Positions 1 to 64,000 of a stretch of DNA of 64,000 nt are shown one piece after another (positions within the stretch are counted from its first letter, which is position 1; every line of letters starts with the position of its first letter). The translations under genes and the position numbers were made by a program. The notes beneath the pieces are model-generated. The model was given only the letters and a program-made list of their open reading frames with translations. It was not told where the DNA came from and did not search any database. Source of the DNA: Nereocystis luetkeana (lineage: Eukaryota > Sar > Phaeophyceae > Laminariales > Laminariaceae); the NCBI GenBank assembly GCA_031213475.1, contig JARUPZ010000019.1, positions 5,989,357 through 6,053,356 on the forward strand. The letters are read 5' to 3'.

Positions 1-190
1 TGGATTCAGGTGCGCGTAATGTTGTACTTGGTATGTGTTTGGTGTCGGGTATGAGAGACGGCAGGCTTCAGCGCCGGATACGCTTGACTCAAACGTGCGC
101 GAAACATGTGAGGGGGGTGATAGGGGGTAAATGCGTTGGGCAAACCGCTCACAATTCCTTCGTCACTGGGAACCTATCCAGATGCCACCC
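1..190 (+). repeat. Family C spacer (copy 1)
   Basis: A non-C-rich spacer that ends by running into the satellite: a GGATACG-TTGACT block, GTTGGGCAAACC, then CCTTCGTCACTGGGAAC and GATGCCACC. The same order recurs at 2030-2225, 3340-3515, 3640-3800 and 21110-21315. The left edge is cut by the window. No coding capacity is recognised. Confidence 0.7.
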
Positions 191-479
191 TCCACCCCCA
201 CCTCCCGCCATCCAGCCACTCGCCCAGCTTGTCCACCTGCCCTTCCGCCCGCCCACAGCTCACCGAGAAGCTCGGCCGCGCTTCCCTCTGCCGAGCCCCC
301 CTCCCCTTTGTTGTGGTACCACCGCCCCCGCCGCCTCCCCCACTCCAGCAGCTTCTCAAGTAGCTCTACCGCTCTCCTGCTCACCAGCAGCTCGCCAAGG
401 AGCCCCCCCGCCCTTTCCCCTCCATACCCCCCCCCCCCTCCCCGTGTCAGGGAAGGAATAGGAATGAAAATATATTTGC

Positions 480-947
480 ACGGCCCGTTGGACTTCGCAA
501 ACACGCTGAAACTGCGCTTTTCGTGTAGGTGACCTGGACCTGCCCGAAAGAAGAAAGAGGTATACCAGTAGCCTGGAGGAGGAGGAAATAGATGCACAGA
601 TGTGCCAGTGTGGCAAAACATTAGAGAGTAGGACTCACATAGTAGGAGAATGTGATTTATACAAGGAGGAACGGGATGTTTTAGAAGAGGAGATGAGGGA
701 AATAGAAGAATGTGACATGGAGGAGTTTGACACACTAGATAGCAGCGAGAAAACGATCGCTATCCTAGGAGATAGATGGTGGCCACAGGCGGCCAAACAG
801 GAAGGGGATAGGATTAGCAAAAAGTTTTAATGTAGTATATGGAAACAACGTGATGAGCGCGTCTCTATTAGGAGTAGGAACGGTGCTCCGTCTCTAAAGG
901 GATGCGTGGTCAATGGTCAAATGACTAAGGCAGGCAACAAATGAGTA
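480..947 (+). mobile_element. LINE-A 3' fragment (non-LTR retrotransposon ORF2 C-terminus)
   Basis: The frame through 540-925 encodes GDLDLPERRKRYTSS, a zinc knuckle (MCQCGKTLESRTHIVGEC: C-x-C, H, C), an acidic region, RWWPQAAKQEGDRISK, one in-frame TAA at 828-830, then KGCVVNGQMTK to a final TGA at about 924. C-terminal CCHC knuckles are typical of LINE reverse-transcriptase proteins. An upstream TGA at 512 shows further decay. The final stop is followed directly by GTACG and 14 C residues. The last ORF portion recurs at five other places in the window. Confidence 0.75.
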
Positions 948-961
948 CGCCCCCCCCCCCC

Positions 962-1015
962 TCCCCGTGTCTATGGTCGCACGACTACGGCCATGCATGG
1001 CAATTAGCACCCCAC
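962..1015 (+). mobile_element. Family B tail only
   Basis: TCTATGGTCGCACGACTACG, then GCCATGCATGG and a C-rich continuation. It lies directly after the poly-C of the 480-947 LINE-A copy, so two C-tailed ends are adjacent. Confidence 0.55.
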
Positions 1016-1239
1016 CCTCCCCGCGTTCTGATGCTACACCCCTCTCACTGGCTCCCGCCCTCCAAATGCTCGCGAAGTAGCTCCACCACCCTCTCACCGT
1101 CCAGAAGCTTGCCAAAAAGCTCCATCGCTCTTCCTCCTTTCGCATCCCTCTGCCCCCTGTCCCGATCCCCCCCCCCCCCCAAGTTGGGTTGGTGTCGGTT
1201 GGCAACGACACTGTAAAACATGCCACTCAGCTAGACAAC

Positions 1240-1690
1240 CAGGGTACCGTTTTTTGTCGTTGTTTAGGCGGTCGGGCACCGCTGGCGAGCGAGTTATAAA
1301 TATTTTTGCTGGGGGTGGAGAACCTTTACTCCGCACAGGGGGAATGATCGCATCACGTAGTGTTTACGGCAAGACACCCACGAGGCAATTCTGATACATA
1401 GTACCCCTTTTACTGTCTCTGGAAGTGGCCACGCCGGAAAATAAATCAACTCATTATAGCTGTCATCGATGTGCGTGTCCGCCTCACAAGAGATTCTTAG
1501 TACGATGCGGCTCACCATACATGGGACTCGCCGAAGAGCTCACGGCGCTTCGCACTTGGCACAAGCACTGTCTGCCTAGTTGGTGAAAACCCGACGTGCT
1601 CCGTCCCGGCATTGTAGGGAGGCCAGGGTCTATGGTCATACGACTACGGCCACGTATGATATCGAGCACACCCCTACCCCCGCCTCCCAT
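1240..1690 (+). mobile_element. Family B retroelement 3' end
   Basis: Shares with 58680-59140 and 62500-62925, in order: GTACCGTTTTT, ACTCCGCACAGGGGGA, CACCCACGAGGCA, CTGTCTCTGGAAGTGGCCAC, AAATAAATCAACTCAT, TTCTTAGTACGATGCGGCTC, ACCTCACGGCGCTTCGC-like sequence, CCGACGTGCTCCGTCCCGGC, TATGGTCATACGACTACGGC and ATATCGAG, ending in a C-rich tail that passes into the satellite. It has a common 3' end with variable 5' truncation, as expected for LINE or SINE insertion. No complete protein is seen. Confidence 0.72.
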
Positions 1691-2029
1691 CACATGAGTA
1701 CACCGCCCCACGCACCGCCGCCTCCCATCGTAGAGCAGCTCTCCAAGCCGCTCCAGCACCCTCCCGCCCTTCAAAATATTTCCAAGCGTCTTCACTGCCC
1801 GTCCACCCTTCACCAGCTCGCCAAGAACCTCCTCCATCCTCCCCCCTGCCAACCACCCCCCCCGCCCGGGCTCCAGCCCCCCAGCAGCTAGCTAAGCAGC
1901 TCCTCCGCCTTGCCCCATCCTGAAGCCTCCTCCCTCCCGTCCCCACGCCACCGTCCCCTCCTAGCTCAATCCATCCGGCTGCTAGCAAAATAAGCTCCAC
2001 CGCCCATCCCCGTCCCGAGCTTGCTCGTT

Positions 2030-2225
2030 AGGTCAATGTTGGAAAACGTCTCAAGCGGCGACTATCGCTACTGGGGTTTAGTGTTGAGCAGGGGTCGCGG
2101 CATAATTCAAGCCCGGATACGTTTGACAAGACAACCGTGTGGAATATCGGGAGATGGCAGGCGATGACTACTGTTGGTAAACCGATCCTAGCACCTTCGT
2201 CACTGGGAACCCGTCCTGAGATCAC
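2030..2225 (+). repeat. Family C spacer (copy 2)
   Basis: Shares GCCCGGATACGTTTGAC, GGTAAACCGATC, CCTTCGTCACTGGGAACCC and the downstream C-rich entry with the other copies. It separates two C-rich blocks. Confidence 0.7.
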
Positions 2226-2644
2226 CACCCGGCAGATCGCGAAGGGCTTCACTGCCCTCCCCCTCACCACCAGCCCGCCAGGAAGCTCTCCCGCCTTCCC
2301 TGCCCCCGGGCTCCTTCCCCGCGTCCTGATGCCATCCCTCCCCCCCTAAGCTCCGTCCCCCCGGAAAATCGCCAAGCAGCTCCACCACCCTGTCGCCCTC
2401 CAGCAGCTCGACAACCAGCTCTATCACCATCCGCTCTCCCGAGCTTCGCTCCCCCCCGTCTTGACCCCACACCACACCCCAGGCTCCCGCCCTCCACCAA
2501 GTCAGCAAGCAGCTCCTCCGTCCTTCCCTCGCCCGTTAACCCCTTTCCCTTCGTCCTGATGCCACGCCGTCCCCCGCCTTCCACCCTCCAGCTGTTTGCC
2601 AAGCAGCCTCGCCGCCCTTTCCCCTCAAAAGCCCCCCCCTCCCC

Positions 2645-2930
2645 GATCCTGCTGTCTCTGGACGTGGCCACACCTAAAAATAAATCAACTCATTATACGC
2701 TGGCATCCATTACAAGTCAGCCTCGCAAAAGGTTCTTAGTAGGATGCAGCTCACCCTTCATGCGACTCGCCCAACACCTCACGGCGCTTCGCGCCTGGTG
2801 CAAACAATGTCTGCCAACAGGTCGGTGAAAACTCGACGCGCTCCGTTCCGGCATTGCAGGGATGCGAGGGTCTATGGTCATACGACTACGGACACGCCTG
2901 ATATCGGGTACACCCCCTCCCTGCGATATT
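2645..2930 (+). mobile_element. Family B retroelement 3' end (truncated)
   Basis: Begins at CTGTCTCTGGACGTGGCCAC and keeps the rest of the family B order to TACGACTACGGACACGCC and GATATCGGGTACACCCCC. It is directly continuous with C-rich satellite on both sides. Confidence 0.72.
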
Positions 2931-3339
2931 CTGATGCCACCCCCGCCCCCCGGCTTCCACCATTCAGAAGCTCGTCAAGAAGCTCCACCGCCTTCCCGGC
3001 CTTCAGCAGTTCGCCAAGCAGCCTCAATGATGCCAGCCCTCCACCAGCTTGCTAAGAAGCTCCTCCGCCTCATCCCCGTCCAAAGGTCACCTCCCCCCCG
3101 TCCTCGCCTCTCCCGAGCCCTCTTAGAAGCCGTCCTGATGCCACCCCCCCCCCCCCCGGCCGACTCCCGCCATCCAGCACCTCGCCAAATAGCTCCACCG
3201 ACCTTCCCTCTCCCGACCTCTCCTCCCCCCCGTTCTCTACGACACCCCCCCACCCTTCCCGCCCCCTCTCAAGCCCAACCCTACCAGCAGCTCGCCTAGA
3301 AGCTTCGTCGCCTTCTCGCGTCGAAAACAGAAACACGGT

Positions 3340-3515
3340 TCAGATGAGAATATCGCTACTAGGTTTGAGGTTAAGTGGTGGGGAGAGGGCAAGATTCACA
3401 ACCGGATAACCGTATGTTGAATATACACGGAATCGCGGCGGGATCATAGGGAAAAATATGTGTTGGGGCAAACCAATGCCAGCTCCTTCGGCTTTGGGAA
3501 TGTGCCCTGATACCA
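3340..3515 (+). repeat. Family C spacer (copies 3 and 4, second partial at 3640-3800)
   Basis: 3340-3515 shares AACCGGATAA, GGGGCAAACCAATGCC and CCTTCGGCTTTGGGAA. A weaker copy at 3640-3800 retains GGTTCGACTCAAAC before the main 17-kb satellite block begins. Confidence 0.6.
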
Positions 3516-6500
3516 ACTTGCCCCTCCGACTCCAACCACCCAGCAGCTCATCCACCAACCCCATCGCTCTACCACCCTCGCGCAACTCACCAACCAGCTC
3601 AACCGCCCTTCTCTGTACAGAGAAGCGGGAGGAAAAAGTCAGTGGGAGAACAAGGGCTCGGAGGCGAAACGGTTACTGGGATTTTGTGTCGATCAAGGGG
3701 GTGGTATGCTTCAGGGTCGAACAGGTTCGACTCAAACAAGGGGAACGTGTTAAGCGTGTTTTTGAAATCAATCGCAGCCCGTGCGTCGAGGGCAACGTAT
3801 CAAGACATCACCCTCAACAGCCGCCACCCGTTACCCAGCAGCTCGCCATGCAGCTCCTCCGTCACAATCGATTCCCGCCCCGTTCACTACCTTCTGCTGC
3901 CACCCCCCCTTCCAGCTCCCGCCCTCCAGCAGCTCGCCGAGCAACTCCCCCACCCAAGCCTACTCTCACCCCCTACATTCCCTTCCTGCTGTCACCCCCC
4001 CTTCCAGCTCCCGCGCTCCAGAAACTCGCCAAACAGCTCCCCCGCCCCATTTGATACTCCCATTTCCCACACCCGGTCCTTGCTGTCACCCGCCCTACTA
4101 GCCCCCGCCTTCCACTAGCTCGGCATACACCTCCACTGTCCCAGTATACTCCCACGCCCTACATCACTTCCTGTTGCCACCCCCACGTCCGTCTCCTGCC
4201 CTCCAAAAGCTCCCCAAGCAGCTCCTTTTTATCAACCTTCTTCCACGTCCTACATCTCCTCCTGCTGCAACCGCCCCTTCCAGCTCCCGCTCCCCCTTCC
4301 AGCTCGCGCCCTCCAGCAGCTCGCCAAGCAGCTCCTTCCGACCCAATCTACTCCAACTCCCTACATCCTCTTCCCGCCACCACCCCCCTACTAACTCCCG
4401 CCCTCCAGCGGCTCCGCCATCCCAACCTACTCCAACCCCCTACATTCCCCTTCGTGCTGTCACCCCCCCTTCCAGCTCCCGCTCTACGGCAGCTCGCCAA
4501 GAAGCTCGCCAAGCAGCTCCCCCGTCCCAATCGACTCTCGTCTCAGTCTACTCCCATCCCGAATTACTCTCAACCCCTACAACTCCTCCATGCTGCCACC
4601 CTCCCTTCTAGCTCCCGCCCTCCAGCAGCTCGCCAAGCAGCCACCGTCCCAACCTACTCCCACCCCCTACACCCCCTACATACCCTTCCTGCTGTCACTT
4701 CCCTTCCAGCTCCCGCTCTACAACAGCTCGCCAAGCAGCTCCCCCGTCCCAAATTACTCCCATCTCGGTCTACTCCCATCCCCTCTGCTGCCACCCCCAT
4801 GCCAGCTCCCGCTCGCAAGCAGCTCGCAAGCAGCCACCATCCCAACCTACTCCCGCCCCCTATACTCCCCTCCTGCTTCCCCCCCCCCTTCTAGCTCCCG
4901 CCCTCCAGCAGCTCACCAAGCAACACCAAGGTCCAAATCTAGCCCAAACCCCTACACCCGGTTCCTGATGCCAACCCCCCTACTATTAAATGCTCCCGCC
5001 CTCCGCCAGCTCGCCAGGAAGCTCCACTGTCCTACCCTACTTCCACCCCATACATCCCTTCCTGCTGCCACCCCCATTTCCGGCTCCCGCCTTTAAGAAG
5101 CTCCCCAAGAAGCTCCCCTGTCCCATCCTACTCCCCCCCCCTACATTTTCGTCCTGCTGCCACCCCCCCCTTCCAGCTCCCGCCCCCCCCCTGCAGGCCC
5201 CCGCCCTCTAGTAGCTCGCCCTTCAGCTCCCCCGTCTCAATCTACTCAAACCCCCCACACTCCCCTCCTGACGCCACCACCCAATCCAGCTTACGCCGTC
5301 CTGCAGCTCACCAAGCAGCTCCACCGTCTCAATCTACTCCCACCCCCTACACTCCCATCCTGCTGTCACCACCCAATCCGGCTTCCGCCCTTCAACAGCT
5401 TGCCCAGATGCTCCCCCGCCCCCATCTCCTCCTGTCCTAATCTACTCTAACCCATTGTAATCGCTTCCTGCTACCACCTCCCCTACCAGCTCGCGCTCTC
5501 TAGCAGCTCGCCATGCAGGCACCGTCCCAGCCTACACCCACCCTTTCTGCTGTCATCTCCCCTTCCAGCTCGCGCTCTCTGGCAGTTCGCCGAGCAGCTC
5601 CCCCATCCCTAACTACTCCCGTCGAAATCTACTCCCAACCCCTACAATCCCTCCTTGCTGTCACCCCCCTGGCCAGCTGCCCCCCCCCAGGAGCTTGCCA
5701 CGCAGCCATCGTCCCAACCTATTCCCACCCCCTACGTTCCCTTCCTGCTGCTACCTCCCCTTCCAGCTCCCGCTCTCCAGCAGCTCGCCAATTAACTCCC
5801 CCGTCCCTAACTACTTATATCCCACTCTACTCCCGTCGCCTACAACCCCTCTCTGTTGCCGCCCCCCATGCCAGCTCCTGCTCTCCAGCAGCTCGCCAAA
5901 CAAAGCCCCCTTCCCTGAATCTACTCTCATCCCCTACATCCCCTTCCTGCTGTCAACCGCCCTTCCAGCTCCCGTCGTCCAGCTGATCGCCAAGCAGCTC
6001 CCCCCCCCGAGTCTATTCCCCCCGCCTACTTTCCCTCTCTGCCGTTACCCTCTGTTCCAGCTCCTGCTCTCCGGAAGCTCGCCAAGCAGCTCCCTCGCCC
6101 CAGAATACTCCCACCTCCTACACCAATGTCATGTTGCCCCCCTCCGCTACTGCTGTAATAGCTCCCGCCCTCCATCAGCTCGCCGAGCAGATCCACTGTC
6201 CCATCAGATTCCGATCCCCGACATTTCCTTCGTGCTGTCACCCCCTGTGCCAGCTCTCGCTCTACAACAGCTCCACAAGCAGGTCCTCCGTCCCAATTCA
6301 CTCCCGTATCAATCTACTCACATCCGCTACATCCCCTCTCTGCTGCCACCGCTCATGCCTGCTCTTTCTGTCCGGCAGTTCGCCAAACACCCACCGTCCC
6401 AATCTACTCCCATTCCCTACATTCCCTTCCGGCTGCCACCCCCCACTTCCAGCTCCCGCCCTCCAGCAGCTCGCCAAGCAGCACCTGGATCACAGTCTAC

Positions 6501-9500
6501 CCCAAACCTTTACACCCGGTTCCTGATGCCAACCCTCCTACTAGCTCCCGCCCCCCACTCGCTCGCCAAGCAACTCCACTGTCCTACTCTACTTCACTTC
6601 ATATATCGCTTTTTGCTGCTACCCCCATTTTGGCTTCGGCCTTCAAGAAGCTCCCGGAGCAGCTCCCCTGTCCCATATTACTCCCACCCCCTGCATTCAT
6701 TTCCTGCGGCCACCCCCGCTTCCAGCTCCCGCTTCCTCGTCCAGCTCCCGCCCTTCAGCAGCTTGCCAAGCAGCTCCCCCGTCTCAATCTACTCCAACCC
6801 TCCACATTCTCTTCCTGCTGTCACCCACCCTTCCAGCTCCCATCCTCCAGCAGCTCGCAACGCAGCCACCGTCCCAACCTGCACCCACCCCCTGCATCCC
6901 CTTCCTGCTGCCACCCCCCCTTCCAGCACTTGCATTCCAGCAGCTCGCCAAGCAGCTACCCCGTCCCAATTTACCCCCGTCCCTAGAACTCTCATCCCCT
7001 ATGATCATTCTCTACTACCGCTCTCCGAGCCAGCTCCCGCCCCCCAGCAGCTCGCCAAGCAGCTCACCCGACCATGAATACTCCCGCCTCTTGGACGCGG
7101 GTTCTGATGCCACCCTCCATACTAGCTCCCGCCCTCCACCAGCTAGCCAAGCAGCTCCACTGTCCTAATCCATTCCCACAAAGCAACATCACTTCCTGCT
7201 GCCCCCATCACGTCCATCTCCCGCCCTCCAGAAGCTCCCCAAGCAGCTTCCCTGTCCCAACCTACTCCCACTCCCTATATTTTCCTCCGCCCTCCAGCCG
7301 CTCGCCAAGCAGCTCCTCTCGGCCCAATCTATCTCTATTCACGACATCATTTCCACCCCCCCTTCAAGCTCTCGTCCTCCAACAGCTCGCCAAGCAGCAC
7401 CGTCCCAATATACCCCCCTCCCAATCTACTTACATCCTAACAATACTTCTCTTCTGCCACCCCCCATGCCAGCTCCGGACGTCCAGCAGGTAGCCAAGCA
7501 AACTCTCCGTCCCATTATTTTCTCACCTTCTACATTCCCTTCCTGCTGTCACCCTCTCGTCCAGCTCCCGCCTTCCAGCTGCTCGCCAAGCAGCTGCTCC
7601 GATCAAATCTACGGCCACCCCTTACATGTCCTTTCTGTCACGCCGCATTCCGGCTCCCGCCCTCCGGCTGCATGCCAAGCAGCTCACCATGCCAGTTCAG
7701 CCCCATCTTCTCCACTCTCTTCGCTGCTGTCACCCCCTCTACTAGCTCCCGCCTCTAGCAGCTCCCAAGCAGCTCCACCGTCCCAGCATACTCCGATCCC
7801 CTACTTTCCCTTCTTGTTGTCACCCTCTCTTCCAACTCCCGCCCCGCAGCAGCTCGCCAAGCAGCTGCCCCGTCCCAGTCTACTGCCGTCCCAATCTACT
7901 CCCATCTTCTACATCCCCTTTCTGCTGCCATCCCCACTGCCCGCAAGCGCCCTCCGGCACCTCGCCAAGCGAAACCCCCGTCCTAACATACTCCCACTCA
8001 CTACATTTCCTTCCTGCTTCCAGCCCCCCCCTGCAACTCCCGCCCTCCAGCAGCTCGCCAAGCAGCACCCAGATCTCAATCTACTCCAACCTTGGTCCCT
8101 AATTCCAACCCCCCTACTAGCTCCCGGCCTCCATCAACTGACCAAGCAGCTCCGTCGTCCTAATCTTCTCCCACAACCGACATCACCTCCCGCAGCCCCC
8201 ACCACGTCCGACTCCCGGCCTTCAGAAGCCCTCCAAGCAACTCCCCTGTCCCAACCTACTCCCACCCCCTATATTCCCCTCCTGCTGCCACCCCCCCTTC
8301 TCCCGCTCTCCCCTCCAGCTCCCGCCCTCCAGAAGCTCGCCAAGTACCGAACCCGGCCCAATCTACTCCAATCCCCTACTTTCCTTTCTTGCTGCCACCC
8401 CCCCTTTTCAGCTCCCGCCCTCCAGCAGCTTGCCAAGCAGCTCTCTCATCCCTATCTACTTATGTCCCATTCTGCTCCCATCCCCTACAGTCCCTCTCTT
8501 CTGCCACCCCCGATGTCAGCTCTAGCCTTTCAGCAGCTCGCCAAGCAACCCCCCCGTCTCCATCTACTCTCGCCCCCTACATTCCCTTCCTGCTGCCACC
8601 CTTTTTTCTGGCTGCCGCCTTTCAGCTGCTCGCCAAGGAGCTCCCCCACCCCGGTCTACTCCCACCCCTAAATCTCTTCCTGCCGTCACCCCCTCTTCCA
8701 GCTCCTGCCATCGAGAACTTCGCCAAGCAGCTCCCTTGCCCCAAAATACTCTCACCTCCTACACCCGCTTCCTGTTGCCACCCGCCCTACTAGCTCCCGC
8801 CCTCAGTCAACTCCCCACGCAGCTCCACCGTCCCATCTTACTCCCACCCCCTCCATCCCCCTGCCTGTTGTCACAACCCTATTCCAGCTCCCGCTCTCCA
8901 GCAGCTTGCCAAGCAGCCCCCTCGTCTCACTTTACACCCGTCCCAATCTACTTCCACCCCCTGCAATCCCTCTGTGCTTCCCGCCCCCCATTCCAACTCT
9001 CCGACAGCACGCCAAGCTTAACTCCCGTCCTAATATGCCCCCACCCACTGCATTCCGCTCCTGCTGCCATCCTCCCGTGACACCTCCCGACCTCCAGCAG
9101 CTCGTCGAGCAGCAACCCGATCCCAATCAACTCAAAACCCCTACACCCGGTCCCTGGTGCCAACTCCTTACTAACTCTCGCCCTCCACCAGCTCGCCCAA
9201 CCTCTACACCAGTTTCTGCTGCCCCCACCACGTCCAACTCCGGTCCTCAAGCAGCTCGCCAAGCAGCTCCACTGTCCCAATCTACTCCCACAAACCGACA
9301 TCATCTCCTGCTACCCCTACCACGTCCGGCTCCCGGCCTCCAGACGCTCCCCGAGCAACTCCCCTGTCCCAACCTGCTCTCATCCTCTATATTCCCCTCC
9401 TGCTGCCACCCCCTCTTCCAGCTCCCGCCCTCCAGCAGCTCGCCAAGTACCAAGCCCGACCCAATCTACTCCGATCTCCTACTTTCCCTTCTTGCTCCCA

Positions 9501-12500
9501 CGCACATTTTCAGCTCTCGCCCTCCAGCAGCTTGCCAAGCAGCTCTCCCGTCCCTATCTACTTGTGTCCCACATTTCTCCCATCCCCTACAACCCCTCTT
9601 TTCTGCCACCCCCGATGTCAGCTCCAGCCTTCCAGTAGCTCGCCAAGCAAACCCCCCGTCCCCATCTACTCTTGCCCCCTACATTCCCTTCCTGCTGCCA
9701 CCCTCTCTTCCGGCTAGCGCAATCCAGCTGATCGCCAAGCAGATCCTCCGCCCCAGTCTACTCCCACCCCCTACATTCCCTTCCTGCTGACACCCTCTCT
9801 TCCCGCTCCCGCCCTTCAGAAGCTTGCCAAGCAGCTCCTCCGCCCCTGAATACTCCCACCATCTACACCCCCTTCCTGCTGCCACCCACCCTGCTAGCTC
9901 CCGCCCTCCGCCCACTCGGGACGCAGCTCCACCGTCCCAACTTATGCCCACCACCTATACTCCCCTTCATGCTGTCACCCCCTATTCCAGCTCCCGCTCT
10001 CCAGCAGCTTGCCAAGCAGCTCCCCCGTCTCAATGTACTCCCCTCCCAATCTAATCCCATCCTTGTTTACTCTCACCCCCACAGCCCCTCTGTACTGCCA
10101 CCCTCCCTGCTAGCTCCTGCCCTGCAGAAGCTCGCCAAGCAGCCACCGTCCCCATCCACTCTCGCCCCCTACATTCCCTGCCTGCTGCCACCCCCCTTTC
10201 CAGCTCCCGCTCTCCAGCAAGCAGCTCCCCCGTCCCAAATTACTCCCGTCTCGATCTACTCCCATCCCCTACATCCCCTCTTTGCTGCCACCCCCCATGC
10301 CAGCTCCTGCTCGCAAGCAGCTCGCGAGCAGCCATTGTCCCCACCTACTCCTACCCCCTACATTCCCTTCCTGCTGCCACCCCCCCCTTCTAGCTCCCGC
10401 TCTCCAGAAAATCGCCAAACAACACCTAGATCATAATCTACCTCAAACTCCTACTCTCGGTTCCTGATGCCAACCCACTAGCTCCCGCCCTCCACCAGCT
10501 CGACAAGCAAGCCCACTATCCTACCCTGCTCCCACCCAATATATCCCTTCCTGCTGCCGCCCCTATTTCCGGCTGCCACCTCCAAGAAGCTCCTCCAGAA
10601 GCTCCCCTGTCCCATTCTACTTCCACCCCCTACATTTCCCTCCTGCTGCCACCCCCCCTTCCAGCTCCCGCTCCCCCTTCAAGCTCCCGCCCTCCCCCGT
10701 CTCAATCTACTCCAATTCTCCACACTCCCCTCCTGCTGTCACCACCCAATCCAGCTTGCGCTCTTCAGCAGCTCACCAAGCAGCTCCGCCGTCTCTATCT
10801 ACTCTCACCCCTTACACTCCCATTCTGCTGTCACCACCTAATCTGGCTTCCGCCCTCCAACAGCTCGCCGAGATGCCCCCTCGCCCCAATCTACCCCTGT
10901 CCCAATCTACTCCTACCCCCACAATATATTCCTGCTGCCGCCTCCCCTGCCAGCTCCCGCCCTCCAACAGCTCTCCATGCAGTCACCGTCCCAACCTACA
11001 CCCATTCCCTCCATTCCCTTTCTGCTGCCACCCCCCGTTCCAGTTCGCGCTCAATGACAGCTCGTCAAGCAGCTCCCCCTTCCAAACCTACTCCCGTGCC
11101 AATCTACTCCCAACCCCCACAATCCCTCCCTGCTGCTAACCGCCCAGCCGGCTCCTGCCCTGCAGAAGCTCGCCAAGCAGTCGCCGTCCCCATCCACTCT
11201 CGTCCCCTACATTCTCTTCCTGCTGCCACCCCCGTTTCCAGCTCCCGCTATCAAGCAGCTCGCCAAGCAGCTCCCCCGTCCCAATTTACTCCCGTCTCGA
11301 TCTACTCCCATCCTCTACATCCCTCTCTGTTGCCACCCCCCATGCCAGCTCCCGCTCGCAAGCAGCTCGCAAGCAGCCACTGTCCCAATCTACTCCTACC
11401 TCCTGCATTCCCTTCCTGCTGCCACCCCCTCCTTCCAGCTCCCGCTCTCCAGCAAATCGCCAAACAACACCTGGATTACAATCTGCCTCAAACTCCTACA
11501 CTCGGTTCCTGATGCTAACCCCCATACTAGCTCCCGCCCTCCACCAGCACGACAATCAACTCCACTGTCCTATCCTACTTCCACCCAATACTTCCCTTCC
11601 TGCTGCCGCCCCTATTTCCGGCTGCCACCTCCAAGAAGCTCCTCAAGAAGCTCCCCTGTCCCATTCTACTCCCACCCCCTACATTCCCCTCCTGCTGCCA
11701 CCCCTCCTTCCAGCTCCCGCCCCCCCTTCAAGCTCCCGCCCTCCAGCAGCTCGACAAGCAGCTCCCCTGTCTCAATATACTCCAATCCCCCACACTCTCC
11801 TCCTGCTGTCACCACCTAATCTGGCTTACGCCCTCCAGCAGTTCCCCAAGCAGCTCCGCCGTCTCTATCTACTCCCACCCCCAACACTCCCATCCTTCTG
11901 TCACCACCTAATCCGGCTTCCGCCCTCCAACAGCTCGCCGAGATGCTCCCCCGCCCCAATCTACTCCCACCCCCACAATCTCTTTTTGCTGCCGCCTCCC
12001 CTGCCAGCTCCCGCCCTCCAACAGCTCGCCTAGTAGCTCCCGTCCCAACCTACGTCCATTCCCTCTATCCCCTTTCTGCTGCCACCCCCCTTTCCAGTTC
12101 GCGCTCTCTAACTGCTCGCCAAGCAGCTCCCCCGTCCAAATCTACTTACGTCCCAATCTATTCCCAACCCCTACAATCCCTCCCTGCAGCCACCCCCCCG
12201 GCCAGCTTCTGCCCTGCAGAGCTCGCCAAGCAGCCACCGTCCCCATCCACCCTCGTCCCCTATTCCCTTTCAGCTGCCACCCCACTTTCCATCTCCCGCT
12301 CTGCAGCAGCTCGCCAAGCAGCTCCCCCGTCCCAATTTACTCCCGTCTCGATCTACTCCCATCCGCTACATCCCTCTCTGTTGCCACCCCCCATGCTAGC
12401 TCCTGCCCTCCTGCAGCTCGCCAATCAAAACCCCCGTCCCAATCTACTCTCACCCCCTACATTCCCTTCCTGCTACCAACCGCCCGTCTAGCTCCCGTCC

Positions 12501-15440
12501 TTCAGCTGATCGCCAAGCAGCTCCCCCGCCCGAGTCTATTCCCCCCCCACACATTCCGTTCCTGCTGTTACCCCTGTTTCAGCTCCTGCTCTCCAGACGT
12601 TCGCCAAGAAGCCCCCTCGCCCCAGAATATCCCACCTCCTGCACCCGCGTCCTGCTGCCACCCTTCCCTACTGCTGCAATAGTTCCCGCCTTCCACCAGC
12701 TCGCAAAGCAGATCCAACGTACCCATCCCCTACATTCCCTTAGTGCTGCCACCACCTGTTCCAGCTCCCGCTCTACAGCAGCTCGCTAAGCAGCTCCCCC
12801 GTCCCAACTTACTCCCGTCCTAATCTACCCACATCTCCTACATTCCCTCTCTTCTACCACCTCCCATGCCAGCTCTTGCTCTCCAGCGGCTCGTCAAACT
12901 GCCACCAAACAGCCACCACCCAACCTAGTCCCACTCCCTTCATCCCCTTCCTGCTGCTACTCTCCCTTCCAGCTCCTGCCTTCCAGCAGCTCGCCAAGCA
13001 GCTACCCCGTCCCAATTTACTCCCGTTCCAATAACTCTCATCCCCTACAAACACTCTCTCCTGCCGCTACCCACGCCAGCTCCTGGCGTCCAGTAGCTCG
13101 CCGCGCTAAAACCCCGTCCCCATTTTTTCTCACACCCTACTTTCCCTTCCAGCTGGTAACCGCCCTTTCAGCTCCCGCTCTCCACCAGCTCGCCAACCAG
13201 CTTCCCCGCCCCAGTCTATTCCCACCCCCGACAATGCTTCCCTGCTGCCAACCCCCATTCCAGCTCTTGCCCTCCAGAAGCTCGCCAAGCAGCTTCCCCG
13301 CCCCAGGATACTTCCACCTCCTACACCCGTGTTCTGGTGCCCCCCCCCCTACTAGCTCCCGCCCTCCACCAGCTCGCCAAGCAGCTCCACTGGCCTAATC
13401 CACTCCGCAACCAACCTCAATTCCTGCTGCCCCCATCACGCCCATCTCCCGCCCTCCAGAAGCCCCCCAAGCAGCTTCCCTGTCCCAACCTTCTCCCACC
13501 CTCTAAACTCTCCTCATGCTGCCTCCTGCTCATCCTGGCAGCTCCCGCCCTTCAGTCACTCGCCAAGCAGCTCCTCGGCCCAATCTATCCCAACCCCCTA
13601 TATTCCTGCCACCTCCCCTTTAAGCGCCCGTCCTCCTGCAGCTCGCCAAGCAGCACCGTCCCAATATACTCCCGTCCCAATCTACTTCCATCTCTTACAA
13701 TCCCTCTTTCCTGCCACCCCCCATGCCAGCTCCAGAATTCCAGCAGCTAGTCAAGCCAAAGCTCCGTCCCAACATGATCTTACCTTCTACATTCCCTTTC
13801 TGCTGCCACCCTCTCTTCTGGCTCCCGCCTTCCAGCTGCTCGCCAAACAGCTGCTCCGCCCGAACCTACTTAAAACCCCCTATAATACCATTCTGCTGCC
13901 CCGCCCCTTACCTGCTCTCGCCCCCGAGCAGCATGCCAAGCAGCTCACCCACGCCAGAAGCTCCCCAAGCAGCTTCCCTGTCCCAACCTACACCCAGCCC
14001 CTATATTACCCTCCTGCTGCCACTCCCCCTTCCAGCTCCCGCCCTCCAGAAGCTCGCCAAGTACCAACCCCGACCCAATCTACTCCAATCCCCTACTTTC
14101 CCTTCCTGCTGCCACCCCCCTTTTCAGCTCCCGCCCTCCAGCAACTCTCCCGTCCTTATATTCTTCCGCCCCATTCTACTCCCATCCCCTACAGTCCCTC
14201 TCTTCTGCCACCCCCGATGTCAGCTCCAGCCTTCCAACAGCTCGCCAAGCAAACCCCCTGTCGCCATCCACTCTCGCCCCCTACATTCCCTTTCTGCTGC
14301 CACCCTCTCTTCCGGCTGCCGCCTTCCAGCTGCTCGCCAAGGAGCTCCCCCGCCCCAGTCTACTCCCACCCCCTACATTCTCTTCCTGCTGCCATCCCCT
14401 CTTCCAGCTCCTGCCCTCCAGAAGCTCACCAAGCAGCTCCCTTGCCCCAAAATACTTCCACTTCCTACACCCGCTTCCTGCTGCCACCCGCCCTACTAGC
14501 TCCCGCCCTCCGCCTACTCCCCATGCAGCTCCACCGTCCCATCTTTCTCCCATCTCCTGCATTCCCCTTCCTGCTGCCACCCCCTGTTCCTCCCGCTCTC
14601 CAGAAGCTCGCCAAGCAGCTCCTCCGTCTCAATTTACTCCCGTCCTAATTCACTCTCATCCCCTGCAATCCCTCTGTGCTGCCAACCCCCATGTCAGCTC
14701 TCCAGCAGCACCCCAAGCTTATCCCCCGTCCCAAGATACTCCCACCCACTACATTCCCCTCCTGCTTCCAGCCTCCCCCAACAACTCCCGCCCTCTAGCT
14801 GCTCGCCAAGCAGCACCCAGATCCCAATTTACCCCAAACCCGGTCCCTGATACCAACCCCCCTACTAGCTCCCGCCCTCCACCAGCTCGCCAAGTACCTC
14901 CACTGTGTCAATCTACTCCCACCCCCTACATCACTTCCTGCTGCCCCCACCACGTCCCCGTCCTCAAGCAGCTCTCCAAGCAGATCCCCTGTCCCAACCT
15001 GTTTCCACACCCTACATCCTCTTCTTGCTGCCATCCCCCTCTTCCAGCTCCCGCTCCCGCTTCCAGCTCCCGCACTCCAGCAGCTCGTCAAGCACCTCCC
15101 CCGACCAAGAAGCTCCCCCGTCTCTATCTACTCTTGTCTCACTATATTCTCATCTCCTACAACCCCTTTCTTCTGCCTCTCCCCACGTCAGCTCCCGCCT
15201 TCCAGAAGCTCGCTAAGCAACCCCCGTCCCAATATTCTTTTACCCTCTACATTGCCGTCCTGCTGCTACCCTCTCTTCCCGCTACCGCCTTGCAGCTGCT
15301 CACCAAGCGGACCCCCCGTCCCAGCCTACTTCCACACCCTACATTCCCCTCCTGCTACTACCCTCTATTCCAGCTCTTGCCCTCCAGAAGATCGCCAAGC
15401 AGATTCTCCTCCCCAGAATGCTCCCACCTCCTACACCAGC

Positions 15441-15810
15441 GTCCTGCTGCCACCCGCCCTACTAGCTCCCGCCCCCCGCCAATTTGCCACGCAGCTCCAC
15501 TGTCCCAGTTTACTCTCATCCCCTATATTTCCCTTCCTGCTGCTACCCCCTATTCCAGCTCCCGCCCTCCAGAAGCTCGCCAAGCAGCTCCTCCGCCCCA
15601 GAATACTCCTACCTCGTACACCAGTGTCCTGCTGCCACCCGCCCTACTAGCTCCCGCCCCCCGCCAATTTGCCACGCAGCTCCACTGTCCCAGTTTACTC
15701 TCATCCCCTATATTTCCCTTCCTGCTGCTACCCCCTATTCCAGCTCCCGCCCTCCAGAAGCTCGCCAAGCAGCTCCTCCGCCCCAGAATACTCCTACCTC
15801 GTACACCAGT
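15441..15810 (+). repeat. Two near-identical 185-bp dimers within the satellite
   Basis: The block starting GTCCTGCTGCCACCCGCCCT at 15441 recurs at 15626 essentially unchanged and again, diverging, at 15811. 185 is two basic units, so this is a recent dimer-level duplication. Confidence 0.9.
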
Positions 15811-16924
15811 GTCCTGCTGCCACCTGCCCTACTAGCGCTACCCCCCCCGCCAATTCGCCACGCTCCACCGTCCCATCTTACTCCCACTCACTACACTCCC
15901 TTCCTGCTGCTACCCCATATTCCAGCTCCCACTCTACAGCAACTCGCCAAGTAGCTGCCCCGTCCCAATTTACTCCCGCCCCAATCTACTCTCCTCCCCT
16001 ACAAGCCCTCTCTGTTACCGCCCGCCATGCCAGCTGCCGCTTTCAGGCAGCACGCCACGCAAACCCCCATCCATGTATGCTCCCACCACTAGATTTCCTT
16101 CCTGCTGCCATCCCCCCCTGACAACTCCACCCCTCCAGCAGCTCACCAAGCAGCCCCGATTCCAATCTACCCCAAATCCCTACACCCACCCCCTGATGCC
16201 AACCCCCCTACTAGCTCCAATTTACTCCCACCCCCTACATCACTTCCTGCTGCCCCCACCACGTCCGATTCCCGCCCTCCGTAAGCTCCCTAAGCAGCTC
16301 CCCTGTCCCAGCCTACTTCCGCCCCCTACAATACCCTCCTGCTGCCACCCCCCATTCCCGGTCCCTCTCCCTCTTCCAGCTTCCACCCTCCAGCAGCTCC
16401 CCAGACCCAATATTTCCCATTTCCCTGCTTTCCCTTCCTGCCACCACCCCCCCTACAAGCTCTCGTCCTTCAGCAGCTCGCCAAGTAGACCCCCCGTCTC
16501 TATCTACTCCGGCCCCCCACATTCCTTTCCTGCCACCACCTCCCCATTCAGCTCCCGCTCGCCCCTCCTACTCCCGCCCCCTAGAAACTCGCCGAGAAGC
16601 TCCAGCGTACAACTCTACGCCAGTCCCCTATATTCCCTTCCTGCTGCCACCCCCCTTAACAGCTCTCTCCCCCTGGCAGCTAGCCAACCAGCTCCCTCGA
16701 CCCAATCTACTGTAGTCCCACCCCCTACATTACCTTCCTGCTGCCAACTTCTCTTCCAGCTCCCACCCTCCAGAATCTCGCCAAGCATCTCCCCCGCCCA
16801 AATCTACTGCCCCCCCCTACATGCTCTTCCTGCAGTCGCGTCCCCTTCCAACTCCCACCCTCCGTCAGCATGCCAAGCAACTCACCCACTCCGATTCAAT
16901 CGCGCCTCTTACACCCCCTTTGCT

Positions 16925-17000
16925 GCTGCCATACGACTACGGCCATGTATAAGATCGAGTGCATCTCTCCTATCGAGCCCCCCCCCCCCCCCTCTAGCTT
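16925..17000 (+). mobile_element. Family B tail inside the satellite
   Basis: CCATACGACTACGGCCATGT, ATAAGATCGAGTGCATC, then CGAGC and 14 C. An isolated 3' terminus in the middle of the 92-bp array. Confidence 0.6.
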
Positions 17001-20000
17001 CCATCCTCTAGAAGCTCGCTAACCAGCTCCGCCGTCCCAACCTACTCCATCCCCCTACATTCCTTTACTGCTGCCATCCCCCCCTTCTAGCTCCCGACCT
17101 CCAGCAGCTCGCCAAGCAGCTCCCCCGTCGCAGTCTACTCCCGTCCCAATCTACTCCCACTCCCTATATCCCCTTCCTGATGCCAGCCCCCCTGCCAGCT
17201 CCCGCCCTCCTGCAGCTTGCCAAGCAGCCACCCCGTTCCAGTCTACTCCCATCCCCTCCTTTCCCTTCCTTCTGCAACCCCCCCTTCCAGCTCCCGCCCT
17301 CAACCAGTTCGTCAAGCAGCCACCCCGCCCCAATATACTCCCACCCCCTACAAACCCTTCCAAATGCCAACCCCCGCGCCACCTGTCGCTTCCCTTTCAC
17401 ACCCCTCGCCCTCCAGAAGCTCGCCAAGCAGGTCTTCCGTCCCACTCTGCGCCACCATCCTACATTCCCTTCCTGCTGTAACCCCACCTATCAACTATCA
17501 CCATCCACAGCTTGCCAGGCAGCTCCCTCGCCCCAATCTAGTCCCATTCATTGCACCCACCCCCATTGCCAGGTCCCCCCCTCCAGCGGCTCGCCAAGCA
17601 ATCATCGTCCCAACCTACTCTCACCTCCTGTATGTTTTCCCTACTGTCACTCCCCCTTCCAGCTCCCGTTCGCCGGCAGCTGACCAAGAAGCTCTACCGT
17701 CGCCATTTACTCCCGTCCCAATCTACTCCCATTCTCCTACCACCCATCTCTGCTGCCACACCCCATGCCAGCTCCCACTCTCGAGCAGCTCACCAAGAAA
17801 CCGCCGTCCCAACCTACCCCAACCCCCTACATTCCCCTCCTGCTGCCACGCCCACTCCCAGCTCCCACTCTCCATCAGGTCGCCAAGCAAAACCACCTTC
17901 CCAAACTACTCTTACCCTCTATATTCCCTTCCTGCTATCCACCACCCTTCCAGCTTCCGTCCTCCAGCTACTCGCCAAGCAGCTCCCCGGCCCCAGTCTA
18001 CTCCTACCCCCTACAACCTGTCTCTGCTGTCACCCCCTCTCCAGCTCCTGCCCTCCAGAGGCTCGCCGAGCACCTCCCTGCCCCAGAACACCCCCACCTC
18101 CTATATCCGTGTCCTGCTGCCAACCCCCCTACTAGCTCCCGCTCTCCACCAGCTCGCCAAGCAGCTCCACAGCCCCAATATTCTCCCACCCCCCAACATT
18201 TCTCTCCGGCTGCCACCCCCCGTCCAGCTCCCGCTACTCTATCCAGCTCCCGCCCTCCAGCAGCTCGCTGAGCAGCTCCCCCGACCCAACATATTCCCAC
18301 CCCCTACTTTCCCTTCCTCCCACCCCCCCCCCTGCGAGCTTCCGCCCTCCAGCAGCTCGCCAAGTGGATCCCCCGTCCCAATCCACTCCGACACCCTACT
18401 TTCCCTTCCTGCCGCCACCACCCATTCAAGCTCCCGCTCGCCACTCCTACTCCCGCCCCCTCGTAACTCGCCGAGCAGCTCCTGCGTCCTACTCTACGCC
18501 AGTCCCCTACATTCCCTTCCTGCTGCCAACTTCTCTTCCAGCTCCCGCCCTCCAGAAGCTCGCCAAGCATCTCCCCCGCCCCAATCTACTGCCACCCCCT
18601 ACATGCCTCTTCCTGCTGTCACGCCTCCATCCAGCTCTCGCCCTCCAGAAGCTCGGCAAGCAGCTCCCCCGCCCCAGAATACTCCCACCTCATACACCCC
18701 CTTTGCTGCTGCCACCCTCCCTGCTAGCTCCCGCCCGCTAGGAGCTCGCCAAGCAGCTCCACAGTCCCAACCTACCCCCACGCCCTACATTCCCTTCCTG
18801 CTGCCACCCCCCCTTCCAGTTCCCGCCCTCCAGCAGATAGTCAAGCAGCTCCCCCGTCCCAATCTACTCCCGTCCTAATCTGCTCCCACCCCCCATTTCG
18901 CCTTCCTGCTGCGACTCCCTCTGCCAGCTCCCGCCCTCTACCAGTTCGCCAAGCTCTCACTCCGTTCCAGTCTACTCCCGTCCCCTACATATCCTTCCTG
19001 ATGCCACCCCCCCTTCCACCTCTTTCTTCTCCTTCCACCCCTCGCCCGCCAGCAGCTCGCAAAGCAGGTTCCCCGTGCCACTCTACGCCACCTTTCTGCA
19101 TTTTTTTCCTGCTGCTACCCCACCTACCAGATCCCACCCTGCAACAGCTCGCCAAACAGACCTCCCGCCCTAATCTAGTCCCATTTCTTACGCTCTCTTT
19201 TTGCTGCCACCCACCCTACCTGCTCCCGGCCTCCCGCAGCGCGACAAGCTTCTACCTCGCCGCAATCTACTCTGACCCTCTACATTCCTTTCCTGGTGTC
19301 ACACCCCTTCCGCCTCCGGCCCTCCAAAAGCTCACAAAGCAGCACCCCCGTCCCAATCTACTCACCCCCCCTATATTATATTCCTGCTGTCACCCCATCT
19401 ACCAGCTCCTGGCGTCCAGGAGCTCGACAGAAAGATCCCTCGTCTCAATCTACTCCTACCCAATACATTCCTTTCATGCTGCCCCCCCTCGTTCCAGCTC
19501 CCGCTCCGCCTTTCGGTTCCCGCCCCCGAGCAGCTCGCCAAGCAGCTCCGACGCCCCAACCTACCCCCACCCCCTACATTTCCTTCCTGCTGTCACGCTC
19601 CTCCAGCTCCCGCTCTCCGGCAGCTCGCCAAGCAGCTGACGCACTCCAATCCACCCCCACCTCCTACACCCTTTTTGCTGCTGCCCCCCCCCCCGACTAG
19701 CCCCCACCTTCCAACAGCCCGCTAAGCAGCTCAACCGTCTCAACCTACGCCCACCCGCTACGCTTCCTTCCTGCTTGACAACCCCCCTTTCAGCTACCAC
19801 CCTCCAGCAGCTCGCCAAGCAGCTCCCCTAAACCCAATCTACTCCCGCCCCCTACGTTCCCTTCCTATTGCTATCTCCCCTTCCATCTGCCGCTTCGTCA
19901 TCAAGTTCACGCCGTCCAGCAGCTCGCCAAGCACCCCCCCCCGACCCAATCTATCACCACCGCCTACATCCCTTTCCTGGTTCCACAAAACCCTTTCCTT

Positions 20001-21109
20001 CAGCATCTGCCCACCAACAACTCGCCAAGAAGATCGCCCGTCCCACTCTACGCCCACACCCTGCATTGCCTTCCTGCTGCCACCCCCCCCCTACCAACCC
20101 CCGCCCTCGAGCAGCTCGCCAAGCAGGTCCCCCGCCCCATTACATGCGCCCGTGCAACTCTTTCCTGCTGTCACCCTCCCCACCTGCTCCGGCCCTCCGC
20201 CAGTTCCCGGAGCAGCTCCATCGACCCAATCTACTCCCACTCCCTACTTTCCGCTCCTACAGCCACCCCTCCTTCCAGCTGCCGCTCTCCCTTCCAGCTC
20301 TCGCCCACCAGCAGCTCGCCACGCCGCACCTCGGCTCAAATCTACTCCCAACCCGTACTTTCCCTTCCTGCTGCTACCTCCCCTTCTACCTCTCGCCCTC
20401 CAACAGCTCGCCAAGCGGCACCCCCGTCCCAATCTACTCCCACCCCCTACATTATCTCCCTGCTGCCACCCGCCCTACCAACTCCCGCCCTCCAGAAGCT
20501 CGATATATAGATCACCCGTCCCAATTCCGACCCCCTAAATTCCCTTCCTACTGACATCCCCCCTTCCAGCTTCGGCCTCCCTGTTCAGCTCCCGCCCTGC
20601 AGTAGCTCGATAAGCAGTTCCCCCTCCCCAATTCACTCCCCCCCTTCGAGCTCCCTCTCCCCCTTCCAGCTCCACCCTCCAGCAGCGCACAAAGCAGCTC
20701 CACCGCCTTAATCTACTCACACCCCTTACATTCCCTTCCAGCACCCACTCCTCCTTCCAGCCCCCGACCTCCACCAGCTCGCCAAGCAGACCCCCTGCCC
20801 CACTCTACGCCCATCTCCTACACCCCCTTCTCGCTGCCACCCCCCCTTCCAGCTCCCGCCCTCCAGCACCTCGCCAAGCAGACCGACCGCACCAATCTAC
20901 TCCCACCCCCTGCACCTCCCTCCTGCTGCCGGCCTCCCTTCCGGCTCCCGCCCTCCAGCACCTCGCCAAGCAGCTCCACCGCCCCTCTTACCTCCCGGAC
21001 CCTCGCCCCCCGATCCCGATGCCGTCCACCCACCCCTCAGCTTTCTCCGCTCAGTAGCTAGCAAAACATCTCCCCCCGCCTTCCCCACGCCTTCCACGTG
21101 CCAAGTTCC

Positions 21110-21315
21110 CGCCCTTGGCCGATACTACAAACTGGCATCTTAGGCGAAACAAGGTCACTTACGTTGAGTGTCAAGTGGGCCAGGGGCACGATTCAGGTCC
21201 GCATAAGTTCATCATTAAAACGTGCGGAGTTGCCGGTGGGTCATACTTAGAACAAACAATCAGTTGGGCAAACTCATCTCAGCTACGTCCCCACGAGGAA
21301 CTCGTCCTGATGCCA
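21110..21315 (+). repeat. Family C spacer (copy 5)
   Basis: At the right end of the main satellite: GATTCAGGTCCGCATAAG, AAAACGTGCG, GTTGGGCAAAC, then GAACTCGTCCTGATGCCACC leading into the last C-rich block (21316-22235). Confidence 0.7.
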
Positions 21316-22235
21316 CCCCCCGTGCCCCGCCTCCCACCATCCACCATTTCGCCGAGCAGCTCCACTGCCTTCCCGCCCTCCACCAACTCGTCAAGCAGCT
21401 CCAGCACCCTCCCGCTCCCTAGCAGCTCGCCAAGGAGCTCCCCCGCCCTTCCCTCTACCAAGCCCTCCCCCCCGCCCGTCTTGATGCCAAACCACCTCCC
21501 ACGTTCCCGCCGTCCAGCAGCTCGCCAATAAGCCCCCCTCGTCTTTACCTCGCCCGAGCACCCTCCCGCCCGTACTGATGTCAACCCCACCTCAGGCTCT
21601 TACCCTCCAGCAGCTCACCATGTAGCTCTATTGCACTTTCCCCTTGAAGCCTCCCCACCGCCCATCCTGATGCCCCCACCTCTCCCCCGGCTCCGGCCCC
21701 CCAGGTTCCGGCGTCAAGCAGCTCGCCAAGCAGCTCCATCGTCCTCCCGCCCACCTTCCAGCAGCTCGCCTACTGTAGCAGCTCCACCGCCCTCCCCCAT
21801 CCCGAGCTCCCATGTTCTCAGTCGTGAAGCCACCCCACCCCTCCCCCGGCTCCCGCCCTCCAGCAGGTCACCTAGCAGCCCCGCCGCTTTCCAGCAGCTC
21901 GCCAAGCAGCTTGCACGACGCTCCACCGCTCTCTCGGCACCCAGAAGCTGGCCAAGCACGCCCAAAACTCTCCCGCCCTCGAGTAGCTCGCTCAGCGGTT
22001 CCAACCCCCCCCACCCCCTCTCCAGCCTCCTTCTCCCTCTACCCCACGGTCTTGATGCCGCCCCCCTATCCCTCCAGCAGCTCGCCAAGCTGCTTCACCC
22101 CCCTCCCCCCCCCTCCCGAGCCCCCCCCCCCCCGGTTCTGACACCGCCCCCCCCTATCACCGCCACTCCGCTCTCCAGCGGCTCGCTAAGCAGCCCCGCC
22201 GCCCCTGTTCCACCCGCCCCCTTGTCCCGATGCGA

Positions 22236-23820
22236 CCGATAAGGTACCAGTAGCGGTCAGGGCGTTCCTCAGTTGGCATGAGTATAGGGTGTTGCTGTGT
22301 GTTCACGCTACCACGAGTCGAACAATCTCCTGCGTATCCCATCCCAAAATCATGGCGTTGAATTCCTCGGGTGGAAACACACGGCCGGGACGCCAAGAGG
22401 CATATATACACGTACATCGCACAAAATATTATTCACTCAAGACAACTGACCTACCTGGTATGATACAATCCTTCACGAGATCATTTTACACACACACAAC
22501 CTCGCGATCGAAGTATCGCTCGCAGCAGCTTGCAAAATAAAAATGGTTTCGACGAAAGTTCTCGAATCTCGCTGACACAGCTAACTGAGAATTGTCTATG
22601 CTTTTAACGTTTATGGAAAAAAAGCTAAACTACGAGAAAATACACCGTCGGAACCCCCCCCCCCTTTCCCGAAAAATGCCGTCATCGTTGGGTTCATTGT
22701 ACTGAATACACGATAACGCGCACTACTATACTATCAGGAACAATAGGGGCATTAGCCCTTTTTCGCCCAAAACAAGCGTTTCTGGCTGCCGGGGGCGGCT
22801 TCTTAATCGAAGAATTCTACCCAACAATATCGATGGGAGGCCATTTTTTTTTCACGTGTTCTTTATTCGCTGAGTATACCTGAGGCCAACGAGGTGGTAC
22901 TTTTATTTTTGTCCCTAAAAAAAGGTTACGAGGTGTTTTTTGTTGTTGTGGGGTTTCGAGGAGAGATTTTCAAGCGAGGAGTCGCCGGAAATAACTTGGT
23001 AGCACCCCCTATCGCATACCACTCTGGTCGGAAATATAAGGATCGTTTTTTCAATAATGTAAATACCAAGCGGTCCTTACATTTACGCCCAGATTTGTAC
23101 AGCATGCGTCTAACTAAGGGGTACCGCCTCCTCATTTTTTCTGAGGGTCTTCGTTCGAGGGAGATCTCTACGGTAACAGCTCACCCAGCAGCCATTTTAT
23201 TTATTTATTTATTTATTTTGGGAAAAAAGGCTTAAGCCCGATACCGGTAGACAGGAAGGGTTACGGTTTGGTTTTTATCAACGAACCATATGTATATCTA
23301 TATACCTGGTATGTATTTCCGTTTGCCGTCTGACAATGTGTAGCGCTCGTTCCGATCCTACCATCCACTTGCAAAAGGGATTCCATACTCCACGTAGACC
23401 TCTCTAGTGCCGATACTGCCCAAAATGCACATCGGACGCGTGCAACGACTCGGGTACAGTACGGTAATGGCCCGTCTATGGTGCTGGTCTGCGCCGGCCA
23501 ACAAATACCGTCACTGTAGCGGCAACCGGTGGCACTAACTACTCCGCACACTGCCACACCGGTTAATCCCATGTGGTGCCGAGCGATTTCACAGGCAATA
23601 GTTAAGACAGCCGGCACTAACAGCAGTACTCAATCGGGACTGTAGAGGGACCACTACTACGTACTGAGGAACTAAGCCAATAAGGCAATTGTGTGTTATA
23701 CACAATGTGCGTTATTTTGTTTAACCTTTGTTCAAAGCGAGTCGGCGAGGGAAGAAAGGGCCGAAGTCTTCATCTCGCGACAAAGGAAATAAGCCAGGCC
23801 AGTCAAGGCAAGAACAGTAG
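22236..23820. other. No recognisable gene
   Basis: AT-richer than the satellite. It holds an imperfect inverted repeat at about 22998-23128 (arms around GGTCGGAAATATAAGGATCG and CGGTCCTTACATTTACGCCC, a likely MITE relic related to 39010-39085) and an (ATTT) run at 23198-23218. A 118-codon open stretch on the minus strand (23261-23617) resembles nothing I know. Confidence 0.5.
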
Positions 23821-24095
23821 TGGGAGGGGGGGGGGGGGGGTACTCGATAGGATATACGTACTCGATCTCATGCATGGCCGTAGTCGTATGACCATAGACC
23901 CTCGCACCCCTACAATGTCGGAACGTAGCATGTCGGGTTTTCACCGACCAGGCAGACATTGCTTGCACCAAGCGCGAAGCGCCGTGAGGTGTCTGGCGAG
24001 TCGCATGAAGGGTGAGCTGCATCCTACTAAGAATCGCTCTCGAGGCGGACTTGCATATGGACGACAGCTTCAATGAGTTGATTTAGTTTCCGGGG
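23821..24095 (-). mobile_element. Family B retroelement 3' end
   Basis: Reverse orientation, beginning on the plus strand with about 14 G (the C tail), then TACTCGATAGG, GCATGGCCGTAGTCGTATG, CGGAACGTAGCATGTCGGG, CCAGGCAGACATTGCTTGC and AAGGGTGAGCTGCATCCTAC, to GAGTTGATTTAGTTTCC, where it is truncated. The tail carries an extra TACTCGAT duplication. Confidence 0.7.
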
Positions 24096-24119
24096 TAGGA
24101 ATTTCTAGTAGTGGAAAGG

Positions 24120-24165
24120 GGGGGGGGGGGAGAGAGAGAAAGAGAGAGAGAGAGAGAGAAAGCCG
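24120..24165. repeat. Poly-G followed by (AG)n
   Basis: About 13 G then AGAGAGAGAAAGAGAG repeats. Simple sequence; no other signal. Confidence 0.9.
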
Positions 24166-24869
24166 ACCAAAAGAGGCCATGGCGAAGTGAATAAAAAAAG
24201 CTCTCTAAGTCCGTCAGGCTTTTTGGCCCGGTACCAGTACGTATAAAGGTACGGAATTCCTCGAATCCCGAGGAAACCTCATAAGCAAAGAGTGGAGCGT
24301 CTTGAAACCTCTCGAGGTCAGTCAGTTTTTTTGGTCAGGAATGGTATCTACAGTAGGTATATACGTACGGAGCTCTACCAATGGGGGAGCATCATAAATA
24401 TTTTTCAGTGTACCCCTCCCCTGGCATGAATCATTATTCATCAAACCCAAAATACCGTTCAAAAGCGCTGACTTCGCACATGGGTGCGATCGTTTCTCAG
24501 CCCTCTCCATTTTCTCGACAGACGGTGACAGAGGGGACTGATAAATAACTTCGAGCATTCTATTTTCGAAGGCTTCTCTTTCGTATCTCTCCTCTCTTTC
24601 TCTCACAGCTAAATATTTCCCAGAAAAAAAAACAGTTTTTTTTTGTGTTCGGCCTATTAGGGCAGGCAACCTTCCCGTTCTCTGGAAACATAACTATTAA
24701 AATGGCTTGAAAACGACCGCGCTCACTCCTGTGCGAACTCAACGCTCTTCTTTAAGGTGTATTGCGTAGCTCTCCCTGCCCCTGCTAGACGGGGCCCCGG
24801 CAGCGATAAATGCTAGGGGCGGGCGCGAACTTGCAACCCCATTATGTACCTGCCGTAGCGCGGGCTCGA
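24166..24869. other. No recognisable gene
   Basis: Unique-looking, AT-rich sequence with homopolymer T runs. No protein or RNA signature is seen. Confidence 0.4.
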
Positions 24870-24978
24870 CGTTCGGGGGAACATATTAAATAGGACCTAC
24901 GGTACGGACAAAACACTATATATTTCGCTATTCTTACCAACAATATTTGGTCCTATTTACCATGGTCCCCCGGAATAG
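24870..24978 (-). mobile_element. MITE-1 copy 1
   Basis: TTCGGGGGAACATATTAAAT, then AGGACCTACGG, inner TATATTTCGC, AACAATATTTGGTCC and a terminal CATGGTCCCCCGGAATA. Orientation is set by the inner ACAATATTTGG. The two ends are inverted repeats of about 28 bp. Confidence 0.85.
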
Positions 24979-25430
24979 TATTCTGCAGCACCTGAAAGAT
25001 TGTATCAGACCCCTGCTGGCGGAAGTTTACTGGGGAGAACTAAAGCAGCCGGTACAGCAGTGTTTAACATCAAGGTCGAGTCACTGTGTGTCCCTTGTTA
25101 GGTCTGCCCGTTGAGCAAAGCAGCACCATGACAACAAGCAACAATAACGGCAACAACAAGAAGGCACGTTTTTTGTGCGTGTTCTAGCGCGAGAGCAGCT
25201 AGTTTTGATCTGCGAAAAAAAAAAACCCGAACAGTGCCGACGATATACTTCGTACGCAGTAGGTGGGAATGCTGAAATAAGGACGTAATTCCTGTGCGCG
25301 GTAAGTCGTCAGAGGTGTGTTGTACCCCGAGCGGGGAACGGGAAGACAGCTGTGACAAGGGTTTTGTCGAGAATGTCACCGGGCACAAAAACACGTTCGA
25401 GTTGAGTTGGGTAAAAGTAATGACCGGACT
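24979..25430. other. No recognisable gene
   Basis: Mixed composition without conserved motifs that I can identify. Confidence 0.35.
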
Positions 25431-25439
25431 TCCCCTTAC

Positions 25440-25640
25440 TCGCTATGTCTCTGTCTCTGTCGTTGTCTCCCTCTCCCCCCTCTCTATCTCGTCTTTTTGT
25501 CTCTGTGTCTCTGTCTCCCTGAATCTCTGTCCCTCTCTGTCCCTCTCTATCTCTCTTTTTCTCTCCCTCTTTCTCTCTTTCTCCCATTATTTTCATCTCT
25601 CTCTCTTTTTTGCTTCTCTTTGTTTCTCTCTCCGTTAGAC
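25440..25640 (+). repeat. (CT)n / TCTCTGTC pyrimidine tract
   Basis: About 200 bases of TCTCTGTC, TCTCTC and CCCTCT words. Open frames through it (Leu/Ser repeats on plus, charged repeats on minus) reflect the simple repeat. Confidence 0.85.
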
Positions 25641-26212
25641 TTGCACCAAAGACATGCAGTGCTTCGAGATTCAATATCTCCGCTGTTGCCGCTTTCTCTC
25701 TCTGTACTCATATTTGTGCCGCAAGCGCACGCGGTGCATGCGGTGCTTCGAGATCGACCACCATGAAGTCACGTGTACAACTGCTTGCGTGCATTCAGCT
25801 TAGGAGATATCATATACCTCTTCCGCGCGTACAACCTCCACAAGGACAATCCCAGAGAAAACAAAAAAGGGGCGGGTTGACGTCGACAACCTTGTGTACG
25901 CCAGTACGCCAGGGTGTATGTACATTCCGCCCAAATTAGACCGATGCTTTCGACATTTGTTCAGACTGAAACGGTACCTACCGCCGCCGACGACCTCAAA
26001 CATGGTTGACATGTTATGTGGTGGCGATCGATACACGGGGGGGGGGGCGAGGAACACCGGCAGAGGGGCGAACGCGCGCCACCGACAACGACTTTTCAGA
26101 ATAAATGCCCGCACGCTCGTGCAAGTCGCTGCCGAACCAAATCATCGCGTACCACTCTGCGATGCTGCTCAAGACGCTGGAACGAGAATGGTCGGGAGCA
26201 CTCGTGCGCGCC

Positions 26213-26465
26213 GTTGATGATGGTGATGATGATGATGGTGGCAATGGTGATGATGATGATGATGACGGTGATGATGATGATGATGATGATGACGACGATG
26301 GCAATGGTGATGATGACGACGATGGCAATGGTGATGATGACGATGACGGTGACGACAATAATAATGATGATGATGATGATGGTGGTAATGATGATGATGA
26401 TGATAATGATGAAGAAAATGATGATGGTGATGGTGATGATGACGAGGATGATGCTGATGATGTCG
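26213..26465 (+). repeat. (GAT)n-type trinucleotide tract, possibly coding for poly-Asp
   Basis: About 250 bases of GATGATGGTGATGAC-like triplets. The plus frame 26105-26665 is open for 186 codons and reads as an Asp/Asn/Gly run. Antisense frames are poly-His or poly-Ile. Synonymous GAT/GAC mixing keeps the plus frame Asp-rich, weakly in favour of coding, but there is no recognisable domain on either side. Confidence 0.7.
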
Positions 26466-27281
26466 AAGACCCCCATACGTGTCGACGGAGAACCAGCCAG
26501 CTCGCCGACATCGAAACGGAACGCCCAAAACACCACACACAGCAGCGTCACCGTTATGACCCCTCATCGATGAGAGCTACCGTATCATCAAAAGCTTCGG
26601 GGCATGGGCGGCTGAACCCTTTTACCGCTGCAACTAACGTTCAACTCCAATCCCAACTAGTTTAGCCTTAAAAAACAAGTGTCTTCAAGGATCGTGACTG
26701 AAGTTATTTTTCGAGTTCTCACGGATCGTGTCGGGTCGGGTTGGGTCGGGTCTCATCAGATCGGGAGGTGGTCAAAACTCTCACGGATACGGGTAGCGTC
26801 ACCCTTATACCCGACCCGAACCGCTCTGACCTGACCCGCGAGGTTTGTCTCGACCCGTGAACAGCCTGGCAGGCGCAGCTCTAAACGAGTCGGCAGGATG
26901 TTTTTGAAGCACATGATCATGAGGGGGGGGGGGTCTGTGCCGACAATGGAGGAGACAGCTGGGAAGGATACCTACGGTGCATCAGCAGGGCACGTGTGGC
27001 GTAGAAGCTGTGGACAGCAGTAGCGGGTAGGAACATTTTTCCCCTGTGGCGGCAGCCAGTGGTAGAATATTTGTGGGGATTTTTATATGCGTACATAGCA
27101 TGCTTTTTATATTGGGACGACGGCCGTCCGATACTCGCCGCACGGTCATTGAGGGGGCCCAATTCAACCATTCCTTACCGTTTGTCGGCCCCGTTGTCCC
27201 GTACACAGTGTGTGCCAAATACTTTCTCGAGTAAGCGGTAAGCTCTAATTATATGGATAAAACACTACTGCGGTCATTGAC
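26466..27281. other. No recognisable gene; inverted GGGTCGGG/CCCGACCC words
   Basis: 26725-26755 has GGGTCGGGTTGGGTCGGGTC and 26810-26840 has the complementary CCCGACCCGAACCG and GACCTGACCCGCG, which could fold into a GC-rich hairpin. A G10 run lies at 26922. The rest shows nothing recognisable. Confidence 0.45.
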
Positions 27282-27442
27282 GTACGCCGTACGATCTCTA
27301 CCGTATGCCGTACGGTCTTTGCCGTAGGCCGTACCGCACCCTCCGTATTCCATACGGTATTTACCGCATGCCGCACGGGTACTTGCCGCAGGCTGCGTAC
27401 GATCTTCACCGTATGCCGTACGGTCTTTGACGTATTGCGACT
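27282..27442. repeat. Degenerate 21-bp palindrome-rich tandem array
   Basis: Repeated GCCGTACGGTCTTTGCCGTA-like units, each containing CCGTACGG or CGTACG palindromes, about seven degenerate copies. A single related unit lies at 30136-30158. Confidence 0.8.
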
Positions 27443-27770
27443 GTTCGGTATCATAGATAGGTACATAATGTGGTCGTGACGTCGTGCCCCCCCCCCCCCC
27501 CCCCCCCCCTCCCGTTGCACAACGTGGGCCTTGAAAAGTACTTGTGGCGACATTGAACCAATGTACGTAGCAAACTGTTGATAATACGTAGGCGTACCGA
27601 ATTGAGAGGTTGTCGGCGCTTTGTGGGTTCGCTACTAATGAGCACATAGTCCAATATCTCCACAAGGATTGTTCTACTTGAAAAAGGAGGGGGTTACGGC
27701 CACCGGTTTACGTTTTTTTTGCCCCTCCCAATCATTTGTCTTCGCCCTCTTTTTCTCTCTCCCCCTCCTA

Positions 27771-27920
27771 TTAATAGTCGTAACTCAGATCCGGGGTCAC
27801 GTTCGTACTATTAATAATAGTAGTCTCTTCCCCCCCCCGGTCCCCACTACGTCAGGTAAGTGCCCTTGCATTTTTATCGCGAGACCGAGTTCAGCGTTAT
27901 CTTCCCTCGTCGACTCGGGT
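27771..27920 (+). repeat. Family E dispersed repeat (uninterrupted copy)
   Basis: ATTAATAGTCGTAACTCAG, GATCCGGGGTCAC, a CTCTTCCCCC block, then TTTTTATCGCGAGA and TTCCCTCGTCGACTCG. The same order occurs at 30636-30875 and 54143-54265. A CT-rich stretch precedes each copy. Confidence 0.75.
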
Positions 27921-27924
27921 GTGA

Positions 27925-28249
27925 TGGGTGTCGTTTTTTGGTGGTGTCCATACTGCGAGTAAAAATCGAGGGCCAAGGGTGTTTCGGACCGACAAATGAA
28001 GCAGCGGTGGGCCCATGATTTTGGGCGTGATCACTCCCTCCCGTAGTTGAATGAATCGCGGTGCGTACAGGCGATGCGCGAGAGACGCAGTAAGTTTGGG
28101 TGAGCCAACCGATCCCCGTCTAGAACTCGAACAAAAGAGGCTACACATGTACAGGAAAGGCACGAAGCATGTACTGGTCGGACCTCCGACTATTAATGGG
28201 ACAGGAGGCTTTATCCAATCCCAAACTTACTTCTAATGGTCGGTGAAGG
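27925..28249. other. No recognisable gene
   Basis: Unique-looking sequence without motifs that I can assign. Confidence 0.3.
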
Positions 28250-28483
28250 TATAGTATAGAACAATACTTGTAGACAGAATTACGACTTGTAGGCAGAATT
28301 ATGATATGGTCGGGCGGACTTTCATGGTCTTACCTCCTATGGGCAATGAAACTCATTAGGCGCGAAGCGCCAAAAAACAAATTTGGGAGCGAAGCGACCA
28401 AATAAAACGCAACGGTGTGTACAGGCTCCCATTTTTTTTCGAGTGTCTGCCTGTAATAGTCGTGTTTTTGCATTACCGAATGC
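28250..28483 (+). repeat. Direct repeat, unit 1 of 2 (about 234 bp)
   Basis: From ATAGTATAGAACAATACTTG to TTTTTGCATTACCGAATGC. It contains the palindrome GGCGCGAAGCGCC. The second copy follows after 4 bases. Confidence 0.93.
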
Positions 28484-28487
28484 AGTT

Positions 28488-28719
28488 ATAGTATAAAACA
28501 ATACTTGTAGACAGAATTGCGACTTGTAGGCAGAATTATGATATGGCCGGGCGCACTTCCATGGTCTTACCTCCTATGGGCATTTAAACTCATTCGGCGC
28601 GAAGCGCCAAGAAACAAATTGGAATGGAAGCAACCAAATAAAACGCAACGGTGTGTACAGGCTCCCATTTTTTTTCGAGTGTCTGTCTGCAATAGTCGTG
28701 TTTTTGCATTACCGAATGC
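28488..28719 (+). repeat. Direct repeat, unit 2 of 2
   Basis: Colinear with 28250-28483 with about ten percent differences (for example GGGAGCGAAGCGACC becomes GGAATGGAAGCAACC). No coding frame is conserved between the copies. Confidence 0.93.
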
Positions 28720-29648
28720 GAGAGCTGTACCTTACCGATTTCCACAACCCCGGTATCTGCAGAAGCGGGCTATCTTGAGCTAACGCGTGGGACGTGTCTC
28801 GTTGCAAGCCATCTCGAGTTGCTCTCGTACTTACCGTGGTACTGGTGTGTTTTGAGTGCTGCTGGATCTCGCTTGTTTCCGTTTTTTTATGACGAGCGCA
28901 CAAGGCCTACATACCGCATGTATCAGGCAGCCTTCCCTCATGCATCTCTATATTACTGCTGCAGTACTTGCCTACAATGAAGCTTTGGTGACCACTTGTA
29001 CTTGCACACAAAAGAGATGCTGTGCACTCTCTCTTTCTTACATCGCTCCGCCTGTAGAGATAGGTCTTCCTCCTTTTCTTCTTGGAATTTAGGATTGGTC
29101 GATGTTTGATATGACAACATCACGAGCACTCACGGTGAGTTTGTAGCTTTCCCGACTGAGTGAAATGAAAAAATACGCACGAGTACGTGCAGGTGGAAGG
29201 CTACGTATGGTGGAGACACAAAGATGTGCCGATCGTATCTTCTCTTGTGCGTGGTACATATTGACAACATCGAGTAATATATTTGGCCCATAATGTGGTC
29301 TCATGGGTTGGCATTATACTTTTTATGGTTTGCCCTCGACAGTAGCAGTCGTGAATTCTATTTGGTTGAACCGCGCAGAGGCAGTCTTCGTTGGTCACTG
29401 CTCCCACAGCCTCCCGAAACTTACAAACAAACAAAATGCTCGTCACATATGGCTCAAGCGCACCCCGCTCTTGGACACTGTGCACCGACCGAAAGTGTCG
29501 GGTGTAGTTGCATGGAGACAATACTTACAATTCGTGCGGAACAATCAAGGCACGTGAAAACGTTGATTGGCTGAATGCGCAACACAAGAAAACACCATCA
29601 TCATCTTATTCTCAAAGGAGTCATAACGTCGGCTAAATCCTATAATGT
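28720..29648. other. No recognisable gene
   Basis: Open stretches of 84-93 codons at 29293-29574 on the plus strand have protein-like composition, but I recognise no family. No splice-consistent extension was found. Confidence 0.3.
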
Positions 29649-30056
29649 CTACTTGAAACATGTTGAGCCAATGCACACGCTGCACTTGTCGCACATCATA
29701 TAGTTTGATCTGAATAGTCCTCTCCAAATCGCCTGCACTTGACACACGCCACTATTGCTTGTGCTACCGACCAGAATTGAAGCCAGCCTGATGTATTTCG
29801 TCTCAGGCGCATCAAACTCGCACCGCCGACTGGATTTATAAATCGCGTTCTTCTCCGTTGGATGTTTCAAGCCGCGGCAACGCCCGTCTGGTACACAGCA
29901 GTTAATAAGCCCTCCCACCTTGTGATCCAAGCAACTGATTAGGGTGTCATTCTTATGCCCCCACTGCCATATAATACCCAGTTGATACGACGTACGGGCA
30001 AACGCGCGAAATAAACCGATGACATTGATGACTGCACAGAAACACTCTGGTGCCCC
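29649..30056 (-). CDS. Unrecognised open stretch, possible exon or transposon remnant
   Basis: 136 codons lie between stops on the minus strand. The translation has balanced composition with Trp, Cys and Gly and segments such as YQLGIIWQWGHKNDTLISCL and DHKVGGLINCCVPDG. It ends in a Cys-rich MMCDKCSVCIGSTC. The next frame on the same strand continues open to 29545, which would fit a frameshift. No ATG lies near the 5' end. I do not recognise the family; the chance that this is noise is substantial. Confidence 0.25.
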   Translation of the reverse strand, partial: GAPECFCAVINVIGLFRAFARTSYQLGIIWQWGHKNDTLISCLDHKVGGLINCCVPDGRCRGLKHPTEKNAIYKSSRRCEFDAPETKYIRLASILVGSTSNSGVCQVQAIWRGLFRSNYMMCDKCSVCIGSTCFK

Positions 30057-30642
30057 CTAATCTCGAGCAGCTTGATGTTCTGCATACTATCTGTTCAAAC
30101 TGAAGGTCGTCGGAGATAGTCAACAATATATACTCGCCGTACGGTCTTTGCCGTACAGTACTACGACTGCCTCGGATCTGGGTGGGTTTCTGCGGCATCA
30201 ATACTGCAAGTATCGTTGTGTGTTGATATGTATGATAGAGCTGTCTTGAAGTACGTATGTACGTGGCGCCTATTCTGCGCCTGTAACCGCCAGTTTGACA
30301 ACACTCAAACTGTAAGCGCCTTACATACACGGTATAATCTTCGTCGGGATATCGCTTTTTCTTTTGTTGTACAATCTTCGTCGGGATATCGCTTTTTCTT
30401 TTGTTCTCACAAAAACACAGAGAATATACTTTGTATACGTACCAGGTACGAATTTACTGTAGCATTGGGCATCTTATTGAACGTTTCGATGTATCGTATG
30501 GAATGCGTGTTATCCTCCATCCACCCCCCCCTAGCATATCGGTATTTGTTATGCTGCGATGATGCTGAGGTACATTTTTCTTTGTTTTCCATTCCTTTTG
30601 TTGCCTTTTGCGCTTCTTTCTCTCTCGCTCCCTCCCATTAAT

Positions 30643-30754
30643 GTATTATTATTTCTCTTGCCATCCGACAATGTGCAGCATGATCTTCAACATGGATCAC
30701 TCATAACTTTCCCGAAAGAAGAAAACCTCGGAAACAAAAGGAAACCCATGCACC
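30643..30754 (-). mobile_element. 112-bp 3' fragment of the 33-35 kb retroelement, inserted in family E
   Basis: The reverse complement of 35103-35213 (GGTGCATGGGTTTC, TTTCGGGAAAGTTATGAGTG, GATCATGCTGCACATTGTC, AATAATA tail) with few changes. Flanks ATTAAT and AATAGTCG are contiguous in the uninterrupted family E copy at 27771, which defines the insertion boundaries. Confidence 0.88.
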
Positions 30755-30875
30755 AATAGTCGTAACTCAGATGCAAGATCATATGACAGGCTCTTCCCCC
30801 GCCGCGGTATGTGCCTCGCATTTTAGTCGCAAGAAGGGTTCAGCCCTTTCTCCCTTCGTCGACTTGCGTCGACTA
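30755..30875 (+). repeat. Family E dispersed repeat (interrupted copy)
   Basis: AATAGTCGTAACTCAGATGC, GGCTCTTCCCCC, then CTTCGTCGACTTGCGTCGAC. Its first bases (ATTAAT) lie at 30637-30642, left of the retroelement fragment. Confidence 0.75.
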
Positions 30876-30888
30876 CTTTATTACTTTG

Positions 30889-30994
30889 TTACGGGGGGCC
30901 ATAGTTAACAGGACCAAATATTGTCAGTAAAAATGGTTAAACATATAGGTTTTTATATGTACCATAGGTCCTGTTAACTATGGTCCCCCGTAAT
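30889..30994 (+). mobile_element. MITE-1 copy 2
   Basis: TTACGGGGGGCCATAGTTAA, CAGGACCAAATATTG, inner AAACATATAGGTTTTTATAT, then GGTCCTGTTAACTATGG and TCCCCCGTAAT. The terminal inverted repeat is about 28 bp and nearly perfect. Confidence 0.93.
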
Positions 30995-31610
30995 AGTACT
31001 TTAGTACTGTAAAAGTTTCGACCTATCGTCTCCCGATCGATTGTGTTGCTGTCCATGTCGCACAACGTATAAATACTGTGGCTTGCACCTTCGAGGTGAC
31101 GGAGATCCTGCTGTACCGGTGTGTGACGTGGACTCTTGGCCAGGAACACTTCGTTGAGCTGCGAACAGCACACCACCGAGGGGACAACTCGTGCACCGGG
31201 TGTGGCGCCGCTCAACCTGGCCATGAGGCGCTGGAGCAAAAGAAAATATGGTGGTGTTGTTCTTGGTATTATCCTTGTAGAGAAGACATGTCGTGTACTG
31301 AAAAGACGTTTTGTACTACAGTAGGCTGAGGTCAAGGGGCCTCTCATCCGTGTTCCCCGTGACCCTAGAAAATCATCCAAATATAATTTTGTGCAACCCA
31401 TTCGGGAAAGCGCAAAACCCACCGCATATGCCCGTTTGGTTCAATTTGCAGCTACATAAAATCACACCAACCAACCAATCAGAATACGTCAGACATTTGC
31501 GCGACCGTGAACGACTGCTATGTATTACAACCACAAACTCCTCCTACGGATAATTGGCTTCCAGCGCCGACAACGCACCGATCACGTCATGTCGTATACT
31601 AAAGCTCTCT

Positions 31611-31841
31611 CTTATCGGAGAGCGTTTTTTCAAAAAATTCCTGAGTTTGGAAATAATTGGAGATATGTATCGATATACGGAGGCGTTCTGTCACTATTCG
31701 TGAAATTCTCCAGAAGCAAAAATATCAAGTTCGTTAACATTCCAATATTTGGGAAAAAAAAACAGGAAAATATGAAAGATTGAAAAATTGCGCGAAAAAA
31801 ATGTCGAAAATATGGACAAAAAGCTCTCCGATAAGAATGAC
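31611..31841. mobile_element. Candidate MITE with 20-bp terminal inverted repeats
   Basis: TCTTATCGGAGAGCGTTTTT at the left and AAAAAGCTCTCCGATAAGAA at the right are inverted repeats. The 190-bp interior is AT-rich with no coding. A single copy in the window. Confidence 0.55.
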
Positions 31842-31849
31842 CCTAAGAC

Positions 31850-32485
31850 CCTCTAGGGGGCACATTGTGAGAGCGTTGAGACAACCGTTCGCAAACGACG
31901 TCCCCTCTTTGCGGGGGGCGTACAGCGGACGACCAATGAGCGGCTGACCCGTCGGGGGATGTTCGGGACGATGGCTGGTGGGGACAACTCGGGACCAGGC
32001 CGACCAGAAAATTACTGAACTGTGCCCAACGTCTACCGGACGACCTCAGGGTTTTTCATACCACCGACAGTCACGGAAAGCTACCCCTTGCTATTGGGGG
32101 AAGATATGGTGTTACGGCCGAGGACAGCTAAGAAGAGTGGGAAGTAGTGGTCGAAGCGGCGGACTGTTTCTTGGAGATGTGGCACAAGAGCGACGACAAG
32201 GGTAAGGGGCGGGGGGGGGGCAACCGTACTGATACAGCTCTTGACGAACGCAAAAACGAAATGTTAGATCATGTGGCAAGATATCGGTTCGACTCCAGCC
32301 ATGAGTGGAACGTGTGTTACTACATATCGCCCTTGAATTCTACAGAAGTAGTAGTTTTTTGTTCGTTTGTTGCTGAGCTGTTCTCTGGGGGGGAGGCGCG
32401 ACAGCGGCAGTACTGACGCTTGAGACCGATATTGACGAGAGTACGAGGGAAATTGCAGACGATGTGGCAAGGTCCCCGGGTCGGT
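31850..32485. other. No recognisable gene
   Basis: Open stretches up to 89 codons (32147-32416 plus) with no recognised domain. A G9 run lies at 32211. Confidence 0.3.
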
Positions 32486-32487
32486 TT

Positions 32488-32602
32488 AATACGGGGGGGC
32501 ATAGTTAATAGGACCTATGGTATACATAAAAACCTACCAGGGTAGATGTTTAAGCATTTTCACTAATGATATTTGGTCCTATTAACTATGGTCCCCCGTA
32601 AT
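32488..32602 (-). mobile_element. MITE-1 copy 3
   Basis: AATACGGGGGGGCATAGTTA, ATAGGACCTATGG, inner ATGATATTTGGTCC, then TATTAACTATGGTCCCCCGT. A CCAGGGTAGATG insertion makes it slightly longer than its relatives. Confidence 0.92.
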
Positions 32603-32798
32603 AGTAGGTGAGACGGGAGTCCATGTTACTACTGAAATCACCGCCTTGAGTACGATTTTTCTTTCTTCTTGTTTCTTGTGTTTTTTGCCTTGTTTCTCCT
32701 CTTGTTTCTTTTTTTTTCCCCCCCGGTGTCCTTTTGCCGGCGTCTTCCTTTTCTTCGTGCTGCTTCGTCCGTGCAGCAGTTGTGTGTTCATCTTCACG

Positions 32799-32907
32799 TA
32801 TTACGGGGGGCCATAGTTAACAGGACCTATGGTATAGATAAAATCCTATATGTTTAACATTTTTTACTAACAATATTTGGTCCTGTTAACTATGGCCCCC
32901 CGTAATA
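32799..32907 (-). mobile_element. MITE-1 copy 4
   Basis: TATTACGGGGGGCCATAGTT and its inverted partner CTATGGCCCCCCGTAATA. Only 196 bp from copy 3 and in the same orientation. The terminal repeats are essentially perfect, so this is one of the youngest copies. Confidence 0.94.
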
Positions 32908-33135
32908 GTACGTAGGTCTTTCTTCTTCTTGCTGCCTTTGTGATCTTATCGTTTGTGTTATGTGCAATTTTTTTCTTGTTTCGTTTATTCTTTATTTATT
33001 TTTTGTCTGGCTCGTTTTGTTCGTTCTCGTACCCGGTACGTTGGCATTTCAATTTCTTCACATTTATTTGGTTCCTTTGCGATTATTTTTTGTTTTCTCT
33101 GTCTCACAGTCTGTGAACACAGAGTTTGTATATCT

Positions 33136-33235
33136 CTCGGAGGATAAGTAATCAGGACGGACAGTAGGTGTACTGATGGCGTACTGCTGTCTGTAGTTGT
33201 GTAGAAATAACGGTTTAAAACAGAGACAACACAAT
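33136..33235 (+). repeat. Family D dispersed repeat
   Basis: GGATAAGTAATCAGGACGGA, GTACTGCTGTCTGTAG, AGAAATAACGGTTTAAAACA. Relatives lie at 51585-51700, 51768-51900 and 53050-53168, and reversed at 53590-53695. Confidence 0.6.
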
Positions 33236-33244
33236 GTTATACGA

Positions 33245-33274
33245 GTAGCCATTCCAACGATAGTCATTCCAACG
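33245..33274 (+). repeat. 15-bp minisatellite, left flank (two units)
   Basis: GTAGCCATTCCAACG and ATAGTCATTCCAACG immediately precede the retroelement. They match the right-flank units. Confidence 0.9.
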
Positions 33275-35210
33275 ATATTGCTCCTGGAGAGCGTTGACGT
33301 CCGCATCGCAGACGAAGGAGGGGTGACGGTGGTTGGTGTCCCGATCGGCTCGGATGAGTACGTGCTGGGGCGAGCAATGGAGGTAGTGAGGGACGGAGGC
33401 GCGGACCGCCTTGCACGCTGCCTCGCTAACATGCCAGACAAGCAAGCGGCGGCCCTCATCACCGTCGAATCCCTCGGGCAGCGGACGGGCTACCTCGAAA
33501 GGGCTCTGGACCCGGGGCTGTCACCCGAAGCATGCCGAAGGGCCGACAACGGGGCTCAGTGGGCCTACGAAAATATCCTAGAGCTACCGGGAGCGGCGGA
33601 CGCACAGTCGTTTTTCCAGGAGGGGTGCCCGGCCAGCCAACTGACTCTAAAACCCTACCAACAAGCCCAAGCACGCCTTTCGACGGGAGCAGGAGGGTTA
33701 GGGCTGCCGTCGACGGAAGCGAGGCGAATGTCTGCCTCCATCGGGAGTAGGGTGGGCATCCTGCCGGAGGTTCTAGCAGACCTCACGGGCCCGCTAGGAG
33801 ACAGGGTAAAGAGGGGTCTCCCTCATTCGAGCATCATTGCTGAGCTCGGGGGCAGCCTGCGAGAGATCAGGGACACGTGGGGCGTGACAAAAGAAGCGAT
33901 GGAGGGCATCGTCCCCGAATCCTGGCTGGAATGGAGCATGGGTGCAGAGGGGGACCTGGTCCCAGGGCCCCCTGAAGCCGACATGCTGGCGGCGCATGAT
34001 GCCGTAACCACCAACTCCCGGAAGGCTCAACAGAGATTGGGCAAGCTGGTGAATCAAGGTCGACACGCTGCACACACAGCTTCGCTGGAGGGGCTACCGG
34101 AGATTGCACGCCCACCTGGACCAGGCGACCCACTGGGGGGGAGCGAGACCAAGGCCTTCGCCAAAGCTCGCTACAGGAGCCTACAAGGAGCAGGAGCCAC
34201 TGCTTGCCTTCGGGCGAGGCCAACAGACTCGCTCCGTGTCATACCAGCAGAGGAGTTCGTGGGCATGGGAAGGCGCTTCATAGGCATCGAGGAGCACGTG
34301 GCGGTGAGGTGCCCCTGCTGCGAGGCAGTCGACATAGACACACGCCACGCACGCATCTGTCCCAGAGCAGGGGCACAGGTGAACCAACATCAACCGTTGG
34401 TTCGCGCGATCTCCCGCACGCTGAAGCGGCTGGGAATCCCTCACCAAGTGGAGAGCGGCGAACCGTTCACTGCAGACCGGAACCTGCGGATGGACATCGT
34501 TGTCAGGAGAGGAGGTCTTCGGGACGCTCCTTAAAGGGAATACAGGGAAAAGTCCATCCTGCTGGACGTCACCCATGCAGATCCGCAAGCGCAGGTCCAC
34601 CTGCGAGGAGGCATCGCTGATCATGATGGATCAGCTGCCTCTACCTCCGAGGCGCGCAAGCGCCAACACTACGCGCGTCCGGGACATGTGTCCTTCGACG
34701 AGCGGAGCCACAAACTAGCCACCTTAGCGGTGGAAAGCTTTGGGCGCCTCGGGGTAGAGGGCAGCAACTTCATCGACCAGCTGACAGCTAGCGTCGTGGG
34801 GGGGAGGGATGGTGGGTCGATGGCAAGGAAGGGGGTAGTGAAGGAACGCCTGCTCCAAATCGTCTCGGTGACCACTCAGGTCGCCATTTCGAGGAGGGTG
34901 TCGAGGTTCAAGCTTCAGCTTAGGGACCGCCAAGAAGGAAGAAGGAACAGGGGAGGGAGAGACGACAGACCCACACCGATGGCGTGGGGATGGAGCTTGG
35001 ATGCAGTTTAGGATTTAAGGATAGAACGTAATGAGAAGGAAGGAGCAAATACAGCAAATAGAGTAGACAAGCTGAAAGTTGGCACGGAAGGGAGGTAGAC
35101 TTGGTGCATGGGTTTCTTTTTGTTTCCGAGGTTTTCTTCTTTCGGGAAAGTTATGAGTGATCCATGTTGAAGATCATGCTGCACATTGTCAGATGGCAAG
35201 AGGAATAATA
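33275..35210 (+). mobile_element. 5'-truncated non-LTR retrotransposon within a 15-bp minisatellite
   Basis: The sequence from ATATTGCTCCTGG to GAGGAATAATA lies exactly between 15-bp units on the left (33245-33274, two copies) and right (35211-35285, five copies). Inside is a degenerate ORF covering the region after the RT active site (see pseudogene entry) and a 3' untranslated part with an AAT-rich end. The 5' truncation and short repeat tail are typical of target-primed reverse transcription. A 112-bp copy of the same 3' end is at 30643-30754. Confidence 0.85.
33285..35011 (+). pseudogene. Retroelement ORF2 C-terminal half: RT thumb, CCHC knuckle, restriction-like endonuclease-type end
   Basis: The frame reads GGVTVVGVPIGSDEYVL, the LGVPxG-like segment that follows the RT palm, then a long helical part, then CPCCEAVDIDTRHARICP (C-x2-C-x8-H-x3-C), NLRMDIVVRRGG and, after one in-frame TAA at 34532-34534, KSILLDVTHADPQA and FDERSHKLATLAVESFGRLG to the stop at 35009-35011. 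The order knuckle, then D followed by DVT, resembles the restriction-like endonuclease domain of R2/CRE-type LINEs; I infer that class. Apart from the TAA the frame is intact for 570 codons, so inactivation is either recent or limited to this stop plus the 5' truncation. The RT catalytic motifs are absent. Confidence 0.82.
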
Positions 35211-35285
35211 ATAGTCATCCCAACGATGGTCATTCCAACGATAGTCACTCTAGCGATAGTCATTTCAACGATAGTCATTCCAACG
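35211..35285 (+). repeat. 15-bp minisatellite, right flank (five units)
   Basis: Five consecutive 15-mers: ATAGTCATCCCAACG, ATGGTCATTCCAACG, ATAGTCACTCTAGCG, ATAGTCATTTCAACG, ATAGTCATTCCAACG. They begin right at the AAT tail of the retroelement. Confidence 0.93.
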
Positions 35286-35289
35286 AACG

Positions 35290-36565
35290 AATGTGATGTG
35301 AGTGAAGTACTCATGGTCTCTTCATACGAAACAAAATGTCCCGAATCGTGTTTTTTTGTAGGGTATAACAGTAGTTTACCACTTATTAATCGTCACATAA
35401 CATATATATATACCAGGTACATAGCTTGAGACGGTAACGGATACTGGTACGATCCAACGATAGGATAGGATCTATCCTACCGGTACATATATATAAACTG
35501 TACGGTTGATCTATTATTGCGTGTATGAGACGAATATAGAGCTATTATATTGTCGGAAGGCAAGCATAGTAATACTACGAGTATAGAGCTGTAACCCAAC
35601 CCTAATAGCCCCACGCCAATCAGACCCAATCAACCAATCAACGATGGTTACCTCTGGTGTTGCACACAGAGTGTGTGTGTCAACCATTTTCTCGAATAGG
35701 TGCTGATATCACGATATCTCCAAAAAACGTGTTTTTTTGTTGTCCAGAACTAACTGCTGTCGAGAATCGTGTTTTTTTTTTGCGCCCGCTGGGAACAACG
35801 ATCAATTAATTATCAATACGTGCAAGAACAAAGCGATGCCCATCGCCGTCCCACCAAGGTTTCACACACCGGGCAGATAATCGATTCCCACTTCATGATC
35901 TAGCAAGCTAGATCTCGGCGTGGTCTATAACCGCTCCCAGCGCCGGCCTTAGCAGCTATACACCAGGTATTAGGTACCTACAGCCACCTGTCTGTGGGCG
36001 TGCACATGAATCTTCCTGCAGTCTTCACATCCATATAACACAGAATGCAGTCCGGGGTTCTCTGCGGCTGGCGGCACATACATATGTATGTGATGAGTTT
36101 TTTTTCGAACATGTACAGCAGAATGCGACGGAACGTATAATATCCATATATAGGAGCGTGTGCGTGTGTCGGAAGAGTACTACAGCAGTAGATTGATGAC
36201 AGGTACTGCCAACTATACCACCTCCCGATACAAAAGCATGTAGCGAACAAGGCATATGTATATCTATCTCTGCTTGGTGCGCGATCTTCCAACACATCCT
36301 GGGCTGCGTTATTTCTCAACACACCGGGTGGTTGATCATCCCAACACTCCACAACATCAGAGTAAAAAAAGTGGCCGAAACGTATCATTCGTAGGTCAGA
36401 GATCACAGAGAAGGCCGCATCCTCATCAAGAAGACAAGGGACGCGTGAGGCGATTCGCTCCAGCCTCTGAAGACGCCGCTCCACGCGCTGCTGGTGGTGG
36501 TGGAGGAGTACAACCAAATAAGGGCACCATGCGTCTCTCATCTTCTAGCTCGATGCAGCAACAAC
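35290..36565. other. No confident gene
   Basis: AT-rich. A minus-strand open stretch of 187 codons (36541-35978) begins next to MITE-1 copy 5. Its first 100 residues have protein-like composition (for example FGHFFYSDVVECWDDQPPGV), but no family is recognised. TACCAGGTA-type words occur at 35413 and 35953. Confidence 0.3.
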
Positions 36566-36674
36566 TATTACGCGGGACCATAGTTAATAGGACCAAATAT
36601 TGTTAGTAAAAATGTTTAAATATATAAGTTTGTATGTGTACCATAGGTCCTATTAACTATGGCCCCCCGTAATA
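36566..36674 (+). mobile_element. MITE-1 copy 5
   Basis: TATTACGCGGGACCATAGTT, AATAGGACCAAATATTG, inner AAATATATAAGTTTG, then GGTCCTATTAACTATGGCC and CCCCGTAATA. The flanks CAAC/AACT are suggestive of, but do not prove, a short target duplication. Confidence 0.93.
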
Positions 36675-37085
36675 ACTTTTTTTTTTTACCGGTCGTATGG
36701 ACAATTGGCATGTGCCCAATCTTTGAGAACCGAACAAAACATACATGATCCGCGACCCGACACTATCGGACATCGCTTGGCGAGGGCTCACCATGTTCTC
36801 AGCTCCAAGAAGTCTGGTGTGCCGGGGACGACCTCGCAACTAACTCGCACGCACGTATGTATTCATGTTCGGCTCTTTGCAGCTCCGGGCTCTGGGAGGC
36901 TCGCTGGGGTCTCTGGAGTCTCTTCTTTTATCGTACTTAAATAGGTTCAATCTTTGACGTACACCCGCTAAGAACGACGATAATAATATCCACCAAACGA
37001 GCCGTACTATTATTGAGGAGGCGTTCGACGCCAGGGGATAGGGGTGCACACGTTCAAGGCATCAGTGCATTACACAGTGCAGTCG

Positions 37086-37098
37086 TCCAGAGTCAGTG

Positions 37099-37129
<31 letters not shown>

Positions 37130-37140
37130 GCAGCAGGCGT
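37086..37140 (+). repeat. (CTA)n triplet tract
   Basis: CACTACTACTACTACTACTA preceded by TCAGTGCA direct repeats. It forms the outer flank of the large inverted repeat. Confidence 0.9.
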
Positions 37141-37149
37141 GTACATGAA

Positions 37150-37740
37150 GCGGTTGGTCTATTGACTACCTGGTACATGGTTTATACCACAACCAGGTAG
37201 CGTATTCCCTGCAACTTCCCGTGTTGTTTTGTTGAAGCCGCGACGGACAGCGGACGCAGCATGTCGCATCCACGATCGCGTGCTCGCTTATTCCTCGACC
37301 ATTCCTATACGCTACGTACTACAATAACTACTACTACTACTACAGTATACTGCAGCAGGCGTGTACATGAAGCTGGGAACGACAGTAGTAGTAGCAGTAG
37401 TAGTAGTAGTAGTAGTAGTAGTTATTGCAGTACGTAGCGTATAGGAATGGCCGAGGAATAAGCGAGCACGCGATCGTGGATGCGACATGCTGCGTCCGCT
37501 GTCCGTCGCGGCTTCAACGAAACAACACGCCTGCTGCTGCAGTAGTAGTAGTAGTAGTAGTAGTTATTGTAGTACGTAGCGTATAGGAATGGTCGAGGAA
37601 CAAGCGAGCACGCGATCGTGGATGCGACATGCTGCGTCCGCTGTCCGTCGCGGCTTCAACAAAACAACACGGGAAGTTGCAGGGAATACGCTACCTGGTT
37701 GTGGTATAAACCATGTACTGGTAGTCAATAGACCAACCGC
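37150..37740. repeat. Large inverted repeat (arms about 195 bp) with an extra half-copy in the loop
   Basis: Left arm 37150-37345 (GCGGTTGGTCTATTGACTAC, TTTATACCACAACCAGGTAG, TTGAAGCCGCGACGGACAGC, ACGATCGCGTGCTCGCTTAT, CTACGTACTACAATAAC) is the reverse complement of 37541-37740 with only a few mismatches. Each arm ends in a CTA/TAG triplet run on the loop side. The loop holds a second partial copy of the right-arm sequence (37422-37528). The transcript would form a long, near-perfect double-stranded stem. Confidence 0.93.
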
Positions 37741-37744
37741 ATAA

Positions 37745-39500
37745 CTGTTGTAGGAGAGTGGTACGTATGTAGGATCCGGGTAAAATAAGATATTTTTTAT
37801 AGGAAAAAAACAAAACAAAAAAAGCACATCAGCCGTGAGTTCAACCGATCGATCGATACTCAACTTTGCAACGCGTGCGTGGTACGCGTTTCCGTTAGTT
37901 CCCCCGCGATTGACTACTACTGGCCGGTGACGGCCTCCCCTGGATGCTATGCCAGGGTCGACGAGACGATAATACTTCAGGCTTGTTATTTTATACCAGT
38001 ACCAGGTATTTAAAACCTGGTAGTCGGTTTTTAGAACAACACTACTACTACACATCATTGTCGGATGGCAAGCATACTTAATACCAGGTAATAATAATTT
38101 CTCAAAATAATTTCCCTGTTGCTTTTATTTCTTTACTTCAGTACACACAACGGACAGGTTAGATCAGTTCCCCACTTCACAACCTAGATATTTTAGGGCA
38201 GATGGATCCCTGTGGTTTATATGATCTGCGCGATCTATGCCGAGTGGAACATGTGAGACGCCGCTCTACGTACCTAAGTAGCGCATACATATGTTTGATG
38301 TTCGATGTTTGCCGGACTCTGTATGACACGGCTCTTTGCACAACATAATATCGCAACGGATCTTGGATCTTGGATCTTGTGGTCGATCTTGAATTTTAAA
38401 CAATCGTACGTGTATCTTGATGTCGTGCACAAGTACAACAGCGCCACAACGGCACACACATCCACGAACTATCAGCACATCGACACCATTCATTGTGCCC
38501 CAAACAGTAGCTGGCTCCGGAGCACAGATCGGACAGATCATTCAGCGATCCCTCTTGCATGATCTAGACCGTCCAGGGCAGATCGATTCCTGATCTGCAT
38601 GATCTACGAGTTGCTCACGTCCCTGGGCGGGGAGCATATGACCTGCATGTGACATATTAATAGTACGCGTTTGGGGGGCTAAATCTGTACGACCCAGCTC
38701 TTATCGCCGAGTGGGGGCCGTATGATCTGCATGATCCAGCGCATAATATATGCTGCGTTGGATCTGAACTACGAACGAATACGAATAGATCCTGCACATA
38801 AAACGGCAGATACATTATTCAGGAGATCCACTGCTGCTGTAGATCATGATCTGCTTCATGTGCAAACTAACCAAACACCACGATGCCGGTGAGCCCCTCC
38901 AGAAACGAGGTTATTTCTCCATAAATTATGCCCTTCGTATGCCAACGGGTCGGTTCTCTCTCTACCCTGCACGCCCGTGGGCATAATAACAACACGCTGC
39001 TAGAACTCGGTGTTGGCAAATGTAAGGACCCTTTGGGAAGTGATTTGGGTTGCCCAAACGGTCCTTTACATTTCCGGACAGAATAGAAACTTGATATATG
39101 AATGTTCCACACGCCCGGCAGATAGATCATGATCTGTGTCGACATCATCTAGATCCTGCTACAACCTGCCGTTCTGAGGTGCGGTGAAGGATCTGTATAC
39201 GAATTATTAGTTTATCTCCAACCGAAGAAACGTGTCCTAATACTGTGTAGTACGTCGTACGTAGATCAAAGAGACAACAGATCACGCAACCATATATATC
39301 TGCCCTGAATGATCTACAGCAGGCCAGCACGCAGTAGGAATAGATGACCCGTCCGATGTGTTAAAAGGTCTTTAGAAAGTCACCCATGTTTAGGGGGGGG
39401 GGGAATTACCGGGAATTTGTATGGAAAGTTTTTCCAGTCGTCGAAGGGTTACTCTTGCGGTAAAATGTACGAGTACACGAGTAAAAAGTTTTATTTTTCA
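37745..39500. other. No recognisable gene
   Basis: AT-rich with many GATCTGCATGATC and ATGATCTGC words between 38150 and 39330. A short inverted repeat (CAAATGTAAGGACC / GGTCCTTTACATTTCC) at 39015-39080 resembles 23025-23095, a probable second hairpin-MITE family. G9 at 39395. Confidence 0.45.
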
Positions 39501-40340
39501 AAGGTAAGTTTTTACACTGGTATTAGTTGGCGTCTTCTCGTTGACCGACATCCGTCAACCGATTCGCTATGATAGCAAGGCTTTCGACAGGGCCACCGGA
39601 AGCCACCACCGCGCACGTCACGCTTTCGCTATGCAGTACATACTGCGTGGAAAGTCGTGAAAAAAAGTTTGAAAAAGACAACCTCAAAGCCGCCGGCCGT
39701 TCTATCATACTAGCAGCCGGTGTGGTATATGATAGATACGCAGATTTTCCAAGCAAGCATCCCCCCCCTGCCGCTTGCCTCCCCGTTCCGAGAGACTCGT
39801 CAGTCAGTGCACAATCTCTCGCCACGACAAAACGCCTTTTCCACTGTCGAAACCACATCGGTATATACCGTTTTACAGAAAGGCATACTCGTACAGTAGT
39901 CCTTGTGCACGCATGATAGGATACGATACGAACCCCCCCCCTACGATTTTCTTCCTGTGTACACGGTGGACGCAAAGAGTCCCCCACCAGCCTAGAAACA
40001 CGTTTGCACCCTCCCCCCCCTCCGCCCCGCCTCCTTCCCCTAAAACTACTCCTGTATCGCGGCACAAAAACACAACACGCGCACGCACATATACATGTAC
40101 ACTTACGATAATAACCAAAAAATAAACCTATCAGCCTGCCCCCACACGGCTACATGGATTCCTATCACGAGCTGCTCAGCACGATCAGCGGACAGGGGAG
40201 GGCGGCGACTACCGAGAGAATGCTCTAAGGGTGAGGGGCATGGATGGGTGGGCCCCAAGGCGGCCCAAAGGTGGAGCAAGGCGCCCCCAAACCAGGGGCG
40301 ACACTCCCCCGCCAAAAAGCACACACACAAACACGTACGC
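39501..40340. other. No confident gene; region 3' of the MYST gene
   Basis: Overlapping open stretches on both strands (39523-40065 minus, 39569-39916 plus) have no recognised domain. An exon-like plus frame at 39540-39655 (YDSKAFDRATG) is too short to classify. The MYST 3' UTR should extend into 40691-40450 or beyond. Confidence 0.3.
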
Positions 40341-40347
40341 TATATAC

Positions 40348-40452
40348 TGGAGCAACAGCAGCAGCAGCAGCGCCACCGCCACCAGCAGCAGTACGAGCAG
40401 CAGCAGCAGCAACAGCAGCAGCAACAGCAGCAGCAACAGCAGCAGCAGCAGA
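40348..40452 (+). repeat. (CAG)n tract
   Basis: CAGCAGCAGCAGCAG with CAA and CGC interruptions, about 100 bases, 240 bases past the MYST stop. All three frames are open; no gene context for poly-Gln. Confidence 0.92.
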
Positions 40453-40691
40453 CTTGCGTACGTGTCTAATATTCCACACTCTCGCACACAGAAGAGCACG
40501 CTCAGTTGTGGTAGCGCCCGCGCCGTAAAAAGGGAACACACACAACAAACACGCGCGTACGCAACATGCCCACGCCCTTCTTAGAAAAAGCCTGCGCGAG
40601 CGCCGGATGGAAACCCCGCGCGGGGCGGGGCGAGGGATGGGGCGAGCGGCGGGGGGAGAGCGGATGGCCCTTATGAAAATCAGAGCATCAA

Positions 40692-48066
<7,375 letters not shown>

Positions 48067-50307
48067 CTGCCGTTTCGGGTTGATTGCGTTGATTTTTGCG
48101 GGTGATTTGGTCGGTTAGTTGATCGTTTTGTATGGATAGGATGGTTGGTCGGTTGGTTGGTTGGCTGGTTGGTTGATAGTTTGAGGCTAATGTCAGGGGG
48201 GTTTTGGTTTTTGGTTGAAATTGAAACGTTCCAGAGGTTGGACAGATCACGATCTACTACAGAAAAGTTATTTAGATAGAATAGATCCTAATTAACTTCC
48301 CGTTTTGAGATGATTGTCGAGGACCCTGTATGACGACGAAGGAGGAGGGAGACAGAGCGTTGACGAGCGGGGAAGAGACGGATTGAACTCACCCCGCGCG
48401 ATAATTTTTGTTTTTTAGATCAGAGCCGCAAGTGCGAGGAGCATTTCGTTTTTGGGACGGGGAGAAGGGGAACCGGCTGGAAGGGAGTGGCAGCGAGAGC
48501 CCGTGCGAAGAAGCGGGCCGATTGGGCTGAGGCGGCCATGGAGAACGGCAGCAGGACGGCACGCGGAGACCCACGACCAGCGCATGCACCATCAAGAGAG
48601 CAGCAGTCATCGTTTTTTTCAGGATTTTTTTACGAGGCAGTAGCATGTACCTGTTACGTACGTCACTGTTTTTTTGTAGGGTTGGCGAGTTGTATACCCT
48701 TCATCCGGATGACCCCCGCAATTATCAGGGACGTGGTGTCATAGCTACTGCTGTATAGTTGTGCTGCACCGTTTGTCAGAGAGGCCGGGAAGACATGGCG
48801 ATCGTTGATATCTGTATGGTGGTTTCAGGTTCGATTGTTCTTTTTTCCCCTACACGTCCAGGTGACCGTCACTCTAACAGCACCTCAGCCAAGCAGGCGT
48901 GTTCCTCTATGTGTTCACGACTACCGTGCGTTTCGTACATACGGGTGCAGGCAGGACTCCAGACAGCAACAGCGGTAGTCAGTATGCCACGAGTTGGTGA
49001 GTCGTGGGAACGGGAGGAACTCTATGCTGTAGTTGAGTGGATACGCGAGGCCATGTGTTATTACAGTTCAGGCTGCACATTGATTTTATTTCATGTGTGC
49101 GTCTTCTTCGTGTCGTGTACCAGGTACCAGCGCCAGGTATTTTTTTAGGTGGGAGCGTCGTGCTTCCCAGCCGATTTATACCAGGTACCACTGGTATACC
49201 TTAATGATTTTTCGGATAAGCGTTCGTAGGGCCGCAGCACCTTCGTGTGACAAACGGACTCCTTTGTGAATGGGAGAACAAGAGCAACAGCAACCTTCCG
49301 CCTAACCACGCCGCCGCTCATACGATCAAGGGGGGGCAAATTCGTAGTGTATGCCTACCCGGGTACCTGGGTACCCGTGTCCGCCGGGGCCCGGGTACCC
49401 GGTTCCGGCTCCGGCTCACCCCCACCCCCCCCCCCCCCCCACCCGGTCGGGTATCCAGTTCAAAATTTGGAGGCCGGGGTGCAACCCTAGACGACCTGGA
49501 ACCACGGCTTGACCAGAAGATCGCCGAGGGGAAAAACCTCCAGGCACCCATGGTACGGAAAGTAAAGGTGATGATCAACAACAACATCAACAACAACAGG
49601 CTGAACAAGAGAGCACGGTATGCAAGCAACTGCGACGTCCCTTTCGATCCATCGCTGACTACGTGCCCTCAGCGTCCCCCGCAACGCGTTCCGCACAGCA
49701 GTGGGCTTCAGCTCGCCGCTCGCCATGTGCCAACAACACAAAGCAGAGACAGAGAGGCCGTTTCGGCGCCCTTTGTGCGATGATGACCAAAGATGAGACC
49801 GGTCTTCCCGGGCGCGTCAAGGCCTCTTTTCTCCTTAACATACTTATTTTAGTATTGGGGAGCGGTCAGTCAAGGGGTCAAACCGCGGTCTCTTGGCATC
49901 TTTGATGATGAGCGAAGGGAAACAATGTGAGAAAGGTTGGTTTACCTGAGGCGGGCCGTCATTCTCCACTTTCGTTTCTCCGCCCTCCATTAGCACCTCT
50001 AGCGACGCCGGCTTCGACGAAGAAGCTCTATGGTGAGGCATCTTCCCGTTGTGGTACCCTCGCCCGGCGTCCTGTCTATGTGAAAACCCACCTCTGGCCG
50101 CACCACGCGTCGCGCCCAACGAGCGGTCTCGCTATGACCCCCTATCTAAAACGCCTCTGAATGTCACTACAACATTCCGTGTGTAGTTTTGGGACTGTTA
50201 TGATCGCGCTCTCGGTCTCCCATTCTGACTCTCTGATCGAACGACACATGAGAGGTAGGACCATGCGCGCCCGTGATCGTCGAAATCGTCCCCACGACCG
50301 AACCAAA
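48067..50307. promoter_or_regulatory. Divergent region between the MYST and NAGS genes
   Basis: 2.2 kb between the first assigned exons of two head-to-head genes; it must contain the missing MYST 5' exon and both promoters. Seen here: GGTT/GGTTGGTTGG repeats at 48140-48175; TACCAGGTA-type words at 49121-49195; a GGTACC/GGGTACCCG-rich palindromic cluster with a C16 run at 49360-49440; and a plus-strand open stretch to 49783 with a charged segment (TLDDLEPRLDQKIAEGKNLQ) that I cannot classify. No TATA or initiator can be assigned with confidence. Confidence 0.5.
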
Positions 50308-51051
50308 ATGCAGAATTTCTACCCCTCGGCTAATGCACGGGTGCTAACCGCCGTTGCGGTATTGTTGGCCCAGCTGCCCTATGCAGCCGCCTTTGCGGGG
50401 ATGCCCTCCATCTGGGTTCCTCGACGAGGAGGGCCCATACGGAGCAGCAGCAGCAGCAGCAACAGCGGTAGCAGCGGCAGCAGCAGCACTCGTAGCAGCA
50501 GTAGCAGCATGCCGCGCTCCCACCACCACCACCACCACCACCCCCGTCGAAGCCACCACGCTCAACATCACCACAGAGCTGCTGGTGCAGTGTTGGTGCC
50601 AATCGGCGTCGCGTGTCCTCGTGCAGCAGCGGCAGTGCCAAGGCTGTGCCTGGGAGCGGTCAGCGAAGACGGCAGCAACAACAGCGACCAACGAGACCAA
50701 AGCTCTCTACATGGCCGTTGGCCTATCGCGGGTGCCTCAACGACAACGACCGCTGCCCTGCCCGTGAACGGCGAAGCAGGGGCACGGGAGGGTTCGGTGC
50801 CACCCGTAGTAGGCGACATCAGACGAGAATCTCTAGACACGCTGCGCGTCCGGCACCGGTCAGAAGAGGGCGATGCGAAGGTCGAGCGAGACTCCCCGCG
50901 AGGCAACTTCGTGGAGCTCTTCCGCGGGTGCGCCCCCTACATCCGAGCCCACCTCGGGGCCGTGATGGTGGTACACATGGGAGGCGAGGTGCTCGACGAC
51001 CCGGGCTTCGTGAGCCTCATGGACGATCTCGGTCTGCTCAGCCTACTGGGG
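50308..51051 (+). CDS. NAGS: NAGS exon 1: plastid presequence and start of kinase-like domain
   Basis: 248 codons. The hydrophobic stretch VLTAVAVLLAQLPYAAAFAG ends in an ASAFAP-like site with Phe at the likely +1 position. There follow poly-Ser runs and a run of seven His. The conserved domain starts near FVELFRGCAPYIRAHLGAVM and runs to GLLSLLG. The donor is GTGAGC in phase 0. Confidence 0.9.
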
Positions 51052-54000
51052 GTGAGCGGCAGGACTTGTAATCTTGTGATACGGCATGTTGTTGCTGCTG
51101 CCATGATATTGCGCTGTTTGTTATTGTTGTTGACGTTGTTGCCGTTGTTCTTCATGGTGGGAGATGTTTGCGTCTTGCTGCGTGGATGCGACGTTCGTTG
51201 TGGACTATTCCTATAGTCGACCCCGTTTTTCGACGTGGGGGGGGGGAGGGGCGCGGGGTTGGATTGGGTGGCAAAACGGGCGAAAAACGTTGTCTCGTAC
51301 CGTGGTCCCGGCGAGCGGCAGGCGCTAAGACAACAACGTTATATCTAAAAAGAGCACTGCTGCAGCTCCTGCTACTGCTGTAGTACCTGTCTGCCGTCTG
51401 CCCGTTGCAGGCCTACGAGGTACCAGTACACCACGTGCAGCAGTACCTCGTACTAGGTACCCTGGCATGTCCGGGTATCTCATTACTAGCATATATACTT
51501 GCATACTTCGTGTACTCGTAGGTTGATGGTACCTGGGGTATAGTATATACCAGGTATAGAACAAAAAGTAACAGGTACCTGGTATCTCCCTAGGATAGGG
51601 AATCAGGACGGACGCTGGGCGTACTGCTGTAGTTGGGTGGAAATAGAAATAACGGTTCATGTGAAGGCAACACCCAAACAAAAACTGTTTTAACAATACG
51701 ATAACTATTAACGATGTACTGCTGTAGTATCTCCATGTTGTAGTTTCGTGACCACGTAACTTGTACCAGGTATCTCTCTAGGATTGAAGAGTCGGCACGG
51801 ACACTGGTTGTGCTGCATGTCGGCGGATAGAAAGAACTACTCTGTTTCATGCATGTGCAGAACACACCACATAGAGTTGTTGTTGATGTTGTTGTTGTCC
51901 TCCCGTCCTCACATTCGAGTCAATAAGTCCGTGGTCACACGAAAGTGCTGAAGCCCCAGGAAGATCCGACGAATCATGAAAAAAACAAAGAAAAATCGAC
52001 TGGGGAGCACGACGCTTCCCACGTGAACAAATACAAGAGACGAAGAAGGCGCACACAAGATTAAATCAATCAATGTGCAAACTGAACTTCAAGTAACATG
52101 GATCCACTCAACTACACTCAACACTGCTTTACAGCATAGAGTTGCCCCCGTTCCCACAACTCACCCACTCGTGGCTACTGACTACCGACTTACAGCGGTT
52201 GCTGTCTGGAGTGCTGCCTGCACCGTACGAAACGCACGGTAGTCGTGAACACAGAAAGGAACACGCCTGTTGTCTGGGGTGCTGTCAGAGTGACGACGAC
52301 TCGCGGACATGCAGTGAAAAAGGAGCAATCGCACTGCTGCTGTAGCAGAGCAAAATGTTAAAAGTATTTACGTAACTGTTACATGAATGGGCCATGAAAC
52401 TCAGAATGCATTTGGACCATTTATTTCAGCAGGAACGATCACGCATCACACATACCGAGTAACCAACCAATGGCCAGCCACAGCAGCATCCCGAGCCAGC
52501 CGAACCAAGCTACCAGGTGGAGTCTTTCCAACCACAACATCAATGCCGGCCGAGTCCACCTAAAGTCTTAAGAGCATCCAAGCACTGACCTTGGGGTTGA
52601 GGTTAGTACTAGGGTTCGGGTCGGAGGGTTGGCTTTAGGCGCCGAGCATAAAACCTCCGTAAATATTCACTTGTTGTTGTTGTTCTCACATTAACTCACA
52701 ATACAATGCAGTCCGTGGTCGCAGGACAGGCTCCAATAACTCTGGAGTGGAAGAAATACCTCAAGTAAAACAGAGGCAAAAACAAAAAACAAGCATACGC
52801 ACTCCACCACTGCGGACACCAGGGAAGCAAAAAGGAGACGATTAATAGCAGACAAAAACCTAAAAAAGAAGATGAAGCGAAGCAAAAAAACAAAACAAAA
52901 TTAAAACAGAAGCAGATAGCAAAACGCAAAAAAAAAGGCAAAACTATCAAGGTGTGACCACACCTCGACACTGCCCACTGCTACTGTGCTTACTGCCTAC
53001 ATACGTGGCAATGTAGTATCTCTGTGGCGTAGCTTTGTAATCACATAACTCGTATTTCTTCTAGGGTTGAAGAATCGGCACGGACACCGGTTGTTCTGGA
53101 TGTCGACAGGTAGAAAGAACGGTTTAGTGTGAAGAGCACACACACCTCAACACTGCTGTTGTTGTAAAACGCGAATGGGGTCGCAACGTTCCAACGAGGT
53201 TGGGGTAGTTCCGCTGTCGGGGGAAGAACGCCGTAATTCAGCCATGTTTCGGCCGACAAGTGCTTTACCCTCTACTCGTACCCTTACACAAGGTAGCACG
53301 CGTCACCCATCGGTGCGAGTACGTACCTGGTACGTACGTACTCTGAGGAATGTGTCCTGGGATGTGCCCTGTGATGTGTTCTTGCAGCTTGGGGCTTGGA
53401 GGCGTGAAAAGAGTGCAGTAGCAGCGACAGCAGTGAGCTTCGCGCGTGTTTTTTCGAGAGAGAGGCAGGCGAACGATTAATAGCACGGGGGACCATAATC
53501 GTAAATACGACCAAAAGTTGTTGCGGCAGTAAACATAGCGAAGTATACAGGTTTTATATATGTGTACCGTAGCTCCTATTTAGTATTGTTGTTGTTGTTG
53601 TTGTTGTCTTCACATTTACTCGTCCTTTCCACACAGCTTCATCAGTACACCCAGTGTCCGTCATAATTCCCTATCCTAGGGAGACACTGATTTTGTGGTC
53701 ACAGACTGTGAGACAGAGGAAGACCGAAAATAAAAAATAAATCGCAAATTCAAGTGCCAGCAAGTGCAATGTCAGCGTACCGGGTACGAGAACACAACAA
53801 CACAAGCAAGACCGGGAAAAGAAGAGCATAAAGACAATTAAACAACGTATGCTCCCCCGTAATAGCACGATTTGATGGTACAGCAGTAGTCAGTATACAT
53901 GAATATGATGGCTTGATAACATGCGATGCCGTTTCTTGCTCTCTTGTCTTTCTGGGCCCGTCTTTGTTTCTTCGTCGTGGGAGGACGCGGGGGGCATGAT

Positions 54001-57000
54001 ACGCTTGCTGTTTCGTACGGTGGTACGTAAGATAGGTATGATAGGAAGCATCTCGTTCCCGTTTGAACATTTTTTATTTTATTTTTTTTTTGCTCATCCC
54101 ATTTATTATCTTCGCACATCTTCTTCTCTCTCTCCTTCCAACTCGTAACTCAGATCCGGGGTCACATAGCAGGCTCTTCTACCCCCTTCCCGCTACGGTA
54201 CGTGCCTTCATTTTTATCGCGAGAAGATTTCAGCCTTTTCTTCCCTCGTCGACTCGCATCGAATTGTGCTTACCCACGCTGTAAGGCGCTCTCAACAATT
54301 GAATCCTTTTTTATTTTTATTTTTGTAAATAAAGTCAAAGTCCGACCCACCTGGGGCTCGAACCCAGGACTCAAACAAGTAGAATTCGAGGTTAGCCACT
54401 TGAACCACCGGGGCGACCGGTAATACGTACTATGACTATTAGAACTCCTATACATACTGACATACACACATACGCCTGGCCGATGGTATTTTGTATTTTG
54501 TGCATCATCGCCATTTTTTCCCGTCTCCCTTCTCCTCGGATTTCGCCATACAGCAGCAGTACCTGGTACAGGCAGATACTGCTGCTGTTATCAATGTTTG
54601 ATATGAACCCCTTTAGAACCGCAGTCCCGTTTTGGGGACAAACTACTTGAAAATTGAGTGGTTTGTCCCCAAAACGGGACTGCGGTTCTAAAAGGGTTAA
54701 TAGTACTATTGATACTTGGTACCTGGTGTGCAGGGTCGAAGGTTGTTGTACCAGGTATTCGCAACCAGCCCCACGATGTTCAACATTGCACCGCCGTATA
54801 CCACGTGTGATGAAGTTCCGAGCCAAATGTTTTTCGAGAACAAGGGAGAGACACACGAAGAAGATGGATGGCGGCTTCGGAAAGACCTCTCGTTGAGACC
54901 TTTCCATGGATCGATTGATGCATCGCTCGGCATTATTACTAGGGTGTTGCAACTCTCTTCGTTATGGAGAGGACCAGTTGTTGCGAAAATCGTCCCAAAA
55001 GGGATGGTGTTGTCGTATATACCACGCCTGTTATACGAGCAGTATTATGTACGTACCACTCTGTCCCGAAATATGATCACCGTTTGGTTTAACAAATAGT
55101 GTAAAACCGGTGTCTATGTTATAGGATAGATTGGTAGGTTATTTTTCATGTCATCGTATTAATAGTATGCCAGTTGATACTTTCTACTGTACTACTGCTG
55201 TATGTATTACATACAGTAGTATCGTATACAGTATCGTACTATTAATATTAATACATAAGGCTGTGTGTACTGCTGTTATAGCTTTCGAATAACATCGTAT
55301 CACACCATGATATCGATGACAACCAGGGCATCATCCTACACCTGGTATAATATGTACCTGTACCTTTCCTCAGAGTAGTCCAAGATTTCGTCGAAACTCA
55401 TCTCTGCAAGCCGCGTGTGATACTTCGGTCGCGTGGTACTGCGGACGGGTTTAGTAGGTATGAGAGAGCAATATTATGTATCAGGAATCGTGTAAATACC
55501 TGATAACTGGAATATACCTGGTACCTGGTACCAGGTATCATATTGGCTCGCAAATGTGAATGAAGCGTATCGCGACGGGGTGAAATTTCTGAACTTCTTT
55601 ACGGCCAAAAACAAGAAAATAAGAACATGCGCCCTTTGCCCGCCTCTCGTCACCGACCCCTACCTTTTCATGCGTCCATGCCATCATGTCTACATTGAAG
55701 CTGGATGAGAGATTTTTGGCAGTACATGAACCGTTCTTCAGCTGTAAAAACCGATTCTACCTCCCTCTATAGCCCTGCGAACCCTCCCGAGCGCGCGATA
55801 CGACCGCATTCGCCTCCCCCATATTGAGGTGCTGCCGCTGTTCGATCCAGTGCTATGTTCTACAGCACACCGCCCTTGCCGAATCCCTCTCTCGCTCGCC
55901 GGCGGAAGAGGGTGTTGCTGTTGCCGCGTGCCCTCCCCCCCCCCCCCCCCCCCCGTCACGGCCTCCGTGACTTTTCTTTTAATCATTGCGCTTGCCCCCC
56001 CCCCATCCCTCCGAGTGTACCAGGCCCGGTTTGACCGTGCACACAGTTTTTTTCACCGTTCGTGCGTACGTATCAATGCTTTTGTCCTGTCAAGTGAAAT
56101 CACGTCACGATCTCATCATCCCACATCATCTTCCCTTTTTGCCTATGTTTGTCTGTGTCTGTCTGTCTGTCTGTCTGTCTGTCGGTATGTCGGTCTGTCT
56201 GTCCGTATGTCTGTCTGTCTGTATGGTATGTATTTCTCTCCCTCTCTCTCTGACTCTCTCTCCTTCTATTTTATCTCGCTCTGTCTCTCACTCCCCCTCT
56301 CTCTATCTCTCTGTCCCTCTCTCCCGCGTGCCGGGTAAAAACCCAGGCGCGTTTGGTAATCGTCACCGGCGCGCGGCCTCAGGTTTCGCTGCTGATGCGT
56401 CAAGCCGGGATTAAGGAGGAGTTCAGAGACGATTTGCGCGTCACTAGCAAGGAAGCTCTTCAGGTATATATTACGGGGGACTATATTAAATAGGTCCTAC
56501 GGTACACACAAAACCTCTATATTTACCTATTTTTACTAACAATATTTGGTCCTGTTTACTATGGTCCCCCGTATTAGGAAACTGCGCTAACTTACCGCGC
56601 GACGTGAATTCACCCTTTTTTAACTGCTGATGAACTGATCCAGCTGTATATCCAGATGGTTTTCCCCCGAAATATTGGAAGGGGATGAAAGCTGAACAAA
56701 CAAAAGGATTTACGGCCTGGGATTTACACAAGTGCAACGCGCATGATATCATGGCAAACATATTAGCGGACGTGGTGCATATGTTACCCAAAAAAACATT
56801 TTTTTTTCTTGAACCCACCACGCTTCCACAATCCACCGTGTATCCCCCCCCCCCAGTTCCGTTTCGGAAGAGATGCGTCGTCAATGGTCAATTTACAATT
56901 GCAAGTAACAAATGAGCACCCCCCCTCCCCCCTCCCCCTTCCCCCTCCCTCCCCCCCCCTCCCTCCTCCCCTTGCGAGCAGGCGGTGAAAGCGGCAGCCG

Positions 57001-60000
57001 GGTTCGTCCGCATCGAGGTAGAGAGCGCCTTGACTAGGGGGGGCAGGGGGGGCAACTCCGGTGGCCTTCACGTTTCTGGGGGAAACTACTACTCCGCTCA
57101 GCCGATCGGGGTTAGGGACGGGCTCGATTATGGATGCACGGGCGAGGTGCGCAAGGTCGAAGCGGGCAAGATCAGGTGGGCGAGAGAGAGAGGGAAGGGG
57201 AGGAGGGAGTGGGGAGGGGTTGGCGGGGGGGGGGAGCGGGGGAGGGGGAGGGGAGGGCGTCCTCGTCTTTGTATGTCCTTGGTTGGAGGATATGTGATTT
57301 TGTTGAGCAGGCGTTACTAAGTAATGGGGGGAGGAGGAGGAGGTGGTGGTGGTGTGGTGATGGCGGCGGCGGTGGTGGTGGTGGTGGGGTGGTGGTAGTG
57401 GTGGCGGCGGTGGTGGTGGTGGTGGTGGTGGTGGTGGTGGTGGTGGTGGTGGTGGCAGTGGTGATGGTGGACCGCACCGGCGCCAGGAGCGCCAGGAGCG
57501 CCGCTTTTCTGCGTGGTCGAGGATTACAACGAGTGTTGTCATAAATGGTTCCGAGGTAATTATCGTCTGACATATATGTAGTCGTCTTGAGGCCGTCTTG
57601 AGGCCGTCTACGGGGGACCATAGTAAATAGGACCAAGTATTGTTGGTAAAAAATAGCGAAATATATACCGGTAGTTTTTTTTGTGTGCACCGTTGGTCCT
57701 ATTTAGTGTGGTCCCCCGAAATAGTTTTTATAGATTTTTGTTATTGGATGTTTTGGTCGTCGTCCCGCGTGCGTGAACGCATGCACTACCCGCGTGGCTG
57801 CTGCCCCCTGGGAGATATTGGCACTTTTATTGCTCATTCTAAAAACACGCCACGAGCCGAATGTTGGTTCTGCTCTGTTTTTTTCTGCTTTGTCTTCTTT
57901 TTTTTCTTTTTTTTTTCTCTCTCCTAGTGGTTGTTTGTTTCTTTGGTTTGTGGCTTTGGCACGACGCGCCGCCGTCGTCGCGTTCGCTGCGCCGTCTCCC
58001 CCCCCTTGACGGCTGCACGCATGCGTCCGGCTCGACGAGCCGTTTCTCCCGCCCACCCCCTCAAATCCTTTTAGGACTGCAGTCCCGTTTGGGGGGCAAA
58101 CTACTTGTAATTTGAGTGGTTTTTCCTCACAAACGAGACTGCAGTTTTTGCCCTCGAAGGGTTAATTTAAGCCTTTCAGTAGTGCACTGCACAGGAACAC
58201 AAATTTGACTCTATTTCCAAGTAATTTGTTCACAAAACGGGAGTACGGTCCTTATATAGGTGAAGCGCCTTAGCGCTTCGATAGGACCGGCGGTGGGTGC
58301 CGTTTGTAGTCCCGCCGCCCCGATCAAGCCCTCTTATCGTATGCATGCCGGTATGTGCTGCAGTGCCAAGTGAAATATATACCAGGTATACAGACCATTA
58401 TTTGCTTTGACCGCTGCTGTCTTCCGCCGCTATTGATGTTGCCGCTGCTGTGTACCGCCGCTGCCGACGCCGCCCCCGCCCTGCGCCTCGTCCCCCGCCT
58501 CGTTCCGCCTTGTCCCCCCTCGCGCGTCGTGTTCGCCCGAACGGCGGCAGTGCCCAGCTCAATACGGGAGCGGTGGTAAACTTGACTTGCGTCGGCTACA
58601 GCGCCAGCGGAGAGGTGAGGGAAAACACTAGCGGGTGCGGCAGTGGCGGGCGTGGGGGCGGCGGCGGTGGTGGGGGGGTGGGTGTACTCATTATCATGCA
58701 GGGCCGTAGTCGTATATGACCGTAGACCCTTGCATCTCTACAATGCCGGGACGGAGCGCCTCTGGATTCCACCGACCAGGCTGGCATTGCGTGCACCAAG
58801 CGTGTAGCACCGTGATGTGTTTGGCGAGTCGCATGAAGGGTGAGTTGCATCGTACTAAGAACCGCTACGTATTGAGGCGGGTTTTCTTGCGTATGGATGA
58901 CAGCGTCATGGAATTGATTTATTTCCTGGTGAGGCCACCTCCAGAGACAGCAATGGGTTCTTACTATGGAACTGCCTCGTGGGCGCCTTACCGTATACAC
59001 ACTGCGTGATACGAGCATCCCCCTTGAGCAGAGTTGAGATTCTCCCCGCACAAAAAGGATCTAGCTCGGCCGCCAGCAGTGATGCCCGCCGAAAAGAACC
59101 CAAGAAAAACGGTAACCTGGCTCTCTGGCTCACGCAGTGAAAGGCGTGCTTTACAGCGTCGTCGTCAACCGACGCCAATCCAACCTATATATATATATAT
59201 ATACCAAGTATATAATATAGGAGGGAGTTAAGTGCGGGTGGGGGGATGCTAATATTATTTGTGTTCGTTTGGCAAGCACCGAAAGACGAAACCCTCGAGC
59301 CAAAAGCGAGCCTTAGTCATTTGACCATTGACCATGCATCCGTTTCGAGACGGAGCGTCGCTCCTATGTGCAATAGAGACGCACGCTCCAGCAGTTGGGC
59401 GCTCATTAAGTTGTTTCCGTGTATCACATACATTTTCTTTGCCAATCTTATCCCCTTCCTGGTTCGCCGCCCGTGGCCACCGTCTACCTCCCGCAGGATA
59501 GCGATCGTTTTCTCCCAGCTGTCTTAGTGAACCAAACTCCTCCGTGTTACATTCGTCTATTTTCCCTCGTCTCCTCTTCTAACACGTTCCGTTCCTGCTT
59601 GTACATTTTGTATTTTCCTATTACCTGCAGGGGAGTTCCATTCTCTATTGCTGGGGGGCGTTCTCAATTGTTGCTTGCTCAGTCATTTGACCATTATCCA
59701 CACACCCCTTTCGAGACGGAGTAGAGGGAAGAGCGGGGGGGGGAGGGGGGGGGGGGGTGAGGAGGCGGTTGGGTTCGGTCTGGTCGAACCGGGTTTAAGA
59801 ATTTGGGGGTGATTCGCTTCAAGAGATGCCCTTCAAGACCGTTGTGGTAGCGGAATTTGTATCTCTTATACATCCGCACCCACCGTTCAAGTTGCGTGGG
59901 GTCAGAGTGGGGATATGTTTTGCAAGTATACAGGTCACACCCTACCCAGAAGCGACCGGGCTGGCCGGCGGAAAAGGCGCAGGAGCGTGATCTCGTGCTC

Positions 60001-63000
60001 TCTTCTCTACACTCCACCGTCGCCCGTGTCGTGCGCGCGCACCGTGTCGCCTTCCCCCCCCCCCCCCACCCACCCCCCCCGCCCGCACCGATGCATTACA
60101 CGAGCACACGCCCCCCAACCTTCTCTCTCCTTCGCTCTGCTTTTTTTTATTCATCTCTCCCTTTCCCTCTCCTTCTCCCTCTCCGATTTCCCTCTCCGTC
60201 TCCGTCTCCCGTCCTTATCCCCCCCCCCCCCCCCCCGCTCCTCTCGGTTGGCTTGGCTTGGCTGGGGTGGGCATCGGCCACCGACGTCTTAGGTGTTCAA
60301 TGTGGACAGCGTTGACCTTGCCGCCAAGTGCGCGGCGGCCCTCCGAGCGTCTAAGCTGGTCTACGTTACCGATGGCACGTTCCTCGAGGACATCGTAACA
60401 GGTCTGTGACAAACTCATCTAGCAAACGGTCACTTCAACGTTGCGCACGTAATTTGGTGGGGAGGCGGTATGTGGGGGCGGGGGAGGGGGGGGTGGGGGT
60501 ACTCGTCATCATGCATGGCCGTAATCGTAGATGACCATAGACCCTCGCATCCCTCTTTATACCATGCCGGGACGGAGCATGTCGGGTTTTCACTGACCGG
60601 GCAGACAGTTGCTCGCTTGCTTGCACCTAAGCGCGAAGCAAGCGCCGTGAGGTGTTGGGTGAGTCGCGTGAAGTGTGGGCAGCATCCTACTAAGAACCGC
60701 TTGTGAGGCGGACTTTCTTGCATGTGGATGACAGCGTCGAATTAACATATTTGTTTTTTTGGTGTGGCCACTTTAGCGGGAGTGGCGGTGGGGAGGTCGG
60801 TGGCGGGGGTCGGGGAGGGGGCGGGGGTGGGGCTGGGGACGAGGGTGGGAGTGGGGTTAGTTCTTCCGTTTGGACGTAAGAGAGGGGACGTTCCTACAGG
60901 ACGTAATAATACAGGGGACGTTCCTGGGCTCCTCCCCCCTCTTCCGCCCCCCCCTCCTCCTCCCCGTTCATGCAATATACGGGGTACTTGGTGACTGTTT
61001 TTTTTCTCGACAGGGGGTGGGTGGGCTTACATACGCACAGTAGTACGGATTTGTTCGTGATCGGCGTCCGCCCCATTGGCTGGGCACGGTGTCTATTTTT
61101 CTGTTTGTGCTGGTGCTGCTGGTGCTGCTGCTAATACTGCTGCTGCTGCTGCTGCCGCCGCCACCGCCGCCGCCTCCCCGTGCGCGTTTGTTTTTTTTTC
61201 TGTCAGAACAAAATCCGCGGCAGGCAGTGACGGGGTTATAGAGGGTTCCCATTCAGGCCAGCCTTTTATTTCTTTATCTGCACTTTGTTTGTTTGTTCCT
61301 GTTTCTCGGGGGGGTTCTTTGCGTCCGCTAATACGCGCCCGTTGTCCGTTGCCCGTCCGTTCGCGGTGGAGGCGGCAACAACGGCAGCAGCAGAAGTAGC
61401 ACCCATCGAGGGGCCCCCTTCCACCGCTCGACTGGCAAACAACCCAGCGCCCCCCCACCCCCCACCTACCCCCGACCTGCCCCTCCCCATTACTCCACCC
61501 GAGTTTTTGGTGCTATCTATCTAGCGACACCGTAAAGCGAGCCTCCATCTCTCGGAGGTTAGGCAGCTGGTGTCGCGCTACCGGCGAAAAATGCTTCCCC
61601 ATCCCCACTCCGACCCCCACCCCCACCCTACCCCCACCTTTCCCCCCCATCCCATCATCCCACCCCACCCCCCCCCACCCGACCACGGATCCGCCCCAGG
61701 CGACACGGTCATGAGCCTCCGTCTCTCGGAGGCGAGACAGCTGGTGTCGCGCTATCAGCAGAAGAAGAATAAGGACAAAGCCGCCGCCGCTGCCGAGACG
61801 GCGTCTCCGCCAATCCCAACGGGGAGCGTGGGCGCGAAGAGGGGAGGGGTGAAGGGGCAAGCGCGCGGCGGAACCGAGGCAGGGCTGATGAAGCTCATGG
61901 ACAGAGCGGTCATGTCGCTGAGCAAGGTGGGCTGCTGTGCGTGGGTTGGGTTAGGTTGGGTTGGGATTGTTTTGGTTGGTTTGGGTCGGGTTGGGCTAGG
62001 TCTGTTTCATACTGGAAGGTGTGTCGTGTGGCGCTTGTCGGGGGGGAGGGGGGGGTGGTCAAGCGCCAGCCGGGACATTTTTTCGTCCTCTGAAGTATTG
62101 ACCTTGAGAAGCGCCCGCTCACCCCATCCCACCACTCCCACATGCACCTACAGTAGTTACCTGCACCTGCGACACCCGCCCACAGCACACACACGCCGAC
62201 GAGCTTGCTTTCCACTGGTTTCCTCTCTTTGAGTCGGGAAGGAACAAATCGCGCGTAGCTCAAGCGCCCCTTTCCTTTCCTCCCTTTCCACCACGCGACC
62301 TCTCTTTTAGCACACCTCATTCGTTCATCGTCTTCACTCTTGGAGGCTTCGCCCCCCCCGCCATATCTCTCTCCCCCCCCCTCTCCCCCTCCCCCCCCCC
62401 CCCCCCCCAAATGGTCATACGACTACGGCGATGCATGAACAAAAGTACACCCTCCCTCCGTTCCCTTTCTACCCCCTACCCCCTCCCTTTGCTTTCTTTG
62501 GCGGTCGCCACGGCTGGCCGGCGGCCGAGCTAGATCATTTGTGCGCGGTGGAGAGCCTTCACTCCGCACAAGGGGGATGGTCGTATCTACGTAGTGTGTA
62601 CATGGTGACGCACCCACGAGGCAGTTACATAGTGTACCCGTTGCTGCCTCTGGAAGTGGCCACACCAGAAAAAAAATGAACTAATTCAACGCCGTCATCC
62701 GTATGCAAGAAGATCCGCCCGCACAAACGGTTCTTAGTAGGATTGCAGCTCACCCTGCATGCGACTCGCAGAACACCTCACGGCGCTTCACACTCGGTGC
62801 AACAAGCAATGCCTGCCTGGTCGGTGAAAACCCTTCGTGCTCCGTCCCGGCACTGCAGGGATGCGTGAGTCTACGCTCATACAACCACGGCACTAAGATT
62901 GAACTCAGCCCCCCCCTCCTCCCTCCCCCCCCCCCCCGCCTTCATGTTTTTTTTTGTGTTCTTCTGCTGTTGCCCCGCCAGGGCGTGTCTAGGGCGCACA

Positions 63001-63079
63001 TCGTTCCTCCCTTTTCCGGAGCGCTTCTACAGGAGCTCTACACGCGGGATGGGGCCGGTTTGCTCATCTCGAGAGACAT
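50308..63079 (+). CDS. NAGS: N-acetylglutamate synthase (ArgA-type), plastid-targeted, 3' end beyond the window
   Basis: Makes N-acetylglutamate from glutamate and acetyl-CoA, the first step of arginine synthesis. Seven exons: 50308-51051, 56347-56463, 56982-57175, 58551-58614, 60293-60401, 61700-61926, 62982-63079; all phases agree. The start at 50308 puts a signal peptide first, although the frame is open to 50161. Order: signal peptide plus AAFAGMP (residues about 1-35); a Ser/His-rich transit region; then the amino-acid-kinase-like domain with FRGCAPYIRAH, GGEVLDDPGF, LVIVTGARPQ, SGGNYYSAQPIGVRDGLDYG, GYSASGEVFNVDSVD, VYVTDGTFLED, LRLSEARQLVSRY and ELYTRDGAGLLISRD. These match the ArgA-type synthase (N-terminal kinase fold) in order. 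The C-terminal GNAT domain is absent from the window, so the gene must continue past 64000. It diverges from the MYST gene. An acetylglutamate kinase is less likely because of the order FRGCAPYI, GARPQ and the YTRDG motif. Confidence 0.92.
51585..51900 (+). repeat. Family D dispersed repeats, two adjacent copies
   Basis: 51585-51700 (CCCTAGGATAGGGAATCAGG, GTACTGCTGTAG, AGAAATAACGGTT) and 51768-51900 (CTCTAGGATTGAAGAGTCGG, CACGGACACTGGTTGTGCTG, ending near GTTGTTGTTGATGTTGTTG). Confidence 0.65.
53050..53168 (+). repeat. Family D dispersed repeat
   Basis: TTCTAGGGTTGAAGAATCGG, CACGGACACCGGTTGTTCTG, AGAAAGAACGGTTTAGTGTG, ending at CTGTTGTTGTAAAAC. Close to 51768-51900. Confidence 0.65.
53484..53868 (+). 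mobile_element. MITE-1 copy 7, split by a family D insertion
   Basis: 53484-53583 holds the left end (CACGGGGGACCATAATCG) and interior to CTCCTATTTAGTATTG. The matching right terminus TGCTCCCCCGTAATAGC appears only at 53848-53866. Between them is a (TTG)n run and a reversed family D copy (53590-53695), so a later insertion split the MITE. Confidence 0.7.
54143..54265 (+). repeat. Family E dispersed repeat
   Basis: CTCGTAACTCAGATCCGGGG, AGGCTCTTCTACCCCC, TTTTTATCGCGAGAAGATTT, TTCCCTCGTCGACTCGCATC. Closest to the 27771 copy. Confidence 0.75.
54300..54422 (-). mobile_element. tRNA-like SINE head (or tRNA pseudogene)
   Basis: On the minus strand a box A-like GTGGTTCAAGTGG and a perfect T arm (CTGGG TTCGAGC CCCAG, box B GGTTCGAGCCCC) lie at tRNA spacing. 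The acceptor stem does not pair, so it is not a working tRNA. It is followed by GGACTTTGACTTTATTTAC and an A-rich AAAAATAAAAATAAAAAA tail, as in tRNA-derived SINEs. Confidence 0.6.
54607..54699. mobile_element. MITE-2, near-perfect hairpin (copy 1)
   Basis: CCCTTTAGAACCGCAGTCCC / GTTTTGGGGACAAACTACTT on the left, with AGTGGTTTGTCCCCAAAACG and GGACTGCGGTTCTAAAAGGG on the right. Arms are about 40 bp with an approximately 10-base loop. Confidence 0.88.
56155..56330 (+). repeat. (TCTG)n then (CT)n tract
   Basis: GTCTGTCTGTCTGTCTGTCT, passing into TCTCTCCCTCTCTCTCTGAC. It ends about 15 bases before the NAGS exon 2 acceptor and may act as its pyrimidine tract. Confidence 0.9.
56347..56463 (+). CDS. 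NAGS: NAGS exon 2
   Basis: 39 codons, phase 0/0: ARLVIVTGARPQVSLLMRQA, then GIKEEFRDDLRVTSKEALQ. GARPQ and LRVT are diagnostic of ArgA-type synthases. The acceptor is AAACCCAG and the donor GTATAT. A MITE-1 copy starts only 7 bases past the donor. Confidence 0.92.
56470..56576 (-). mobile_element. MITE-1 copy 8 (NAGS intron 2)
   Basis: ATTACGGGGGACTATATTAA, ATAGGTCCTACGG, inner AACAATATTTGGTCC, then GTTTACTATGGTCCCCCGTA. It begins 7 bases after the exon 2 donor. Confidence 0.92.
56853..56975 (+). mobile_element. LINE-A 3' tail fragment in NAGS intron 2
   Basis: GTTTCGGAAGAGATGCGTCG, then TCAATGGTCAA and AACAAATGAGCACC correspond to the LINE-A terminus, followed by about 60 bases of C and CT runs that lead to the exon 3 acceptor at 56981. 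The tail may therefore serve as the polypyrimidine tract of this intron. Confidence 0.6.
56982..57175 (+). CDS. NAGS: NAGS exon 3
   Basis: Encodes VKAAAGFVRIEVESALTRGG, a short Gly-rich link, then HVSGGNYYSAQPIGVRDGLD and YGCTGEVRKVEAGKI. The acceptor GCGAGCAG follows a 70-base poly-C/CT tract. The donor is GTGGGC in phase 2. Confidence 0.92.
57310..57465 (+). repeat. (GGT)n tract (NAGS intron 3)
   Basis: GGAGGAGGAGGTGGTGGTGG and similar for about 150 bases, G-rich on the transcript strand, so potentially quadruplex-forming. Confidence 0.92.
57609..57724 (+). mobile_element. MITE-1 copy 9 (NAGS intron 3)
   Basis: TACGGGGGACCATAGTAAAT, AGGACCAAGTATTGTTGG, then TGGTCCTATTTAGTGTGGTC and CCCCGAAATA. 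The interior carries a GGTAGTTTTTTTTG insertion. Confidence 0.92.
58063..58165. mobile_element. MITE-2 (copy 2, diverged), NAGS intron 3
   Basis: TTTTAGGACTGCAGTCCCGT, GGGGGGCAAACTACTTG, GAGTGGTTTTTCCTCACAAA, CGAGACTGCAG and CGAAGGGTTAA follow the order of the 54607 copy, with more arm mismatches. A further fragment (CACAAAACGGGAGTACGGTC) is at 58233-58253. Confidence 0.75.
58551..58614 (+). CDS. NAGS: NAGS exon 4
   Basis: Short exon: AQLNTGAVVNLTCVGYSASG then E. It enters in phase 2 after GGCGGCAG and leaves in phase 0 at GTGAGG. The start was chosen because a nearer AG (CCCAG) breaks the frame, whereas this one gives the NIVLLS-like strand and the GYSxxGE turn. Confidence 0.88.
58675..59145 (-). 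mobile_element. Family B retroelement, long copy (NAGS intron 4)
   Basis: Longest reverse copy. It starts at a G-rich plus-strand run (58655-58682), TGTACTCATTATCATGCAGG, and runs through all family B landmarks to about GGTAACCTGGCTCTCTGG. A short conserved frame on the minus strand (AAELDPFCA to PLLSLEVASP) resembles that of 62500-62680 (AAELDHLCA to PLLPLEVATP). This suggests the 5' part is the end of an ORF. Confidence 0.7.
59240..59625 (-). mobile_element. LINE-A fragment, longer copy (NAGS intron 4)
   Basis: The reverse complement matches 660-925: a GAAAACGATCGCTATCCTG block, GGTAGACGGTGGCCACGG, GGAAGGGGATAAGATTGGC and the ATGGTCAATGGTCAAATGAC terminus. The end has lost the usual AACAAATGA, and the C-rich tail (minus strand) is short. 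Confidence 0.65.
59655..59765 (-). mobile_element. LINE-A 3' tail fragment with poly-G on the plus strand
   Basis: TCAGTCATTTGACCATTATC to GAGACGGAGTAG is the reversed LINE-A terminus, followed at 59733-59757 by a G-rich run. Next to the longer copy at 59240-59625, it may be a second insertion at the same place. Confidence 0.5.
60293..60401 (+). CDS. NAGS: NAGS exon 5
   Basis: Encodes VFNVDSVDLAAKCAAALRAS, then KLVYVTDGTFLEDIVT. The acceptor is GTCTTAG, preceded by poly-C at about 60220-60236. The donor is GTCTGT in phase 1. VYVTDGTFLED is the nucleotide-site-like loop of the kinase fold. Confidence 0.92.
60480..60775 (-). mobile_element. Family B retroelement 3' end (NAGS intron 5)
   Basis: G-rich run, TACTCGTCATCATGCATGG, CCGTAATCGTAGATGACC, GGGACGGAGCATGTCGGG and so on, truncated at GGTGTGGCCACTTTAGC. 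It is followed by an unrelated G-rich (GGGGTG) tract. Confidence 0.7.
61524..61586 (+). pseudogene. Decayed copy of the start of NAGS exon 6 in intron 5
   Basis: GCGACACCGTAAAGCGAGCC, TCCATCTCTCGGAGGTTAGG and CAGCTGGTGTCGCGCTACC align with 61700-61762. One extra base (AAGCG for ATG) breaks the frame. It is preceded by CTAG at the acceptor position and separated from the real exon by 113 bases, almost wholly C-rich. Confidence 0.85.
61700..61926 (+). CDS. NAGS: NAGS exon 6 with low-complexity insert
   Basis: Encodes DTVMSLRLSEARQLVSRYQQ, then a Lys/Ala/Pro/Gly-rich segment of about 40 residues, then AGLMKLMDRAVMSLSK. The acceptor is CGCCCCAG after a C-rich tract and the donor is GTGGGC in phase 0. 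A decayed copy of its first 60 bases lies upstream at 61524-61586. Confidence 0.9.
62400..62930 (+). mobile_element. Family B retroelement (NAGS intron 6), with a second tail just upstream
   Basis: 62408-62455 is a tail-only copy (TGGTCATACGACTACGGC) after about 20 C. 62500-62925 is a long copy including GGCTGGCCGGCGGCCGAGC, CTTCACTCCGCACAAGGGGG, CTCTGGAAGTGGCCACACC, GGTTCTTAGTAGGATTGCAG and CCCTTCGTGCTCCGTCCC, to a C-rich tail that precedes the exon 7 acceptor. Confidence 0.7.
62982..63079 (+). CDS. NAGS: NAGS exon 7 (last one in the window)
   Basis: Encodes GVSRAHIVPPFSGALLQELY, then TRDGAGLLISRD. The acceptor is CCCGCCAG after a poly-C/poly-T stretch. The donor is GTGGGT in phase 2, inside what would be the Met codon after Asp. 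No later exon is recognisable before 64000. Confidence 0.88.
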
Positions 63080-64000
63080 GTGGGTCCCCCGCCGCGCTCG
63101 CTCGCTCGCTCGTCCAGCTCGTCTAGCTCTCTTTGGCGGGCCCGGCACGGTCCCGTCCGGGCAGTTTCGTCGTCGCGCGACGGTTTCGTCGTCGCGTGAC
63201 GGTTTCGTCATCGCGACGGTTTCGTCGTCGTGACGATTTTAGTTGCCGTCGTGGCGATTTCGTCGTCGTACCGGTCTCGTCATCGTCATCGTTGTCGTGA
63301 CGGTTTCGTCGTCATGGTGCTTCCTTCGTGAGGTTTCGCTTCTGGGGATGTTTTCTTTGCCGCGACGGTTTCGTCGGCTTACGAGTAACATTTTCTTCTT
63401 CGCAACGATATATTGTCGTCGTGGCGGCTGCTTGGTCGCGACGGCTTCACCCTCGAGGGGGTTTCTTGGTCGTTACGGCTTTGTGGTCGTAAGGGTGTCC
63501 TCGTCGCGACGGTTTCGTCGTCGTTACGGTTTCTTCGTCGTGACGGTTTTATCGTTGTGGTGGTTTTGTCGTCGTGACGGTTTCTGAGTCGCGACGGTTT
63601 CATCGTCGTGGCGATTTATTCTTCGTAACGGTTTTGTTGTCTCTGGCGGTGTCTTCTTCGAAACGGTTTCTTTTTCGTCACCATTTCTGCTTCACAATGG
63701 TTTCATCGTCATGACGGCCTCGCCATCGTAACACTCACTCACCCACCCACCCACCCTCCCACCCACCCTCCCCACCCCAGCCCAAAATCCCTCTAGTGTG
63801 AAGCCTTGTTCGCCACTTAACTCTGTGACCCGAAACCGCCCTCGTCGATCGCTTCCGCTGCCGCCGCCTCTGCGCTTGCTGCCGCCGCCGCCGCTGCTAC
63901 TACCACCGCCGCCTCTCATCGCCGCCCCCCCTTTTGTAACCACCAACGCTGCACCGCACCGCACCGCACCGCGCCGCGCCGCGCGATCGCTATCGATTTT
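63080..64000 (+). other. Start of NAGS intron 7; no further exon seen
   Basis: 63130-63720 is a degenerate 17-18-bp tandem array. The remainder has CCCACCCACC and GCC/GCCGCC repeats and CGCACCGCACCGCACCGC at the very end. Open stretches are simple-sequence artefacts. Confidence 0.6.
63130..63720 (+). repeat. 17-18-bp tandem array GACGGTTTCGTCGTCGT
   Basis: About 30 degenerate copies of GACGGTTTCGTCGTCG(C/T), cleanest at 63178-63235 and 63506-63620. Each unit holds CGTCGTCG and GACGGTTTCGTC words. Confidence 0.9.

Follow-up and report, generated by a model that had tools for sequence, protein, structure and literature searches.

The stretch of the Nereocystis luetkeana genome studied here (64,000 nt, hereafter the window) carries copies of a repeat, family B, which share one 3′ end and are followed by a run of C instead of A. 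This raises the question of what the C-run is: a tail carried by the RNA of the element, a part of the target into which the element was inserted, or a mixture of both. An original prediction, made from the letters of the window, had proposed target-primed reverse transcription with a C tail. We followed it up in the window, in selected loci of the same genome and in the whole 465-Mb assembly.

Family B copies in the window

The B consensus was built from copies in the window and from loci of the same genome (20 stretches of 10 kb and 20 LINE loci). BLAST with this consensus returned seven window copies of a repeat of about 490 nt, with differing 5′ starts and a common 3′ end (Table 1), which agrees with the prediction of at least seven copies with variable 5′ ends. 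The copies are real, although the coordinates first given for them deviate from the aligned ends by between 5 and about 60 bases. Tail-only copies had also been claimed, and the pieces at 972 and 62410 were confirmed. A pattern search with the 3′ block TATGGTCATACGACTACGGC gave 6 matches at up to 3 mismatches (972, 1631, 2873, 23877 on the minus strand, 44033 and 62410), with a chance expectation of 0.00 in 100 shuffles. It missed the copies at 58683, 60499 and 62493, in which the block is decayed. By eye, a partial duplicate of the B stretch at 43965–44072 can be seen at about 43915–43960.

As for the C-rich run said to follow every copy, at least five C in a row were found within 60 nt downstream of 7 out of 7 window copies. 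The longest immediate run is 15 C (at the 23858 and 43965 copies), close to the predicted length of up to about 16 C, and the run at the 1183 copy is weak (CCCCTACCCCC).

Table 1. Positions of family A and family B features and of target duplications in the window.
Position	Strand	Feature	Identity or evidence
427..448	+	5′ copy of the 22-bp target duplication of A 449..949, CCCCCCCCCCCCTCCCCGTGTC	
449..949	+	LINE A copy, 5′-truncated (query 3803-4320 of 4320), end of RT ORF and 3′ tail	90%
950..971	+	3′ copy of the 22-bp duplication, straight after GAGTACG	identical
972..1012	+	Tail-only B piece, end approximate, directly after the 3′ target duplication of A 449..949	
1183..1670	+	B copy, near full length (consensus 2-490)	83%
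2650..2912	+	B copy, 5′-truncated (consensus 231-490)	88%
23816..23839	-	3′ copy of the probable duplication of B 23858..24098: C14, then TCCCACTACT	
23858..24098	-	B copy, 5′-truncated (consensus 249-489)	95%; nearest consensus among window copies
24107..24130	-	5′ copy of the probable target duplication of B 23858..24098: C13, then TTTCCACTACT	
43402..43539	+	LINE A 3′ end, C-runs after	
43749..43814	+	LINE A 3′ end, C-runs after	
43965..44072	+	B copy, 5′-truncated (consensus 374-490), then C15	BLAST
56858..56919	+	LINE A 3′ end, C11 just upstream, C-runs downstream	79%
58683..59185	-	B copy, full length (consensus 1-490)	80%
59311..59652	-	LINE A 3′ region (3973-4301), degenerate end, without C>=5 within 60 nt	
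59659..59721	-	LINE A 3′ end, C-runs on both sides	
60499..60773	-	B copy, 5′-truncated (consensus 243-489)	80%
62410..62445	+	Tail-only B piece, end approximate, long C-run just before	pattern search
62493..62891	+	B copy (consensus 88-470)	82%

A short TATTTTATATA start precedes the B unit of about 490 nt. Among the 55 3′-complete copies, 24 start within 20 nt of the consensus start and 31 are truncated. Judged by eye, ATCGAGTAC is frequently repeated before the C-run, while other copies carry a single GAGTAC. ARAGORN recognized no tRNA head for B in the window and five loci, and there was no Rfam match at the gathering threshold in the window; a single B copy gave three Rfam matches at E 1.7–2.9, far below gathering. 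An origin from a small RNA (a tRNA, 5S or 7SL RNA head) was therefore rejected, as it has neither tRNA nor Rfam support. An internal run of 5–20 T is present in 23 of the 24 full-length copies, and such a run is expected to terminate pol III. With no recognizable small-RNA head, B is SINE-like and not a proven SINE.

The C-run across the genome

In the 465-Mb assembly, the B 3′ block has 8,399 exact matches (4,217 forward and 4,182 reverse) and 25,748 matches at up to 2 mismatches; backward-pattern controls gave 0 and 1, respectively. The forward count is taken as one per copy, since plus-strand matches appear once and minus-strand matches are nested. A run of at least six C starts 18–48 nt past the block in 3,499 of the 4,217 exact forward copies (83%), whereas at least six A in the same position were found in 19 of them. 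Thus, the claim that C stands in place of A holds genome-wide, most copies do carry the run, and the poly-A 3′ end of an L1-like retroelement is not what B has. Copies are dispersed over contigs with differing flanks, which rules out a satellite or simple tandem repeat. No relatives of the family were confirmed in viral contigs.

The run was examined more closely in L005–L024, 20 stretches of 10 kb chosen around B matches and therefore a sample of B-rich places. There, at least five C in a row lie within 70 nt of the 3′ end in 44 of 48 copies of B and in 9 of 12 copies of A, the LINE family described below, against a background of 6.5% in these 200 kb; for at least five G the counts are 2 of 48 and 0 of 12. 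When the window is added, 50 of 55 B ends have such a C-run and 5 lack it. The original prediction had asked whether the run starts at a fixed position and varies in length, and both turned out to be the case: in 36 of the 50 ends it begins no more than 3 nt from the terminal TAC, and its length at B ends ranges from 5 to 30, with a median of 8. Among A ends, in a sample that includes the window and L045 (see below), 3 of 18 are without a run of at least five C.

A LINE family with the same tail

Family A ends in GAGTACG followed by C, and its 34-nt 3′ end has 3,702 matches at up to 2 mismatches. The longest open frame among 150 scored A matches measures 921 aa, and the copy that carries it was taken as L045. 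In this one copy, two separate open frames on the same strand match Exo_endo_phos (PF03372, E 6.2e-13) and RVT_1 (PF00078, E 2.8e-28), and the reverse transcriptase frame extends almost to the 3′ end. Solved structures related to this frame include LINE-1 ORF2p and R2. The 3′-complete A copies begin at many positions, so that a fixed 3′ end is combined with variable 5′ truncation. Two A copies are flanked by identical target-site duplications, of 22 bp and 17 bp, with none of that quality around the remaining A copies tested. With its endonuclease and reverse transcriptase domains, 5′ truncation and target-site duplications, A is an APE-type LINE.

The consensus ends of A and B align over about 70 nt with a score of 58, which none of 2,000 dinucleotide shuffles reached (mean 16.3, sd 2.7, maximum 30). 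This shared tail ends in GAGTAC(A/G), then C. When B was compared with A by BLAST, the tail alone gave a match at E<0.01. At the level of sequence, the two families thus display the 3′-tail homology of LINE/SINE pairs, and B as an internally deleted A was rejected, as the 3′ tail is the only convincing match to A. Judged by the shared tail alone, A is the probable autonomous partner and may mobilize B. Another LINE, which dominated the reverse-transcriptase search (L025–L044), was rejected in this role, because its region after the ORF is T-rich, unlike B; four copies were inspected and this region was visible in three, short of the true 3′ end.

Two stems are possible in the A tail and in the B tail alike. 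The folding statistics are modest, with z-scores of −2.4 (one A copy) and −1.0 (one B copy), and no consensus structure was obtained with RNAalifold. That the A protein might recognize the tail through RNA structure is offered as a suggestion only.

C-runs at insertion sites

The clearest target duplications open with a C-run. This applies to the A copies at 449–949 (22 bp, identical, C12) and in L009 (17 bp, identical, C8), as well as to the B copies in L021 (16 bp, identical, C9), in L016 (16 bp, one mismatch) and at 23858–24098 (24 bp with mismatches). Shorter or weaker duplications opening with C were seen in L014, L024 and the L005 array. Leaving out the element's own GAGTAC(A/G), the C counts of the 5′ and 3′ duplication copies are 12/12, 8/8, 9/9, 13/14, 6/7, 4/5 and 11/6; those of L046 are 8/17, where two A interrupt the 17. 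Since the run is found in both copies of the duplication, a part of it is duplicated target.

It is worth stressing that clear target duplications are found in a minority of copies, and that the scripts used to find them favour C: one starts after a run of at least four C in the 3′ flank, and the other scores C with partial credit. Without anchoring, and with C-runs masked, there was no excess over swapped flanks (score 6+: 31/55 vs 55%). Anchored tests gave a modest excess for 10-mers with at most one mismatch (4/55 observed, 0.43 expected), 4/47 against 1.6 expected for truncated copies at score 7+, and 11/24 against 6.2 expected for the full-length class, a figure inflated by neighbouring B copies. 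The expectation that duplications flank the copies was borne out for a few clear, C-opening cases. C-runs lying outside the duplications had been named beforehand as evidence against the prediction. In the clearest duplications the run lies inside; a candidate without a C-run, CCGGACA around a dimer in L011, was found by eye, and the C-rich stretch of that dimer lies outside it.

The 5′ flanks tell of the target as well. In L005–L024, at least five C in a row lie within 25 nt upstream of the truncated 5′ end in 8 of 26 B copies (P 8e-8) and 4 of 12 A copies (P 1e-4), against a background of 2.3%, and some of these copies sit in stacks and are not independent observations. The corresponding counts for G are 0 of 26 and 1 of 12. 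Genome-wide, at least six C within 20 nt upstream of the block were found in 441 of the 4,182 reverse-strand exact copies and at least six G in 4; the nested forward counts are 2,857 and 26, and the comparison covered C and G. As the B consensus has no such run there, we read the 441 as tail-only copies whose truncation point lies a few bases from the block. Some of these upstream runs may be the tails of neighbours.

Insertion is therefore strongly enriched at C-runs, yet 18 of the 26 truncated B copies have no run of at least five C within 25 nt upstream. Either many insertions occur without duplication, or C-runs are a preference only.

An occupied and an unoccupied site could be compared in one case. 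Another repeat, which has a native C-run, is unoccupied in three sampled copies (two in L012 and one in L018). A single genomic copy, L046, holds a tail-only B exactly at this run and is the sole match to that pattern. Its 5′ side reads C8GACG, followed by the B tail and then by ACACCC-A-C11-A-CCC-GACGTCGCAG, which means that C8GACG was duplicated and that the 3′ C tract is longer than the C8 of the target. This single case shows insertion at a C-run plus additional C on the 3′ side. For a second repeat with a native C-run, a genome search with one exact pattern gave 0 occupied copies.

One could suppose that the RNA carries a classical poly-C tail and that targets are random, the C-runs of the 5′ flanks being due to chance or to remnants of neighbours' tails. 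Such an element would leave C-runs more often at B 3′ ends (44/48) than upstream of truncated 5′ ends (8/26; Fisher P 9e-8), and it would also account for the 17 C on the 3′ side of L046 and for the C-rich stretch outside the apparent CCGGACA duplication of the L011 dimer. It does not predict the 441 C-runs against 4 G-runs directly upstream of the block, identical duplications of 16–22 bp opening with 8–12 C, or a site whose C-run is native to another repeat. We consider this explanation unlikely, as the duplications that start with C mean that a tail alone is insufficient. Conversely, the imbalance between 3′ and 5′ C-runs means that the target alone is insufficient, unless many insertions occur without duplication. 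It seems that a true tail is still needed beside the C-run of the target, and that the run is partly tail and partly target. The fixed 3′ end of non-LTR type, the 5′ truncation and the LINE with the same tail are in line with the target-primed reverse transcription first proposed; what has to be revised is the C-run as simply a tail, because 5′ duplication copies carry it, too.

Stacked elements

Neighbouring A and B pieces within 80 nt of each other in L005–L024 have the same orientation in 30 cases and the opposite orientation in 0, and some of the 30 may be single elements that the aligner had divided. The upstream member is 3′-complete in 23 pairs, against about 0.94 expected from a simple estimate with random placement. 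In 9 of 15 same-family pairs the downstream member is nearer to the consensus, which is not significant.

A stack might also arise in one event, if the reverse transcriptase, on reaching the 5′ end of its first template, jumped to the C tail of a second RNA. Linkers between stacked units are indeed C-rich, 11 of the 23 pairs have a full-length B as their downstream unit, and single full-length B copies often open with a few C ahead of TATTTTATATAGG, all of which would fit such jumps. An objection comes from L016, where a B precedes a truncated A and is flanked by a repeat that takes in 10 nt of the A body, so that the B and A insertions were separate events, the B one being later. Moreover, divergence differs strongly between the members of some stacks (e.g., 83 vs 95%). 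As a replacement for repeated insertion, jumping appears improbable to us, on a par with random targeting; it may nevertheless contribute to stacks, adding to the main mechanism.

Proposed mechanism

We consider it likely that B is a non-autonomous SINE-like retroelement with A as its probable APE-type LINE partner, and that insertion proceeds by target-primed reverse transcription, with C-ended RNA pairing to the 3′ end of a G-run. What the data show are the C at the 3′ end, the shared tail, the enrichment of C-runs at insertion sites, the C-run in a handful of duplications and the stacking.

From these observations we infer how RNA recognition, nick position, pairing and slippage, the movement of B by A and the origin of the tail might be connected. 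The A protein would recognize the 3′ tail common to A and B, and its endonuclease would nick a C/G homopolymer of the genome on its G-rich strand. The 3′ end of the G-run, once exposed, could then pair with the C end of the RNA and prime reverse transcription. Joining of the second strand would duplicate the target and yield duplications that open with a C-run, while early stops would give 5′-truncated and tail-only copies. Any C in excess of those of the target may derive either from the end of the RNA or from a G primer slipping on the C template. Finally, each insertion would leave a C-run as a possible landing site for the next, and same-orientation, head-to-tail stacks of A and B would result.

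In its widest form, the proposal is that every step of the integration cycle depends on C/G homopolymers: the endonuclease would open G-runs, the 3′ end of the G-run would prime on C-ended RNA, and each insertion would renew or lengthen the C-run that is the next target, so that the family builds its own landing sites and one-orientation stacks. For this wider claim, we regard the chances as roughly even.

Pure microsatellite targeting would do without a tail: the RNA would stop a few C after GAGTAC(A/G), and all long C-runs would be pre-existing target. Such targets exist, as 45 of the 95 runs of at least eight C in the 200 kb stand apart from detected A and B (at least 2 of the 45 adjoin short tail pieces that had escaped detection), and the 5′ and 3′ runs are about equal in most clear duplications. 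The 3′ versus 5′ imbalance, the C excess on the 3′ side of L046 and the L011 dimer all disagree with it, and we hold it to be less probable than either of the two alternatives above. If the runs had played no part in integration and had only grown later, as replication slippage lengthened a short C end encoded by the element, this would suit run lengths of 5 to 30 and a genome rich in C-runs, but it predicts neither the C-containing duplications nor the same-orientation stacking and is already largely refuted by the C enrichment of the 5′ flanks, which makes it very improbable.

Relation to known systems

In human L1/Alu, a poly-A end is combined with an A/T-rich target, and the link between terminal repeat and nicked target has been studied mostly with poly-A. 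A and B resemble this pair in having a homopolymer 3′ end able to pair with the nicked target strand, in 5′ truncation and in a similar duplication length. Unlike L1/Alu, they use C/G instead of A/T and share a specific tail sequence besides the homopolymer.

Microsatellite targeting occurs in the R1 and Tx1 clades. What sets A and B apart from microsatellite-targeting elements is a target that is a C/G homopolymer matching their own end and that is common to a non-autonomous family. Insertion in simple repeats as such is a shared feature: the part of PMC4640811 drawn on here describes some HERO families that target microsatellites, and it assigns target-specific APE elements to the Tx1 and R1 clades.

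Stringent LINE/SINE pairs (UnaL2 and others) offer a close model for the tail. The portion of PMC3747384 used here describes such pairs, in which the LINE may end in short repeats (TGTAA, TAA), and also terminal poly-A; SINEs with poly-T are mentioned, and TGTAA is linked to template slippage. Like the SINEs of these pairs, B is non-autonomous and its 3′ tail is homologous to a LINE tail; unlike them, A and B have C as the terminal unit, B is without a recognized small-RNA head, and recognition through a stem-loop is putative. For plant RTE and reptile Bov-B LINEs with their SINEs, the excerpted text of PMC13295347 reports that the first duplicated bases agree with the terminal microsatellite-like unit, as they do in A and B; the ends described there are stretches of T or A, (CAA)n or (ACCTTT)n, and not C.

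In the parts of these three sources on which we rely (PMC3747384, PMC13295347 and PMC4640811), LINEs and SINEs thus have A-rich, T-rich or short mixed repeat ends, and C is not described. No LINEs or SINEs with poly-C tails were reported in titles or the openings of abstracts among the matches listed; subscription papers and Repbase lay outside this search.

A large family that uses C would provide a direct test of whether the pairing of primer and template sets tail and target alike. The stacks are a record of repeated hits at one site, and the family might account in part for the abundance of C-runs in this genome. If the proposal is true in its widest form, A and B would represent a GC mirror of the poly-A system of L1/Alu, with self-propagating targets and tens of thousands of copies.

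Repeats with C-runs

Runs of C also occur in repeats at three of the 10-kb stretches taken around matches to B, the SINE-like repeat. These native C-runs take two forms, GCCAGTGGAC-Cn-RCGTCG and CCGGGAGTT-Cn-AGCCGACTGG, and neither B nor A, the LINE that shares its 3′ tail, was detected there. In the array of B pieces in L005, a C-run followed by TACACC recurs at several junctions. This suggests that one site was hit repeatedly or that the array arose by local duplication.

Features of the window and of related loci (bare coordinates refer to the window)
Feature	Location	Strand	Basis or property
Long irregular C-rich stretch	about 4000-22000		GC skew near -0.6
Dispersed repeat, ~110 nt	24874-24978, 32487-32604, 32799-32908, 56469-56577		
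Probable non-LTR element remnant, distinct from A/B	33197-35011	+	residue impression
Two MYST-family histone acetyltransferase frames	40692-43177	-	PF01853 match
Array of nine B pieces	L005 (C1:11000-20999), ~3600-6900	minus	B consensus matches
C-run-bearing repeats	L012, L018, L007		native C-runs ~8-14

Other elements

More than one reading frame of the long C-rich stretch carries open frames several hundred residues long; the stretch resembles a degenerate tandem repeat. The two acetyltransferase frames hit separate portions of the PF01853 model and are apparently exons of a single gene.

Since it matches both strands at some places, the ~110-nt repeat is partly self-complementary and MITE-like; the genomic copy of A used as query (L045) itself contains one.

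The non-LTR remnant is probably derived from a further element. Its residues, judged by eye, suggest a C-terminal restriction-like endonuclease; a Pfam search of this segment gave no match. For another LINE family, that of loci L025-L044, the reverse-transcriptase search returned numerous equal-scoring matches, and dozens of the 150 scored carry open frames (maximum ~1250 aa), which suggests that this family has been active recently.
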